A DNA stretch of 64,000 nt from positions 620,001 through 684,000 of the forward strand of contig NZ_CP150291.1 of assembly GCF_038051985.1 (NCBI RefSeq). Reading direction: 5' to 3'. The notes below the pieces were generated by a model, which searched no databases, was not told the DNA's origin, and worked only from the letters and a program-made list of their open reading frames with translations. The translations under genes were made by a program, and so were the position numbers. Shown here one piece after another: positions 1 through 64,000 of this stretch. The stretch's first letter is position 1. Every line of letters starts with the position of its first letter. The DNA comes from Solibacillus sp. FSL H8-0523. GTDB lineage: Bacteria > Bacillota > Bacilli > Bacillales_A > Planococcaceae.

Positions 1-3000
1 GAATGCGTGTTTCCTCAGAGCTTGATGAAGAAATATCGAGTTTATCGCCATTGATGGTTGCCGTTGTTGTGCTACCAGTTGGAACGATGACCTCATTTAA
101 TGAGGTTAAGCCTAATTCATCCATAGAAATGGATTTTTTAAACGTAATGACACCTGTGTCTTCGAAAGCGTATTCTTTAGTCGCTTCGTTGTATGAAACC
201 TTAATCGTATAGAAGCCTGATAAATTCGTATCTGTTTTGTGCTGAATAGGCACTTCGATTGTTGCGCTATTATTTGTTAGGCCGTTACCAGTTGCATATA
301 AAATGCCATCTTTTACATGAGCAGCGGTCGAGCTAAATGTTGCATTTGAAAGTTCGAAGTCGTTTAGTTTTGCTGATAAATCATGTTTTACTGGTGCTGT
401 CGTAATTTCGTAGTTGCCAGCAGTATTGGATACGGTCGTATTGACAACCGTAGTATTTGAGCCGTCTGTTACTTTAAATGTACGTTCGCCGTCCTGGAAT
501 CCGTAAATATAAAGTTTATCGGCAATTGTAATCGCACGCGCAGTAGTTGTTAACTCGTTTGAGACAGAAGTAAGAGCATTTAAGCCTAAATCTGTCGCTG
601 TAATTTCAGCGCGGTCGATTTCGACTGAATATTCATTGCTTGCATTTTTAGTTACGTGAATAATCGTTTGCTGTGGTACGGCAGCACTTGATTTTAAAAT
701 AATTGTTGATGTACCTACTTCAGACATGCTTACAAGCAATTGAGAGTTACTTGAAATTTTATAAAGCTGTGTCGTTTGATTGGCAGTTGTTGCGCTATCA
801 AAATCGCTCATGTGTAACTCAGCTGCTGTAATCAGCTTGTTTGTAATCGCTACAGGCTTTTCAATTAAATATTGGTTGTTTTCAAGCTTTACTTCAATTG
901 AATATTGCTTGCCGTTAGAAAGCGTTACATATGTTGTACCTGCTGATACGGCATATAATGTAAGGCCAGATTTACGTAAGCTTGAACCCTGTAAATCCTG
1001 TATTGTAGCACCTGTATTATCGTCCGTTGTATTAGTTGAAGTAATAACATTTGTTAAATCTAAATCGACAACCTTGAATGTTGGTACGGCAATCTTTCCG
1101 CTTGTGTTCGTTGCTTGGAAATTTAAGATTGCTGATTTATCCTGAATATCCTTTACAATAATTGAGCCGCTCGCTGCAGCGTTCGCAAATAATTGTAGCG
1201 CTGAGCCACTCTCATAGACATGGACGTTTGTTGTATTTGGATAAATATCGATTGACTTAATAGCTTCTAGCTTTAAAGTATTTGCAATTGAAACGGCTGT
1301 TGATTTTGCAATTTCAGGCACGTTAACGGTAGCTGTTATATCCGTAAATGACGTATTTACGGTTAAGGCTGTTGAATTTGTACCATCTGATACTTTAATG
1401 TTTTCTCCACCAGCAATACGAGGATATAAGGCAACACTGTCTGTAAGTGTTAAGCCGCCTACTTTAGAAGCAGTTAATGACGTAACCCCATTAGGTAGGC
1501 CTAAATCAGTATAAGATACAATTTGTGGTGTAATTGCTAATGCGTCCGTGATTGTATAAGCGCCATTTGCATTAGATACATAGACTCCTGTTAAATTGCC
1601 TAGTAAATCAGTGTCTGTCTTATTTGTTTGAATAATCGCTAATGCGTTTTGTAATTTTGTAGCAACAATTTTTACTTCGCCATTGACTTCTACATAGCGG
1701 AAATCATCATTACCTTCGATTAATACTCCGTTTGGTGCTGTTGTAGCTAATACTTCTTGTTTAGTAATATTCTTATTGGCATCGACTGTGACTGAAACTA
1801 ATGTTGCATTTCCTGCCGCATCTACTACACGTACCGTCGTTGAGCCTTCTTTTAATGCAGTAAAGACAAGTTTACCGTTTGCCACTGTATTTGAAATGAC
1901 ACCTGCTGTTGAGTACTCAAATTGTTCTAATGGTGCAGATGCTAAGAGTAGGTCTTTTTCTGACATTAATTCAGACGTATTGTACTCAGGAGTTAAATCC
2001 GTAAGTAACTGTTTAATGTGCTCTGTCGTTGTGTATTTTTCTTCGTTAGCAACAAGCTCATCCACATAGTGCTTTAAGAAAAGGCTATCAAAAGTAGCGG
2101 CGCTCGTAGAAGAAATTGTCGCTAATAAAATGCGAATCATATTTGGATTTCCAGTTGATTGTGCAAGCTTCGCTAATTGTTTGAGCATTGGCACATAGTG
2201 ACTAGATGGACTATTACTGCCACTCCCCCCTAGACTAAGTGCGTTTTCTGATGCATAGAGTTCTTTCGCGTTATTTAAGGTAACGCCATTGATTGTTTTT
2301 GGTACGGTAATTTCAACGTAATTTAAGCCATTGCTATTTACTTTCCAAGTTAGACCAGTAAGCTTTGTGTCGCTGTACACTAATTGATCTTCTTTTAAAA
2401 TAACAAAGTATTTTAAAGCCTCCTGTACAGAAACGGTACTTCTATAAGTTGTATTAATTTTAAATGTGGCTGTACTCGATCCAAATGATTTATCAATCGC
2501 AATTAAACCTACAGATGGTGGTGTTAGCTTTGCAATTTTGAAATCTGCGCCGACACCTGTGTATAAAATGATATCCGTCACATCGTTATACATAGTTAAG
2601 CTGCTGTTAGCTGTATAAAGAGTAGCGTCAGTAGGTGTAGCGGTGATGCCTGTAAGGTTCTCGCTAGCCGTAAAGAATTTGTAATAAATTGGTGTTGAAA
2701 TCATGCTATCAACATTAAATTTGATTTTTCCTAATAGGTTGCCATCACGTACTGCTGTAGCATTAAATGTTGCAGGTGTGCTAGCAGCAGGCTTTGAGAA
2801 AATATCATGAGCTGCAGTAATGTCTGTATAGGTTGTAGCGTCAGCTGTATGCTTTAGCTTAATATTTCCAGTAGCTGTAGGTAAGGCAATATTAATTAGT
2901 GAAATCCAGCCATCTGTATTTGTATTCGCATCATTTGTAGGTGCTGTTATTAGTAATTCTCCAATTGTTTTAGTTGAATCACTAGAAAGCTCGATAGCGC

Positions 3001-6000
3001 CTTGTAGCTCTAACGTTAAGCTTGCTACATCTGCGTTAAGTGTTGTAGCTAATACATTCTTTTTAATTGAAACGTTCGCCAATTGATTGGCGTTAATTGT
3101 GACATCATTGCTTTGGATGTCGATTGTAGAGAAAGGCTGTGCATTAGCGTTTGTATCAACAGTTACGTTAGAACGTTGAATTGTTAAGGTTTTGCCACTG
3201 TAGTTGCCAGCAAAAGTGATTTCTAGCTTAGATGTTGTACTAGCCTGTGCAAATTGAATACCTTCTGTTGCTGCAATACGATTATTTAATAATGAACGTT
3301 TAGCAATGAGTCCTGAATCAGCTGGGGAAATAATTACCTCATTAGATGAAACATTTTGAACTTGAAGTGCGCTATTCGTTGTTTGGATTGTTAAAGTATC
3401 TGCCGCTACATCTTCAATTGTTTGAACGTCGCCTGTAACGGTTAAATCGCCAATTTCAGGTGCGTTTTCTAAAGAAAGGGTGTTACCTGCAACTGATAGA
3501 GTAAGAGCTTTAATTTTTTTGACTTCGTTATTTTCAACTTCTACGACTACGTTTTCTACATTCCCGAATGCTCCGTTAAAAATACTTTGGTGTGCCGCTG
3601 TAATTGCATATTGTTGGTCATTTACAACTAGCATGTTGTCTGCTGTAACAGTTGGAGACCCGGTTTGAACCTCAGTTGGTGCAACAGGCACTGTAACAAG
3701 TCTAGCAACAGCTGAAGTTAAAGCAGCTAAAGCATCATCAATTTGTGCTTGAGAAGCTTTTGTGTCAGCTAAAATAGCTTGAGCAGTAGTAATAGCCGCT
3801 GTTAATGAGGCAACAGAATCAGCCATGTAAAGCTTTTGGTCAAGCGCTGAAGCTTTTGATAGCTGAGCTTGAAGCTTAGACGTATCCACTGTCACAACAG
3901 GCGGTGCTGAAACAAGGCCGGTAATCGCTGAAGTTAACGCAGCTAAAGCGTTATCAACTTGAGCTTGAGAAGCGTTAGTATCCGCTAAAACACCTTGAGC
4001 GTTAGTGATTGCCACCGTTAATGAGGCAACAGAATCAGCCGTGTAAAACTTTTGGTCAAGCGCTGAAGCTTTTGATAGCTGAGCTTGAAGCTTAGACGTA
4101 TTGACGGTCACAACAGGCGGTGCTGAAACGAGTCCAGTAATTGCTGAAGTTAAAGCAGATAAAGCGTCATCAACTTGCGTTTGAGTAGTGTTAGTATCCG
4201 CTAAAACGGCTTGAGCGTTAGTGATTGCCATCGTTAATGAGGCAACAGAATCAGCCGTGTAAAACTTTTGGTCAAGCGCTGAAGCTTTTGATAGCTGAGC
4301 TTGAAGCTTAGACGTATCCACTGTCACAACAGGCGGTGCTGAAACAAGGCCGGTAATCGCCGAAGTTAAAGCAGCTAAAGCGTCATCAACTTGCATTTGA
4401 GAAGCGTTAGTATCCGCTAAAATACCTTGAGCTGTAATGATGGCTGCTGCTAATGTGGCAGCAGAATCAGCCGTGTAAGGTGATTGGTCAAGAGCCGAAG
4501 CCTTAGAAAGCTCTGCTTGAAGCTTAGACGTATCCACCGACACAACAGGCGGTGTAACAGGCGCTAAAACAAGACCAGTAATCGCCGAAGATAAAGCAGC
4601 TAAAGCATTATCAACCTGTGCTTGAGAAGCGTTAGTATCCGCTAAAATACCTTGAGCTGTAGTGATGGCTGCTGCTAATGTGGCAACAGAATCAGCCGTG
4701 TAAGGTGATTGGTCAAGAGCCGAAGCTTTCGTTAGCTCCGCTTGAAGATTAGCAGTATCTACCACTACGATAGGCGGTGTAACAGGCGCTAAAACAAGAC
4801 CAGTAATCGCCGAAGATAAAGCAGCTAAAGCGTCATCAACTTGCGTTTGAGAAGCGTTAGTATCTGCTAAAACAGCTTGAGCTGTAGTAATGGCTACTGC
4901 TAATGTGGCAACAGAATCAGCCGTGTAAGGTGATTGGTCAAGAGCCGAAGCTTTCGTTAGCTCCGCTTGAAGATTAGCAGTATCTACCACTACGATAGGC
5001 GGTGTAACAGGCGCTAAAACAAGACCAGTAATCGCCGAAGATAAAGCAGCTAAAGCGTCATCAACTTGCGTTTGAGAAGCGTTAGTATCTGCTAAAACAG
5101 CTTGAGCTGTAGTAATGGCTACTGCTAATGTGGCAACAGAATCAGCCGTGTAAGGTGATTGGTCAAGAGCCGAAGCTTTCGTTAGCTCCGCTTGAAGATT
5201 AGCAGTATCTACCACTACGATAGGCGGTGTAACAGGCGCTAAAACAAGACCAGTAATCGCCGAAGATAAAGCAGCTAAAGCGTCATCAACTTGCGTTTGA
5301 GAAGCGTTAGTATCTGCTAAAACAGCTTGAGCTGTAGTAATGGCTACTGCTAATGTGGCAACAGAATCAGCCGTGTAAGGTGATTGGTCAAGAGCCGAAG
5401 CTTTCGTTAGCTCCGCTTGAAGATTAGCAGTATCTACCACTACGATAGGCGGTGTAACAGGCGCTAAAACAAGACCAGTAATCGCCGAAGATAAAGCAGC
5501 TAAAGCGTCATCAACTTGCGTTTGAGAAGCGTTAGTATCTGCTAAAACAGCTTGAGCTGTAGTAATGGCTACTGCTAATGTGGCAACAGAATCAGCCGTG
5601 TAAGGTGATTGGTCAAGAGCCGAAGCTTTCGTTAGCTCCGCTTGAAGATTAGCAGTATCTACCACTACGATAGGCGGTGTAACAGGCGCTAAAACAAGAC
5701 CAGTAATCGCCGAAGATAAAGCAGCTAAAGCGTTATCAACCTGTGCCTGAGAAGCGTTAGTATCTGCTAAAACAGCTTGAGCTGTAGTAATGGCTACTGC
5801 TAATGTGGCAAAAGAATCAGCCGTATAAGGTGATTGGTCGAGAGCCGAAGCCTTAGAAAGCCCCGCTTGAAGCTTAGATGTATCCACCGACACAACAGGC
5901 GCTACAACGAGTCCTGTAATCGCTGAAGTTAATACAGCTAAAGCGTCATTAACTTGCGCTTGAGAAGCGTTAGTATCCGCTAAAACAGCTTGCACGTTAG

Positions 6001-7771
6001 TGATAGCCGCTGTTAACGTGGCAACAGAATCAACTGTGTAAAGCTTTTGATCAAGCGCTGAAGCTTTTGATAGCTGAGCTTGAAGCTTAGACGTATCGAC
6101 TGTCACAACAGGTGGTGTAACAGGCGCTACAACGAGTCCTGTAATCGCTAAGGTTAAGGCAGTTAAAGCCGCATTGACTTGTGCTTGAGAAGCGTTCGTA
6201 TCAGCAAGGATGGCCTGAGCTGCTTGAATCGCTGAAGTTAACGTCGTAACAGAATCTACTGTGTAGAGCTCTTGATCAATACCCGAAGCTTCATCCAATG
6301 CTACTTTAAGCTTAGAGTTATCAACTATACTCTGTAGAGGAGGCGAAACTACATTGTTGTTGTTTGACCCTGGATTTGAAGGTATAACAACAACAGGATT
6401 AGATGGCTGATTAGACATAAATTTAGTAATAAATTCTGACCAGCTATAGGTATCGTTATTAACAACAGCTTGTAGAACATTAATTGCAGAACTTATATTA
6501 AATGTTGAAAAATTATTTGCTGAACTGTGTAAATGTGATATTGAAGCCGTTCCTAAAAGCTGTAATAAATTAGTAACGTAAACATTTAGGAATGCTCCGT
6601 TTAATGTTAATGTCGCTGTAGTAAGTGCATGCAGATTACTAATTAATGAATTTTCATTGGTAATAGTTGATTGTGTAGTTTCAATATGTAAATCGTTAAT
6701 AGACGAGTTAGCAAATGTAGCTACTGTTTGTTGATTTGCATTTGCCATAGGTAATAAAGAAGCAGTTTTTGCACGTTCTTGTTGAATATCTACAGTTAGA
6801 GCAGTTACTTGATCAAATTTTAACGTAGTAGGAGTAGCTGAATAACTAATTTTACTAGCTTGAACATCTTTTAAAAGTTCAAGCGAAGCTGGTAGGGTAA
6901 GTGTGTTAATTATACTGCCTTGAAGATTAAGTTTCTCAGCATTTGCCGAAATGTGTAAGTTATCAATTGTCTGTAATTGATTGTTCTTAATAGTAATGGA
7001 AATGGCAGCATCCTTAAGTGCTGGCGCATTACTAGCTAAAGATAAAAATTTGAAATCAGAATCGAATTTATATTTTGTCCCATCGATTGTTAAGTAGTTT
7101 TTAGTGATTTTTTCAATAGTTCCTGAAACTGTTTTTTTATCTATAAATTTACTATTTTCTGCACGTACTACAAATGAAGCAAATTGTCCGCGAGTAACGG
7201 CGCTCTTCATATCATATGTAGTAGCAGTTTTTCCTGTTGTAACACCTAATCCATAAAGTGAGGCAATATAAGGTGAATATTCATGTGATAACGAAACGTC
7301 ACTAAAAGGATGTGTATGGTCAACACTTGTTAAACTAAATGCTTTAACTAGCATTTTTGATAATTGTCCACGAGTAACTGTGTCATTTTGTTTGAAACTA
7401 CCATCTGGGAAACCATTAATAACTCCTGCTTCAACTAGTGCAGCGATATGTCCGTAAAATTGATGCGTTTGTGGTAAATCGATAAAATTCGGATTTGAAA
7501 CATTTTGTGTATCTAAATTTAATACAGAAGAAAGGATTTTAGCAGCTTGTCCACGAGTGACAGCTTGCTCTGGTTTGAATGTACCATCAGGAAAGCCGTT
7601 AATAATCCCTCGCTCCAGTAAATTTATAATATTGTCATAATGTGTATTATTAGAATGTAAATCGTTAAATCCATTTCCTGCAACAGTTGCTGCAGGAATA
7701 GCAGAAAAAGTACTTGCGACTAATGATACTGCAATGGATGAATTTAAAATTTTATTTTTTGGATTTTTCAT
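1..7771 (-). CDS. Giant SLH-anchored FIVAR-repeat surface protein, C-terminus outside window
   Basis: This is an open minus-strand frame of about 2590 codons that runs off the window start, so the C-terminus is missing. I checked the frame at seven places and it stays open. Start ATG at 7771 is preceded by AGGAGGC (7784-7790). Residues 1-28 look like a signal peptide. Three SLH domains follow (about 34-85, 96-145, 155-205; motifs such as INGFPDGTFKP and VTRGQ), which in this family bind pyruvylated wall polymer. Residues ~206-480 are a non-repetitive beta/alpha region, ~482-1360 are twelve ~75-residue FIVAR-type repeats, and the rest is Ser/Thr/Asn-rich beta-strand sequence with Ig-like stretches. 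FIVAR repeats occur in very large staphylococcal adhesins such as Ebh/Embp; adhesion here is inference. It is divergent from fliD. Confidence 0.9.
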   Translation of the reverse strand, partial: MKNPKNKILNSSIAVSLVASTFSAIPAATVAGNGFNDLHSNNTHYDNIINLLERGIINGFPDGTFKPEQAVTRGQAAKILSSVLNLDTQNVSNPNFIDLPQTHQFYGHIAALVEAGVINGFPDGSFKQNDTVTRGQLSKMLVKAFSLTSVDHTHPFSDVSLSHEYSPYIASLYGLGVTTGKTATTYDMKSAVTRGQFASFVVRAENSKFIDKKTVSGTIEKITKNYLTIDGTKYKFDSDFKFLSLASNAPALKDAAISITIKNNQLQTIDNLHISANAEKLNLQGSIINTLTLPASLELLKDVQASKISYSATPTTLKFDQVTALTVDIQQERAKTASLLPMANANQQTVATFANSSINDLHIETTQSTITNENSLISNLHALTTATLTLNGAFLNVYVTNLLQLLGTASISHLHSSANNFSTFNISSAINVLQAVVNNDTYSWSEFITKFMSNQPSNPVVVIPSNPGSNNNNVVSPPLQSIVDNSKLKVALDEASGIDQELYTVDSVTTLTSAIQAAQAILADTNASQAQVNAALTALTLAITGLVVAPVTPPVVTVDTSKLQAQLSKASALDQKLYTVDSVATLTAAITNVQAVLADTNASQAQVNDALAVLTSAITGLVVAPVVSVDTSKLQAGLSKASALDQSPYTADSFATLAVAITTAQAVLADTNASQAQVDNALAALSSAITGLVLAPVTPPIVVVDTANLQAELTKASALDQSPYTADSVATLAVAITTAQAVLADTNASQTQVDDALAALSSAITGLVLAPVTPPIVVVDTANLQAELTKASALDQSPYTADSVATLAVAITTAQAVLADTNASQTQVDDALAALSSAITGLVLAPVTPPIVVVDTANLQAELTKASALDQSPYTADSVATLAVAITTAQAVLADTNASQTQVDDALAALSSAITGLVLAPVTPPIVVVDTANLQAELTKASALDQSPYTADSVATLAVAITTAQAVLADTNASQTQVDDALAALSSAITGLVLAPVTPPIVVVDTANLQAELTKASALDQSPYTADSVATLAAAITTAQGILADTNASQAQVDNALAALSSAITGLVLAPVTPPVVSVDTSKLQAELSKASALDQSPYTADSAATLAAAIITAQGILADTNASQMQVDDALAALTSAITGLVSAPPVVTVDTSKLQAQLSKASALDQKFYTADSVASLTMAITNAQAVLADTNTTQTQVDDALSALTSAITGLVSAPPVVTVNTSKLQAQLSKASALDQKFYTADSVASLTVAITNAQGVLADTNASQAQVDNALAALTSAITGLVSAPPVVTVDTSKLQAQLSKASALDQKLYMADSVASLTAAITTAQAILADTKASQAQIDDALAALTSAVARLVTVPVAPTEVQTGSPTVTADNMLVVNDQQYAITAAHQSIFNGAFGNVENVVVEVENNEVKKIKALTLSVAGNTLSLENAPEIGDLTVTGDVQTIEDVAADTLTIQTTNSALQVQNVSSNEVIISPADSGLIAKRSLLNNRIAATEGIQFAQASTTSKLEITFAGNYSGKTLTIQRSNVTVDTNANAQPFSTIDIQSNDVTINANQLANVSIKKNVLATTLNADVASLTLELQGAIELSSDSTKTIGELLITAPTNDANTNTDGWISLINIALPTATGNIKLKHTADATTYTDITAAHDIFSKPAASTPATFNATAVRDGNLLGKIKFNVDSMISTPIYYKFFTASENLTGITATPTDATLYTANSSLTMYNDVTDIILYTGVGADFKIAKLTPPSVGLIAIDKSFGSSTATFKINTTYRSTVSVQEALKYFVILKEDQLVYSDTKLTGLTWKVNSNGLNYVEITVPKTINGVTLNNAKELYASENALSLGGSGSNSPSSHYVPMLKQLAKLAQSTGNPNMIRILLATISSTSAATFDSLFLKHYVDELVANEEKYTTTEHIKQLLTDLTPEYNTSELMSEKDLLLASAPLEQFEYSTAGVISNTVANGKLVFTALKEGSTTVRVVDAAGNATLVSVTVDANKNITKQEVLATTAPNGVLIEGNDDFRYVEVNGEVKIVATKLQNALAIIQTNKTDTDLLGNLTGVYVSNANGAYTITDALAITPQIVSYTDLGLPNGVTSLTASKVGGLTLTDSVALYPRIAGGENIKVSDGTNSTALTVNTSFTDITATVNVPEIAKSTAVSIANTLKLEAIKSIDIYPNTTNVHVYESGSALQLFANAAASGSIIVKDIQDKSAILNFQATNTSGKIAVPTFKVVDLDLTNVITSTNTTDDNTGATIQDLQGSSLRKSGLTLYAVSAGTTYVTLSNGKQYSIEVKLENNQYLIEKPVAITNKLITAAELHMSDFDSATTANQTTQLYKISSNSQLLVSMSEVGTSTIILKSSAAVPQQTIIHVTKNASNEYSVEIDRAEITATDLGLNALTSVSNELTTTARAITIADKLYIYGFQDGERTFKVTDGSNTTVVNTTVSNTAGNYEITTAPVKHDLSAKLNDFELSNATFSSTAAHVKDGILYATGNGLTNNSATIEVPIQHKTDTNLSGFYTIKVSYNEATKEYAFEDTGVITFKKSISMDELGLTSLNEVIVPTGSTTTATINGDKLDISSSSSEETRI
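3690..6330 (-). repeat. Twelve tandem FIVAR-type protein repeats
   Basis: Twelve tandem units of about 71-75 codons lie inside the surface-protein gene. Each unit has the pattern LQA-L-KASALDQ, Y-ADSVA-L, AI--AQ-ILADTNASQ-QVD-AL and LTSAITGLV, followed by a Pro/Val linker such as APVTPP. The two outer classes differ: units near the N-terminal end use the linker VVAPV, those near the C-terminal end VSAPP. The middle units are nearly identical. The unit length fits a three-helix FIVAR module separated by short Pro-rich linkers, giving a rod-like stalk. Confidence 0.9.
4786..5685 (-). repeat. Four identical 225-bp tandem copies within the FIVAR array
   Basis: Copies begin at 4786, 5011, 5236 and 5461 and I see no base differences between them. 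The flanking copies at 4561 (225 bp) and 5686 (213 bp) are the same module but carry substitutions. Exact tandem identity implies recent duplication or gene conversion, and copy number may vary between strains or be mis-assembled. Confidence 0.93.
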
Positions 7772-7897
7772 ATTGAATAATAAGCCTCCTTCAATTAGTT
7801 CATGGTTTTTATCGGCACAGTTCCTTCAATTTGTAACGTTTGCACTAATTGGGAAAAGAAAATATTAGAGAGATTTACAATTTGTTTTATGAAATGT

Positions 7898-7923
7898 TCA
7901 AATTTAAAAATCAATTCCGATAT
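7898..7923 (+). promoter_or_regulatory. Possible sigma-D-like promoter for fliD
   Basis: TCCGATAT at 7916-7923 resembles the flagellar sigma-D -10 element GCCGATAT. A weak TCAA lies 14 bases upstream in place of TAAA. It sits about 120 bases before fliD, a gene under sigma-D in Bacillus subtilis. The -35 match is poor, so this is tentative. The 270-bp gap also carries the minus-strand leader of the surface protein. Confidence 0.35.
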
Positions 7924-8041
7924 AAAAAGGAGTAATCGTTTTAAAGTGGTTTTTATTGGTATATTTTAGGTAATTAAATTGAATAAGTTTGTAAGTATGA
8001 ATTCACATAAAAATAAGCAGTAATTTTAGGAGGAGTTAGTT

Positions 8042-9616
8042 ATGGTAACACGTATAGGTGGATTAGCATCAGGTATGGATATTGACAGCATGGTAGAAAA
8101 ATTAATGCAGGCTGAAAAAGCGCCATTAGACAAGCTTTATCAAAAGAAGCAAACGCAGGAATGGCAACGTGATGCGTATCGTGACGTTAACAAAAAGTTA
8201 AATGCATTCGACACGTTCTTGTTTGATAATATGACAATGAAAAAAGATGTGTATAAAACAACGGTCAGCTCTAGTAATAGCGCTGTTACTGCAACAGCAA
8301 CAGCAGGTGCGCAAGGTAGTGTAAATATTAGTGAAGTATCAAAGCTTGCTAAGAGTGGAAGTGCAGTTTCAAGTGGAATCGGTGCAGGTACGGCATCAAC
8401 AGTAACGCTAGAGTCGTTGAATTTAGATTTTGAATTCGATGCAAATGGTGAAGCAAAGGTTGACATGAAAGTATTGAAGGCCTCTGGAAAGCTAGAGGAT
8501 GTATCACTAACTTTCAAGAAAACAGATACGATTGCAGATGTTGTAAAAACATTAAATGGTAGCACAACAGGGTTAAATGCCTTTTATGATGAGCAATCTG
8601 GCCAGTTCTCAATTTCAACGCAGGTGACAGGTGCAGGTGAAATGATTAAAGGTATGGAATTACAAGATACAGTTGATGAGAACGGCTTTCCTGGAGTTGT
8701 TGATGCGGAAGTATCACACACGGCTTCTATTTACGTTGGAGAACAAGGCAAGGATTTCTTTAGTAGCTTAGGTTTTACTGGAGGGAATTTTCTAGCAACT
8801 GGTGAAAATGCGAAATTAACAGTGAATGGTGTAGCTATTGAGCGTCAATCAAATACAATAGACGTTAATGGCGTGAGTATTACTTTAAACGAAGAATATA
8901 CAGGTACAAAACCAATTACACTAACAACTCATACAGACGTTGAACATATGGTAGACAAAATCAAAAAATTTGTCGAAAACTATAATGGTTTAGTAGAGTC
9001 ATTTACTGCTTCAACAAAAGAAACAAAGTATCGTGATTTCCCACCTTTAACAGACGAGCAGAAAAAAGACATGTCTGAAGACGAAATTAAGTCTTGGGAA
9101 GAAAAAGCGAAATCGGGTGTTTTACGTAGTGATTCATTAGTTCGTTCTGGTTTAGCATCGATGCGTAGTACGATGTATGAAGTGGGCGGTAGCTCTAATG
9201 AGTTATTTAATAGCTTATACAAGATGGGTATTACGACTTCAAACAAAACATCAGACAATGGTAAATTGGTGATTGATGAAGAAAAACTAAGAAAAGCGAT
9301 TGAATCTGATCCAGATGCCGTGTTTTCAACATTTAGTAATGTAAGTGATGAGAAACCAGGTTTAGTTCAGAAGCTGCGTAAAAACATCTCGGCAATGACT
9401 ATTAATATTGAAAAGAAAGCTGGTAAAGCGGAGTCTGTAAACAATACGTTTAATTTAGGACGCGCGCTAAATGATCTTGATACGCGTATTGATGCATGGA
9501 AGAAAAAATTAGCAAATCTTGAAGAGCGTTATTGGAAGCAATTTGGTGCAATGGAAACGGCTATCAACAAAGCAAACCAGCAATCAGCTTCATTATTCTC
9601 AGGGCAAGCTCAATAA
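8042..9616 (+). CDS. fliD: Flagellar filament cap protein FliD (HAP2)
   Basis: FliD caps the growing flagellar filament and promotes folding of exported flagellin. The 524-residue product starts with the typical RIGGLASGMDIDSMVEKLM segment (FliD N domain, about 1-110). The long FliD C domain (about 270-510) has VDKIKKFVENYN and a final coiled-coil, LDTRIDAWKKKLANLEERYWKQF, expected to form the disordered C-terminal export/stacking region. ATG 8042 follows AGGAGGAG at 8028-8035. It heads an operon with fliT and fliS. No flaG gene precedes it, as one does in B. subtilis; the giant surface-protein gene lies there instead. Confidence 0.96.
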   Translation: MVTRIGGLASGMDIDSMVEKLMQAEKAPLDKLYQKKQTQEWQRDAYRDVNKKLNAFDTFLFDNMTMKKDVYKTTVSSSNSAVTATATAGAQGSVNISEVSKLAKSGSAVSSGIGAGTASTVTLESLNLDFEFDANGEAKVDMKVLKASGKLEDVSLTFKKTDTIADVVKTLNGSTTGLNAFYDEQSGQFSISTQVTGAGEMIKGMELQDTVDENGFPGVVDAEVSHTASIYVGEQGKDFFSSLGFTGGNFLATGENAKLTVNGVAIERQSNTIDVNGVSITLNEEYTGTKPITLTTHTDVEHMVDKIKKFVENYNGLVESFTASTKETKYRDFPPLTDEQKKDMSEDEIKSWEEKAKSGVLRSDSLVRSGLASMRSTMYEVGGSSNELFNSLYKMGITTSNKTSDNGKLVIDEEKLRKAIESDPDAVFSTFSNVSDEKPGLVQKLRKNISAMTINIEKKAGKAESVNNTFNLGRALNDLDTRIDAWKKKLANLEERYWKQFGAMETAINKANQQSASLFSGQAQ

Positions 9617-9632
9617 TAGGGGCTAAAAATTA

Positions 9633-9995
9633 ATGGAACAACAATTACAACAGCTATTACAAATTTCGGCAAAACTTTATGAAAAGCTAACAAATGATCC
9701 CGAAGAATCGGTTCGTGATGAATTTATTGAAGACATTCAAGGACTAATCGATCAGCGTGGCGAATTAACCAAACAAATTGTAGATGCCGGTTTTTCTTAT
9801 AATGCAGATGATAAAACGCACCGAACATTATTTGAATTAGATAAGGGAATTCGAAGTCGACTCGAGCGTGTAATGATAACGATTAAAGAAGATATGAAAA
9901 ACCTTCAAAACGCTAAAAAGAATGAACAACAATATACAAACCCTTATGGACATGTACAAGTCATGGATGGTATGTATTACGATAAGAAAAAGTAA
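9633..9995 (+). CDS. fliT: FliT-like flagellar chaperone
   Basis: This is a small 120-residue, charged, almost entirely helical protein 16 bases after fliD and followed by fliS. FliT-type chaperones bind FliD and keep it export-competent. Sequence conservation in the family is low, so the call rests on helical composition, size and position between fliD and fliS. The segment GLIDQRGELTKQI is typical of such proteins. The order fliD-fliT-fliS differs from fliD-fliS-fliT in B. subtilis. The tail (QYTNPYGHVQVMDGMYYDKKK) is unlike the helical body. Confidence 0.75.
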   Translation: MEQQLQQLLQISAKLYEKLTNDPEESVRDEFIEDIQGLIDQRGELTKQIVDAGFSYNADDKTHRTLFELDKGIRSRLERVMITIKEDMKNLQNAKKNEQQYTNPYGHVQVMDGMYYDKKK

Positions 9996-10070
9996 CTTAA
10001 ATTGTTACTAGGAATTTAGTCATAGCTACGTTAAACTTATAGTAAATGAGCTTCAAAAGGAGTGTTTTTA

Positions 10071-10481
10071 GTGGCGGTAAATTCAAATGCTTTTAACGCT
10101 TACAAACAAAATAGCGTAACAACAGCCTCACCAGGCGAATTAACGTTAATGCTATACAATGGTTGTTTAAAATTTATCAATCGAGCAAAAGTGGCGATTG
10201 ATAATAAAAACATCGAAGAAAGAAATCATTATATTCAACGCACGCAAGCTATCATTGGTGAGTTAATGTCCACGTTAAACATGGACATGGAAATTTCTAA
10301 ACAAATGTTACCACTATATGAATACATGAACCGCCGTTTAACAGAGGCGAACATTAATAATGATGTGAAGATTCTAGATGAGGTAGAAGGTCTTGTAACG
10401 GAATTCCGTGACACATGGAAAGAAGTTATTAAAATTACACGTCAGCAGCAATATGGCAATGTAGGTAGCGAACAAGTTTAG
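10071..10481 (+). CDS. fliS: Flagellin export chaperone FliS
   Basis: FliS binds the C-terminus of newly made flagellin and prevents premature polymerisation. The 136-residue product contains the family signature YKQNSVTTASPGELTLMLYNGCLKF near the N-terminus and the helical EYMNRRLTEANINNDV stretch. I take GTG 10071 as the start because AAAGGAG (10056-10062) lies 8 bases upstream; the in-frame GTG at 10062 overlaps that site. It is the last gene of the fliD operon and is closed by a strong terminator. Confidence 0.95.
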   Translation: MAVNSNAFNAYKQNSVTTASPGELTLMLYNGCLKFINRAKVAIDNKNIEERNHYIQRTQAIIGELMSTLNMDMEISKQMLPLYEYMNRRLTEANINNDVKILDEVEGLVTEFRDTWKEVIKITRQQQYGNVGSEQV

Positions 10482-10487
10482 TAGGGG

Positions 10488-10521
10488 AAGGATCCAAGTA
10501 AAATTGGATCCTTTTCTTTTT
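10488..10521 (+). terminator. Terminator after fliS
   Basis: A perfect 10-bp stem (AAGGATCCAA / TTGGATCCTT, 10488-10497 with 10504-10513) has a six-base loop and is followed by a T-rich run. It ends the fliD-fliT-fliS operon. Confidence 0.93.
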
Positions 10522-10563
10522 GTCTGTAAACGAACATATATATAAGAGAGGGGTGGTTTTTAA

Positions 10564-12231
10564 ATGAAACAATTAATTAAAGAGTGGATGCAGCATCCAG
10601 AATATCAAAAAGAACTAGAAACACTAGATGACGAATCAAAACTTAAAGAGCGTTTCGTTTCAAATTTACCATTCGGCACGGGCGGCATGCGCGGGTTACT
10701 CGGCGCAGGCACAAACCGCATCAACACCCACACGATCCGTCTTGTCGCAGAAGGGCTAGCGCGTCAAATTGAAACGCAGGGGGAGATTGCGAAAATGCGC
10801 GGGGTCGTCATTGCGTATGACACACGCCACTATTCGCAGCACTTTGCTTATGAAACAGCGGGCGTATTGGCGGCACATGGCATTCAAAGCTATGTTTTTA
10901 AGGAGAGTTGTCCAACACCGGAACTGAGCTTTGCGGTGCGCTACTTGGCGGCCTATGCCGGCGTAGTAATCACAGCGAGTCATAACCCGAAACAATATAA
11001 CGGCTTTAAGGTGTACGGGGAGGACGGCGCACAGTTAACGCCACAATTTGCGGATGAAATTGTAGCGCATATGAACAAGGTGAATTCAGTATTTGAAATT
11101 CCGAATTTGTCAAGGTCTCAACTACAAACATCAGAATTGTGTGTAGAATTATTAGAAAAGCTAGATGATGCATATTTGCAGGCATTAATGCGTTTGAAAT
11201 TAAAGGATGATGTGAATCATGAGCTTGCGATTGTTTATACACCGCTACATGGATCAGGGCTTGTGCCGACAATGCGCGGCTTACAAAGTTATGGTTTTTC
11301 TAACGTACACTTAGTAAAAGAGCAAGCGACACCAGACGGCGAATTCCCAACGGTGACGTACCCAAATCCAGAAGAGGCCGATGCCTTTCATTTGGCGATG
11401 ACACTCGGTAAAAAAGTGGGCGCGCAGCTACTGTTAGCGACCGATCCAGATGCGGACCGTCTAGGGGTGGCAGTGCTTGATAACGGTGCTTACAAACTGC
11501 TAACTGGCAATCAATTAGGGGCGTTGCTGTTACATTATATGTTGTCGGTAAAACAAGTACCTCACAATGCGGCGATGATTAAAACGATTGTGACGTCGGA
11601 GTTTGGAACGGCGGTTGCCGAAAAGTTTGGTGTGACGACCATCAACACATTAACTGGGTTTAAATACATCGCAGAAAAAATCGCGGAGTGGGAACAAACA
11701 AAAGCGTATACGTTTCTATTTGGCTATGAAGAAAGCTACGGTTATTTAGCGGCGGATTTCGTACGCGACAAGGATGCGGTTCAAATTGCATTACTAACGG
11801 CGGAAATGGCAGCATACTATGATTTGCGCGGTCAAACGCTAACGGATGTATTAAAAAGCTTATATGAAGAGCTGGGCTATTACAAAGAGGCACTTATTTC
11901 GTTAACGTTTGATGGAATGGAAGGGCAGCAAAAAATTGCGGACATTATGACGAAGTTCCGTAAAAAAACACCGATCGAGTTTGCGGGGATTCCGGTTGTG
12001 AAAACAGAAGATTACTTAACGCAGTCTGTAAATGGCTTACCAAAGGCTGATGTCGTGAAGTTTTTATTGGCTGATGAATCGTGGATTTGCGTGCGCCCTT
12101 CAGGAACAGAACCGAAATGTAAAGTGTATATCGGGGTTAAAAAGGAAAGTGAAGCGCAAAGTGAACAAGCAATTGAACAATTGAAGCAGGCAGTAAAGAA
12201 GTTACTAGAAGAAGTTGAGGCCTTTCATTAA
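10564..12231 (+). CDS. pgcA: Alpha-phosphoglucomutase / phosphomannomutase
   Basis: This is a 555-residue alpha-D-phosphohexomutase that interconverts glucose-6-P and glucose-1-P (or the mannose pair) for UDP-glucose, glycolipid and wall-polymer synthesis in the cytosol. All four family sites are visible: phospho-serine loop TASHNPKQYNG (Ser139), metal loop DPDADRLG, sugar-specificity loop GYEESYGYL and phosphate-binding loop RPSGTEPKCK. Length fits PgcA of Bacillus (~580). ATG 10564 follows GAGAGGGGTGG. In B. subtilis pgcA is elsewhere, so its place after the flagellar operon is a local rearrangement. Confidence 0.93.
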   Translation: MKQLIKEWMQHPEYQKELETLDDESKLKERFVSNLPFGTGGMRGLLGAGTNRINTHTIRLVAEGLARQIETQGEIAKMRGVVIAYDTRHYSQHFAYETAGVLAAHGIQSYVFKESCPTPELSFAVRYLAAYAGVVITASHNPKQYNGFKVYGEDGAQLTPQFADEIVAHMNKVNSVFEIPNLSRSQLQTSELCVELLEKLDDAYLQALMRLKLKDDVNHELAIVYTPLHGSGLVPTMRGLQSYGFSNVHLVKEQATPDGEFPTVTYPNPEEADAFHLAMTLGKKVGAQLLLATDPDADRLGVAVLDNGAYKLLTGNQLGALLLHYMLSVKQVPHNAAMIKTIVTSEFGTAVAEKFGVTTINTLTGFKYIAEKIAEWEQTKAYTFLFGYEESYGYLAADFVRDKDAVQIALLTAEMAAYYDLRGQTLTDVLKSLYEELGYYKEALISLTFDGMEGQQKIADIMTKFRKKTPIEFAGIPVVKTEDYLTQSVNGLPKADVVKFLLADESWICVRPSGTEPKCKVYIGVKKESEAQSEQAIEQLKQAVKKLLEEVEAFH

Positions 12232-12371
12232 AAAGGTGGTTATTCTTGGGTTTATAGTTAGATAGGCATTTGCATTTAAACTTCCAAGTCGTTAATATAC
12301 ATTTAATGGAACATTAACGCTGTAATACGGGTATAAAGAAGAATTAATTTAATTGCTTGGGAGGAACAATC

Positions 12372-12749
12372 ATGACATTTAAACGTACAGAGGGCTTCCG
12401 ATTCGCTTTTGGCGAGCCGATTTACGCGAAGTATATCGTACTAATTGACGGCAAGCCACAGGATTTAGAAATGACGAAGTACGACTGTGAAATATTAGAT
12501 GTTAGCCCGCGTGGCATGAAAATGTTTTCATATCACGATATTGGTGAACATACTAATAAGCTGGTACAACTTGAAGTGCAGTTCATTTTAGATGAAGTGT
12601 TAATTAAGGCTGTCGGCGATATTGTTTGGAAAAAGCCTTACGGGGGAAAAATGCAATTTGGTTTGATTTTTGATGGACAGCCACAAGTTGAAACTTTAAT
12701 TGTAAATGAATTAAAGCTGCGCCGTAAAAAAGAAGTCAGTCGCAGGTAA
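12372..12749 (+). CDS. PilZ-domain protein (probable c-di-GMP receptor)
   Basis: This is a 125-residue single-domain protein. PilZ features are an Arg-rich N-terminal switch (KRTEGFR, residues ~4-10), the D-x-S-x-x-G motif as ILDVSPRGMKM (~40-50), and a beta-barrel with a late GxxF-type strand. The family binds cyclic di-GMP, and near flagellar and secretion genes such proteins often tune motility; that role is inferred. ATG 12372 is preceded by GGGAGGA at 12359-12365; the upstream in-frame TTG lies in the ribosome site and was not used. The 140-bp gap upstream shows no clear promoter. Confidence 0.75.
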   Translation: MTFKRTEGFRFAFGEPIYAKYIVLIDGKPQDLEMTKYDCEILDVSPRGMKMFSYHDIGEHTNKLVQLEVQFILDEVLIKAVGDIVWKKPYGGKMQFGLIFDGQPQVETLIVNELKLRRKKEVSRR

Positions 12750-12759
12750 CGTATTTTTC

Positions 12760-12775
12760 TCACATGAAGATGTGA
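12760..12775. other. Small hairpin with flanking T and A tracts
   Basis: TCACAT-GAAG-ATGTGA forms a 6-bp stem just after the PilZ gene. T residues precede it and A residues follow it, so the usual T tract would exist only on the minus strand. Its purpose is unclear. Confidence 0.35.
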
Positions 12776-12873
12776 AAAAAATGTCGAAATATGAAAAAAC
12801 TTTTAAGATGTGGCAGGAGTTTTTGAATTTATGTAGAAATAGTACTTATAGCCGTAATGAAGGAGGAGTTCAA

Positions 12874-13428
12874 ATGCTAAACTTTAACATTCGTGGTGAG
12901 AACATTGAGGTGACTCCAGCGATTCGTGAGTATGTTGAATCAAAAATTGAAAAGGTAGAGCGTTACTTCAATGAGGATTTAAATGCGAACGCTAACGTTA
13001 ATTTAAAGGTTTATAACGACAGACAAACAAAAGTAGAAGTAACAATTCCGATGAAGAATTTAACGCTACGTGCTGAGGAACGTCATAATGATATGTACGC
13101 AGCAGTTGACTTAATCGTTGATAAATTAGAGCGCCAAATTCGTAAGCATAAAACAAAAGTAAATCGTAAGTTCCGTGATCGTGAAGGCGTTGGTGTTTAT
13201 TTTGCAACTGCCACACAAGCAGAACCAGCAACAGAATCGACGGATGAAGAGTACACAATTGTACGTACAAAACAATTTGACTTAAAACCGATGGATCAAG
13301 AAGAAGCGGTTTTACAAATGAACATGCTAGGCCATGACTTCTACATCTTCACAGACGCAGAATCAGATGCCACAAATATCGTGTACAAACGTAGAGATGG
13401 AAAATACGGCTTAATTGAAACAAACTAA
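12874..13428 (+). CDS. hpf: Long-form ribosome hibernation promoting factor
   Basis: Long HPF dimerises 70S ribosomes into inactive 100S particles under starvation. The 184-residue product has an N-terminal HPF/RaiA domain (about 1-100, starting LNFNIRGENIEVTPAIREYVESK) and the C-terminal dimerisation domain (about 125-180, with QFDLKPMDQEEAVLQMNMLGHDFYIF), joined by an acidic linker. ATG 12874 is chosen because AAGGAGGAG at 12860-12868 sits directly before it; the frame stays open upstream to 12772 without a ribosome site. In B. subtilis hpf (yvyD) also sits between the fli genes and secA. Confidence 0.96.
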   Translation: MLNFNIRGENIEVTPAIREYVESKIEKVERYFNEDLNANANVNLKVYNDRQTKVEVTIPMKNLTLRAEERHNDMYAAVDLIVDKLERQIRKHKTKVNRKFRDREGVGVYFATATQAEPATESTDEEYTIVRTKQFDLKPMDQEEAVLQMNMLGHDFYIFTDAESDATNIVYKRRDGKYGLIETN

Positions 13429-13434
13429 CACACG

Positions 13435-13467
13435 AACGAACTACCTGTAACGGGTAGTTCGTTTTTT
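13435..13467 (+). terminator. Terminator after hpf
   Basis: An 11-bp stem AACGAACTACC / GGTAGTTCGTT (13435-13445 with 13453-13463) is followed by T residues. Confidence 0.92.
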
Positions 13468-13570
13468 AGTGCGTGTACCTACTATTTGTAAAAAGTGTAT
13501 ATTGAAATGCAGAGGGTCAAATTATACCCCATGCTTATTGGCATAAGAGTTCATTTGCGCCTGATGCATA

Positions 13571-13576
13571 TATAAT
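13571..13576 (+). promoter_or_regulatory. Probable -10 element for secA
   Basis: TATAAT at 13571-13576 would start transcription near 13583, exactly at an upstream ATG in the secA frame. That makes the upstream ATG unlikely as the real start. No good -35 hexamer is visible at 16-18 bases. Confidence 0.45.
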
Positions 13577-13621
13577 GGTAAAATGACGGTTGAGACTATT
13601 TATTGGGATGTGACCAATTCG

Positions 13622-16132
13622 ATGGCAAATTTTTTAAATAAATTATTTGATTTTAATAAAAAAGAAGTAAAGCGATTAGAAAAAATCGCAGATAAAGTAG
13701 AAGCACTGGCTGACCAGTTCGAAAGCTTATCGGATGATGCATTAAAAGCAAAAACAGAAGAGTACAAAGAACGTTACCAAAAGGGCGAAACGGTAGACGA
13801 ATTATTACCGGAAGCATTCGCGACAATTCGTGAAGCCTCACGCCGTGTACTTGGGATGTATCCGTTCCGCGTGCAAATTATGGGTTCGGCTGCATTAAAC
13901 GAAGGTAACATCGCAGAAATGAAAACCGGTGAAGGTAAAACGTTAACCGCGACAATGTCTGTATACTTAAATGCCATTACAGGTAAAGGTGTACATGTTG
14001 TTACAGTCAACGAATACCTGGCAAGTCGTGACGCACGTGAAATGGGTGAGTTGTACAACTGGTTAGGCCTAACTGTAGGCTTAAACTTAAACAGCTTATC
14101 TAAAGAAGAAAAACGTGAAGCGTATGCGGCGGATATTACGTATTCAACAAACAACGAGCTAGGGTTCGATTATTTACGTGACAACATGGTGCTGTATAAA
14201 GAGGACCGTGTACAACGTAAATTGCACTATGCCGTAATCGATGAGGTTGACTCGATTTTAATCGATGAAGCGCGTACGCCGTTAATCATTTCAGGGCAAG
14301 CCGGCAAACAAGCACAGCTTTACGTGCAGTCTAATGCCTTTGTGCGTATGTTAAAGCAAGAAGAGGACTATAACTACGAAGAATCAACAAAAGGTGTAAC
14401 GTTAACAGAAACAGGGATCGAAAAGGCGGAGCGTGCGTTTGGCATCGATAACCTATTCGATTTAGCACATGTGCGTTTAAACCATGCGATTAACCAAAGC
14501 TTAAAAGCCCATGCATCAATGCATTTAGATGTGGATTATGTGGTGCAAGACGGCGAAATCGTGATCGTAGATGGCTTTACAGGTCGTTTAATGAAAGGTC
14601 GTCGTTATTCAGACGGCTTACACCAAGCGATTGAGGCTAAAGAAGGCTTAGATATTCAAAATGAATCAATGACAATGGCAACAGTAACGTTCCAAAACTA
14701 CTTCCGTATGTACGAAAAACTGTCTGGTATGACAGGTACAGCGAAAACGGAAGAAGAGGAATTCCGTAACATTTACAATATGAATGTTGTGGCGATTCCA
14801 ACGAACATGCCGATTGCGCGTGATGACCGACCTGATTTAATTTATGCATCGATGGATGGTAAATTCAAAGCGGTTGCAGAAGATATCGCAGAGCGTCACC
14901 GTGCAGGACAGCCGGTACTAGTTGGTACGGTTGCGATTGAAACATCTGAAATTATTTCGAAATATTTAACAAAATTTAAAGTGCCACATAGTATTTTAAA
15001 TGCCAAAAACCACGAAAAAGAAGCAGAAATTATTTTAAATGCAGGTCAAAAAGGTGCGGTAACAATCGCAACGAACATGGCCGGTCGTGGTACGGATATT
15101 AAACCGGGTGAAGGCGTAATGGAAATTGGCGGTTTAGCGGTCATTGGTACGGAGCGTCACGAATCACGCCGTATCGATAATCAGCTACGCGGTCGTTCTG
15201 GTCGTCAAGGGAACCCAGGGGTAACGCAATTCTACCTTTCTTTAGAAGATGATTTAATGCGTCGTTTCGGATCGGATAAAATGAAAGCGATGATGACACG
15301 TCTTGGTATGGATGATTCACAGCCAATTCAGTCAGGTATGGTTTCAAAAGCCGTAGAATCAGCACAAAAACGTGTAGAAGGTAACAACTTCGATGCGCGT
15401 AAACGTTTATTACAATATGATGATGTACTGCGTCAACAACGTGAGATCATCTATAAAGAGCGTGAAGAAGTACTGGATTCTGAAAACATGCGTGCTTTAG
15501 TGGAATCTATGATTGCTCAAGCGATCGAAAATGCCGTAGCGCTTCATACGCAAGGTGAACAAGAGGCTTGGACACTGGATGCGTTAGAAGACTACATTGC
15601 AGCGAATCTTTTAGAAGAAGGCGACATTACAAAAGCAGAGTTAGAAGCAAAATCACCTGAAGAGATGATAGCGTTTATTTCTGAAAAAGTAACAGCGCGC
15701 TACAACGAAAAAGAAGAAGCGATGACGCCAGAGCGTATGCGTGAGTTCGAAAAAGTTATTTTACTTCGTTCAATTGATACGAAGTGGATTGACCATATCG
15801 ATGCGATGGATCAGCTGCGTCAAGGGATTCATTTACGTGCGTACGGTCAAAATGATCCACTGCGCGAATACCAGCAAGAAGGTTTCGCGATGTTCGAGGA
15901 CATGGTTGCATCGGTACGTGAAGATGTGGCGAAGTATGCATTAAAAGCAGAAATTCGTAGCAACTTACAACGTGAAGAGGTAGCAAAAGGTCAAGCGGTT
16001 AACCCGAAAGAAGAGGGTGCCCCGAAGCCGAAAAAAATGCCCGCACGTAAAGCCGAAAACATCGGACGTAACGACCCATGTCCATGCGGCAGCGGCAAGA
16101 AGTACAAGTCATGCCACGGTGTAGGCCAATAA
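13622..16132 (+). CDS. secA: Preprotein translocase ATPase SecA
   Basis: SecA drives secretory proteins through SecYEG using ATP. The 836-residue product matches the usual length of ~840. Visible features are Walker [13 protein letters not shown]-like [17 protein letters not shown], helicase motif NMAGRGTDI and GRSGRQG, the helical scaffold domain with [17 protein letters not shown], and the C-terminal zinc/SecB tail [17 protein letters not shown]. The start ATG 13622 ([18 protein letters not shown]) aligns with the family N-terminus; the frame extends to 13583 but that ATG coincides with the predicted transcription start. The ribosome site is weak (GGGATGTG). Confidence 0.97.
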
Positions 16133-16148
16133 ACTAAAGAAACAAAAC

Positions 16149-16185
16149 AAGGTCATTGAGTGATTCAATGACCTGGTTTGTTTTC
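16149..16185 (+). terminator. Terminator after secA
   Basis: A 10-bp stem AGGTCATTGA / TCAATGACCT (16150-16159 with 16165-16174) has a five-base loop and a T-rich tail. Confidence 0.92.
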
Positions 16186-16227
16186 TATGGTGGAATCGTG
16201 TTAGAAGGGATGTGCCCTATAATAAGG

Positions 16228-16370
16228 TCCGTTTTGCTACGTTACGGCGGACGCTTTCCGCGGGCACGGCTCCAACTAATTTTTTGTGCCTCTGACGGTG
16301 GCACAAAAAATGGATTTTCCGCGCGTGCTGTTCCCGCAGGAGTCTGCCGCCTTCACTTCGCGACACTCTA
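16228..16370 (+). repeat. Intergenic structured repeat family A, copy 1
   Basis: This is a ~143-bp imperfect palindrome with conserved arms (GCTACGTTACGGCGGACGC at one end, GCAGGAGTCTGCCGCC at the other) and a central hairpin, TTTTTTGTGCC / GGCACAAAAAA (16280-16290 with 16300-16310). Further copies lie at 44056 (same orientation), 29268 and 44468 (both inverted). It lies in the 545-bp secA-prfB gap. I do not know a published name for it. Confidence 0.9.
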
Positions 16371-16508
16371 TTTTGGTAAAAGTTTCTTGCTATTAATAAG
16401 GAATTGAATAGGTATCTCCTTTTCCAAAATAGTTGATTTTAATCAAAAGATATACTTTTTTAATAAACCTTATTCATTAAAATATTAAAAGAAAAAATTT
16501 TAAAGTAA

Positions 16509-16667
16509 CCGCCGCCTCGCGTTAGCGCAAGCGGCTTGATTTCACGCTCTTAAATTTATTTACGAGAGCAAAATAAATGATTGGTGGGCATCGCAAACGG
16601 CATTAAAGACAGTAGTATGGACACGTACCACGTGGCCATAATGCGGTCATGCCGTAGCCCACCAATA
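16509..16667 (+). repeat. Composite palindromic repeat B+C, copy 1
   Basis: Part B (16509-16540) is a GC-rich hairpin around CGCCTCGCGTTAGCGCAAGCGG. Part C (16581-16665) is an 85-bp imperfect palindrome whose ends are TTGGTGGGC and GCCCACCAA, with inner pairs GGCAT/ATGCC and ATGG/CCAT. The whole unit recurs inverted at 28879-29037. It ends about 60 bases before prfB. Confidence 0.88.
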
Positions 16668-16730
16668 AGTTAAGTAAGTAATATTAGTTGAAAAACAAAC
16701 CCAATAACGGTTAACCACGGAGGAAAACAT

Positions 16731-17838
16731 ATGATCGAATTAGCAGAAGTGCGTAATGCACTCGAAACTACAGCTACGAAACTAGCGGACTTTAGGGGGT
16801 CTCTTTGACTTAGAAAACAAAGAGGCACGTATTCAAGAATTAGACGAAATCATGCTAGAGCCAAACTTCTGGAATGACCAGAATGGCGCGCAAACCGTGA
16901 TTAATGAATTAAACGGTATTAAAGCGGTCGTAAACGAATATAGCGAGCTATTATCGTTACAAGAAAACCTTGAAATGACATTAGAGCTGTTACGTGAAGA
17001 GGCAGACGATGAGTTACAAGAAGAGCTTGGTACGGAACTAGACGAGTATCAACAAAAGGTAGCAGCCTTTGAATTACAAATGCTGTTATCGGAGCCATAC
17101 GATAAGAACAATGCGATTTTAGAGCTTCACCCAGGTGCGGGTGGTACGGAGTCTCAAGACTGGGGCTCGATGCTACTGCGTATGTACCAACGTTGGGCAG
17201 ACAAGCGCGGTTTTAAAGTCGAAACATTAGACTACTTACCGGGTGATGAAGCGGGGATTAAATCCGTGACATTAAAAATTTCTGGCCATAATGCATACGG
17301 CTATTTAAAAGCTGAAAAAGGTGTACATCGTCTCGTGCGTATTTCGCCGTTCGACTCATCAGGCCGTCGTCATACATCATTTGTATCATGTGATATTATG
17401 CCAGAATTTAATGATGAAATCGAAATTGAAGTACGTACAGAGGATTTAAAAATCGATACGTACCGTGCAACAGGTGCCGGTGGTCAGCATATTAATACGA
17501 CGGACTCAGCTGTTCGTATTACGCATATTCCAACAGGTACAGTTGTACAATGTCAGGCTGAACGTTCGCAAATCAAAAACCGTGAAGCCTCGATGAAAAT
17601 GTTGAAATCGAAGCTGTATCAATTAGAAATTGAAAAGCAGCAAGCACAATTAGACGAAATTCGTGGTGAGCAAAAAGAAATCGGTTGGGGTTCTCAAATC
17701 CGTTCTTATGTATTCCACCCATATTCAATGGTAAAAGATCACCGTACAAGCGCAGAAACAGGTAATGTTGGCGCGGTAATGGATGGCGATTTAGACCAAT
17801 TTATTACAGCATATTTACGTTCGAAAATCTCATATTAA
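16731..17838 (+). CDS. prfB: Peptide chain release factor 2, made by programmed +1 frameshift
   Basis: RF2 ends translation at UGA and UAA. The gene is split: frame one runs from ATG 16731 for 25 codons to an in-frame TGA at 16806-16808, and the main frame continues from GAC at 16807 to 17838. Joined, this gives 368 residues, normal for RF2. The stop-recognition tripeptide SPF is at 205-207 and the catalytic GGQ at 250-252. Upstream GGAGGAAAAC is a good ribosome site. Slippage is autoregulated by RF2 level. A terminator follows. This is a functional gene, not a pseudogene. Confidence 0.97.
16794..16809 (+). promoter_or_regulatory. RF2 programmed frameshift signal
   Basis: The internal Shine-Dalgarno-like AGGGGG (16794-16799) lies three bases before the slippery CTT TGA C. 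The ribosome pauses at the poor UGA context and slips +1 on CTT. This is the classic prfB arrangement known from E. coli and most bacteria. Confidence 0.96.
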
Positions 17839-17843
17839 TAGGT

Positions 17844-17887
17844 AAGGGCTTGTCCGGAAAATTATTTTCTAGGCGAGCCCTTTTTTT
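17844..17887 (+). terminator. Terminator after prfB
   Basis: The stem AAGGGCT / AGCCCTT is extended inward by wobble pairs, has a long A/T-rich loop, and is followed by seven T residues. Confidence 0.85.
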
Positions 17888-17987
17888 ATAGTGAAAATTC
17901 AAATTGGATAAATTCAATACTTGTGAAAAGTGAAAAAATGTGCAATAATAAATACGAACAAACGTTCTCATTTAAGGAGGCATTTAC

Positions 17988-18338
17988 ATGTTACAAATCC
18001 CTTCTGGAACGATACCGTATTATGAATCAGGTATTTACTTACCACTACTGTTAGTCATTCTTGAAAAAGATCAGCAAATTATCGAGCAAAGCCCATTTAA
18101 GTTTACGCGTCCGTATTTACAGTTCGTGAACACGACACGTTCAAAAATTGAGCAAGATTTAAAGGAAACGAAGGAGTATTTTAAACTTCATCAGATGCGC
18201 TTGGTGAGAGGAAAAACAGATGATTTGTTTACCGAGTATCATTTTTATTTTGAAGGAGTCATGGAGTGTCGGAGATATTCGAATATTCGCCTCCGTAACC
18301 ACAGTGAGTTACTACTTGCTGAATATTTCATGGGGTGA
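17988..18338 (+). CDS. Conserved hypothetical protein, YhjD-like
   Basis: This is a 116-residue soluble protein of unknown function. Features are YYESGIYLPLLLVILEKD, the PFKFTRPYLQF segment, a central amphipathic helix with KIEQDLKETKEYF, and a C-terminal YSNIRLRNHSELLL. From memory this resembles YhjD of B. subtilis, which is encoded close to comK there, so synteny supports the link. ATG 17988 has AAGGAGG upstream. It converges on comK with only three bases between the stop codons and no obvious terminator between them. Confidence 0.7.
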   Translation: MLQIPSGTIPYYESGIYLPLLLVILEKDQQIIEQSPFKFTRPYLQFVNTTRSKIEQDLKETKEYFKLHQMRLVRGKTDDLFTEYHFYFEGVMECRRYSNIRLRNHSELLLAEYFMG

Positions 18339-18341
18339 ATG

Positions 18342-18830
18342 TTAAATCGAGCTATTCCGTTGGATGATAATATTTTTCGTATAAATAACAGCTCTTACGT
18401 ATTGTTGGTTGAATGACTTTAAGTGAACTGGGAAAACGTGCTCAGAGCCATCAAGGAATGTAACGAGTGTGGATTCATTACGTTCTTCAATGTTAATAAT
18501 CGCATTTACAGCGATCCAAATATTTTGTTTAGAATGTGGCGAAAATAACGGAAACATCACACAAGGATCACCGAAATTATAGGCAACCATAATCGGCATT
18601 TTGTGACGCGTATGACCGAAAAATTTTTTCGCATGATGCTTTGCCGCTTCATATGTTGTACCGTGCAACGAACAGGTATGGCGAATGACACGCAACGGTT
18701 GGAAAGAAACGATTATCTGACCGTGCTTGTCTAAAATCAACGTATGAACATGGTTACGGAAAGCTTTTGAAATTAAGCAATACGTTGAATTCGTAATAAT
18801 ATATTTAGATGTCGGGTTTGGTTCGAACAT
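18342..18830 (-). CDS. comK: Competence transcription factor ComK
   Basis: ComK is the master activator of DNA-uptake genes and binds paired AT-boxes. The 162-residue product shows the ComK core: an RHTCSLHGTTYEA segment (B. subtilis has DRSCRFFGSSYAG), then HKMPIMV, FPLFSPHSKQNIWI and an FLDGSEHVFPV strand. It is ~30 residues shorter than B. subtilis ComK at the C-terminus, where MecA binds. ATG 18830 is chosen because GAGGAG (18838-18843) precedes it by 7 bases; an upstream ATG at 18860 has no ribosome site. The adjacent IDEAL-domain gene keeps the B. subtilis comK-yhzC pairing. Confidence 0.88.
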   Translation of the reverse strand: MFEPNPTSKYIITNSTYCLISKAFRNHVHTLILDKHGQIIVSFQPLRVIRHTCSLHGTTYEAAKHHAKKFFGHTRHKMPIMVAYNFGDPCVMFPLFSPHSKQNIWIAVNAIINIEERNESTLVTFLDGSEHVFPVHLKSFNQQYVRAVIYTKNIIIQRNSSI

Positions 18831-18858
18831 ATAACTACTCCTCTCTCCTTGAATTTTC

Positions 18859-18934
18859 ACTATACTCTTAAAATAAGCTATGAAATGTCAAAAATCAACA
18901 TTATTCTCAGAAAATTCAGCCAAAAGATAATTAT
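18859..18934 (-). promoter_or_regulatory. comK promoter with possible ComK AT-boxes
   Basis: On the minus strand TTGACA (18891-18886) and TATAGT (18864-18859) are 21 bases apart, too far for strong unaided use. Upstream lie AAAA-N5-TTAT (18922-18934, one mismatch to the AAAA-N5-TTTT AT-box) and a weaker A/T box starting at 18891. The two are 31 bases apart start-to-start, which suits a K-box and hence autoactivation. The second box is degenerate. Confidence 0.4.
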
Positions 18935-18944
18935 TCAGAAAATA

Positions 18945-18974
18945 TTGCAAATTAAAAGCGATTTAATTTATAAT
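18945..18974 (+). promoter_or_regulatory. Promoter of the IDEAL-domain gene
   Basis: TTGCAA (18945-18950), an 18-base spacer and TATAAT (18969-18974) lie just before the ribosome site GAGGTGAT. Confidence 0.6.
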
Positions 18975-19000
18975 GGATAAAAGAGATCGAGGTGATATCG

Positions 19001-19243
19001 ATGGATAAATATTATTCGTATACAGACTTTTTGAAAGCAGTCGGTCAACAGCCAACGGGAAAACAATCAGAAAAGTTGTTAAATGAAATTTATTTAGATT
19101 TATTTATAAGTCGATTACAGCGCATGCACCGTATCGAACAATTAACTCTGTTAATCGATAATTCATTAGATCAAAAAAACGAACGGGATTTTAAAACGTA
19201 TGCTTCCGAATTAAAAGAGTTACTGGAAGCACCGATTTCTTAA
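19001..19243 (+). CDS. Small IDEAL-domain protein, YhzC-like
   Basis: This is an 80-residue acidic helical protein. The C-terminal half (LLIDNSLDQKNERDFKTYASELKELL) matches the IDEAL domain, a short helical module found in several Firmicutes proteins of unclear function. ATG 19001 follows GAGGTGAT. It is divergent from comK, and B. subtilis also has a small IDEAL-type gene (yhzC) beside comK, which suggests a linked but undefined role. It is closed by its own terminator and is not part of the uvr operon. Confidence 0.75.
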   Translation: MDKYYSYTDFLKAVGQQPTGKQSEKLLNEIYLDLFISRLQRMHRIEQLTLLIDNSLDQKNERDFKTYASELKELLEAPIS

Positions 19244-19245
19244 CC

Positions 19246-19279
19246 AAAAAAGTCACCTTTAAACGAGGTGGCTTTTTTG
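19246..19279 (+). terminator. Terminator after the IDEAL-domain gene
   Basis: AAAAAAGTCACCT pairs with AGGTGGCTTTTTT (one G-T wobble; 19246-19258 with 19266-19278) around a seven-base loop. Confidence 0.93.
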
Positions 19280-19385
19280 TATGGTGAAAATCGATTTTCG
19301 AATATATGTTCGCAAAATAATCGTCAATTAAAAATGGGTATGTTAAAATAAAATTATGAATACATCGACGGAAAGGACAGCTACT

Positions 19386-21368
19386 ATGACAGAAACGTTT
19401 ACAATTCAGTCCGCCTACAAGCCGGCGGGAGATCAGCCAGAAGCGATTAAAGAGCTTGTAAAAGGCATTCGCGAGGGCAAGCGTCATCAGACATTGCTCG
19501 GCGCTACAGGTACGGGTAAGACGTTTACCATTTCAAATGTGATTAAAGAAATCAATAAACCAACGCTCGTCATGGCACATAACAAAACGCTAGCGGGCCA
19601 ATTATATAGCGAATTTAAAGAGTTTTTCCCAGACAATGCAGTGGAATACTTTGTAAGTTATTATGACTATTTCCAACCGGAAGCGTATGTACCACAAACG
19701 GATACGTATATCGAAAAGGATTCGAGCATCAATGAAGAAATCGATAAACTACGTCACTCCGCAACCGCATCCCTATTTGAACGAAAAGATGTAATTATTA
19801 TCGCGTCCGTTTCATGTATTTACGGGTTAGGGAATCCAGAAGAATACCGGGAGATGTTAGTTTCCATTCGAACGGGTATGGAATTAGAGCGAAATCAGTT
19901 GCTACGCAAATTAGTGGACATTCAGTATGAGCGCAATGATATTAATTTTACGCGCGGAACGTTTCGTGTACGAGGGGATGTCGTTGAGATTTTCCCGGCA
20001 TCTAAAGATGAACACTGCATCCGTATTGAATTTTTCGGTGATGAGGTCGACCGCATTCGTGAAGTGGATGCCTTAACGGGGGAAATAATAGGGGACCGTC
20101 AGCACGTGGCAATTTTCCCAGCATCCCACTTCGTTACGCGTGAAGAGAAGATGAAAGTTGCAATTGAAAATATTGAGCGTGAGCTGGAAGAACGTCTTAA
20201 AACACTAAGATCAGAGGACCGTTTATTAGAAGCGCAGCGCTTAGAGCAGCGTACGAATTATGACTTAGAAATGATGAAGGAAATGGGCTTTTGCTCGGGC
20301 ATCGAAAACTATTCGCGCCATTTAACGTTGCGTGAATCCGGAGCGACGCCGTATACGTTGCTCGATTATTTTCCAAAGGATTTCTTACTTGTAGTTGATG
20401 AAAGTCACGTAACCTTGCCGCAAGTACGCGGGATGTATAACGGGGACCAAGCGCGAAAGAATGTGTTAGTCGACCATGGTTTCCGTTTACCATCAGCGCT
20501 TGATAACCGACCGCTTATGTTCGATGAATTCCAATCGAAGGTGAGTCAGGCAATTTATGTTTCGGCTACGCCAGGTCCTTATGAATTAGAGCATACACCT
20601 GATATGGTGCAGCAAATTATTCGTCCGACTGGCTTACTTGATCCGAACATTGAAGTGCGCCCGATTGAGGGGCAAATTGATGATTTAATCGATGAAATCC
20701 AGGAGCGTATTCGTCGAAATGAACGTGTGTTAATTACAACGTTGACGAAGAAAATGTCCGAGGATTTAACGAATTACTTGAAGGAAATGGGCTTAAAGGT
20801 TGAATATTTACACTCGGAAATTAAAACACTACAACGTATAGAAATCATTCGCGAGCTACGTAAAGGGACGCATGATGTACTCGTAGGAATTAACTTACTG
20901 CGAGAAGGGCTCGATATTCCTGAAGTGTCACTCGTTGCAATTTTAGATGCCGACAAAGAAGGCTTCCTGCGTTCGGAGCGTTCACTGATTCAAACGATTG
21001 GACGTGCTGCACGTAATTCGAATGGCCATGTCATCATGTATGCCAATAATATGACCGATTCTATGAAAAAGGCAATTAGTGAAACGCAGCGTCGTCGTGA
21101 AATTCAAGAGGCTTACAATGAGCAGCATGGGATTACACCGCAAACGATTATCAAAAAAATACCAGAGATTATTCGTGCAACACAGGCGGCTGAACAAGAA
21201 GAAACGTATCTTACAAAAGTAACGGGCGGCAAAAAGCTAACAAAAAAAGAGTTAGTCAAGCTGGTTGAAACATTGGAAGTGGAAATGAAGGAAGCTGCAA
21301 AAGCGTTAGACTTTGAACGTGCAGCGGAATTACGCGATATGATTTTTGAATTGAAGGCAGAGGGGTGA
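19386..21368 (+). CDS. uvrB: Excinuclease ABC subunit B
   Basis: UvrB verifies DNA damage delivered by UvrA and recruits UvrC for dual incision. The 660-residue product has Walker [11 protein letters not shown], the damage-probing beta-hairpin ([21 protein letters not shown]), helicase motifs including [13 protein letters not shown], and the C-terminal UVR motif [17 protein letters not shown] that binds UvrC. ATG 19386 is preceded by GAAAGGA at 19371-19376; the in-frame ATG at 19356 lacks a ribosome site. It is followed after 6 bases by uvrA. No LexA box (GAAC-N4-GTTC) was seen upstream. Confidence 0.97.
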
Positions 21369-21374
21369 CGTTAC

Positions 21375-24242
21375 GTGAAAAATACAGAAATCGTTGTACA
21401 AGGTGCACGTGCACATAACTTGAAAAATATAGATGTCACAATTCCGCGCGACAAAATCGTTGTGGTGACAGGTCTTTCGGGCTCAGGGAAATCTTCGTTA
21501 GCATTTGATACGATTTACGCAGAAGGGCAGCGTCGTTACGTCGAGTCGCTATCTGCTTACGCACGCCAGTTTTTAGGGCAAATGGACAAGCCGGATGTGG
21601 ATACGATTGAGGGGCTGTCACCAGCGATTTCAATCGACCAAAAAACAACGAGCCGTAATCCGCGCTCAACAGTTGGGACCGTTACCGAAATTTATGATTA
21701 CTTGCGTCTGCTATTCGCGCGTATTGGCAAGGCGTATTGCCCGACACATGGTGTTGAAATTTCATCGCAAACAATCGAGCAAATGGTAGATCGTTTAATG
21801 GAATATCCAGAACGTACGAAAATTCAGCTGCTTGCACCTGTAATTGAAGGCAAAAAAGGCACACATGTGAAGCTGATAGAAGACTTGAAAAAGCAAGGTT
21901 TTGTACGGATTCGTCTAAACGGAGAGCTACGTGATTTAGACGATCATATCGAGCTTGATAAAAACAAAAAGCATACGATTGAAGTTGTCGTGGACCGTGT
22001 TGTCATGAAAGAAGGCATTGAATCGCGTTTAAGTGATTCGCTAGAGGCTGCATTAAAAATTGCAGAGGGCCGTGTGTTAGTTGATGTGATGGAGCATGAG
22101 GAGCTGCTTTTTAGTGAGCATCATGCCTGCCCGCAATGTGGGTTTTCAATTGGAGAGTTAGAGCCACGTATGTTCTCGTTCAACAGTCCGTTCGGGGCAT
22201 GTCCGTCTTGTGATGGCTTAGGCAGCACCGACAAAGCCGACCTTGATTTAGTTATTCCGGATTGGGACTTATCGTTGTTAGAAAATGCAATTGCACCGTG
22301 GCAATCGGTGTCGTCGAACTATTATCCACAGCTATTAGCATCGGTTTGTCTCCATTATGACATTCCAATGGATGTACCGGTGAAGGATATTCCAAAGGCG
22401 CAAATGGATAAGATCTTGTACGGCTCAGGGAAAGAAAAAATTCGATTTGACTATACAAATGATTACGGTAGTATGCATAAAAAGGATGTTGTGTTTGAAG
22501 GGGTCATTCCCAATATCGAACGCCGCTATAAAGATTCGTCATCGGATTATACACGGGAAGCGATGCAAAAATTTATGACCGAACAGCCATGCGTGTCGTG
22601 TAAGGGGCATCGTTTAAAGCCGGAGACACTTGCGGTTAAAATTCAAGATCAAAATATTTCAGAAGCCACGCGCCATTCGATTCAAGAAATGTATGATTTC
22701 TTTAGTTCAGTGGAGCTAACGGAAAAAGAAAAGCAAATTGCGAAATTAATTATTCGTGAAGTCATCGAGCGGTTGAGATTTTTACTTGATGTGGGCTTGA
22801 ATTATTTAACGTTAGCGCGAAATGCCGGCTCATTATCCGGTGGTGAGGCACAGCGCATTCGTTTAGCGACGCAAATTGGGTCGCGTTTATCAGGCGTACT
22901 GTATATTTTAGACGAGCCGTCGATTGGGCTACATCAACGTGACAATGATCGCCTCATTGCGACGCTTGAAAATATGCGTGATTTAGGCAATACGCTTATT
23001 ATTGTGGAGCATGATGAAGATACAATGATGGCTGCGGACCATTTAATTGATATTGGGCCGGGTGCTGGGGTGCATGGTGGGCAAATTATTGCACAGGGGA
23101 CACCGAAGCAGGTCATGAAAAACAAAGACTCGATTACCGGGCAATATTTAAGTGGGAAGAAGTTTATTCCATTGCCACAGGAGCGCCGCAAGTCAGATGG
23201 TCGTAAAATTACGATTAAAGGCGCAGCGGAAAACAACTTGAAAAAGGTGAATGTCGATATTCCACTTGGTCAATTTATCGCTGTCACAGGGGTTTCTGGT
23301 TCAGGGAAATCGACATTAGTAAATGAGATTTTATATAAATCGTTAGCTTCAAAATTAAACCGCGCGAAGATGAAGCCGGGTGCACATAAATCAATTGAAG
23401 GCCTAGAGCAGCTTGAAAAAGTAATCGAAGTCGACCAATCACCAATTGGCCGTACACCACGTTCAAACCCAGCGACCTATATCGGGGTGTTTGATGATAT
23501 CCGCGATGTGTTTGCGATGACGAATGAAGCGAAGATACGCGGCTATAAAAAAGGACGCTTCTCATTTAATGTAAAAGGTGGACGCTGTGAAGCTTGTCGC
23601 GGAGACGGGATTATCAAAATCGAGATGCACTTCTTACCAGATGTGTATGTGCCATGTGAAATTTGTCACGGTAAGCGCTATAACCGCGAAACATTAGAAG
23701 TGAAATATAAAGAAAAAAATATTGCAGACATTTTAGAAATGACGGTGGAGGATGCACTGGAGTTTTTCGGCAACTTACCAAAAATTCAGCGTAAACTGCA
23801 AACGATTGTTGACGTGGGGCTGGGCTATGTGAAGCTTGGTCAGCCGGCGACAACCCTTTCAGGTGGGGAGGCGCAGCGTGTCAAACTCGCATCCGAATTA
23901 CATCGCCGCTCCAACGGGAAATCATTCTACATTTTAGACGAGCCAACAACAGGTCTACATGTGGATGATATCGCACGGTTATTAAAGGTGTTACAGCGTT
24001 TAGTCGACAATGGGGAGACGGTGCTAGTCATTGAGCATAATTTAGATGTCATTAAAACCGTCGACCATATTATTGATTTAGGTCCTGAAGGTGGCGATGG
24101 TGGTGGCACGATTTTAGCAACGGGTACACCAGAGCAAATTGCTGAGGTGAAGGGAAGCTATACGGGACACTACTTAAAGCCGATCTTAGAACGTGAGCGT
24201 GCACGGATGGATGACAAAATTGAACATGCAAAAGGTAAATAA
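21375..24242 (+). CDS. uvrA: Excinuclease ABC subunit A
   Basis: UvrA is the dimeric ABC-type ATPase that scans DNA for bulky lesions. The 955-residue product has two ATP-binding modules: [10 protein letters not shown] with [14 protein letters not shown], then [10 protein letters not shown] with [16 protein letters not shown]. Zinc-finger cysteines are present (CPQCGF...CPSCDG and CEACRGDG...CEICHG). The start is GTG 21375, with AGAGGGGTGA overlapping the uvrB stop. It is co-transcribed with uvrB, and no clear terminator follows before the next promoter. Confidence 0.97.
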
Positions 24243-24264
24243 TTTAAATTCTCCAGAGCGCAAA

Positions 24265-24295
24265 TGAAACTTTTTGTCCTCCCTCCTCGTATAAT
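24265..24295 (+). promoter_or_regulatory. Sigma-W-type ECF promoter for the YvlB-like gene
   Basis: TGAAAC (24265-24270), a 17-base spacer and CGTA (24288-24291) match the extracytoplasmic sigma-W consensus TGAAAC-N16/17-CGTA. A TATAAT overlaps at 24290-24295 but has no matching -35. In B. subtilis the yvlABCD operon is a known sigma-W target, so the match fits the gene downstream. Confidence 0.7.
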
Positions 24296-24327
24296 AAATA
24301 GATACGAAGAGAGGGAGGAATTTTTTT

Positions 24328-25533
24328 ATGCAAGAACAACGTAAACGCATTTTACAATTAGTTGAAAATGGTACTATTACAGCTGACGAGGCCATTGTAT
24401 TACTAGAAAAGTTATCAGCGAAAAACGAATCCACTCCGCCAACAGTACAGCCTGTCGTACCATCGACAGAAAAAGAGGACGAGCCCTTTAAGGCAGAGCC
24501 ATTTGAAGAAGCTAAAAAAGATGAAAGTAAAAAAACAGGATTTGAAGATATTTTCGGCAAATCATTTAACGATAAAGAATTTAATCAAAAAGTAGAAGAT
24601 TTTATGGGCGATATTAAAAAGGATTTATCACAGTTTAGCACGCGTATGACGGGCATTGTTGGCGCGGCCTTAACGAAGCTAAAGGACCTTGATATCGAAA
24701 CGCCATTTGGTGAAAAAGTGGATTTCGCGAAAACATACGCTTACCCAGCAACGGAAGTTCGTAGCATCGAACTAGATATCGCGAACGGAAAAATCGATGT
24801 TGTTAAAGCAATGGATGAATTAGTGACCGTGCAAGTGACGGGTAAAGCGCAATTAAAAGGAACAGAAGAAGAAACAATCGCGCAAATTACCGAAGAGCTT
24901 GTAACGAAGACAGAAGATAAAATCCACATGAAATCTGAAAATAAGTTCACGCAAATTAAAGTGAAAATCGCTATCCCAGAAAAGCATTATGACGTATTTA
25001 TCGCACGTTTACTTACAGGTTCGATTTCTGTAGAGAACCTAGATGCGAAGCTCATTAAAGCGCGTACGTATAACGGAACGATTCGTTTAGAGGAGTCGAC
25101 GTTTGATCATGCGGAACTGCAAACGAGCAACGGGGCAGTTGAAGCGCGTAAGATTAAAGGTGATGATTTAGAAATCGAAACAGCAAACGGCCGCATTTAT
25201 GTGGACGGTGAACTTAAAGAAGTCGAAGCAGAATCGATGAACGGCACAGTCGCGATTACGACAACGAGCAAGGAAGCCCATAAGCTAAAAGCGCGTGCAT
25301 TAGCGGGTTCAGTAGAGATTTATGTGCCAAAAACAGTCGCATTAGAAGGACAAATCTACTCGAACTTCGGGAAAGCAGATGTCGGCTTAAGCGACGCAAA
25401 GTTATATGAGGAAGAAGAACAATTCCTTTTAAAATCAGTACGCTTCACGAAAGAATTAGAAGGCGCGAAGCTCTTAAAAATTACGGGTGAATCACGTACA
25501 GGTACGGTGCTTGTGCGTTATACACTGCAATAA
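24328..25533 (+). CDS. DUF4097 beta-repeat protein, YvlB-like
   Basis: This 401-residue protein is probably cytosolic or membrane-peripheral, with no signal peptide. Residues ~1-32 (RKRILQLVENGTITADEAIVLLEKL) form the helical SHOCT-like module typical of these proteins. An acidic, low-complexity linker follows, and residues ~130-400 form a DUF4097 beta-helix with repeated TYNGTI / TSNGAV / TANGRI / SMNGTV strands. In B. subtilis yvlB lies in a sigma-W envelope-stress operon near uvrBA. Here it stands alone, without visible yvlA, yvlC or yvlD. The molecular function is unknown. Confidence 0.85.
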   Translation: MQEQRKRILQLVENGTITADEAIVLLEKLSAKNESTPPTVQPVVPSTEKEDEPFKAEPFEEAKKDESKKTGFEDIFGKSFNDKEFNQKVEDFMGDIKKDLSQFSTRMTGIVGAALTKLKDLDIETPFGEKVDFAKTYAYPATEVRSIELDIANGKIDVVKAMDELVTVQVTGKAQLKGTEEETIAQITEELVTKTEDKIHMKSENKFTQIKVKIAIPEKHYDVFIARLLTGSISVENLDAKLIKARTYNGTIRLEESTFDHAELQTSNGAVEARKIKGDDLEIETANGRIYVDGELKEVEAESMNGTVAITTTSKEAHKLKARALAGSVEIYVPKTVALEGQIYSNFGKADVGLSDAKLYEEEEQFLLKSVRFTKELEGAKLLKITGESRTGTVLVRYTLQ

Positions 25534-25542
25534 TAGGACGTG

Positions 25543-25584
25543 AAGCCCACTTGCAAGGTTAGTACTTGCAGGTGGGCTTTTTTC
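25543..25584 (+). terminator. Terminator after the YvlB-like gene
   Basis: A 15-bp stem (25543-25557 with 25565-25579, one mismatch) is built on AAGCCCAC / GTGGGCTT and followed by T residues. Confidence 0.93.
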
Positions 25585-25820
25585 TATGATTGAGAAGGAT
25601 TTTCAATAAATATGTCGAACAATACATAAGTCCGAATGTTTATTATATTAATAAAATTTTATGTAACAAAAATATGACAAAGTACATCAGATATTTCAAA
25701 TGGTGCGTGAAATTTAGCAAGAAATCAATCTGTAAATGGCGCGTGAATCGTCTGTAGTGCATTAAAAATGTGCACACGCTTACAATGAAAAGAAATTGTA
25801 ATAATTTTATAGCTTGAAAG

Positions 25821-25829
25821 TGCTATAAT
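25821..25829 (+). promoter_or_regulatory. Extended -10 promoter for ftsE
   Basis: TGC-TATAAT (25821-25829) is an extended -10 about 50 bases before ftsE. No -35 is seen at standard spacing. The rest of the 296-bp gap is A/T-rich; it contains a short direct repeat (AAATGG-GCGTGAA, two copies 40 bases apart) of unknown meaning. Confidence 0.5.
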
Positions 25830-25880
25830 AAAAAGGATAAATTTAATTTTTAAGACACAAGAACTTAGGTGGTTTCGTTA

Positions 25881-26567
25881 ATGATTCAAATGAATAATGT
25901 AGTCAAAAAGTATCCTAATGGCGTTGTCGCTGCGAACGGGATTACGATTGAAATAAAAAAAGGTGAATTCGTTTATGTTGTAGGTCCAAGTGGTGCGGGG
26001 AAGTCGACATTTATTAAATTGATGTACCGTGAAGAAAAGCCAACTTCGGGCGATGTGTTGATTAACAATATTAACTTACGCACGTTAAAAAATGGACGTG
26101 TACCTTTTTTACGACGTCAATTAGGCGTAGTATTCCAAGATTTTAAATTGCTACCACGTTTAACGGTTTATGAAAACGTAGCGTTTGCAATGGAAGTAAT
26201 TGAAGAACAGCCAAAAGTTATCCGCAAGCGTGTGATGGAAGTGTTAGAGCTTGTTGGATTAAAACATAAAGTACGTATGTTTCCAAGCGAACTTTCAGGT
26301 GGAGAACAGCAGCGTGTGTCGATTGCCCGCTCGATTGTGAACCGTCCGAAAGTAATGATAGCGGACGAGCCTACAGGGAACCTTGATCCAGAAACGTCTT
26401 GGGAAATTATGAATATTTTTGAGGAAATTAATCGTCAAGGGACAACGATTGTCATGGCGACACATAACCGTGAAATCGTTAATACGATTCGTAAACGAGT
26501 TATTGCAATTGAAGGCGGCATGATTGTGCGCGATGAGTACGGGGGGGACTACGGCTATGAAGGGTAG
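25881..26567 (+). CDS. ftsE: Cell-division ABC transporter ATPase FtsE
   Basis: FtsE powers FtsX, which in Bacillus activates the wall hydrolase CwlO. The 228-residue ATPase has Walker A GPSGAGKST, Q-loop FQDFKLLP, signature LSGGEQQR, Walker B VMIADEPTGNLD and the H-loop ATHN. ATG 25881 follows AGGTGG by 8 bases; upstream in-frame starts overlap that site. The end overlaps ftsX by 11 bases, implying translational coupling. Confidence 0.97.
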   Translation: MIQMNNVVKKYPNGVVAANGITIEIKKGEFVYVVGPSGAGKSTFIKLMYREEKPTSGDVLINNINLRTLKNGRVPFLRRQLGVVFQDFKLLPRLTVYENVAFAMEVIEEQPKVIRKRVMEVLELVGLKHKVRMFPSELSGGEQQRVSIARSIVNRPKVMIADEPTGNLDPETSWEIMNIFEEINRQGTTIVMATHNREIVNTIRKRVIAIEGGMIVRDEYGGDYGYEG

Positions 26568-27453
26568 AACGCTCGTACGCCATTTTAGAGAAAGTTTTAA
26601 GTCATTAGGGCGTAACAGCTGGATGACGATTGCATCAGTTAGTGCCGTAACAGTTACGTTATTATTAGTCGGTGTGTTTGCAGTCATCATGATGAACTTA
26701 AATAAAGTTGCAACAGATTTAGAAAACGACGTGGAAATTCGCGTCATGATTGATATTATTCCAGATGCAGCAGAAGCTAAATTAGCAGAAGACCATTTGA
26801 TTAATGAAATTCACAGCTTGCTAGATGTTGATGAAGTTACATATTCTTCAAAGGAAGAAGAATTAAATAAGCTAATTAAAGATTTTGGCGATGAACTAAG
26901 TCTATTTGAGCAAAACAATCCGTTATATAACGTGTTATATGTAAAGGCGGTAGATCCGCTGAAAACGGCGGAAGTCGCGAAGCAAATTGATAGCTTCGAT
27001 AATACACAAGAGGTTAAATATGGAGAAGGCAAAGTCGAAAAGCTGTTCAACTTTTTAGAAATTGCGCGTAATGTCGGACTTGTGTTAATTTTAGGTTTAT
27101 TATTTACAGCGATGTTCTTAATTTCAAATACGATTCGTATTACGATTATTGCACGTAAAGATGAAATCGAAATTATGAAATTAGTAGGGGCAACCAATTC
27201 ATTTGTGCGTATTCCATTTGTATTAGAAGGCATGTGGCTAGGTATTATTGGCTCAATTATTCCAATTGCCGTTGTATCGGTTGCTTACTATAAAATACAT
27301 GAATTATTATCGCCGCGCTTAAAGGGCGAGCTATTCCAACTGTTAGACGTAACACCACTGTTATACCAAGTGAACGGCATGATTTTACTCATCGGCGTCT
27401 TCATCGGCGTCTGGGGCAGTTTCATGTCTGTACGTAAATTCTTAAAAGTATAG
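26557..27453 (+). CDS. ftsX: Cell-division protein FtsX
   Basis: FtsX is the membrane partner of FtsE and transmits ATP hydrolysis to an extracellular peptidoglycan hydrolase. The 298-residue product has a TM helix at about 25-45, a ~125-residue extracellular domain (VEIRVMIDIIPDAAEAK onward), then three TM helices with the FtsX-typical RITIIARKDEIEIMKLVGAT loop. ATG 26557 (MKGRTLVRHFRESFKSLGRN) lies within the last codons of ftsE; the longer frame from 26524 is rejected because it would lengthen the overlap without a better ribosome site. Confidence 0.96.
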   Translation: MKGRTLVRHFRESFKSLGRNSWMTIASVSAVTVTLLLVGVFAVIMMNLNKVATDLENDVEIRVMIDIIPDAAEAKLAEDHLINEIHSLLDVDEVTYSSKEEELNKLIKDFGDELSLFEQNNPLYNVLYVKAVDPLKTAEVAKQIDSFDNTQEVKYGEGKVEKLFNFLEIARNVGLVLILGLLFTAMFLISNTIRITIIARKDEIEIMKLVGATNSFVRIPFVLEGMWLGIIGSIIPIAVVSVAYYKIHELLSPRLKGELFQLLDVTPLLYQVNGMILLIGVFIGVWGSFMSVRKFLKV

Positions 27454-27534
27454 ATCGATGTTGCAAAAGCTCAAAAAACGCATCTAAGACAAACTGAAGA
27501 GAAAACCAATATGCGTTTAGGGGGAAATTAGGTT

Positions 27535-28833
27535 TTGAAGAAGCTAAATACACGTTCATTTAAACTACTTGCTGTACTACTCGCATGCGTATTATTCATT
27601 CAAATGCCAGCAGCCTATGCAGCAAGTTTAGATGACTTGAAAAAAGAGCGTAGCGAGCTTGAGGCTCAGAAAAAAGCCTTAAATAAATCGCTCCAACAAA
27701 AAACAAATGAATTAAAAACCAATCAAAATCATCAAGAAGAGCTCATTTCACAATTAGAGAAAATCGGAGCGGAAATTAATACGACAAACCATAATATTGC
27801 AGTAGTAGAGTTAGATATTGAAATTGCCAATCAAGAAATTGACGATTTAGAAAAAGATATCGAAGCGTTACAAGAAAAAATCAAACAACGTGATGCACTG
27901 CTACGTGAACGTGCACGTGCCATCCAAACAGGCGGTACGGTAAGCTATATCGATGTATTGCTTGGCGCAAACAGCTTCGTTGATTTTATTGACCGATTTT
28001 CGGCAGTCAGTACGTTAATGGATGCGGATCGTCAAATTATGCGTGAGCAAAAGGAAGACCAAGAAAAGCTAGAAATTCAAAAGGCTGAATTGATTGCGAA
28101 AAAAGAAAATTTAGAAGCGAACAAAGCAGAGCTAGAAAAATTAAAAGCCCACCTTGTGCAAAAAAAGAAAGAAAAAAATAAGTTAGTGGACGACCTTGAA
28201 AAAGAGGAAGCCCGTTTACACGATCAAAAAGAACAACTTGAAACACATATTCATGAAACAATTGAGTTAAGTAAAGAAACCGAAGCACAAATGAAGAAAG
28301 AGCAAGATCGTTTACTTGAAATTGCACGTAAAAAGGCATTAGAAAAAGCGGCTGCGAAGAAAAAGCAACAACAACAAAGTAGTGTGTCAGCTGGTTCAGG
28401 GAACTTACCAACTGTATCAGCAGGTACATGGACAAGACCGGCTGCTGGACGCTTTACTTCAGGCTTCGGTCGTCGTGATATCGGCCCAATCGGTAGTAAA
28501 AATCACTTAGGTGTTGATATTGCCAATTCAATTGGTACACCAGTCATTGCAGCAGCAGACGGCGTTGTGTCGTATGTTGGAACGATGAACGGTTACGGTA
28601 AATTGGTAATGGTCACACACTCATTAGATGGCGCCCAGTTTACAACAGTGTATGCACACTTAAGTGGTTTTACATCAAGCGTTGGTGATGTTGTATCAAA
28701 AGGTGACCAAATTGCGAGAATGGGGAATACCGGGAACTCAACTGGCCCACACTTACACTTTGAAATTCACGTAGGTGAATGGAACGGTAAACGTTCAAAC
28801 GCAGTAAACCCATTACGCTATATTTCGTTATAA
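27535..28833 (+). CDS. Secreted coiled-coil M23 murein hydrolase, CwlO/PcsB-like
   Basis: This 432-residue exported protein has a signal peptide of about 1-29 (ending PAAYAAS), a long coiled coil (about 30-285, with a gap YIDVLLGANSFVDFIDRFSAV typical of PcsB/CwlO-type N-domains), a short Ser/Gln linker, and a C-terminal LytM/M23 peptidase domain (about 300-430) with zinc motifs NHLGVDIAN and HLHFEIH. CwlO itself has an NlpC/P60 domain, so this is an EnvC-like architecture. Position right after ftsEX suggests FtsX controls it. The start is TTG 27535 with AGGGGGA nine bases upstream. Confidence 0.9.
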   Translation: MKKLNTRSFKLLAVLLACVLFIQMPAAYAASLDDLKKERSELEAQKKALNKSLQQKTNELKTNQNHQEELISQLEKIGAEINTTNHNIAVVELDIEIANQEIDDLEKDIEALQEKIKQRDALLRERARAIQTGGTVSYIDVLLGANSFVDFIDRFSAVSTLMDADRQIMREQKEDQEKLEIQKAELIAKKENLEANKAELEKLKAHLVQKKKEKNKLVDDLEKEEARLHDQKEQLETHIHETIELSKETEAQMKKEQDRLLEIARKKALEKAAAKKKQQQQSSVSAGSGNLPTVSAGTWTRPAAGRFTSGFGRRDIGPIGSKNHLGVDIANSIGTPVIAAADGVVSYVGTMNGYGKLVMVTHSLDGAQFTTVYAHLSGFTSSVGDVVSKGDQIARMGNTGNSTGPHLHFEIHVGEWNGKRSNAVNPLRYISL

Positions 28834-28878
28834 AATTCATCACGTAAGAGTAACTTTTCTAATAAAATTTTACTTGAT

Positions 28879-29037
28879 TGATTGGTGGGCAATGGCATGA
28901 CAGCAATATGGTCACGTGGTACGTGTCCATACTACTGTCTTTAATGCCGTTTGCGATGCCCGCCAATTCATCATTTTTCCCTCGTCATAAAGTTAAGAGC
29001 GCAAAATCAAGCCGCTTGCGCTTACGCGAGGCGGCGG
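28879..29037 (-). repeat. Composite palindromic repeat B+C, copy 2 (inverted)
   Basis: This is the reverse-complement counterpart of the unit at 16509-16667: part C at 28879-28966, then part B at 29005-29037. Part C is over 85% identical by eye, including the inner AAAGACAGTAGTATGGACAC core; the spacer between C and B differs. It lies in a 770-bp gap. Confidence 0.88.
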
Positions 29038-29090
29038 AGAGTAAAAAAGGCACGCTACTTTAATTGAATATGCTGGAATTTTGGCTCTGC

Positions 29091-29131
29091 TATAGAAAAG
29101 AACGCTCTTTATTAGAGGGTTCTTTTCTATA
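29091..29131. terminator. Long hairpin, possible bidirectional terminator
   Basis: TATAGAAAAGAAC...GTTCTTTTCTATA forms an 18-bp stem with one internal G-G mismatch around a five-base loop. It is T-rich after the stem on the plus strand. It could end transcription from the M23 gene 260 bases upstream. Confidence 0.55.
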
Positions 29132-29267
29132 TTAATTTTGATTAAAAATAGCATGATTTGAAAGAAATAACTTTTCAAATTACTTGCTTCATCATTTTAC
29201 TAAAGTAAAGTGGCGCTGAGTAAAGGGAGATTTTAAATAAAATTGCTTCAAAGAATAGAGTTGTACG

Positions 29268-29462
29268 GAGTGGAGGGGTGGACTTCTAGGGGATTAAGCG
29301 TGCGCGGAAAATCCACTAATTACTTGCCGACATGTTGGCAAGTAATTAGTTAGTTGGAGCCACGCCCCCAGAAAAGCCTGCCCCGGAACGCAGTACAATG
29401 GACGTGAGCTTAAAATCATCTCGCATTAACGTGTATTCCCCGTAGCGTAGCAGAACGGATTT
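29268..29462 (-). repeat. Intergenic structured repeat family A, copy 3 (inverted, extended)
   Basis: This matches the reverse complement of copy 1 in its arms (GCGTGCGCGGAAAATCCA and TAGTTGGAGCC) but carries a different central hairpin: CTAATTACTTGCC / GGCAAGTAATTAG, 13 perfect pairs at 29316-29328 and 29337-29349. The far arm seems interrupted by about 50 extra bases before CGTAGCAGAACGGATT. Confidence 0.8.
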
Positions 29463-29499
29463 TATAAAAAAGATTTAGTTAAATACCCAAATACATTTC

Positions 29500-29545
29500 A
29501 AAAAGGCAAAACTTTGAAAATTTAAAAGTTTTGCCTTTTTCTTTT
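29500..29545 (+). terminator. Strong terminator before the ResA-like gene
   Basis: A perfect 16-bp stem AAAAAGGCAAAACTTT / AAAGTTTTGCCTTTTT (29500-29515 with 29525-29540) is followed by CTTTTG. It lies only 60 bases before the next start codon and shields that gene from read-through. Confidence 0.9.
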
Positions 29546-29605
29546 GAATAATTTTCAAATAGATATGATATGGTACTATTAGAAACAAATCGCGAGGTGT
29601 AAAAC

Positions 29606-30178
29606 ATGAAAAAAAACATCGGGTTGATCATCGTTTTAGCACTTGTCATCACGATGGTTGGCACATACATAAAAAAAGAATTAGATGCGGATCAAAAAAT
29701 TAGTGAACAAGCAATGGGAAAAGAAGTCGCATTAGATGAAACGGTAGGCCTAGAAAAAGGTAATCTAGCACCGGATTTTACGCTTTCTAATCTACAAGGC
29801 GAACCATTGACACTTTCAGACTTAAAGGGTAAACGGGTTGTGTTAAATTTCTGGGCAACGTGGTGTCCGCCTTGCGAAGCGGAAATGCCGCATATGCAAA
29901 AATACTATGAGCAGTATAAAAACGAGGACAATGTCGAAATTGTTGGCGTCAATTTAACATACGCAAGAGAAAAAGTTGAGCGTGTTGAAACGTTTTTAAA
30001 GAGCTATGACATTACATTTCCGATTGTGTTAGAGCCAGATGAATCAGTTGCGAATCAGTACCGTATTCTTACCATTCCTACGACGTTTATGATCGATACT
30101 GAAGGCCGTGTACAAAAGAAAATCGAAGGACCGCTCGATTTAGACACATTACGAGAAAATGTTACACAATTAAATTAG
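29606..30178 (+). CDS. Membrane-anchored thiol-disulfide oxidoreductase, ResA/TlpA-like
   Basis: This 190-residue extracytoplasmic thioredoxin-fold protein has an N-terminal anchor at about 5-22, a linker, and a TlpA/ResA-type redoxin domain (about 52-185) with active site WATWCPPC (Cys87, Cys90) and the cis-Pro loop ILTIPTTFMID. Such proteins reduce apocytochrome c or spore/wall proteins outside the membrane; the substrate here cannot be told, and no cytochrome-c biogenesis genes are adjacent. GAGGTG precedes ATG 29606. Distinguishing ResA from StoA needs alignment. Confidence 0.85.
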   Translation: MKKNIGLIIVLALVITMVGTYIKKELDADQKISEQAMGKEVALDETVGLEKGNLAPDFTLSNLQGEPLTLSDLKGKRVVLNFWATWCPPCEAEMPHMQKYYEQYKNEDNVEIVGVNLTYAREKVERVETFLKSYDITFPIVLEPDESVANQYRILTIPTTFMIDTEGRVQKKIEGPLDLDTLRENVTQLN

Positions 30179-30251
30179 CGAAAATTGATTCGACTTGAGT
30201 AGTATGAAATGAATTTCCACTTCATAAATTTTATGGAGTGGGGGGAAGTTT

Positions 30252-31679
30252 GTGCGAAAAAGTCGAATTTTTTTATTGCTACTGGCGCTAGTAATCGTTG
30301 TCGGACTTGTCTATGGTTATAGTAAAATGCAACAGGAAGAAACAAAAGAACAGGCGGATTTTGCGGCAGTCAATGAGTTACATGAACTGATTACGGCTGA
30401 ATCGGTTTATGATATTACTTCGGAAAAGTTAGTAGAGGGGGCACTGCGCGGGATGGCAAATGCCATTAATGATCCGTATAGTACCTATTATTCACAGCAA
30501 GAAGCGGTTTTTCACAAGCAAGCGTTAGCGAGTGAGCGTGTTGGCATTGGGCTTGAATTATCGGAAGTGAATGGGAAGTTTATTGTTGTAGCGCCAGTGA
30601 AAGCATCGCCCGCAGAAAAAGCAGGGATTCGACCACTGGATGAGCTGGTTCAAGTCGATGAAACACGACTCGAAGGAAAGACACTGGGTGACGTGATGAA
30701 GCTAATGCAAGGGGAAGCGGGCGAAACGGTTGCGCTGGTACTGTATCGACCAGAGCTAGAGAGACATGTAAAACTTGAAGTGAAACGGGAGAAGCTTAAA
30801 AATACAACGGTGGAAACGCAATTATTAGAAGTGGAAGAAGTGAAAATTGGCTATGTAATCATCTCGCTCTTTGCCGAAAACACGGCGGAGGAATGGAAAA
30901 AGGCGCTTGATGTGCTTTTGGCAAAGGAAGTACAAGGCTTAATCATTGATGTACGTGACAACCCTGGTGGCTATTTACATAGTGTTGCACAAATGATGAG
31001 CATGTTTGAGCAAAATGAAAAAACGTTCGCCTATATGCAAAATCATGAGGGGGCGACAGAGTCACTGAAAACAAAAACAAGTGAAGCCTTTGCGCCTTAC
31101 GCGAAGCAGTTAAGCAATATGCCGATTACGGTGTTGCAAAATGAAGGAAGTGCTTCAGCGAGTGAAGTCTTTGCCGGGGCGCTTCAAGACTGGAAGCGCG
31201 GTGTGGTCATTGGTGTCACAAGTTTTGGTAAAGGAACGGTCCAACAAACATGGGAACTGCAAAATGGTGGTGAGGTGAAGCTGTCGACAAATAAATGGTT
31301 AACACCATCGAAGCGCTGGATTCATCAAGTTGGGATTGAGCCGGATTTAGAAGTAGAGCAGCACCCGCTGTATAAAGTCGAAATGAAAGTGTTAAAAGGC
31401 CGTTTTGATGTGGGCGAATATAGCGAAGAAATTGCCTATAGTCAGCGTGTGTTAAGCGAGCTTGGCTATAATATTGGGCGGACAGATGGCTTTTATGATT
31501 TAGACACGGCAAATGAAGTTGAAAAATTCCGCAAGCGTTATGAGTTAGAGGATGGCAGACAGTTAGATGAAGTGTTTTTCCGTGAGCTGACGCTGCAATT
31601 AAAGAATTTTAAAGAAGACCCAGTAAACGATATGCAATTGCAAATGGCGGTGAGCTTTGTGATGCACCAATTTGAGTAA
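30252..31679 (+). CDS. ctpB: C-terminal processing serine protease, CtpB-like (S41)
   Basis: This 475-residue S41 protease has one N-terminal TM/signal segment (about 5-23), a PDZ domain (about 95-175), the protease core and a C-terminal peptidoglycan-binding domain (about 400-455). The Ser/Lys pair is visible: NEGSASASE with Ser302, GKGTVQ with Lys327, and Gln331, at the same spacing as in CtpB. CtpB in B. subtilis cleaves SpoIVFA during sporulation. Its place after ftsEX and before minJ matches B. subtilis yvjB. The start is GTG 30252 behind a GGAGTGGGGGGAA ribosome site. Confidence 0.9.
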   Translation: MRKSRIFLLLLALVIVVGLVYGYSKMQQEETKEQADFAAVNELHELITAESVYDITSEKLVEGALRGMANAINDPYSTYYSQQEAVFHKQALASERVGIGLELSEVNGKFIVVAPVKASPAEKAGIRPLDELVQVDETRLEGKTLGDVMKLMQGEAGETVALVLYRPELERHVKLEVKREKLKNTTVETQLLEVEEVKIGYVIISLFAENTAEEWKKALDVLLAKEVQGLIIDVRDNPGGYLHSVAQMMSMFEQNEKTFAYMQNHEGATESLKTKTSEAFAPYAKQLSNMPITVLQNEGSASASEVFAGALQDWKRGVVIGVTSFGKGTVQQTWELQNGGEVKLSTNKWLTPSKRWIHQVGIEPDLEVEQHPLYKVEMKVLKGRFDVGEYSEEIAYSQRVLSELGYNIGRTDGFYDLDTANEVEKFRKRYELEDGRQLDEVFFRELTLQLKNFKEDPVNDMQLQMAVSFVMHQFE

Positions 31680-31775
31680 TTGGTCTATTAAGTTCTGATG
31701 CGGCATAGATAATAGAAATAGGACTACGAATTATGACCAGGATTTGATACAATTAGTCGTACGGTAGGTGAGATG

Positions 31776-32945
31776 ATGGATATAACAATTTTATTCGAAA
31801 TTTTAAAAGGGATTGGTCGCTTTTTTATCAATCCGCTATTTTATATCGCAATTTTATCAGCAATATTTTTAGGTTATCGTCGTGTAAAACGAGAGCGCCG
31901 CTTTTTTCATACAAGAATTTTAGACGGCTGGTCAGAGTTGAAAAACATGCTGTTGATGGGCTTTGTCCTATCGTTAATCATTTCGTTATTTAGTGTGGTT
32001 ATTGGCTTAACGGTATCACTTGAGCTATTAGTCGCGATATTTTTAGTTAGCCTGATCGGGCTCGTTTTATACTTGTATCATGTATTATCGCCAATTATTG
32101 TGATGACACTCGCATTTTGTGCGATTGTCTGGATAGATTGGCAAGATTGGTCGTATTCGATTTGGGGTATTGACTTAGCTGGACGTAATGTCGTAGAGGG
32201 GTTAGTAATTACCGTGCCCGTTTTAGCTGGGCTACTATTAATGGCTGAAGGGATTTTGATTCGTCGTAACGGAGCGAAATTTGCCTCGCCCATTGTAGAA
32301 AAGACCAAGCGTGGAATGAATGGCGTTGCTTACTATAGTAAACAGCTTTGGTTATTACCACTTGTCACGATTATTCCGGGAGATGGCATTCAAAACTTTG
32401 CGCCGTATTGGCCACAGTTTACGATTGGCGCAGAGCAATTTTCGCTAATTATTTTCCCGTTTGTCATTGGTTTTCAACAAATGGTACGACAAAAGCTACC
32501 GATGTATGTTTATCCGCAAATGGGGGGTAGCATTGTCTTAATCGGTGAATTGGTATTGATTGTTGGTTTACTTGCTTATTTTGTACCGGTACTCGGTGCA
32601 GCGGCATTAGCGCTGGGTGCAATTTCTCGTACGGTTATTGGCGTTTACTATAGTCGCTCAGAGGACCGGAACAGTTATGCGGTGATTCGCAGTGAAAAAG
32701 GAATCATGATTGCCAGTGTGTTACCGGATTCGCCAGCAGAGAAGATGGGCTTAATTGCTGGGGAAGTTATTAAGAAAGTTAACGGTCAGCTTGTTTTAAC
32801 CGAAGACGAACTGTACAGCGCCTTACAAATTAATGCGGCACATTGTCGTTTAGAGGTGCTCGATCATAGCGGTGAAATTCGTTTGACCCAGCATGTTGTA
32901 CACAGTGAAGATAATCATAAAATTGGGCTATTAATTGTCCGTTAA
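31776..32945 (+). CDS. minJ: Septum-site topology protein MinJ
   Basis: MinJ bridges DivIVA and MinD at poles and septa. The ~389-residue product has six to seven TM segments in residues ~10-300 and a C-terminal cytosolic PDZ domain (about 305-385: SEKGIMIASVLPDSPAEKMGLIAGEVIKKVNG). The opening (INPLFYIAILSAIFLGYRRVKRERRFFHTR) is like B. subtilis MinJ (YvjD). AGGTG ends at 31770, so the second ATG (31776) has better spacing than the first (31773). It is closed by a terminator. Confidence 0.88.
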   Translation: MDITILFEILKGIGRFFINPLFYIAILSAIFLGYRRVKRERRFFHTRILDGWSELKNMLLMGFVLSLIISLFSVVIGLTVSLELLVAIFLVSLIGLVLYLYHVLSPIIVMTLAFCAIVWIDWQDWSYSIWGIDLAGRNVVEGLVITVPVLAGLLLMAEGILIRRNGAKFASPIVEKTKRGMNGVAYYSKQLWLLPLVTIIPGDGIQNFAPYWPQFTIGAEQFSLIIFPFVIGFQQMVRQKLPMYVYPQMGGSIVLIGELVLIVGLLAYFVPVLGAAALALGAISRTVIGVYYSRSEDRNSYAVIRSEKGIMIASVLPDSPAEKMGLIAGEVIKKVNGQLVLTEDELYSALQINAAHCRLEVLDHSGEIRLTQHVVHSEDNHKIGLLIVR

Positions 32946-32951
32946 GTAAGT

Positions 32952-32985
32952 GGAACCTCGCACATTGTGGGGTTCTTTTTTTGTG
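32952..32985 (+). terminator. Terminator after minJ
   Basis: GGAACCTCGCAC / GTGGGGTTC forms an imperfect stem followed by seven T residues. Confidence 0.85.
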
Positions 32986-33101
32986 CATTATGTTTATCAC
33001 TGTTCGACTTCGTAAAGTATGATACTATAAACGTATTATTCGTTATTTGAATTTTATGAATGCATGTAGAAAGCTTGTCGTTCTTAACAGGAGTGGGAGT
33101 T

Positions 33102-33719
33102 ATGTTAGATTGGGTTAGTATTGCGAATGTTGAATTATTGATTGAAAAATATAAATTATTGGGGCCTTGGTTTAGTGTTTTACTAACATCGATTGAGGCG
33201 TTTTTACCGTTTATTCCATTGTTTGTCGTGGTTGTTGCGAATGCGGGAGCTTATGGGTTGTTTTGGGGCTTTATGTTATCGTGGCTAGCGACCGTAGCGG
33301 GCTCGTATTTATTCTTTTTAATCATCCGCAAATTCGGCAACCATCGACTATTTAAAAAAATAAAAGCGCAACACCAAGTGCAAAAGCTGATTCAATGGGT
33401 TGATATGCGCGGCTTTACACCGCTGTTTGTTCTACTCTGTTTACCATTTACGCCAGTGGTTGTGGTCAACAGTGTGGCAGGCTTATCGAATTTAAAAAAG
33501 AACTATTATTTTTTGACATTACTCATTTCTAAGCCGGTGATGATTTTTTTCATTAGTTATTTAGGTAGTGACTTACGCGCGGTTGTAAGTTCGCCGATGA
33601 AAATTATCGTATCGTGTCTGATTATTGTCGGGATTTGGCTGTTAGGGAAATGGATTGAACACCTGATGAATAAACGTGTAGAACGAGATTTACGCAATGC
33701 ACGAGCAAATAAGCAGTAA
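33102..33719 (+). CDS. TVP38/TMEM64 family membrane protein, YhjE-like
   Basis: This 205-residue polytopic membrane protein belongs to the DedA/VTT superfamily. Visible are EAFLPFIPLFVVVVANAGAYG, the GxxxG-like turn FMLSWLATVAGSYLFFLIIRKFG, the RGFTPLFVLLCLPFTPVVVVNSVAGLS re-entrant loop and two more TM helices. The family is linked to lipid scrambling or membrane homeostasis; no specific substrate can be given. ATG 33102 follows AGGAGTGGGAG; the earlier start at 33060 has none. B. subtilis yhjE, of the same family, lies in the yhj region near comK. Confidence 0.85.
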   Translation: MLDWVSIANVELLIEKYKLLGPWFSVLLTSIEAFLPFIPLFVVVVANAGAYGLFWGFMLSWLATVAGSYLFFLIIRKFGNHRLFKKIKAQHQVQKLIQWVDMRGFTPLFVLLCLPFTPVVVVNSVAGLSNLKKNYYFLTLLISKPVMIFFISYLGSDLRAVVSSPMKIIVSCLIIVGIWLLGKWIEHLMNKRVERDLRNARANKQ

Positions 33720-33726
33720 ATTTAGG

Positions 33727-33756
33727 CGTCGCTATATTAAATAGTGACGTTTTTTC
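33727..33756 (+). terminator. Terminator after the TVP38 gene
   Basis: CGTCGCTAT / ATAGTGACG (one G-T wobble, 33727-33735 with 33741-33749) is followed by TTTTTT. Confidence 0.88.
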
Positions 33757-33764
33757 TTTGCTAT

Positions 33765-33945
33765 GTCTAGGCTAAAGCGCCAGCCCCTAGGACATTTCGG
33801 TGCCTCCTGCAAAAGTGGTGTAGCATTTACTTTTGCGTCAGGCCCTGCAATGTCTGAGGCTCACACGATGTGAGTCATGTCGGTCATGTCACATGCGTTT
33901 TGACCAATCGGGGCTTAAAGGGCGATTTAGCGCTTTTCCTATAGG
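33765..33945. repeat. Intergenic repeat D with inverted ends
   Basis: The 240-bp gap before addB holds a ~180-bp element with inverted ends (AAAGCGCCAGCCCC at 33774 and GGGGCT...AGCGCTTTT at 33910-33937). Internal hairpins include CTCACA-CGA-TGTGAG. It resembles a common class of Bacillus intergenic repeats that start with AGCGCCxAGCCCC. A short relic with the same end motif (AAGGGCACTTTAGCGC) lies at 56766-56782. Confidence 0.65.
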
Positions 33946-34011
33946 ATAAAGTGCGCGAACATGTATTCTTATTATATAATAAAGATACTTAAAAAAAGTG
34001 AGGTGTCGGCG

Positions 34012-37000
34012 ATGACGTTACGTGTGATTTCAGGACGAGCAGGGACAGGGAAATCGACTTTTATTCATGAAGAAATTGTAGAGGATTTAAAAACAAATTT
34101 ACTCGGCCATCCGATTTTTATTTTAGTTCCGGACCAAATGACGTTTTCAACCGAGTATGAGCTGACTAATAATTATGACATTGAAGGCATGATGCGCGCA
34201 CAGGTCATGACGTTTAAACGTTTAGCGTGGTTTGTACTGCAAAACGAGGGTGGGATTGCACGTGAACGGATTGATAACACTGGGTATCGCATGCTGCTAC
34301 GTCGCATTTTAGAAGAGCATCAAGAGGAGTTTTTACTGTTCAAGCAAGCAGCTGGGAAGCGCGGATTTACAAAGGAAGTCGAGCAAATTTTAAAGGAATT
34401 TAGTCAATACAATATTGATCTTCCATCGCTTAAACCATTAATGGACGCATTACGTGTGAATGGTGCAAGTGAAGTGCTGCTACATAAAATGCATGATATT
34501 GAAATTATATTACAGCAACTAGAGGAGCGCATTGGAGCAGAGTATATCGATGGGGATGGTTACTTCCCGTTACTGTTAGAGCGTATGCCTAAAATGGAAA
34601 GCTTACGCAATACGCATGTATATTTAGATGGTTTTGTGTCGTTTAATGGTCAGGAGTTTGCGATTTTAAAAGAGCTGTTAATTTATGCGAAGCGTGTGAC
34701 ATTAGTGTTGCCGATGGATCATCCGTCTTCAGATATGCTGGATGGTTCCACGTTTTACCGTGCGGCGATGACCTACGACAAAGTTAAGCATGAAATAGCA
34801 AAATTACGATTAGAGCATGGCCTTGATATTGAGGAAGAGCCGCGTATGCATTTAGAGGTAAATTTCCGTAGTAAGAATCGTGATTTACAGCAAATTGAGC
34901 GTAGCTTTAATGAGCCATTTGTGAAGCCGATTGAGGCATTAGGAAACGTGAAAATTTTAGAGGGGGTTAATCCGCGTGCAGAAGTACAAGGTATTGCCCA
35001 GGAAATTAAAAAGCTCGTTGTCGAAAAAGGCTTGCGCTATCAAGACATCGGGATTATGTATCGCCAAGCAGATGTCTATGATCCGATTATTACGACGACG
35101 TTTACGCAATATGAAATTCCATACTTCTCGAATGAAAAACGTGCGATGCTGTACCATCCTTTAATCGAATTTAGTCGTTCAGTTTTAGAAATTCTCACGT
35201 CAAATTGGAAGTATGAACCGGTATTCCGCAGTGTAAAAACTGACCTTTATTTCCCGTACAATGCAAATTTAGCCGCGATGCGTGACCGTGCGGATATTTT
35301 AGAGAACTTTGTCATTGCAAAGGGGATTGTGCATGATCGTTGGTTTAATGACGAGGTGTGGCATTACCGTCGTTTTAAGTCACTTGAAAAGATGAATACC
35401 GTGCAAACAAAGGACGAAGAGGAGCATGAAGCACTACTGAAATCGGCGCGTGATTTAATTCGAGAACCGGTTGCAAAGCTACAGCATAAGCTAAAAGGAC
35501 ATGTAACAGGCCGTGACATTGTTGTGGCATTGTATGAATTTATGGACGAGCTTGAGGTGTATAAAAAGCTCGTGAAAATGCAGGAGCAGGAAGAAAAAAC
35601 GGCAGCCATGCAAAAGGCGACAGAGCATGAACAAGCGTGGAATGGCTGGGTGCATATTTTAGAGCAGTTCGACCTCATGTTTGGCGATAAAGAAATCGCT
35701 TTAGAAGAGGCAGCACAAATTTTAGATGAGGGCTTTGAATCGCTGCAGTTTTCAAGCGTACCACCGACACTCGATGAAGTAACGGTTTCTACGTTAGAAT
35801 TCGCACGTTTTGATAATAAAAAGGCGATTTTCATTATCGGGGTCAATGACGGCGCGTATCCAATGCGAATGGATTCGGGCGGATTATTATCAGATGATGA
35901 GCGTGACGTGTTTGAACAGGCTGATTTCGAGCTGGCGCCAGGAATTAAAAGCCGATTGTTACAAGAAAGCTTTTTATTTTACCGTGCGATTACATCACCG
36001 ACGGATTATTTATTTATTACCTATGCGAGTGCGGATGAAGAAAGTAAAGGCAAGCTGCCATCGATTTACGTGAACCGTCTGCATAAAATGTTTGAGGTGA
36101 AGCAGGACGGAAAAGATGAGCCGGTGCGCACCTTACCGCAACGTCAAGTAGTCGCCGATCCGCTTGATGAAGTGCATTCAGCAAACGTACTCGATTATTT
36201 ACAGCATCCATCTCCTGCGATTGGCTTTTTAATGACGCAGTTAAAGCAGGCACAATTTGAACGCCGCGAAGTCGCAGAAGCATGGCAGGCACTCCAAGCG
36301 TTTTATGAGCGTGAAGGGAACTGGCAGCATGTGCTTGAGCTTGTCACAAAGCCGTTATATGAAACAAATGAGGCAGAGCCACTTACGGAAGAAACGGCTA
36401 CAAAGCTATACGGTGAAAACTTTTTAGCGAGTGTATCGCGTATTGAGAAATTTTATAGCTGTCCGTATTCACACTTTGCATCGTACGGCTTGAAATTACA
36501 GGAGCGTACGGAATTTAAACTGGAATCATTTGCGATGGGCGATTTATTCCATGAGGCAATTCGAACAATTTTATCGGAAAAAGAGCCGACGATTGTGCTT
36601 GATACGTATGTGGCATGTTATAAAAAAGCGGATTACACGATTTCAAAACTCGTTGATTACTTCTCGTACAATATTTTAAAAAGCAGTCATCGTTTTGAGT
36701 ACATTAAAACGAAGCTTGTTAAAATTGTCGCGCGTACGATTTATGCGTTAGTCAACCAAAGCGAGCTGTCAAAATTCAAAGCGATTGCGCATGAAAAGCC
36801 GTTTGGTAAGCGGGATGATAAAAATACCGAACAAGATGACCGCAACCCACTCGATGCATTAAAGATTGATTTGGATGATAACCGTAAAATGTTTGTGCGC
36901 GGCCAAATTGACCGCATTGATGCGTATAAGGATGCGCAAAACTTATATTTGCGTGTCATTGATTATAAATCGAGCGGCCGTAAATTAGATTTCAACGAGG

Positions 37001-37644
37001 TGTATAACGGTATTTCGCTTCAGCTGTTAACGTATTTAGATGTGGCGATGCAAAACTTCCCGATTATTGCACAGGAAGGCAAGTTTATTAAGGATTTATC
37101 GGAGCTTGAAAACATCATTGTGCAAGCAGCCGGCATGTTCTATTTACATGTGCATAACCCACTGATTCCAACTGAGGATTATGAGCAGCTCGACAAGGTA
37201 GAAAGCTTACGTCAGGAAAAGTTCAAGCTAAGTGGCTATATGTTGAAGGATGTCGAGGTAGCGAACTTAATGGATACGTCGCTTGAGCCGAGCAAGACGT
37301 CTATTATTGTGCCAGCGAAATTTAAAAGTGGTGAGGAGCTAGAATTTGATGGCCGCTCATCGAAAGTGATCGAACCAGCGCAAATGGAGAATTTACAGCA
37401 ATTTGTTCACCATAAATTCCGCCAGGCGGGTAATGAAATTTATAAAGGTAACACCGAAATTAAGCCGTACAGCTTAGGCAATCAAAAAGCATGTACGTAT
37501 TGTAATTTTAAATCGGTTTGTCAATTTGATGAGACCGAAACGGGCAACAGCTTCAATGAACTGAAGAAGCAAAAAGAGGAAGAACTATTCGACAATATGA
37601 AAAAGGCGGTGTGTGTACATGACGATTCCAATGAAGCCGAGTGA
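34012..37644 (+). CDS. addB: ATP-dependent helicase/nuclease subunit B
   Basis: AddAB processes double-strand breaks to recombinogenic 3' tails, the Firmicutes counterpart of RecBCD. The 1210-residue AddB has an N-terminal UvrD-like P-loop (GRAGTGKST), a Chi-scanning pseudo-helicase body and a C-terminal PD-(D/E)XK nuclease (GQIDRIDA...VIDYKSSGRKLDF). Iron-sulfur cluster cysteines flank the nuclease: one in FYSCPYSHF and three in ACTYCNFKSVCQF. ATG 34012 follows AGGTG at 34001-34005; 17 upstream in-frame codons are left out. The end overlaps addA by 26 bases. Confidence 0.96.
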   Translation: MTLRVISGRAGTGKSTFIHEEIVEDLKTNLLGHPIFILVPDQMTFSTEYELTNNYDIEGMMRAQVMTFKRLAWFVLQNEGGIARERIDNTGYRMLLRRILEEHQEEFLLFKQAAGKRGFTKEVEQILKEFSQYNIDLPSLKPLMDALRVNGASEVLLHKMHDIEIILQQLEERIGAEYIDGDGYFPLLLERMPKMESLRNTHVYLDGFVSFNGQEFAILKELLIYAKRVTLVLPMDHPSSDMLDGSTFYRAAMTYDKVKHEIAKLRLEHGLDIEEEPRMHLEVNFRSKNRDLQQIERSFNEPFVKPIEALGNVKILEGVNPRAEVQGIAQEIKKLVVEKGLRYQDIGIMYRQADVYDPIITTTFTQYEIPYFSNEKRAMLYHPLIEFSRSVLEILTSNWKYEPVFRSVKTDLYFPYNANLAAMRDRADILENFVIAKGIVHDRWFNDEVWHYRRFKSLEKMNTVQTKDEEEHEALLKSARDLIREPVAKLQHKLKGHVTGRDIVVALYEFMDELEVYKKLVKMQEQEEKTAAMQKATEHEQAWNGWVHILEQFDLMFGDKEIALEEAAQILDEGFESLQFSSVPPTLDEVTVSTLEFARFDNKKAIFIIGVNDGAYPMRMDSGGLLSDDERDVFEQADFELAPGIKSRLLQESFLFYRAITSPTDYLFITYASADEESKGKLPSIYVNRLHKMFEVKQDGKDEPVRTLPQRQVVADPLDEVHSANVLDYLQHPSPAIGFLMTQLKQAQFERREVAEAWQALQAFYEREGNWQHVLELVTKPLYETNEAEPLTEETATKLYGENFLASVSRIEKFYSCPYSHFASYGLKLQERTEFKLESFAMGDLFHEAIRTILSEKEPTIVLDTYVACYKKADYTISKLVDYFSYNILKSSHRFEYIKTKLVKIVARTIYALVNQSELSKFKAIAHEKPFGKRDDKNTEQDDRNPLDALKIDLDDNRKMFVRGQIDRIDAYKDAQNLYLRVIDYKSSGRKLDFNEVYNGISLQLLTYLDVAMQNFPIIAQEGKFIKDLSELENIIVQAAGMFYLHVHNPLIPTEDYEQLDKVESLRQEKFKLSGYMLKDVEVANLMDTSLEPSKTSIIVPAKFKSGEELEFDGRSSKVIEPAQMENLQQFVHHKFRQAGNEIYKGNTEIKPYSLGNQKACTYCNFKSVCQFDETETGNSFNELKKQKEEELFDNMKKAVCVHDDSNEAE

Positions 37645-40600
37645 TGTGCAGTGGACCGATGTACAGTGGAAGGCGATTTATGCAGCTGGACATGATGTAT
37701 TAGTATCGGCTGCTGCGGGTTCAGGGAAAACAGCGGTATTAATCGAGCGGTTAATTCAAAAGATTTTAGCACCTGAGGATGTTCGAATTGATGTCGATGA
37801 ATTACTCGTTGTAACGTTTACAAACGCATCGGCTGCGGAGATGCGCAATCGTATGGCAGAGGCACTCGAAAAGGCGCTGTCCGAGGACCCAAGCAATGCC
37901 TTTTTACGCCGTCAGCTGAGTCTACTAAATAAGGCACAAATTTCAACGCTGCATTCGTTTTGCTTATCGATTTGCCGTGAGTTTGCATACACAATTGATT
38001 TAGATCCAGGTTTTCGTTTAGCGAGCACCGAGGAGGCATCACTGCTACAAGATGATGTACTAATGGACGTGTTAGAAAAGGCGTACCGTGGGGATATGGA
38101 TGCACTATTTTCAAAAGATGAGTTATATGCATTAGTTGATAGCTTTGCGACGGACCGCAGTGACCAGGCGATTGAGTTTTTACTACAGGAAATGTATAAA
38201 GTGTCACGTGTACAGCCAAAACCGTATGAATGGTTACGCGCGTTGCCGTCTAAATATGATATTGATCCGAGTACACCGATTGATGATTTAGCGATAGCTA
38301 AGGAAATTCGCCCGTTTGTTGTCGCGAGTTTACAAGAAGCAGCAAGTCGTATATATAAAGGCTGGCAAATTGTATCGGTGGAGCCAGCGCTTCAAAAAAA
38401 CACGGAGTTATTTGAAGGGGAATACGCGGCGGTAAAAGCAGTAGCCGACGCAATGGAGCAAGGCACGTGGCAAGAGGCCTATGAGCTGATGCCAGCAATT
38501 GAATTTGGTCGGATAAAAGCTGTGACGAAAAAAGATACCGAGGAAGACCGTGCACAATACGCGATTGCGAAAGACCACCGCGACCAAGCAAAAGCAATGA
38601 TTGCAGGTTTAAAGGAAACATTTTTCGCCCGTCATCCAAAGCTGTACGTACAGGAAATGGCTGCAACTAAGCCAATTTTAGAAACGTTAGTGAAGCTGAC
38701 GATTGAATACAGCGAGGCCTTTAAAAAGGCGAAGCAGGAGCGCGGTTTACTGGATTTCTCGGATTTAGAGCATTATGCACTTGAGATTTTAACCGCTCGA
38801 GATACGGATACGGCACCACCGACACCGTCTGATGTGGCACTAGGTTTTAAGAAACGTTTTAAAGAAGTGCTTGTTGATGAGTATCAGGACGTTAACTTTT
38901 TACAAGAAACGATTCTGCAGCTTGTGAAAAGTGGCGATGAGGCGAGTGGCAATATGTTCATGGTTGGTGATGTCAAACAGTCGATTTACGCGTTCCGACT
39001 GGCAGAACCCCGCCTGTTCCTTGATAAATACAAGCGTTTTGACACGGATCCAACGGCGAACGGGATGAAAATCGATTTAAATGCCAACTTCCGTAGCCGT
39101 TCAGAGGTATTAGAAGGCACGAACTATGTGTTTGAGCAAATTATGGATGAGGAAGTCGGCGAAATTGAATACGATGAGCAGGCAAAACTAAGATTTGGTG
39201 CAAGTTACGATGAGCAGCAAGTCCCGATTGAACTAGTGCTACTTGAGGGCGATTCAAAAACACAAATCGTACCTGGTGCCGAAGAGGATACAGAGGAAGA
39301 AAGCATTAGCGCGGCCCAGCAAGAGGCACGTTATATTATTCAGCGTATTCGAGGCTTTGTAGAAAACGGTGGACAAGTATATAACCCGAAAACAAAATCA
39401 ATGCGCCCCGTGCAATACAAGGACATCGTTGTTCTAATGCGTTCACGCACATGGTATACGACATTCGCTGAGGAATTTAAACGTGCAGGCCTACCGCTGT
39501 ATGCGGAAACAGATGGTGGCTATTTCGAGTCGCTTGAAGTGATGATTATGCTTAACACATTAAAAGTGATCGACAACCCGTATCAGGACATTCCACTAGC
39601 ATCTGTTCTGCGTGCCCCGTTTATTGGCTTAACGGAAAATGAACTGGCAGCCATTCGTTTGGTAAACGAAAAAGTGCCGTTTTATGATGCGCTCAAGCAA
39701 TTCCGTGAGCAGGCGAATGGTGAAATGTCGGGTGCTACGGAGCAAAAGCTCGACAAGTTCTTTAGCCTACATGAAAAATGGCGTAACTTCTCGCGTCACG
39801 GGGCACTCGCTGATTTAGTATGGCAAGTGTATTTAGATACGAATTATTTTGAAATGGTTGGCGCGATGGCGAATGGTAAGCAGCGTCAGGCCAATTTACG
39901 TGCGCTGCATGACCGCGCATTAAGCTATGAAAAATCATCGTTTCGTGGATTATTCCGCTTCCTACGTTTCATTGACCGTATGCACTCGCGCGGGGATGAT
40001 CTAGGAATTGCGAAATCCATTAGTGAAGCCGATGATGTCGTAACCCTACTGACGATTCACAAATCAAAGGGCTTAGAATATCCAGTCGTATTTGTTGCGG
40101 GCATGAGCCGAGCTTTCAATACAAAAGATTTAAGCAGTCGTTATATTTTTGATCAAGATTTTGGGTTAGCGATTAAATCGGTCAATCCGGATTTGAATAT
40201 TATTTCAACATCACTACCTCATTTATATGTGAAAGAGAAAAAGCTCGCAAAAATGAAGGCTGAGGAAATGCGTATTTTATATGTGGCGATGACGCGTGCG
40301 AAGGAACGACTAATTTTAGTCGGTTCTATAAAAGAGTGGCAAAAGCAAAAGGAAGAATGGCAGTTTTATCAGGATTTACAGGAAAAAGTGCTGCCAAAAT
40401 ATGTGCGTTCTAAAGCAAATAGCTATTTAAGCTGGGTAGGTCCTGCGGTTGCACGTCACAACGATTTCTTATTTGCCGAGTATCGTTCAGAAAAAGCGAC
40501 GAAAACGGAAAAATGGAAAATTACCGTTGTGCCAAATAGTGATTATTTAGCGGCCAACGAGCAGGCAGATACGGTAGATGAAAAGGACAAGCAAGCAGTG

Positions 40601-41335
40601 AATGAAGAGCTCGTGACGCTTTTAACGAACCGCTTTTCAGCTAGTTATCCATATGAACAGGCGGTAACAAAAAAATCGAAAACCTCTGTATCCGAGCTGA
40701 AGCGATTAGAAAGCTTGCAGCAAATGGAGGAAGAACAGCTGTACAACACCGATGCCAAACGCTACGTAAAAGCGACGGTGCCAAGCTTTATGTTAAAAGG
40801 TAAAAAGAAGCGCGAGCTATCAGCAACCGAAATAGGAACCGCGGTACACGCAGTCATGCAGCACGCACCGCAGCAAGGTTTTGAGACAATTGAAGAAGTA
40901 GAGCGGTTTAAACAAGTGTTAGTGGAGCGTCAGTTATTACATCAAATTGAAGCAGAGGCCGTGCAAGCCGAGCAGGTACTCGCCTTTTTCAAAACGGAAA
41001 TTGGGCAACGCTTTACACAGGCAAAGGAAGTGCTACGTGAAATTCCGTTTACGCTCAGTCTAAAAGACAAAGACGGCGATGCACAAATTATTCAAGGGGT
41101 AATTGACTGTCTGTTTGAAGATGCGAATGGTCAGTGGATCTTACTCGATTATAAAACCGACTTTATTGCGCCATCCATTTTAGACGATTTTGAGAAAATT
41201 AAACAAAAAATGACAAAATCCTACCAAGTTCAATTAAACTATTATCAACATGCTGTACAAGTCATTAAACGCATTGAAGTAAGCGAGAAATATTTATATT
41301 TGTATAGCATTGGTCAACAATTGAAAATGGATTAG
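37619..41335 (+). CDS. addA: ATP-dependent helicase/nuclease subunit A
   Basis: AddA supplies the 3'-5' helicase motor and the second nuclease of AddAB. The 1238-residue product has Walker A SAAAGSGKTAVLIERL, DEYQDVN, later UvrD motifs (LLTIHKSKGLEYPVVFV, ILYVAMTRAKERLIL) and the C-terminal nuclease core (GVIDCLFEDANGQWILLDYKTD). ATG 37619 gives MTIPMKPSDVQWTDVQWKAI, close to the B. subtilis start; it lies inside the addB end, so translation is probably coupled. The ribosome site AAGGCGGTG is moderate. Confidence 0.96.
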   Translation: MTIPMKPSDVQWTDVQWKAIYAAGHDVLVSAAAGSGKTAVLIERLIQKILAPEDVRIDVDELLVVTFTNASAAEMRNRMAEALEKALSEDPSNAFLRRQLSLLNKAQISTLHSFCLSICREFAYTIDLDPGFRLASTEEASLLQDDVLMDVLEKAYRGDMDALFSKDELYALVDSFATDRSDQAIEFLLQEMYKVSRVQPKPYEWLRALPSKYDIDPSTPIDDLAIAKEIRPFVVASLQEAASRIYKGWQIVSVEPALQKNTELFEGEYAAVKAVADAMEQGTWQEAYELMPAIEFGRIKAVTKKDTEEDRAQYAIAKDHRDQAKAMIAGLKETFFARHPKLYVQEMAATKPILETLVKLTIEYSEAFKKAKQERGLLDFSDLEHYALEILTARDTDTAPPTPSDVALGFKKRFKEVLVDEYQDVNFLQETILQLVKSGDEASGNMFMVGDVKQSIYAFRLAEPRLFLDKYKRFDTDPTANGMKIDLNANFRSRSEVLEGTNYVFEQIMDEEVGEIEYDEQAKLRFGASYDEQQVPIELVLLEGDSKTQIVPGAEEDTEEESISAAQQEARYIIQRIRGFVENGGQVYNPKTKSMRPVQYKDIVVLMRSRTWYTTFAEEFKRAGLPLYAETDGGYFESLEVMIMLNTLKVIDNPYQDIPLASVLRAPFIGLTENELAAIRLVNEKVPFYDALKQFREQANGEMSGATEQKLDKFFSLHEKWRNFSRHGALADLVWQVYLDTNYFEMVGAMANGKQRQANLRALHDRALSYEKSSFRGLFRFLRFIDRMHSRGDDLGIAKSISEADDVVTLLTIHKSKGLEYPVVFVAGMSRAFNTKDLSSRYIFDQDFGLAIKSVNPDLNIISTSLPHLYVKEKKLAKMKAEEMRILYVAMTRAKERLILVGSIKEWQKQKEEWQFYQDLQEKVLPKYVRSKANSYLSWVGPAVARHNDFLFAEYRSEKATKTEKWKITVVPNSDYLAANEQADTVDEKDKQAVNEELVTLLTNRFSASYPYEQAVTKKSKTSVSELKRLESLQQMEEEQLYNTDAKRYVKATVPSFMLKGKKKRELSATEIGTAVHAVMQHAPQQGFETIEEVERFKQVLVERQLLHQIEAEAVQAEQVLAFFKTEIGQRFTQAKEVLREIPFTLSLKDKDGDAQIIQGVIDCLFEDANGQWILLDYKTDFIAPSILDDFEKIKQKMTKSYQVQLNYYQHAVQVIKRIEVSEKYLYLYSIGQQLKMD

Positions 41336-41345
41336 GAGGATTCTT

Positions 41346-42506
41346 GTGGAGTTTCGCCCAGTAGGTTCCAAAGAGCGTGTGGCAACGCTTGATATATTAC
41401 GTGGTTTTAGTTTACTCGGTATTTTACTTGTCAATATGTTTGGCTTTTATTTACCGATGCCACATATTGCGGATTTAAGTAATTGGTTTAGTGAAGCACA
41501 AGACATTATTTGGCAACAATTGCTCGATATTTATGTGCAAAGTAGTTTTTATCCGTTATTTTCGATGCTGTTCGGGTATGGTTTAGCAATGCAGTTTTTA
41601 AAGGCCAAAGAAACGGGGGCTAGTTTTTATCGATTTGCCCCAAAGCGCATGATCATCTTATTTATAGTAGGGATGTTGCATGCCGTCCTCATTTGGTGGG
41701 GCGATATTCTAGCAACATACGCATTTTGCGGCATTTTCTTAATTGCCCTTATGCGCTTACGTGCAAAATGGCTTTTAATCATTGCAGTTGTGGTCAACGG
41801 GTTGTATCATGCGATTATTTTAAGTCTATATAAAGCGGGCGGTATGTTTGATACGACAACGGATAGTTTGTCGGTAGATATTGTAGCGATTCAAAGCTCG
41901 ATTGAGGCATATGGGGTTGGATCGTGGATGGATGCATTTTCGCAGCGCTTAGTCGATTTGTCGATTCAACTGAGCCCGTTTATGTGGATTTCGTCGCTAT
42001 TTACGATTTTACCGTATATGCTAATTGGAGCAGCACTTGGAAAGTGGCGTCTCATTGAAGGTGCGAAGGACAAGCTAGTGACATGGCTAGTATTAGCGGT
42101 ACTTGGCATTGGTATCGGGATTTACATGAAAAGCTTACCAATTGCAGGTGCGCAAACATTTGGCAATGAATATTTACAAGTGTACATTGGTGGTCCGATG
42201 TTAGCGTTAGGCTATATTGCCGTCGTGACGTTACTTACGCAGCTACCGTTTATTGTAAAAGTTTTATCACCGGTGGCAAAGGCTGGCCGTATGTCGATGA
42301 CGCTGTACATTATGCAGTCGATTGTCTGCACGGTGCTCTTTTACAATTGGGGCTTCGGATTATTTGGCAAAGTGGATGTACAGATGGGTGTCTTTATTGC
42401 CCTGGCGATTTATGTGTGCCAATTAGTAATGGCCGAGCTGTATTTCTCGAAATTTAAGCAAGGGCCACTCGAAGCAGCGATGAAGCGCTTAACGTATGGT
42501 AAATAG
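41346..42506 (+). CDS. DUF418 family multi-pass membrane protein
   Basis: This 386-residue membrane protein has about ten TM helices. It opens with RVATLDILRGFSLLGILLVNM, the signature of the DUF418/YeiB group (related to acyltransferase-3-like and HGSNAT proteins), and ends with the DUF418 core (AGRMSMTLYIMQSIVCTVLFY) around 315-370. Function and substrate are unknown. GTG 41346 is preceded by AGGAGG just after the addA stop, ten bases away, so it is likely the last gene of the addBA operon. Confidence 0.85.
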   Translation: MEFRPVGSKERVATLDILRGFSLLGILLVNMFGFYLPMPHIADLSNWFSEAQDIIWQQLLDIYVQSSFYPLFSMLFGYGLAMQFLKAKETGASFYRFAPKRMIILFIVGMLHAVLIWWGDILATYAFCGIFLIALMRLRAKWLLIIAVVVNGLYHAIILSLYKAGGMFDTTTDSLSVDIVAIQSSIEAYGVGSWMDAFSQRLVDLSIQLSPFMWISSLFTILPYMLIGAALGKWRLIEGAKDKLVTWLVLAVLGIGIGIYMKSLPIAGAQTFGNEYLQVYIGGPMLALGYIAVVTLLTQLPFIVKVLSPVAKAGRMSMTLYIMQSIVCTVLFYNWGFGLFGKVDVQMGVFIALAIYVCQLVMAELYFSKFKQGPLEAAMKRLTYGK

Positions 42507-42579
42507 ATTTCAGAAAAGTAAGGTAATTCCAAACGTATTGATGTATGATGTAAAAAAACAGTAAGGAGCGTTTTACGTT

Positions 42580-43482
42580 ATGAAATTGTTATCATTTAAA
42601 GTAAATGAACAAGTAAAGTTTGGTCCAAAAGTGAAAAAAGAAGAGGCGGTTTGGGATGTTGTTGAAATTCAAAAGCAACTAAACGTCTTAAAAGATTTCC
42701 CGGAAACAATTATCGACGGCATTACGTTAGGCTATGACTTTGTTGAGCAGGTTCGTAAATTAGTAGATGCTGCACAAAAACATGAAGATGGTGCGCAATT
42801 TAAATTAGCGTATTCACATATTGAATGGTTATCACCAATTCCGCGTACACCGAAAAATATTTTATGTGTCGGAAAAAACTATAACGATCATGCGGTGGAA
42901 ATGGGTGCAGAGAAAGCGCCTGAAGATATTATGATTTTCACAAAATCACCAACAGCGATTGCTGCGGATGAAGCGACTTTACCGGTCCATGCGGAGTTAA
43001 CGGATTCACTCGATTACGAGGGTGAATTAGCGATCGTTATTGGCAAGCGCGGTAAAAATATTCCGAAGGGCATGGCGTTCGATTATGTGTTTGGTTATAC
43101 CATCGCTAATGACTTAACGGCGCGTGATCTTCAGCAAAAGCATAAGCAGTTCTTCTTAGGCAAGAGTTTAGAAGGAAGCTGTCCAATGGGGCCATACTTA
43201 GTAACGAAAGATGAACTTCCTGATCCACAAGCACTTACAGTGGTAACAAAAGTAAACGGTGAAATCCGTCAAAACGGCTCGACAAAAGATATGATGTTTA
43301 CCGTAGAGGATATTATTGCTATCGTTTCGAAATATGTAACGCTTGAGCCAGGTGATGTTATTTTAACAGGGACACCAGCTGGAGTAGGTAAAGGCATGAA
43401 TCCACCACAATTTTTAAAAGCAGGCGATGAAGTGAAAATTTCAATCGAAGGTATTGGGACATTAGCGAATCGCTTCGCATAA
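42580..43482 (+). CDS. yisK: Fumarylacetoacetate hydrolase family protein, YisK-like
   Basis: This 300-residue FAH-fold enzyme is close to B. subtilis YisK, reported as an oxaloacetate decarboxylase that also affects cell-wall homeostasis. An N-terminal domain (about 1-85) precedes the FAH core (about 90-298): ILCVGKNYNDHAVEMG, the metal-binding LDYEGELAIVIGKRG, FGYTIANDLTARDLQQKHKQFFLGKS, and GDVILTGTPAGVGKG. It is followed by yisL, as in B. subtilis. Exact substrate is not provable from sequence. Confidence 0.9.
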   Translation: MKLLSFKVNEQVKFGPKVKKEEAVWDVVEIQKQLNVLKDFPETIIDGITLGYDFVEQVRKLVDAAQKHEDGAQFKLAYSHIEWLSPIPRTPKNILCVGKNYNDHAVEMGAEKAPEDIMIFTKSPTAIAADEATLPVHAELTDSLDYEGELAIVIGKRGKNIPKGMAFDYVFGYTIANDLTARDLQQKHKQFFLGKSLEGSCPMGPYLVTKDELPDPQALTVVTKVNGEIRQNGSTKDMMFTVEDIIAIVSKYVTLEPGDVILTGTPAGVGKGMNPPQFLKAGDEVKISIEGIGTLANRFA

Positions 43483-43500
43483 AAATGTAAAAAATTTATT

Positions 43501-43514
43501 ACAAAGCGTTTACA
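43501..43514. promoter_or_regulatory. Weak CcpA (cre)-like site
   Basis: ACAAAGCGTTTACA (reverse complement TGTAAACGCTTTGT) matches 12 of 14 positions of the catabolite-responsive element, with one half-site perfect. It lies between yisK and yisL. Confidence 0.3.
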
Positions 43515-43593
43515 AGCAATCGAATTCATTGAATCCTCACAACCTCTCATGGTAGGATAACTCATGTAGAAAAAAATAGAAGAGGTGGAAATA

Positions 43594-43962
43594 ATGGATT
43601 TTTTAACTAGTACAACGCACTTACACATTACAACTTGGGTAATCGCATTAGTTTTATTCTTTATCGCAGCATTATCTAGTAAAAAGCTTACAGGTGTACA
43701 TATGGGCTTACGTTTAATGTACATTTTAGTGATCATTACAGGTGGCGCACTATTCTTAGAATGGCGCGATAAAATTACTGAAAGCGGCATGAATTATGAC
43801 ATGAAGGTATTATTCGGTATTTTAGTAATCGGCTTCATGGAAATGGTGTTAGTACGTAAAGGCAAAGGCAAGCCAGTAAACCTATTCTGGATTCTATTTG
43901 CTGTTGTGTTATTAGTAACGTTATACCTAGGCTTAAGCATGGGTATCGGTGTGAACTTCTAA
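43594..43962 (+). CDS. yisL: YisL family (DUF1516) membrane protein
   Basis: This 122-residue protein with four TM helices has the family features THLHITTWVIALVLFFIA, a middle HMGLRLMYILVIITGGALF helix and GILVIGFMEMVLVRKGKGK. Function is unknown. ATG 43594 is preceded by AGAGGTGG (43581-43588), while the GTG at 43585 lies inside that site. It follows yisK as in B. subtilis and ends at a good terminator. Confidence 0.9.
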   Translation: MDFLTSTTHLHITTWVIALVLFFIAALSSKKLTGVHMGLRLMYILVIITGGALFLEWRDKITESGMNYDMKVLFGILVIGFMEMVLVRKGKGKPVNLFWILFAVVLLVTLYLGLSMGIGVNF

Positions 43963-43973
43963 TTCAATCAATC

Positions 43974-44010
43974 AAACCACTTTAGCTTAGTTGCTAGAGT
44001 GGTTTTTTCT
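43974..44010 (+). terminator. Terminator after yisL
   Basis: AAACCACTTTAGC / GCTAGAGTGGTTT (43974-43986 with 43993-44005, one mismatch) is followed by T residues. Confidence 0.92.
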
Positions 44011-44055
44011 ATGAGTCACAAGATATTAAAAATAACTAAGTGTTTTGTAATGAAA

Positions 44056-44200
44056 TCCGTTCTGCTACGTTACGGCGGACGCTTTCCGCGGGCACGGCTC
44101 CAACTAATTTTTTGTACCTCTGACGGCGGCCCAAAAAATGGATTTTCCGCGCGTGCTGTTCCCGCAGGAGTCTGCCGCCTTCACTCCGCGCCACTCTCTA
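44056..44200 (+). repeat. Intergenic structured repeat family A, copy 2
   Basis: This is about 93% identical to the copy at 16228-16370 and in the same orientation, including the arms and the central TTTTTTG/CAAAAAA stem. The GTGCC half of the stem has changed to GTACC without full compensation, so this hairpin is weaker. Confidence 0.9.
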
Positions 44201-44311
44201 TGGGAAAAAGTGAGCTTCTTTAACAAAGTAGTTCAGCATAATAACTAAAATAGAATTCCTTTCTAAAAAAGCAATCATAAAATTTCCCTATTGTTATAAA
44301 GTGAAGAACAA

Positions 44312-44345
44312 AAAATCAAGCCGCTTGCGCTAACGCGAGGCGGCG
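44312..44345 (-). repeat. Solo part-B hairpin repeat
   Basis: AAATCAAGCCGCTTGCGC followed by TAACGCGAGGCGGCG matches part B of the composite repeats, here without part C. Confidence 0.8.
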
Positions 44346-44467
44346 AATGATGTAAAAGTTTTGCTTACTTGATTGAGCATACTTTGAATTCTAAGGTAGC
44401 TATTTTTAATAAGTTTGTTGATAAAGCAACCTATTTTGTTAAAGAGATTCACTTTATGCCAAAGTAG

Positions 44468-44611
44468 AGAGTCGCGTAGTGAAGGGGCCGACTTCTAGAG
44501 GATAAGCGTGCGCGGAAAATCCAATGTACTGTGCCGCCGTAGAGGTACAGTACATTTAGTTGAAGCCACGCCCTCAGAAAAGCGTGCCTCGTAACGCAGC
44601 AGAACGGATTC
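44468..44611 (-). repeat. Intergenic structured repeat family A, copy 4 (inverted)
   Basis: This shares the arms of copy 3 (GCGTGCGCGGAAAATCCA, TTAGTTGAAGCC, GTAACGCAGCAGAACGGATT) but has the central stem ATGTACTGTGCC / GGTACAGTACAT (44524-44535 with 44544-44555), eleven Watson-Crick pairs plus one G-T. It lies inverted to copy 2, 270 bp away, in the gap before the GH13-like gene. Confidence 0.87.
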
Positions 44612-44774
44612 AATTATAAGGGCTCATAATCTTAAACATGTAGGAATAAAGCATGTATACACACTTTTGTCACTTATTTGCCTCATTTAGTATTAATACC
44701 TATCCTTTCCATAGCCTGTAAGATAACTTTTTTGGTAAAATGACGAGGGACTGTATGTGAAGGAGAGGAAAAAG

Positions 44775-46232
44775 TTGAGACTGAAAAAGTGGTTAAGTGC
44801 CTTAACTGCGGGTGTGCTTCTTTCAACAACTTTGGTGTTTGCCGGTGTGGCAAATGCAGAGGGACAAACGAGCACAATGGCAGATGAAAGTATATACGAT
44901 TTATTAGTAGACCGTTTCTTTAATGGGACAGGTAAAAATGATGATGAACAGGTCAATGCAAAAGACCCCGAGATGTTTGCAGGTGGGGATTTTGATGGGT
45001 TAATAAAAAAAGTAGATTATATCGCGAACATGGGCTATACGATTATTTCGATTGGCTCGGTATTTGCAACGGAAAAATATGATGGCTCAATGATTACGAG
45101 CTACGAGGCAATTGAACCGCACTTTGGTACGGAAGAACAGCTTCAAAATGTAGTGAATACATATCAAAATCGAGACATGAAAATCATGGTCGATTTCCCG
45201 GTATCTAATGTCAGCCCGAACCATGAATGGGCATCGCAGGCGGGCTTTGTGGCAAGCACAAATGAACAAATTCAGTGGGATTTATCAAATTCAGCCGTGC
45301 AAGATCAGTTAATTGAAAGCGCGGCAGCCTTCGTATCAAAATACGATGTTGACGGTGTACGTTTAACAAATATCGAAAGTGCGGATACGGCGTTTTTAAA
45401 CCGTCTAATTGATGCGTTAAAAGCGACTGATAGCGAGCTCTATGTGATTACAAATAGTGAAAGTGATGCTAACTTTGATGCGAAATTTTATGCAGACACA
45501 GCAGCACTGTTAACGAATGCCTTTAAAAATGTTGATTTAGATACGGGTGTGTTAGAAGCGCATATCGCCGAAGCCACTTCAGGTACACCAGTGCTTTCGA
45601 TGACGGATACAATTTGGTCGGACCGTTTCACACGATCTTCAACAGCAGAGGGTATGTACCAGCCGACACGTAGTAAAATGTCGATTGCGAGTACTTTATT
45701 ATTACCAGGTGTGCCGGTTGTGACGTATGGTTCGGAAATTGCGATGAACGGTACAGCGGGTCCTGAAGCACATCAATATTACAACTTTAAAACCGATTCG
45801 GAATTAGCCGATTATATCGGAAACTTACAATCGTTATTAAATGACTCGGACACATTACGTGCTGGGGAATTTAAGTGGATTGAAAACGACAATGGCTACA
45901 TGGCATTTGAGCGTAAATCAGATACAGAGCATTGGGTTGTCATTATTAATAATAGTAGTAAAACAAAACGTGTGAACTTACCAATCGCAGAAATCGGTGA
46001 GGATAAAGAAATTCGCGGTATGTTTGAGAGCGAAATTATTCGTGCCAATAAAGACGGTAACTATACAATCATTTTAGATCGTGAAATGGTAGAAGTGTAT
46101 CAAGTGATTGATGAGCGTGGCATTAATATGTCATACATCGTGGCCCTTGGTCTAGTCGTTGTCATTTATACGATTTTCATGGTGGCAGTGATGAAGCGCG
46201 GAAAAAAACGTCGCGCGGAGCAAGCTAAATAA
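44775..46232 (+). CDS. Membrane-anchored GH13-like protein, probably catalytically inactive
   Basis: This 485-residue exported protein has a signal peptide of about 1-27 (ending VANAEG), an alpha-amylase (GH13)-like barrel of about 35-395, a small C-terminal beta domain, and a TM anchor near the end (MSYIVALGLVVVIYTIFMVAV) followed by KRGKKRR. The usual GH13 regions are degenerate: region I DFPVSNVSPNH instead of D-x-V-x-N-H, region II DGVRLTNIES where the nucleophile Asp is Thr, region III VITNSES instead of GE(V/I)W, and region IV SMTDT instead of NHD. I infer a sugar-binding or structural role. TTG 44775 has AAGGAGAGG six bases upstream. Confidence 0.85.
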   Translation: MRLKKWLSALTAGVLLSTTLVFAGVANAEGQTSTMADESIYDLLVDRFFNGTGKNDDEQVNAKDPEMFAGGDFDGLIKKVDYIANMGYTIISIGSVFATEKYDGSMITSYEAIEPHFGTEEQLQNVVNTYQNRDMKIMVDFPVSNVSPNHEWASQAGFVASTNEQIQWDLSNSAVQDQLIESAAAFVSKYDVDGVRLTNIESADTAFLNRLIDALKATDSELYVITNSESDANFDAKFYADTAALLTNAFKNVDLDTGVLEAHIAEATSGTPVLSMTDTIWSDRFTRSSTAEGMYQPTRSKMSIASTLLLPGVPVVTYGSEIAMNGTAGPEAHQYYNFKTDSELADYIGNLQSLLNDSDTLRAGEFKWIENDNGYMAFERKSDTEHWVVIINNSSKTKRVNLPIAEIGEDKEIRGMFESEIIRANKDGNYTIILDREMVEVYQVIDERGINMSYIVALGLVVVIYTIFMVAVMKRGKKRRAEQAK

Positions 46233-46235
46233 ACA

Positions 46236-46277
46236 AAAAAATCGGGAGTAGCCAATGCGGCCGCTCCCGATTTTTAT
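46236..46277. terminator. Bidirectional terminator between the GH13-like gene and yitU
   Basis: AAAAATCGGGAG / CTCCCGATTTTT, with an inner GCC/GGC pair, serves the two convergent genes and overlaps the last codons of yitU. Confidence 0.9.
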
Positions 46278-47080
46278 AGTTTCAAACGTTCTTGCAATAC
46301 GCGTGCAATGCCGTCTTCGTTGTTAGATAACGTAATTTCGTTGGCAATATTTTTTAGCTCGGCAATGCCGTTATTCATCGCAACTCCGACTCCGGCATAT
46401 TCAATCATTTCTAAATCATTATCCTCGTCACCAAAGGCAATAATGCGGTCACGTGGAATGCCCATTTCTTTGGCGATATGGTCAATCCCCACAGCTTTAC
46501 TTAAGCCTTTACGAACGATTTCGATAATCGGGAATGGTGCGCCCCAGCGACGATGTTCGATCAGTTCGGCATGGACATCTTGCAGGTGCTGACGAATGAT
46601 TGGTGTGTTGGCGTCATCTGCGTGGATTAGTAAGCTTGTTGGGTTTTGATGCAGCGTATGTGTTAAATCACCCATTAAAATGTTCGGGCTACCCATATGG
46701 AACATTTGCAGCGCGCCGTCATCTTCACGATGGATGTATACGTCATCCATTACTTCGGCGATTAAATTATCGTATTCATATTTGTGTACCGATTCGACAA
46801 CGTCATGTACGACATGTAAATCGACTGTCGTATGTATCGTCTGCCACAGCGGATTTTTGGGATTGTGAACGAGTGCACCGTTAAAATTGACAATCGGTGT
46901 TGTTAAACCAAGTTCGTTATAATAGAGCTGGCTTGCACGGTATGGACGCCCTGTTGCGATCATCACCTGATGGCCCGCTTGTTTTGCTTTTAAAAGAGTA
47001 TCTTTCGTTAACTGAGAAATGACTTTTTCGTCGGTTAATAGTGTGCCGTCTAGGTCTAAAACGATTAAATGTTCTTTCAT
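46274..47080 (-). CDS. yitU: Cof-type HAD phosphatase, YitU-like
   Basis: This 268-residue haloacid-dehalogenase phosphatase has motif I DLDGTLL (Asp9, Asp11), motif II IATGRP, a type-IIB cap in the middle and motif IV GDEDNDLEMIEYAG. In B. subtilis yitU lies next to yitV and yitW and encodes a phosphatase acting on a riboflavin precursor (pyrimidine phosphate). The same three-gene neighbourhood here supports the name, but HAD substrate calls from sequence are weak. It is divergent from yitV. Confidence 0.78.
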   Translation of the reverse strand: MKEHLIVLDLDGTLLTDEKVISQLTKDTLLKAKQAGHQVMIATGRPYRASQLYYNELGLTTPIVNFNGALVHNPKNPLWQTIHTTVDLHVVHDVVESVHKYEYDNLIAEVMDDVYIHREDDGALQMFHMGSPNILMGDLTHTLHQNPTSLLIHADDANTPIIRQHLQDVHAELIEHRRWGAPFPIIEIVRKGLSKAVGIDHIAKEMGIPRDRIIAFGDEDNDLEMIEYAGVGVAMNNGIAELKNIANEITLSNNEDGIARVLQERLKL

Positions 47081-47192
47081 AGGTGATAAAGCCTCCTTTT
47101 ACGTGGATTCATTGTAACGCTTAAAAATAGTTTTCGTCAAAGTTTTGAAACAAATGCAACATTTTGATAAGGTAAGGTTTGAGGTGAAAAAA

Positions 47193-47948
47193 ATGATTGT
47201 ACAACGTGAAGTTTGGAACGATATTCCATTATTACATGTATATAATGAACAAATGAATGAACAGTCACCCGTTGTAATTTTTTTACACGGATTTTTAAGC
47301 GCGAAGGAGCATAACCTACATTATGCCTATCAGCTCGTTCAACGTGGTGTCCGTGTGATATTACCAGATACTTATTTACACGGGGAGCGTTCAAATGAAG
47401 CTTCTGAGGATAAGATGAACCTGCACTTTTGGGAAATTGTTTTAACATCAGTAAAAGAGGTACATACTATTTATGCGCAGCTCAAGGCAAAAAATTACTT
47501 GGCGAGTGAAAAAGTAGGCTTAGCTGGTACATCAATGGGTGGTATCGTGACATCGGGCTGTTTAGCTGTTTATCCGTGGGTACAAGCAGCAGGTATTTGT
47601 ATGGGAACGACAAGCTATACAAAGTTAGTAATGCACCAAGTAGAGGAAATGAAGCAACGCGAAATCGATTTACCGATGTCAGCTGAAGAACAGGCAGGCT
47701 TCATAACGATGCTAAGTAAATTTAATCTGGAAGATCATGAACAGAATTGGCAAGGTAAGCCGATAATTTTCTGGCACGGGATGCGCGACACGGTTGTTCC
47801 GTATCAAATGAGCCGAGATTTTTATGATTCACTGGACGATACGCACCTTGAAGCGATTACTTATTTATCAGAAGAAAAGGCCGGTCATGCCGTTTCACGC
47901 AATGGCGTGTTGCAAGTGACACAATTTGTTGCACAACATTTGGCATAA
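47193..47948 (+). CDS. yitV: Alpha/beta-hydrolase esterase, YitV-like
   Basis: This 251-residue serine hydrolase has the oxyanion segment VVIFLHGFLSAKEHN, nucleophile elbow GTSMGGIV, an Asp in FWHGMRDTVVPYQMS, and a late His in EEKAGHAV. Natural substrate is unknown. GAGGTGA stands right before ATG 47193; upstream in-frame codons from 47145 lack a ribosome site. It is next to yitU and yitW as in B. subtilis. Confidence 0.82.
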   Translation: MIVQREVWNDIPLLHVYNEQMNEQSPVVIFLHGFLSAKEHNLHYAYQLVQRGVRVILPDTYLHGERSNEASEDKMNLHFWEIVLTSVKEVHTIYAQLKAKNYLASEKVGLAGTSMGGIVTSGCLAVYPWVQAAGICMGTTSYTKLVMHQVEEMKQREIDLPMSAEEQAGFITMLSKFNLEDHEQNWQGKPIIFWHGMRDTVVPYQMSRDFYDSLDDTHLEAITYLSEEKAGHAVSRNGVLQVTQFVAQHLA

Positions 47949-48004
47949 ATCGCAAGTTCTGATAAGATAAACGTTAACACTATTTCGAAAGGGGAAATAC
48001 AAAA

Positions 48005-48319
48005 ATGGCAATCGATCAAGATATGAAAGACAGCATGTTAGCTGCGTTAGAAACTGTAATTGATCCTGAGTTAGGTATTGATATCGTAAACTTAGGTTTA
48101 GTATATGATGTTGATTTAACAGATGAGGGGTTAGGCATTGTTACAATGACACTAACTTCAATGGGCTGTCCATTAGGTCCGGTAATTGTAGACCAAGTGA
48201 ACACAGCATTAACTGAACTTCCAGAAGTGAAGGAAGTAAAGGTTGATATCGTATGGCAACCAGCATGGTCTAAAGACAATATGTCTCGTTATGCTAAAAT
48301 GGCATTAGGTGTCCGTTAA
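48005..48319 (+). CDS. yitW: MIP18-family (DUF59) iron-sulfur assembly protein, YitW-like
   Basis: This 104-residue single DUF59 domain has the typical ETVIDPELGIDIVNLGLVYDV, the cysteine-bearing TMTLTSMGCPLGP loop and a C-terminal VDIVWQPAWSKDNMS. Such proteins (SufT/PaaD/CIA2 relatives) assist iron-sulfur cluster delivery to target enzymes. GAAAGGGGAA precedes ATG 48005. A terminator follows; the gene converges on fnr, whose product is itself an Fe-S protein. Confidence 0.9.
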   Translation: MAIDQDMKDSMLAALETVIDPELGIDIVNLGLVYDVDLTDEGLGIVTMTLTSMGCPLGPVIVDQVNTALTELPEVKEVKVDIVWQPAWSKDNMSRYAKMALGVR

Positions 48320-48324
48320 TTAAT

Positions 48325-48374
48325 AAGGCCTCGATTTTTTCTATTATACATAGGAAAAATCGGGGTCTTTTTTT
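48325..48374. terminator. Terminator between yitW and fnr (convergent)
   Basis: AAGGCCTCGATTTTTTC pairs with GGAAAAATCGGGGTCTT with wobbles around an A/T-rich loop, then seven T residues. It overlaps the fnr stop codon. Confidence 0.85.
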
Positions 48375-49077
48375 AATCAATTCGGCAAACACTAAGGGGA
48401 CAATGATCGCATTCGATTTCACGCTTTAAAAACGATATGTCATGAATCATTATGTAGCCTTTTTCTATCGAAAGGATGTGTTGTTTACGTAGATCGCTCA
48501 GCATCCGGTTCACGACTTCGCGACTTGTAGCACAAAGGTTGGCGATTTCGGTATTTGTAAATGCGAGTTTAATGAGCACTTCATTTGGTGATTGGAATTT
48601 GCCGTAAGTGTTCGCTAAACGAATCAGTGTGGAGTAAAGTGCTCCTTTTTTACCGTGCAGCACTAAATCACGTAGTCTGCTTTGATTTTTTAAATGCTCG
48701 ATTTGTAACCACTTTAAATAGTCGGTCATTGTCTTGGGTTCGTTTTGTAAATAGCATTCAAAGGCTTCGCGTGATAAGGCGTAAAGTTTCGCTGGCGTCA
48801 ATGCTTTGGCAGTCGTTGTATGAAAGGTGCTACAGCAAAAAACGGTCGTTTCGCCGATTAATGTCTGCTCGCCACAAATTCGAATCGCTAGTTCCTTACC
48901 GCTTTCGGTTTCTTTACTAATTTGGATTGTTCCATTTTTCACCAGATAGAGTTGGTCTGCTAAACCGCCTTCTTGAAACAACTGCGCGCTCTTATTTACG
49001 TTGACTAATGTGCCTTTTGTTTGGAAAAGTGTTGTAAGGACTGGAGGGAAAATGATCACGGTTTCGATTGTGCTCAC
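48373..49077 (-). CDS. fnr: Anaerobic regulator Fnr with C-terminal iron-sulfur site
   Basis: This 234-residue CRP/FNR regulator has a cyclic-nucleotide-like beta roll (about 15-125), a dimerisation helix and a C-terminal winged helix (about 160-215) whose recognition helix holds TSREVVNRML. The C-terminal ECDHCPLSVCRID (Cys223, Cys226, Cys231) reproduces the unusual C-x2-C-x4-C cluster site of B. subtilis Fnr. There the fourth ligand is an aspartate, here probably Asp137 in LRDLVL. Thus oxygen-sensed anaerobic control is likely. The start GTG 49077 has AAAGG only a base or two upstream, so the true start could be slightly different. Confidence 0.88.
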   Translation of the reverse strand: MSTIETVIIFPPVLTTLFQTKGTLVNVNKSAQLFQEGGLADQLYLVKNGTIQISKETESGKELAIRICGEQTLIGETTVFCCSTFHTTTAKALTPAKLYALSREAFECYLQNEPKTMTDYLKWLQIEHLKNQSRLRDLVLHGKKGALYSTLIRLANTYGKFQSPNEVLIKLAFTNTEIANLCATSREVVNRMLSDLRKQHILSIEKGYIMIHDISFLKREIECDHCPLSVCRID

Positions 49078-49177
49078 ACCTTTCGAAAGAAATTAATTTA
49101 CAAATAATTCCCATTATAATTGAATTTATCATACCATAATTTATGGAAAAAATTCGTTGAACATTGAGTGTATTTAT

Positions 49178-49229
49178 TTGAAGTTTGACTAATTTTGACC
49201 TATAATCAAATTAGTCAATAAAGGTCAAA
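49178..49229 (+). promoter_or_regulatory. clpB promoter with two CtsR operators
   Basis: TTGAAG (49178-49183), 17 bases, then TATAAT (49201-49206) form a sigma-A promoter. The spacer holds a perfect reverse-strand CtsR box (49184-49200; reads GGTCAAA-ATT-AGTCAAA). A second box, AGTCAAT-AAA-GGTCAAA (49213-49229, one mismatch), covers the initiation region. CtsR represses class III heat-shock genes by binding A/GGTCAAA-N3-A/GGTCAAA. Confidence 0.9.
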
Positions 49230-49249
49230 CTTTTAAAGGGGTGTAGTAT

Positions 49250-51379
49250 ATGCAATTTAATCAAACACAGGATAATCGTCCGCCATTAGAACAATTTGGG
49301 CGAAATTTAATTGAACAAGTAAAGAACGGCAAAATGGATCCAGTTATTGGCCGTGACGAAGAAATTCGCAATGTGATTCGTATTTTATCGCGTAAAACGA
49401 AAAATAATCCGGTGTTAATCGGTGAGCCAGGTGTAGGTAAAACCGCAATCGTTGAAGGCCTTGCACAGCGTATTGTGCGCCGTGATGTACCAGAAGGTTT
49501 AAAGGATGCTGAGCTTTATGAATTAGATATGAGCGCATTAATCGCAGGGGCTTCGTATCGTGGTCAATTCGAGGAGCGTTTAAAGTCGGTATTAAAGCAA
49601 GTGAAAGAAGCAGAAGGGCGCATTATTTTATTCATCGATGAAATTCATACGATTGTTGGTGCTGGGAAATCAGACGGCGCAATGGATGCAGGAAATATGC
49701 TCAAGCCAATGCTTGCGCGTGGTGAGCTGCATTGTATCGGTGCCACAACATTAGACGAGTACCGCATGTATATCGAAAAGGATCCAGCGTTAGAGCGTCG
49801 TTTCCAACAAGTATTAGTGCGCGAACCGTCGATTGAAGATACGGTATCGATTTTACGTGGCATTAAAGATCGCTTCGAGGAGCATCACCGCGGTGTACGT
49901 ATTCACGACCGCGCGATCATTGCAGCAGCACAGCTAGCCGACCGTTATATAACAGATCGTTTCTTACCAGACAAAGCGATTGATTTAATCGACGAGGCAT
50001 GTGCGATGATTCGCATAGAAATTGATTCGATGCCACAAGAGCTTGACCAATCGACACGTCGTTTAACCCAGTTAAAAATTGAGCAGCAGGCACTGAAAAA
50101 AGAAAAGGACGCGGCAAGTAAAAAACGTCTTGAAATTTTATCGGGCGAAATCGAAACGGTAGAAGCAACGATGAAAGCAATGAAAGAACAATGGGAGCTC
50201 GAGAAAAACGGCTTACAAATTGTGCGTGACAAAAAAGATGAACTGAAAAAATTAGAAGCCGAGCGCGATGATCTGTATTTATCAGGTAGCAACTTTGCAC
50301 GCGCTTCGGAGCTGCAATATAGTAAAATTCCAAAGCTTGAAGAAGAAGTAGCCAAACTGGAGGCACAGCTAAAAGAAACAGAAGGCAATCGTATGCTACG
50401 AGAAGAAGTTACGGAAGAGGAAATTGCCAAAATCATTTCGCGCTGGACAGGTATTCCAGTAACAAAATTAGTCGAGGGCGAGCGTGAAAAATTACTGCGC
50501 TTAAAAGATACATTGCATGAGCGTGTTGTTGGGCAAGATGACGCGGTAACGTATGTAACAGAAGCAGTATGGCGCGCGCGTTCAGGCATTAAAGATCCGA
50601 ACAAACCAATCGGCAGCTTCTTGTTCTTAGGGCCAACAGGTGTTGGTAAAACTGAGTTAGCAAAAGCATTAGCCGCGCAGCTATTTGATTCAGAAGAGCA
50701 TTTCATTCGTATTGATATGAGTGAATACATGGAGAAGCATTCGGTATCGCGCTTAGTTGGAGCACCTCCGGGGTATATCGGCTATGAAGAGGGCGGTCAG
50801 CTAACAGAAGCAGTTCGTCGTAATCCGTATTCGGTTGTGCTGTTAGATGAAATTGAAAAAGCGCATCCAGATGTCGCGAATATTTTACTGCAAGTGTTGG
50901 ATGATGGCCGCATTACCGATAGTCAAGGACGTATGGTCAACTTTACGAATACGGTAGTTATTTTAACGTCGAATATTGGTTCACAGTATTTATTAGAGCA
51001 AACACCAGAGTCTGAAGAGCTTGTACAAATGGCATTACGTCAGCACTTCAAGCCAGAACTACTTAACCGTATGGATGATATTATCATGTTCCACGCATTA
51101 TCAAATGAACACTTCCATGCGATTGCTTGGAAATATGTTCATCAGCTACAAGCTCGTGTGGCTGAGCAAGAGATTACGTTACATGTGGATGACGCAGTAG
51201 TAGACTGGGTTGTGAAGCACGGAATTGATCCACAATTTGGGGCACGTCCATTAAAACGCTTCGTACAGCGTCATTTAGAAACGATTGTTGCGCGAGAACT
51301 ATTAAAAGGCGAAATTGTTGCAGGTGGTACGCTTGAGATTTCGTTAGACAATGATGGATTAGTGATTCGAAAAGGATAA
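49250..51379 (+). CDS. clpB: ClpB-type disaggregase lacking the N-terminal domain
   Basis: This 709-residue AAA+ protein has two ATPase modules: GEPGVGKT with [15 protein letters not shown], and GPTGVGKT with [14 protein letters not shown]. Between them is a full coiled-coil M-domain (about 260-390), the mark of ClpB; the second module has the [15 protein letters not shown] segment. Full ClpB is ~860 residues; here ~140 N-terminal residues are absent and the protein begins at the pre-NBD1 linker ([23 protein letters not shown]). The CtsR promoter lies directly upstream, so the short form is not a frameshift artefact. ClpC/ClpE are excluded by the M-domain and lack of a zinc finger. Confidence 0.88.
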
Positions 51380-51386
51380 TTGGAAA

Positions 51387-51434
51387 GGCACAGCTTGTAT
51401 GCGGAAAAATGCGTGTAGGGGCTGTGTTTTTTTT
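51387..51434 (+). terminator. Terminator after clpB
   Basis: CACAGC (51389-51394) pairs with GCTGTG (51421-51426) around a partly paired 26-base loop and is followed by eight or more T residues. Confidence 0.7.
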
Positions 51435-51500
51435 ATGAAGCATGGAATGAAAATGGGATACTTGTGGGATTTTGATTTTATTTGCGTTTTGACAATTAAC

Positions 51501-51537
51501 AAGGGGCTGCCCGGTAGTATATACTGGACAGCCCCTT
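51501..51537. terminator. Hairpin downstream of the DUF2929 gene
   Basis: AAGGGGCTG / CAGCCCCTT with an inner CCGGTA / TACTGG forms a long stem lying between convergent clpB and the DUF2929 gene. T tracts are weak on both strands. Confidence 0.6.
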
Positions 51538-51544
51538 ATTACAA

Positions 51545-51742
51545 TTAGTGGTGTTCTGCTTCTACTTCTGGAGTAGATTCGTTTGGAATTACTGCAGCGA
51601 TAATAATTACTAATACGCTGAATACTAAAGAAACGATTAAGCCATTCATAAAGTCGAAGTTTACGCCTAAAACTGAGCTTACTACGTAGTTTAACATTGT
51701 TACTAATAGGAATGACCAAAAGAACGTAATAATATATTGCAT
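51545..51742 (-). CDS. Small DUF2929 membrane protein, YjzD-like
   Basis: This 65-residue protein has two TM helices (about 2-22 and 35-53) and an acidic His-ending tail (STPEVEAEHH). It is a Bacillales family of unknown function; B. subtilis has a similar small gene (yjzD) near fabH. ATG 51742 follows GAGGTG (51749-51754); the in-frame GTG at 51751 is inside the ribosome site. Confidence 0.75.
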   Translation of the reverse strand: MQYIITFFWSFLLVTMLNYVVSSVLGVNFDFMNGLIVSLVFSVLVIIIAAVIPNESTPEVEAEHH

Positions 51743-51992
51743 TAAATTCACCTCATTGAACTTATTTATAACGATTTTATGAAATTACATCTTCAATATC
51801 ATACCATAAGCCCTTAGGAAAATAAAAGAGGGAATGCAATATTTAATGAAGTTGTCAAAATATTTTAGAACGCATTTAGAAAACAAGGAAAATCATTGAA
51901 AAACGGGCGAAAGTGGATTAGGAATTTAGGTGACTAAATACATATTTAGAAATAGAAAAATAGAATTTTTACAATAATAAAAAAATCTACAG

Positions 51993-52038
51993 TTGAGTTT
52001 CTCTTTTTTATCCTCTATAATTAGTACCAACTACTAAT
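51993..52038 (+). promoter_or_regulatory. fabH-fabF promoter with FapR-type operator
   Basis: TTGAGT (51993-51998), 17 bases, TATAAT (52016-52021). A palindrome ATTAGTA-CCAAC-TACTAAT (52020-52038) overlaps the -10 end and start point. It matches the FapR operator of Bacillus, where FapR represses fatty-acid genes and is released by malonyl-CoA. Confidence 0.88.
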
Positions 52039-52084
52039 AATTAGTAATGATTAAAAGGGGATTTTTCACAAAGGGGGCGTTTAT

Positions 52085-53020
52085 TTGAACGCAGGAATTA
52101 TCGGGATAAGTAAGTACATTCCACCAAAACGTGTGAGTAATGCAGATTATGAAAAGGTTTTTGAAACATCGGATGAATGGATTCGTACACGAACAGGCAT
52201 TGAAAATCGCCATATTGCAGAGACGGAAGAAACATCTGACTTAGCCTATAATGCAGCTAAACAGGCTATTGAAAATGCTGGAATTACGCCACAACAGATT
52301 GGCATGATTCTCGTTGCTACCGTAACACAGGATCAGAACTTTCCGAGTGTAGCATGCCAAATTCAAGAGCGTTTAGGCATAACAGGCTGTGCAGCGATGG
52401 ATATTTCAGCGGCGTGCTCGGGTTTTATTTATGCAACGACGATTGCCAAACAGTTTATTGAGAGTAATAGCTATGATTATATATTAGTAGTAGGTGTTGA
52501 AAAGTTATCGAAAATTGTTGATTGGACTGATCGCAATACGGCGGTGTTGTTCGGAGACGGAGCAAGTGCGGCGGTTATTGGGAAGGTTTCAGAGGGGCGT
52601 GGCATTTTATCGTTTGAGCTCGGCGCGGACGGAACGGGTGGTAAGCATCTCTATCTAAACAGCCAAAATCATATTTTCATGAATGGCCGTGAAGTGTTTA
52701 AATTTGCGGTGCGTCAAATGGGTGAGTCTGCTGTGAATGTATTAGAAAAAGCGGGCTTAACAAAGGATGATTGCGATTATTTAGTGCCGCATCAGGCCAA
52801 TATTCGCATTATGGAAGCGGCGCGTGAACGACTCGGTTTACCGGAAGAGAAAATGTCGAAAACCATTCATAAATATGGAAATACCTCTGCCGCATCGATT
52901 GGAATTTCGATTGTGGATGATTTACAAGAGGGGAAAATTAAAGATGATGATATCGTCGTACTAGTTGGATTTGGTGGCGGGTTAACTTGGGGTGCACTCG
53001 CAATCAAATGGGGGAAATAA
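52085..53020 (+). CDS. fabH: 3-oxoacyl-ACP synthase III (FabH)
   Basis: FabH condenses acyl-CoA with malonyl-ACP to start fatty-acid chains (branched starters in Bacillales). The 311-residue product has the Cys of DISAACSGF (Cys111), the His in VPHQANIRI, the Asn in [12 protein letters not shown] and the KAS III opening [11 protein letters not shown]. The start is TTG 52085 with AAAGGGGG 7 bases upstream. It is followed by fabF in an operon controlled by the FapR-type operator. Confidence 0.96.
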
Positions 53021-53050
53021 ATCAAATCAGAGAAGAAAAGGGTGTTCAAC

Positions 53051-54292
53051 ATGGAAAAACGTAGAGTCGTCGTAACAGGAATTGGGGCTGTTACTCCTGT
53101 AGGAAATAGCGCGGAAGCTTCATGGGAAAATGTGATTGCGGGTAAATCAGGTATTGGTCCAATGACACGTGTCGATACGAGTAAATTCCCCGTATCGGTT
53201 GCGGCAGAAGTGAAGGACTTTCAAATAGAAGAATATATCGAGAAAAAAGAAGCGCGTAAAATGGATCGCTTTACGCATTATGCGCTTGCAGCTTCGATGA
53301 TGGCGGCAAAGGATGCGGATTTAACAATTACCGAAGAAATGGCACCGCGTGTTGGGGTGTGGATTGGTTCGGGTATTGGCGGGATGGAAACGCATGAACA
53401 GCAATTTTTAACGTTCCAAGAGCGCGGGGTACGTCGTGTGAGTCCGTTCTTTGTACCGATGATGATTCCGGATATGGCATCAGGTCAGGTGTCGATTTAT
53501 TTAGGTGCAAAAGGCGTGAACTCATGCTCGGTAACGGCTTGTGCGTCAGGAACAAACTCGATTGGTGATGCGTTTAAAGTGATTGAGCGTGGTGATGCGG
53601 ATGTCATGATTACGGGTGGGGCAGAGGCACCGATTGTGACGATGGCAGTAGCAGGCTTTTGTGCGAATACAGCACTTTCATTAAATCCAGATGTGAATAG
53701 TGCGTCACGTCCATTCGATAAAAATCGAGATGGTTTTGTAATTGGGGAAGGCTCAGGGATTTTAATTTTAGAAGAATACGAGCATGCAAAGCGTCGCGGG
53801 GCGAAAATTTATGCAGAAATCGTTGGCTACGGGGCAACAGCCGATGCACATCATATTACAGCGCCAGCACCAAACGGCGAAGGAGCGGCACGTGCGATGC
53901 AAATGGCGTTAAACGATGCAGGCGTGCTACCTGAAAAAGTAGGTTATATTAACGCACACGGTACAAGTACACCGTATAATGATTTATTTGAAACGCAGGC
54001 TGTGAAAACGGTATTTGGTGATCATGCTTATAAATTAGCGATGAGCTCAACGAAAAGCATGACCGGGCATTTACTTGGTGCAGCGGGTGGGATTGAAGCG
54101 ATCTTTTCAGTGTTAGCATTAAAAGAAGGAATTCTACCACCAACAACGAATATACAAGAGCAAGATCCAGAATGCGATTTAGATTATGTACCGAATGTAG
54201 CGCGTAAAGCCGATATCGACTATGCACTAAGTAATTCGCTTGGCTTTGGTGGACATAACGCTTGTTTATTATTTAAAAAATATAACGGATAA
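53051..54292 (+). CDS. fabF: 3-oxoacyl-ACP synthase II (FabF)
   Basis: FabF extends the acyl chain by condensing acyl-ACP with malonyl-ACP. The 413-residue thiolase-fold enzyme has the nucleophile in TACASGTNS (Cys164), [11 protein letters not shown], and [14 protein letters not shown] with the second His. The longer frame from 53042 is not used since ATG 53051 has the AAAAGGGTG site before it. It is 30 bases after fabH, and its own terminator follows. Confidence 0.97.
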
Positions 54293-54294
54293 TC

Positions 54295-54336
54295 AAAAAA
54301 ACGAACGCGGCCAAGTCTAAGCTGCGTTCGTTTTTC
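54295..54336 (+). terminator. Terminator after fabF
   Basis: AAAAACGAACGC (54297-54308) and GCGTTCGTTTTT (54324-54335) form a long stem. Confidence 0.93.
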
Positions 54337-54361
54337 GTATCGTGTACAAAGGATGGTGTTT

Positions 54362-55550
<1,189 letters not shown>

Positions 55551-55571
55551 TTATTTAGTGAAACTAAAGAA

Positions 55572-55842
55572 CAAAAAAACATCATGCGTCCTCTATTATT
55601 AAATAATAGAAGGGACGAATGATGTTAGAATCCGCGGTACCACCCAGCTTGCCAATTTGGCCACTCTTCTTCGTAACGTGAAGGCGACGAGCAAAACTAC
55701 TGGAACCACTTGTAAATGTCCGTTCGTAAGGCTAACTCGGAAGTCCATTCCATTTAACCGATGATCTGTTTGCACCAACCACAGACTCTCTTAACATCGG
55801 ATTTAAATGTACTACTCTTCGTCAACGTTTTTCTTAATCTTG
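55572..55842 (-). promoter_or_regulatory. T-box riboswitch, tryptophan type
   Basis: The minus-strand leader has all T-box parts: stem I with GAGTCTGTGGTTGG, a specifier region where TGG (55747-55745) precedes ACTTCCGAGTTAGC, the T-box TGGGTGGTACCGCGG (55646-55632), and a terminator stem ending in T residues (55625-55572). Uncharged tRNA-Trp binding would stabilise the antiterminator and allow trpS expression. Confidence 0.93.
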
Positions 55843-55848
55843 AAAGTG

Positions 55849-55878
55849 ATTATATCGCAACTGACGAAATAAACGCAA
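55849..55878 (-). promoter_or_regulatory. trpS promoter
   Basis: Minus-strand TTGCGT (55878-55873), an 18-base spacer and TATAAT (55854-55849) place the start point near 55842, the beginning of the T-box leader. Confidence 0.65.
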
Positions 55879-55916
55879 TCATTTTACATAAAATTTTCGA
55901 ATAAAAAGAGGACAAA

Positions 55917-56051
55917 ATGGGAAGAGTAGTAGGAATCCGTCTAAATGCATGCATTTTATGTGAAATTGTCCAACTATTTTCTCAATTAATATTTTTAAAT
56001 GAGAATGATTATCTTTTTAGTAGACGTTTCGGTCTAGAATTTTCTGGGTAA
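55917..56051 (+). CDS. Possible 44-residue small protein
   Basis: ATG 55917 has AGAGG five bases upstream and opens a 44-codon frame (MGRVVGIRLNACILCEIVQ...). Codon quality is unremarkable, no family is recognised, and a Fur-like box lies inside it. The trpS-spx gap (430 bp) otherwise holds only promoters. This may be chance. Confidence 0.2.
   Translation: MGRVVGIRLNACILCEIVQLFSQLIFLNENDYLFSRRFGLEFSG
56000..56014 (+). promoter_or_regulatory. Fur/PerR-like box
   Basis: TGAGAATGATTATCT matches 13 of 15 positions of the 7-1-7 Fur box TGATAAT-N-ATTATCA. It lies ~125 bases before the spx promoter. PerR (same superfamily) regulates spx in B. subtilis, which makes the site plausible. Confidence 0.4.
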
Positions 56052-56137
56052 TTATTAGTTATGATCGATTGAAAAGGAATACTTGTATTTTCGAGATAAA
56101 AATGTCATATTTATTGCGGCTAAACCCCATTTATTTA

Positions 56138-56166
56138 TTGACAAAGTGTATTCAAACATGCGTAAT
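56138..56166 (+). promoter_or_regulatory. Probable spx promoter
   Basis: A consensus TTGACA (56138-56143), 17 bases, then CGTAAT (56161-56166). A separate TATAAT at 56172 lacks a fitting -35. The leader to spx would be about 125 bases. Confidence 0.5.
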
Positions 56167-56297
56167 TCATGTATAATAAGAAGAGAATCTTAAATTAAAT
56201 TAATTCTAAACTAAGTATTTATTTATACATTCTGCTTCTTATTAAAGAAGACACTTATAGCAATTGAATTGAATCAATTAGAGAGGAAGTGAGATCA

Positions 56298-56696
56298 ATG
56301 TTAGTAACATTATTTACTTCACCAAGTTGTACTTCATGTCGCAAAGCGAAAGCATGGTTAGAGGAGCATGACATTCCATATACTGAGCGCAATATTTTCT
56401 CAGAACCTTTAACAATTAGCGAAATTAAAGAAATTTTACGAATGACAGAAGATGGCACAGACGAGATCATCTCAACGCGTTCGAAAATCTTCCAAAAATT
56501 AAACGTTGATGTTGAAACATTACCATTACAACGTTTATACGAATTAATTCAAGAATATCCAGGTCTGTTACGTCGTCCAATCATTTTAGATGAAAAACGA
56601 CTTCAAGTTGGTTATAACGAAGATGAAATTCGTCGATTCTTACCTCGTAAAGTAAGAGCGTATCAGTTACAGGAAGCACAACGCATGGTTAACTAA
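56298..56696 (+). CDS. spx: Redox-sensing transcriptional regulator Spx
   Basis: Spx binds the RNA polymerase alpha C-terminal domain and switches transcription under disulfide stress. The 132-residue ArsC-fold protein is nearly identical in the core to B. subtilis Spx: redox switch CTSC (Cys11, Cys14), [55 protein letters not shown] and a C-terminal ClpXP-recognised tail. ATG 56298 follows GAGAGGAAGTGAG. Its adaptor SpxH is encoded at 62461-63267. Confidence 0.97.
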
Positions 56697-56711
56697 ATAA
56701 GCGCGATTTCT

Positions 56712-56752
56712 GATGTTACGGCTGCGAATAAGCGATTGTAACATCTTTTTTT
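56712..56752 (+). terminator. Terminator after spx
   Basis: GATGTTAC (56712-56719) pairs with GTAACATC (56738-56745) around an 18-base loop, followed by T residues. The next 320 bases to mecA are A/T-rich; a short relic of repeat D (56757-56790) lies there. Confidence 0.85.
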
Positions 56753-57076
56753 ATTGTCCAGACTAAAAGGGCACTTTAGCGCGTTTATTATTGTCAAATG
56801 TCCAAATACTTTAATCATTTTTACGTATACTAAAGTTAAGCAAGTTTGTTACTTGAATTAAAGCAATAAGTACAATACAATTGCAATTATTCGAAATATT
56901 TATTGTGGATAATGTTTTTTCTTTTCATTTTAAAGCATTCCATCATACAATAGATTTATAGTTACTTTCATGTATGAAAAAGTAATAAAGTTATGATGCA
57001 ATAGATTTCCGTGTTGTATAATATTGTAAGGAATCATGACGTTCTATACAATGACTGTGAAGGGAGTTGAGGTCTA

Positions 57077-57727
57077 ATGGACATCGAACGCATTAATGAT
57101 AATACGTTAAAATTATTTATTACGTATAGTGATATCGAGGATCGCGGATATACGCGTGAAGAGATTTGGTACAATCGCGCAAAAGGGGAAGAACTTTTTT
57201 GGGATGTCATTGGCGAAGTTAATACAGATGATTACTTCGATTTAGATGGTCCAATTTGGATTCATATTAATGCATCAGAAAGTGGTTTGGAAGTGGTTGT
57301 CACACGTGCAGCGGTCAACAATGACTCTGAAACTTCATCGATGATTGGTTCGTTTGAGGATGACCTTCATATAGCAGATCAGTTAAATGAAATGGAAGAA
57401 TCGATTTTCAACGCAATTGGTGGTAAGGCAAGCAAAGAAGAAGAAGTGCTTGAAAATGCACGCTTCCGCTTTAAAGATATCGATGAATTATTACCACTGG
57501 CCGAGCGCGCAGCTCAGATTGATGTACCATCAGCGCTTTATAAATGGGATGACTACTATTATTTATTTGTCGATTTACAGCATTTAGAGCAAGCTGAGGC
57601 ACGTAATGTCATTGCCTTATGTAGTGAATATTTAGCAGCTTCAAAAATGACCGTTCACCGTTTAGAGGAATACGCGGAAAAAATCATTCCAGAAGACTGT
57701 TTCGAAACGATTATAAGTTATTTCTAA
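57077..57727 (+). CDS. mecA: ClpC adaptor MecA
   Basis: MecA delivers ComK and unfolded proteins to ClpCP. The 216-residue product has the N-terminal substrate domain (MDIERINDNTLKLFITYSDIEDRGYTREEIWYN), an acidic linker, and the C-terminal ClpC-binding domain (about 120-216; LYKWDDYYYLFVDL, SKMTVHRLEEYAEKIIPE). ATG 57077 is preceded by GAAGGGAG. It sits between spx and coiA as in B. subtilis, and comK is 38 kb away in the same window. Confidence 0.95.
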   Translation: MDIERINDNTLKLFITYSDIEDRGYTREEIWYNRAKGEELFWDVIGEVNTDDYFDLDGPIWIHINASESGLEVVVTRAAVNNDSETSSMIGSFEDDLHIADQLNEMEESIFNAIGGKASKEEEVLENARFRFKDIDELLPLAERAAQIDVPSALYKWDDYYYLFVDLQHLEQAEARNVIALCSEYLAASKMTVHRLEEYAEKIIPEDCFETIISYF

Positions 57728-57731
57728 CATA

Positions 57732-57763
57732 CAAGGCTACCTGAATTTTAGGTAGTCTTTTTT
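57732..57763 (+). terminator. Terminator after mecA
   Basis: AGGCTACCT / AGGTAGTCT (57734-57742 with 57750-57758) is followed by T residues. Confidence 0.9.
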
Positions 57764-57857
57764 CGTGCTTTGAAATCGACAGTTTTCCAAGAGTTACTTG
57801 TTGTAAGTTGATTGTGCGCGGGACACTCGCTACGATTAGTTAAAAGAGGTGAAATCC

Positions 57858-58985
57858 ATGTTAGTTGCGCATAATGAACAAAAAGAGCTCGTGCAATTGC
57901 ATCGACAATTTTCACGAGAAGAATTACAGCGACTTCGGCAACAGCAACAATTTTTCTGTCCACAATGTCAGGAGCCCCTGCAATTAAAAATCGGACAAAT
58001 TCGGATTCCGCATTTTTCGCATTTTCAGCAAAGTGACTGCGAGGCGCTGTTTTCGGAGCGAGAATCACAAACACATCTTTTAGGCAAACAGCATTTGTAT
58101 GAGTTTTTCGAACGTTTAGCACTGTCCCCGCAATTAGAACCTTACCTCCCGCAAATCAAACAACGTCCAGATCTACTAATTGAATACGTCAATCGCCAAT
58201 TCGCAATTGAATTTCAGTGCAGTAATTTACAGCCAGAAATTTTCCTGGAGCGAACTCTTGGCTATATCCGTGCCAAGATTACACCTATTTGGATACTCCA
58301 TACGCCGCAACGGAAAAAGAATGGACTCGGCATTCAAAAAATCACCTTGAATCATACACTCGCGCAGTACATGATGCAAAATAATGGCCAGCGTTATTTA
58401 ATCACGTATGATGTGGCGAGTAAAACTTTCTATTATTACAGCAACTTACTGCATGTACACAAAACGCAATATTTGGCATCTATTAATTGCATCCCACTAG
58501 CGAACCAACGCTTTCCATTGTTAATTCCAACAAAAATTTCTCGTACTAAATTTGAATTCCTATTCACAAAACTCCTATATTTCCGTGAAAGCTATTTGCC
58601 CCCGCGTCTACTCCTTAGTAAGCGAGGTGTGAAGGATCCCTTTTTACGGGCTATTTATGAACTTAAGCTAACGACTACCAATTTGCCGATTTTTCTTGGT
58701 ATTCCCGTAAAAAATACGAATGCTTTTGATGACTATTGCATAGAATGGCAAGTACAGCTATTTTATTTTTTGAAGTGTCATGCATTAACGCCACAGTCGA
58801 TGAATACAAATGCGATTGATTATTTTTTGCAGTGGGCGAAACTAAAAGCGACCGTTGAGCGGAATGAGGAAGTGGCGTATTATTTAAAGTTGTTAAAGCA
58901 ATTAAATATTCAGCATGTCCACGAAAAAATCGAAAAAAAGCAATTAATTGATGTCCTCTATGACGAATTGGTTGCAATTGGATAG
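57858..58985 (+). CDS. coiA: Competence protein CoiA
   Basis: CoiA is needed for recombination of incoming DNA in competent streptococci and is ComK-linked in Bacillus. The 375-residue product has an N-terminal zinc-type pair (FFCPQCQEPLQLKIG), the HFSHFQQSDCE segment and a nuclease-like core (RPDLLIEYVNRQFAIEFQCS, residues ~105-125, a PD-(D/E)XK pattern). ATG 57858 follows AGAGGTGA (57845-57852); the GTG at 57849 is in the ribosome site. No clear ComK box is seen upstream. Confidence 0.92.
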   Translation: MLVAHNEQKELVQLHRQFSREELQRLRQQQQFFCPQCQEPLQLKIGQIRIPHFSHFQQSDCEALFSERESQTHLLGKQHLYEFFERLALSPQLEPYLPQIKQRPDLLIEYVNRQFAIEFQCSNLQPEIFLERTLGYIRAKITPIWILHTPQRKKNGLGIQKITLNHTLAQYMMQNNGQRYLITYDVASKTFYYYSNLLHVHKTQYLASINCIPLANQRFPLLIPTKISRTKFEFLFTKLLYFRESYLPPRLLLSKRGVKDPFLRAIYELKLTTTNLPIFLGIPVKNTNAFDDYCIEWQVQLFYFLKCHALTPQSMNTNAIDYFLQWAKLKATVERNEEVAYYLKLLKQLNIQHVHEKIEKKQLIDVLYDELVAIG

Positions 58986-59050
58986 TTAAATTGTTTAAAT
59001 AGACTTATAATTTCGAATTTCGGAATAGTAAGGGTAGGGGGAAATTACTA

Positions 59051-60856
59051 ATGACAAAACAAATCACGCGTTCAGAAGTACCAGAGCATTTAACATGGGA
59101 CTTAACATCAATTTTTGAGTCCGATGCAGCTTGGGAAGCGGAATTAAAAGACGTAGAAAAGCTATCAGAACAAGCAGCTAACTTTAAAGGCAAAGTTGCA
59201 GAAAGCGCGGAAAGCTTATATAAAACAATTCAATTTAGCAATCAATTATTTGAGCGCCTTCGTAAATTATATGTGTATTCACATTTAAAACACGACCAAG
59301 ATACGACGAATAGTATGTATCAGGATTTAGACGGGCGTGTACGTTCAGTTGCTTCTAAAGTAGGTGCAACATGGTCGTTCATTATTCCGGAAGTGTTAGG
59401 TTTAGATGAAGCAACGTTAACAAGCTATGTAGAAAGCTATGAGCCACTTGAGCAATTCAAACAAAGCTTAAAAGAAATTAACTTAGGTCGTCCGCATGTA
59501 TTATCTGCGGATAAAGAAGAGCTACTAGCACAAATGTCGGAAGTATCGTCTTCAGCAAGTACAACATTTAGTGCATTAAATAATGCCGATTTAGAATTCC
59601 CTAAAATTAAGGGTGAAGACGGCGAAGAAGTGCAACTTACGCATGGTAACTATATTTTGATGCTTGAAAGTGATAACCGTGAAGTACGCGAAGCGGCATT
59701 CAAAGCGGTGTACGCAACTTACGGCCAATTTAAAAACACCTTCGCAGCGACGCTTTCGGGTAATGTAAAGGCACAAAATGCCAACGCGAAAATCCGTAAC
59801 TACGATTCAGCGCGTCATGCGGCACTGAGCAATAACTTCATTCCAGAAAAAGTGTACGATCAATTAATTTCAACGATTCACGACTACTTACCAGCGCTAC
59901 ACCGTTACGTGGAATTACGTAAAAAAGTGTTAGGTGTTGATGAATTGCACATGTACGATCTATTCACGCCACTTGTTAAAGAAGTGAAAATGGAAGTAAC
60001 GTATGATGAAGCAAAGAAAACAATGGTAGAAAGCTTCGCGCCACTTGGTAAGGAATATCAAGACACTGTTCAAAAAGGCTTAGACAGCCGCTGGGTAGAC
60101 GTATTAGAAAACAAAGGGAAACGTAGCGGTGCTTACTCTTCAGGTACATTTGGGACAAACCCATACGTATTAATGAACTGGCAAAATAACGTCAACAACC
60201 TATATACATTAGCGCATGAATTTGGACACTCGATGCACAGCTATTATTCACGTGCTAACCAGCCGTACCAATATGCGGATTACTCAATCTTCGTAGCAGA
60301 GGTAGCGTCTACATGTAACGAAGAATTATTATTCGATCATTTAATGAACACATTAGATGATGAAAAACAAAAAATCTATTTATTAAATCAATGGTTAGAT
60401 GGCTTCCGCGGTACAGTATTCCGTCAAACAATGTTTGCTGAGTTCGAGCATATGATTCACGAAATGGATGCAAAAGGCGAAGCAATCACAGCGGATAAAT
60501 TAACGACTGTTTACTATGATTTAAATAAAAAATACTTCGGTGACGCTATGAAGGTAGATGAAGAAATCGGGTTAGAATGGGCACGTATACCGCATTTCTA
60601 CTACAACTATTACGTTTACCAATATGCAACAGGTCAATCAGCGGCAACGGCTTTATCGAAGCAAATTTTAGAAGAGGGTCAACCAGCTGTCGATCGTTAC
60701 ATTAACAATTTCTTGAAAGCAGGATGCTCGGACTTCCCAATTGAAGTATTAAGAGCAGCAGGCGTAGATATGGAATCTCCAGAACCAATCGCACTTGCTT
60801 GCCAAGTATTCGAAGAAAAATTAGCTGAGCTTGAAAAGTTATTATTGAATAATTAA
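59051..60856 (+). CDS. pepF: Oligoendopeptidase F
   Basis: This is a cytosolic M3-family zinc metallopeptidase that trims 7-17-residue peptides. The 601-residue product has the HEXXH motif in LAHEFGHSMHSYY (from His389), the downstream Glu in FVAEVASTCNEELLFDHL, and the C-terminal FYYNYYVYQYATGQSAATAL of the PepF group. GGTAGGGGGAAA precedes ATG 59051. It follows coiA after 65 bases and may share its transcript, as yjbF-yjbG do in B. subtilis. A terminator follows. Confidence 0.96.
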   Translation: MTKQITRSEVPEHLTWDLTSIFESDAAWEAELKDVEKLSEQAANFKGKVAESAESLYKTIQFSNQLFERLRKLYVYSHLKHDQDTTNSMYQDLDGRVRSVASKVGATWSFIIPEVLGLDEATLTSYVESYEPLEQFKQSLKEINLGRPHVLSADKEELLAQMSEVSSSASTTFSALNNADLEFPKIKGEDGEEVQLTHGNYILMLESDNREVREAAFKAVYATYGQFKNTFAATLSGNVKAQNANAKIRNYDSARHAALSNNFIPEKVYDQLISTIHDYLPALHRYVELRKKVLGVDELHMYDLFTPLVKEVKMEVTYDEAKKTMVESFAPLGKEYQDTVQKGLDSRWVDVLENKGKRSGAYSSGTFGTNPYVLMNWQNNVNNLYTLAHEFGHSMHSYYSRANQPYQYADYSIFVAEVASTCNEELLFDHLMNTLDDEKQKIYLLNQWLDGFRGTVFRQTMFAEFEHMIHEMDAKGEAITADKLTTVYYDLNKKYFGDAMKVDEEIGLEWARIPHFYYNYYVYQYATGQSAATALSKQILEEGQPAVDRYINNFLKAGCSDFPIEVLRAAGVDMESPEPIALACQVFEEKLAELEKLLLNN

Positions 60857-60865
60857 TTGCTTTTG

Positions 60866-60895
60866 AAAACGCATCTCTTTTAGGTGCGTTTTTTG
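60866..60895 (+). terminator. Terminator after pepF
   Basis: AAAACGCATC (60866-60875) pairs with GGTGCGTTTT around a seven-base loop, then T residues. Confidence 0.9.
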
Positions 60896-61053
60896 CTTAT
60901 TTAAGTGGATATTTTATTGTTTTAGCTCTTGTTGTTTAGGTTTTGAAAAAAGAGGATTGTAATTAGGTTTTTTACGGAGTCCCTCATATCAATGCTTTGT
61001 AGAGTTTAGCTACCTATTGACTGTTAAAATCTTAGTAAAACATTTTCATTTCT

Positions 61054-61068
61054 ATGGAAACGCTTACT
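61054..61068 (+). promoter_or_regulatory. CcpA (cre)-like site
   Basis: ATGGAAACGCTTACT fits the consensus W-T-G-N-A-A-N-C-G-N-W-W-N-C-A at all but the last position. It lies in a 440-bp gap after pepF without an obvious gene to control. Confidence 0.4.
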
Positions 61069-61207
61069 ATATGACGAATTTGTGAAAAAAGGCTTGTTTC
61101 GTTGCATCAATTATTATTCCGTGATAGAGTAATAAACGTGAAATAAATCACATAACAAACATACACCCCTTTGTTTGAACGTGAACATTTCTCCCATCCC
61201 CTTTGTG

Positions 61208-61258
61208 AAAAAGAGGCGCACTATCTGTCGAGGATAGGGGCGCCTCTTTTGTTTTTTT
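61208..61258. terminator. Orphan terminator-like hairpin
   Basis: AAAGAGGCGC / GCGCCTCTTT with an inner CTATC / GATAG, followed by a GTTTTTTT tract, forms a strong stem upstream of the copper-amine-oxidase-domain gene. No gene ends nearby on the plus strand, so it may end an unseen small RNA or act as a leader attenuator. Confidence 0.6.
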
Positions 61259-61334
61259 AAAATACCAAGTTGATGTAGTTAACAGTACGATGTTATAATT
61301 TCCAATAAATACTATTTTATACTTGGAGGATTTT

Positions 61335-62243
61335 ATGAGAAAAAAGATGACTATTTTATTGGGTGCTCTATTAGCATTCGTGCTAATTGTTCCTAGCACT
61401 TCATTTGCAGCAGAAAGTACTAAAACGCTTACTGGCGGGCAAATTATCGAAGGAAGAACTTTATTACCACTAAGAAGCCTTTTTGAAAGCCTTGGTGCAG
61501 AAGTAAAGTGGAACGCAAAAACAAGTACTGTTACTGCGGAAAAAGGGAATACGAAAATTGAATTAACAATAAACTCAAAAACAGTAAAAGTAAATGGTAC
61601 GAAAAAAACAATAGATGTTCCTGCAAAATTAATTAATAGTTCAACAATGGTGCCAGTTCGCTTTATTAGTGAAACTTTAGGTGCGAAAGTGGAATGGAAC
61701 AAAGAAAATAGCTATGCGCTAATTAATTATCAAGGGCAAAAAATTAAGGTGTTAGTGCAGGCAGCTAGTCAGCAAAAGCAATCGGAACTACAAACAATTA
61801 AAAGTCATGCATTAAAGGGAACAACACCTCAGTCAACGAACATCAAGGTTGGGGATACGGTTCAAAAAGTAGTAAATACTTATGGTAAAACATCTGGTGA
61901 TGGTATGAGAGAATATTACACTTTAGAATATAAGGATTTCACAGCATATTATATGGGCCTTGAAGATGGGGAAGGGACGTACTCAACTTACGATAGTAAG
62001 ACAACAATCTACAATCTTACCGCACAATTATCAAAGGCATACTCATTTGAGCAAATAAAAGCAGTTTTTGGTTCTAATTTTGAACGAGGTTATGATACGA
62101 TTCCAGGTAAAATATTTATTACTTACGATTTAGGAAGTTATAAAATCTATTTTGAAGCAGTACAAGAGGTCGATTCAGATGCAGGATATTCGATGCCTCT
62201 ACCACAATTTTCGTTTAAAACATATTCTGTAGTGAATTTTTAA
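61335..62243 (+). CDS. Secreted copper amine oxidase N-domain protein
   Basis: This 302-residue exported protein has a signal peptide of about 1-25 (ending TSFAAES), a copper-amine-oxidase N-terminal-like domain (about 30-140; EGRTLLPLRSLFESLGAEVKWN and TMVPVRFISETLGAKVEWN are its two hallmark motifs), then a C-terminal beta domain of unknown fold (about 170-300). In Firmicutes this N-domain is a non-catalytic wall or protein-binding module. TGGAGGA precedes ATG 61335. B. subtilis has no such gene between yjbG and yjbH. Confidence 0.88.
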   Translation: MRKKMTILLGALLAFVLIVPSTSFAAESTKTLTGGQIIEGRTLLPLRSLFESLGAEVKWNAKTSTVTAEKGNTKIELTINSKTVKVNGTKKTIDVPAKLINSSTMVPVRFISETLGAKVEWNKENSYALINYQGQKIKVLVQAASQQKQSELQTIKSHALKGTTPQSTNIKVGDTVQKVVNTYGKTSGDGMREYYTLEYKDFTAYYMGLEDGEGTYSTYDSKTTIYNLTAQLSKAYSFEQIKAVFGSNFERGYDTIPGKIFITYDLGSYKIYFEAVQEVDSDAGYSMPLPQFSFKTYSVVNF

Positions 62244-62267
62244 GAGTGATGCAGTATGGATTTATAT

Positions 62268-62302
62268 GATGGTTTCTGTATTATGCAGAAGCCATCTTTT
62301 TT
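62268..62302 (+). terminator. Terminator after the copper-amine-oxidase-domain gene
   Basis: GATGGTTTCTG / CAGAAGCCATC (62268-62278 with 62286-62296) is followed by T residues. Confidence 0.9.
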
Positions 62303-62390
62303 AGTTTCTATTGGACAATGCTTACAAGGAAATTTTGAGCACCAAATAAAATTGAAAGGGGCTTGAGAGGTTTTTGGGATTTCAAGAATA

Positions 62391-62420
62391 AAAAAACCAA
62401 CCTACAAATGCAGGCTGGTT
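62391..62420 (-). terminator. Terminator of the yjbI-spxH operon
   Basis: On the minus strand AACCAGCCTGCA...TGTAGGTTGGTT forms a stem and is followed by TTTTTTT. Confidence 0.85.
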
Positions 62421-62460
62421 AGAAATATTAGGATAAGTGCGAGAATTTTGTAACGCTGTG

Positions 62461-63267
62461 CTATTTTGCGCGCCAAAGTGTGACGTCGTCAGTCATGAGG
62501 CGCTCGACTTTTTGCTGGAGCATACGCTTTTTGAGCTCGCGTTCAGCAGCTTGCTCATTGATTGAATAGATCTCAGCTACTTCAGTTGTCGTTAATGTTG
62601 TAAATCGAGTAAATAAATCATCTAGTGACGGAGCAGGTTCACGAATTAATTCTTCACCTAACAGCTCCGCTAAAATATGTTCATATACCTCATATTGATA
62701 CGAACCACTTACTTTTAAGCCCTCATCCTCAATGCACTCATTGAAAAAGACGATACTTGGTACTTCTTCGACTTCCATTTCGCGTGTTAAATATAAATCA
62801 CTTTGGAACGAGCGGGCTGCTTCTTTTGAGCCAAAGTCGATCATAAATTCATTCATATCTAAATCAGCATGCTGTGCAATTTCGATTAAAGTTGCATGGG
62901 AGTTAATGTTGCGTACTTTTAGCTTTGCCACTTCTTGTACTTTGTTTAAATAGCGGAATCCAGCACGTTTCCCTTGAAGCTCTGCTGCTTTAATCGCAAT
63001 AGACGGGAGTGCGGGATGGGTAATATCCAATTCGGCTCCGGAAACACAGCCCTTCATACGGTTTGTCATACAGTTAAGTGATGATAATTCCGTACTTAGG
63101 ACATAACGACATGTAAAATAGTGACCATACTCTACTTGAAGCCTACGCAATGTTAATTGCATTGCGTGTGCGCGTTCATCAAGTGGGTCAATGAAAATGT
63201 AAAGTTCAATCGGTTTATTACATGTAGAAGGTGCTACAGGTTGCTGTAAAACTTGGACATTATTCAC
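62461..63267 (-). CDS. spxH: ClpXP adaptor SpxH (YjbH), without the CxxC pair
   Basis: SpxH (YjbH) brings Spx to ClpXP for degradation in unstressed cells. The 268-residue DsbA-like protein shows IELYIFIDPLDERAHAMQ where B. subtilis has MFVDPLCPECWS, so the CxxC pair is absent here. Other family features remain: AIKAAELQGKRAGFRYLNKVQE, EDEGLKVSGSYQYEVYEHIL and the C-terminal helices. Its start overlaps the yjbI stop (ATGA), so the two are coupled. The matching substrate gene spx is 6 kb upstream on the plus strand. Confidence 0.92.
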   Translation of the reverse strand: MNNVQVLQQPVAPSTCNKPIELYIFIDPLDERAHAMQLTLRRLQVEYGHYFTCRYVLSTELSSLNCMTNRMKGCVSGAELDITHPALPSIAIKAAELQGKRAGFRYLNKVQEVAKLKVRNINSHATLIEIAQHADLDMNEFMIDFGSKEAARSFQSDLYLTREMEVEEVPSIVFFNECIEDEGLKVSGSYQYEVYEHILAELLGEELIREPAPSLDDLFTRFTTLTTTEVAEIYSINEQAAERELKKRMLQQKVERLMTDDVTLWRAK

Positions 63268-63662
63268 TCAAATCCCTCCTCATCATTCGGCGCATTTACC
63301 ATATGGTGAGCAGTCATGACAAGGCGTTTGTAATAGACTTCACGGAATTTCCCGTCTAATCCAACCTCGTCCATTGCTTCTGCCATACATTCTAGCCATG
63401 CTTGAGCACGATCGGGTGTAATTTTAAAATGCATATGTCTCGCACGCATCATGGGATGACCATGCTCTTCGGTATAGAGGTCTGGTCCGCCAAGATACTG
63501 CGTTTGAAATTGAATCTGTTTACGAATTGTTTCAGAAAAATCTTTAGGGAAAATGGGAATTAGTAAAGGGTGCTTCGCCACTCGAGAGTAGAACGCATTC
63601 ATTAATTCAGAAAGCTTTTCAGCGCCGATTTCCTCATAAGGAACCGTATATTTTCGATTCAT
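63264..63662 (-). CDS. yjbI: Truncated hemoglobin, YjbI-like (group II)
   Basis: This 132-residue truncated 2-on-2 globin has the segments FYSRVAKHPLLIPIFP, QFQTQYLGGPDLYTEEHG and MRARHMHFKITPDRAQAWLECM (proximal-His helix). Such globins bind oxygen; B. subtilis YjbI has peroxidase-like activity and affects TasA. ATG 63662 follows AAAGGAGT (63670-63677); upstream in-frame codons lack a ribosome site. It is translationally coupled to spxH. Confidence 0.93.
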   Translation of the reverse strand: MNRKYTVPYEEIGAEKLSELMNAFYSRVAKHPLLIPIFPKDFSETIRKQIQFQTQYLGGPDLYTEEHGHPMMRARHMHFKITPDRAQAWLECMAEAMDEVGLDGKFREVYYKRLVMTAHHMVNAPNDEEGFE

Positions 63663-63773
63663 TTGTTGTACTCCTTTGTGTCTTACTTCGTCCATATTAT
63701 CAATGATAACCCATTTATGTAATGAATGTTTCATTTGGGCGATACAATTATTCTAGCAACGTAAAGCAGTTTT

Positions 63774-63814
63774 AACAAATAAAGTGCCCTACAAAATATT
63801 TTGAAGGGCGCTTT
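63774..63814 (-). terminator. Terminator after the CwlQ-like gene
   Basis: On the minus strand AAAGCGCCCT...AGGGCACTTT forms a stem of about 10 bp followed by a T-rich run, just past the stop codon at 63817. Confidence 0.75.
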
Positions 63815-63816
63815 CC

Positions 63817-64000
63817 TTAAGCATTAAAGTAATTTAACACGTTTTTTACATAGTTCTGTGTTTCTGTAAATGGCGGGATGCCACCGTATTTATTTACGTT
63901 ACCAGGCCCTGCGTTATAAGCAGCAAGTGCGGTTTCGATATTATTATCGAACTTGTCCAACATTTGGCGTAAATATTTCGCGCCACCCATAATATTTTGC
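63817..64000 (-). CDS. Lytic transglycosylase C-terminus, CwlQ/YjbJ-like (partial)
   Basis: The last 61 codons of a minus-strand gene are visible and the rest lies beyond the window. The fragment contains SLT-domain motifs [29 protein letters not shown] and a final [13 protein letters not shown], diagnostic of lysozyme-like lytic transglycosylases that cleave peptidoglycan glycan strands. In B. subtilis yjbJ (cwlQ) occupies this place beside yjbI and yjbH. Confidence 0.88.

Follow-up and report, generated by a model that had tools for sequence, protein, structure and literature searches.

The imperfect palindrome that recurs four times in a 64,000-nucleotide stretch of the Solibacillus sp. 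FSL H8-0523 genome (the window) is best read as the interior of a MITE rather than as a stand-alone RNA. It is probably the palindromic cargo of an ISL3-type MITE family that is moved in trans, with central hairpins (tips) that have been varied by templated copying inside a more constant frame. As a carrier the ISL3-type MITE is nothing new; what is unusual is its interior. A first-pass annotation of the window had placed copies at 16228, 29268, 44056 and 44468, and all four are there, those at 16228 and 44056 on the plus strand and those at 29268 and 44468 on the minus strand. The central stems that it quoted, for all copies but the one at 44056, are also correct, that of the copy at 44468 including one G.U pair.

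Table 1. Copies of the repeat in the window and their parts (positions are those of the window).
Feature	Position	Strand	Remarks
Copy 1, palindrome A (frame and tip)	16228..16383	+	94% identity to copy 3 across 156 bp; in the secA/prfB gap
Copy 1, tip hairpin	16280..16310	+	stem TTTTTTGTGCC/GGCACAAAAAA
Copy 1, palindromic module B, downstream of A	16509..16667	+	blastn match to an element of genome G009; composite repeat
Copy 2, palindrome A	29249..29402	-	from sequence search; longer flanked match at 29255-29475
Copy 2, tip hairpin	29316..29349	-	13-bp stem CTAATTACTTGCC/GGCAAGTAATTAG; loop unlike that of the other copies
Copy 2, module B	28855..29037	-	86% identical to its counterpart in copy 1
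Copy 3, palindrome A	44056..44220	+	used as search query
Copy 3, tip	44108..44138	+	two positions of the stem TTTTTTGTACC/GGCCCAAAAAA do not pair
Copy 4, palindrome A, facing copy 3	44449..44611	-	from sequence searches
Copy 4, tip hairpin	44524..44555	-	stem ATGTACTGTACC/GGCACAGTACAT
Incomplete module B, downstream of copy 4	44296..44376	-	80% match to the unit at L008, 82 bp

The 4.14-Mb genome to which the window belongs (the host genome) gave 42, 40 and 46 places in three overlapping searches. Forty-five loci were read, comprising 37 with a readable tip, seven fragments and one (L043) that is a duplicate of another locus; the tip tally left out 8 of these 45, and reading was confined to search places with a locus entry. 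The genome thus holds at least 37 readable copies, with 22 different left-arm sequences in the tip. Each copy forms an imperfect palindrome, about 150 bp long; the arms fall into three types, and the centre is laid out as GGCTNCAACTAA-stem-loop-stem-TGGATTTTCCGC, with the loop TCTKACGG in nearly all copies. The stem CTTTTGATGCC was found with two of the arm types, and centres and arms have therefore been shuffled among the copies of this genome. At least one motif of the second palindromic module, B, follows palindrome A in the same orientation in 24 of the 37 copies, a count that excludes the copy at 44056, where the motif is inverted and is part of the neighbouring copy. The variation in the hairpins of module B is likewise paired, as judged by eye.

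Palindrome A was matched in all 16 genomes of the genus and in 62 of 81 genomes of the family, which represent 18 of 19 genera. All 37 copies of the host genome lie outside open reading frames of at least 110 amino acids, and no clear bias in their orientation to genes is apparent, with 13 between tandem genes in the same sense, 14 between tandem genes in the opposite sense, 8 between convergent and 2 between divergent genes. The four window copies were said to lie between operons; all of them are intergenic, while the between-operon part of that claim is not established, the copy at 16228 sitting between the co-directional secA and prfB. A palindrome of the superfamily was seen by eye in the secA-prfB gap of 11 of 16 species, the host included, and none in the other 5; one of the 11 is truncated and two are broken up by other repeats. 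As GC-rich intergenic hairpins, eight of them between convergent genes, the repeats might be taken for transcription terminators or attenuators, a reading that we regard as very improbable because scans of three intergenic regions in the window showed no terminator-like site within the repeats. The GC-rich stem plus U-tract of an intrinsic terminator was not found in them, and the terminator-like sites that do occur, at 16150-16174 and 43974-44005, precede copies 1 and 3 and are close in number to the shuffled mean.

That the centre varies while its pairing is kept was the core of the first-pass annotation, and this was borne out when copies were collected from the host and related genomes. 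A pattern search gave 141 matches, of which three were discarded as chance and 138 retained, and these tips comprise 96 distinct cores, 60 left arms and 67 distinct 9-bp arm pairs. All 138 tips have T as the second stem base, and AACTAA and TGGAT on the flanks are almost invariant, whereas most other stem positions are variable. Across the 67 arm pairs, 563 of 603 tip cells form Watson-Crick pairs, against 269.6±13.2 when right arms were exchanged between copies; the maximum over 10,000 such shuffles was 322, and none attained 563. Unpaired centres, the outcome named in advance as counting against the claim, are the exception, with 37 of the 67 arm pairs perfect and 59 paired at 8 or more of 9 positions, the window copy at 44056 with its two mismatches notwithstanding.

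A covariation score gave a similar answer. In the 17 tips of the same length without gaps, pairing extends to 98.0% of cells, and the score reaches 0.613, compared with 0.139±0.027 for shuffled partners and at most 0.121 for slid partners. Two weaker measures on the same 17 tips were less clear, as 7 pairs with both-sided change were equalled in 86 of 500 shuffles and 17 further pair types in 25 of 500. With 41 of 45 chosen reference copies aligned (four were omitted), RNAalifold predicted 25 pairs across the tip and the outer helices, 16 of them with both-sided changes, so that the outer helices covary too. In the same alignment the asymmetric unpaired stretches between the frame helices are conserved. 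Three window copies fold better as DNA than their shuffles (z -3.8, -3.8 and -2.2), and as RNA both strands do so (z -2.2 to -4.8).

Covariation of this strength in tip and frame, a conserved loop TCTKACGG, conserved unpaired stretches and the folding of both strands as RNA are all in keeping with a structured RNA or single-stranded DNA element under direct selection (a regulatory RNA or a protein-binding hairpin) that has spread as a repeat, and in which the tip evolves by compensation, single changes being harmful until compensated. We consider this reading unlikely, though it deserves serious attention. Palindrome A has no Rfam family match; the covariance models gave none in the repeats at gathering scores, and a scan of four loci gave nothing in palindrome A, the two weak matches at L004 being far under the gathering score and downstream of it. 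The lack of a clear orientation bias relative to genes also speaks against it, and so does the manner in which the tips change. A group II intron match was also recorded at L006, about 500 bp away from the repeat.

Changes of the tip were followed in 8 subfamilies with 86 copies in all, the frames of which depart by 1-8% from the consensus of their subfamily. Both-sided changes that keep Watson-Crick pairing numbered 17, where independent mutation at the frame rate would give 0.61, a count made per copy, inflated by shared descent and drawn from members chosen by left-arm similarity; inside these young subfamilies the both-sided excess is about 28 times the independent expectation. The excess belongs to the true pairing partner, which gave 18 both-sided changes (15 distinct events), while slid partners gave 1, 0, 2, 5, 0 and 0; in a strict set of 80 copies the figures were 8 (7 distinct events) against 0, 0, 0, 1, 0 and 0. 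Single changes are depleted, with 18 unpaired and 10 of G.U type against 68 expected, as direct selection would also have it. Purifying or compensatory selection on independent mutations should, however, lower the number of doubles and not raise it. In hairpin-templated replication errors one arm is rewritten from the other, and since both-sided changes exceed the expectation from independent mutation, such copying between arms is the best account of the coupled changes. The proposal of selection on RNA or single-stranded DNA structure therefore stands in part. For the tip it is not established, given the excess of doubles, while the frame is likely under structural constraint, because its asymmetric unpaired stretches have been conserved and not healed into perfect palindromes.

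Such copying between the arms would not be immediate, and several observations speak against instant correction. Of the three orthologous pairs of genomes G001 and G002, one has no stem change, one has a one-sided change to G.U and the remaining one has one double together with two unpaired singles, and a tip found in 11 copies retains a mismatch. Very fast turnover of tips in place was discarded as an explanation in view of the slow change in these three pairs. It is also conceivable that gene conversion, or recombination within the conserved flanks, swaps tips among copies, in which case new tips would be rare captures and most doubles imports. Centres shuffled against arm types in the host genome agree with this, as do the secA-prfB site and genome G013, where nearly the same frame carries one tip class at L217 and L223 and another at L074 and L088; overall, three tip classes occur in the same frame position, and tips vary from subfamily to subfamily and from species to species. 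Many doubles, however, alter a single base pair and leave the rest of the tip unchanged, while an import usually brings several differences, and we judge it quite unlikely that exchange accounts for the pattern, although gene conversion from other copies may be the source of some doubles.

The evidence for a MITE comes from the ends of the elements. By comparison of flanks, terminal inverted repeats of about 25 bp, GGTTCATCACC..TGGGG.TG, were found at both ends. When up to 2 mismatches were allowed, 10 of the 16 genomes of the genus had the end pattern GGTTCATCACCRTAANNTGGGGWTG; across 200 genomes of the family, with up to 1 mismatch, such ends occur in 33 genomes of 11 of 19 genera. The backward control gave 0. 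In G009 they bound elements of 203-613 bp, which are without a transposase gene of their own, and also forms of 2.05-2.08 kb that contain an IS3-like insertion within module B. The simplest form, of 207-208 bp (L281 and L287), has palindrome A alone, inverted, between the ends.

An 8-bp target duplication is typical of ISL3, and among 13 separate elements of G009 the 8-bp duplications are exact in 9, match at 7/8 in 2 and at 6/8 in 2; none was found at L280, where two elements abut. In the host genome the duplications are exact at L034 and L046 and match at 7/8 at L024, and those of four further loci where both ends were read are poor (L037 5/8, L015 4/8, L265 6/8 and L260 7/8). A frame of this kind, combined with other tips, is found in MITEs of other genera, and their duplications are exact at L310 (G047) and L326 (G101) and match at 7/8 at L313 (G029). 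Palindromes of the superfamily are also present without visible ends. At the four window copies no recognisable end was found within 6 substitutions, and we infer that these belong to the MITE family from the body that they have in common with it.

Candidate partners that could supply the transposase were found in other genera. Ends of the same type and exact 8-bp duplications surround elements of 1316 bp at L329 (G021) and 1310 bp at L312 (G045), and their intact open reading frames of 397 and 396 amino acids score as ISL3 transposase (NF033550; E 1.3e-67 and 2.7e-70). The repeat resembles the ISL3 insertion sequences and their derived MITEs in the layout of the ends, as at L329 and L312, in the 8-bp duplications and in the existence of short forms without visible coding capacity. 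It differs from them in carrying a large bulged palindrome with exchangeable, paired and variable tips, as L329 and L312 have no palindrome inside. The host genome yielded one ISL3 remnant and no intact partner with such ends; this and the lack of a palindrome in L329 and L312 weigh against the MITE reading, as do the poor duplications in the host genome and the missing ends of the window copies. In G013 the frame is also found inside an ISL3 element (L217, with an intact 403-amino-acid reading frame; also L223), after the stop codon of the transposase and before the right end, and in 18 other ISL3 loci of this kind (13 named records and 5 of the host genus) the stretch downstream was read and none shows it there. 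L217 was rejected as the parent, its ends, GGTTCTA.., being unlike the GGTTCATCACC.. of the MITEs, and for this reason L329 and L312 are the better partners. An interspersed, intergenic palindrome could also bring to mind REP-like elements and their mobilisation by a Y1 (RAYT) transposase, an origin that we hold to be scarcely credible here. A Y1 match is present in 9 of the 16 genomes of the genus and absent from 7, yet the repeat is in all 16; no frame lies near the 5 Y1 loci read (of 20), the sole one of the host genome included; and the ends and 8-bp duplications indicate a different transposase.

Put together as an ISL3-type MITE family, the repeats may be short non-coding elements that an ISL3 transposase mobilises in trans by recognising their ends, as the sequences suggest. 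The four window copies would be descended from such MITEs and would since have lost their ends to decay, with ISL3 transposases as the probable movers of copies of this type. When a strand folds back in replication or repair, one arm could be rewritten from the other, so that both sides change together, and the diversity of the tips may largely have arisen by this hairpin-templated copying. Subfamilies would then have formed by the amplification of different copies and by tip exchange. Constraint would preserve the frame and the fact that there is a hairpin, rather than the particular letters at its tip. It might be guessed that any transcript running through the element, in either orientation, forms the hairpin, which would ease the tolerance of such an element between genes.

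A conserved RNA structure is often considered proven once covariation is seen. Here it is a transposon-borne DNA palindrome that covaries strongly, and in this repeat covariation by itself is no proof that structure is under selection. A further thought, to which we give slightly less than even chances, is that single events rewrite both arms of a chromosomal palindrome, so that the tip keeps a natural record of mutations that are coupled. RNA-like covariation would then arise in a DNA element without compensatory selection, and the tips would act as cassettes that can be exchanged while the frame stays fixed. Should hairpin-templated copying be responsible, a mutational null model is needed when covariation is tested on palindromic repeats. 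The process could be measured well in this family, given its dozens of copies per genome in many related genomes.

A search of the literature, at the level of abstracts and with few subscription journals, gave no description of this repeat family. In the attC sites of integrons, structure is kept while sequence varies, and the repeat is like them in this respect, a likeness only. Intergenic repeats of other bacteria also offer comparisons. The bcr1-bcr3 repeats of Bacillus cereus, likened here by description and not by sequence, are intergenic and structured and are described in the accessible part of the source as MITE-like, with about half of all bcr copies transcribed (PMC3446304), though their host group is another. 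BOX, RUP and SPRITE of Streptococcus pneumoniae, too, are intergenic, modular or MITE-like in make-up and strongly structured by prediction; they differ in ends and host, and the accessible part of their description mentions no covarying variable tip (PMC3049150). The Bhal-1 family of Bacillus halodurans, with 36 copies of 74 bp (PMC2267715), is an intergenic stem-loop family of a Bacillales genome, again likened here by description. As for the present repeat, its plasmid matches came from two Kurthia records.

In module B, the second palindromic module downstream of palindrome A, the inner hairpins differ from copy to copy in ways that keep the pairing (ATGG/CCAT, AAAG/CTTT and AGAG/CTCT, read by eye and uncounted). 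Three MITEs of the same-genus genome G009 (L269, L270 and L271) carry an IS3-like insertion within module B, at an identical point in L269 and L270 and at a different one in L271, and in all three the MITE is flanked by exact 8-bp duplications.

A further structured repeat is inserted inside or close to the palindromes at L018, L066 and L002 in the genome of the window (G000), at L154 in genome G010, and in two MITEs of other genera, L310 and L326. Its stem reads ACGAATGC/GCATTCGT in some of the copies and ACAAAAGC/GCTTTTGT in others, so that it too seems to covary. At L007, L014 and L029 of G000, another repeat has a conserved GCTCCTGTCGCTRCGCTTTCGTCGCAAA followed by a hairpin whose sequence around AAGGCATTTGA is variable and paired.

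Y1, the RAYT-type transposase considered earlier as mover of the repeat, has a single match in G000 (G000:C1:530237-531166; L131, L218), which adjoins a comM-like gene and directly precedes an ISL3 remnant. Different palindromes sit between the stop codon of the ISL3 transposase and the right end in Lysinibacillus endophyticus (L291), Kurthia zopfii (L300) and Kurthia sibirica (L308). The Kurthia plasmids NZ_CP147848.1 and NZ_CP126690.1 carry palindrome A once each, at 79.5% identity, and such plasmids are a possible route for it between genera.

Module B examples and Rfam RNAs located elsewhere in the window
Feature	Window position	Strand	Remark
Module B	16509-16667		variable paired inner hairpins
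Module B	28855-29037		variable paired inner hairpins
T-box leader	55608-55834	-	Rfam, 126 bits
RsaE/RoxS small RNA	61138-61250	+	Rfam, 80.8 bits vs cut-off 79
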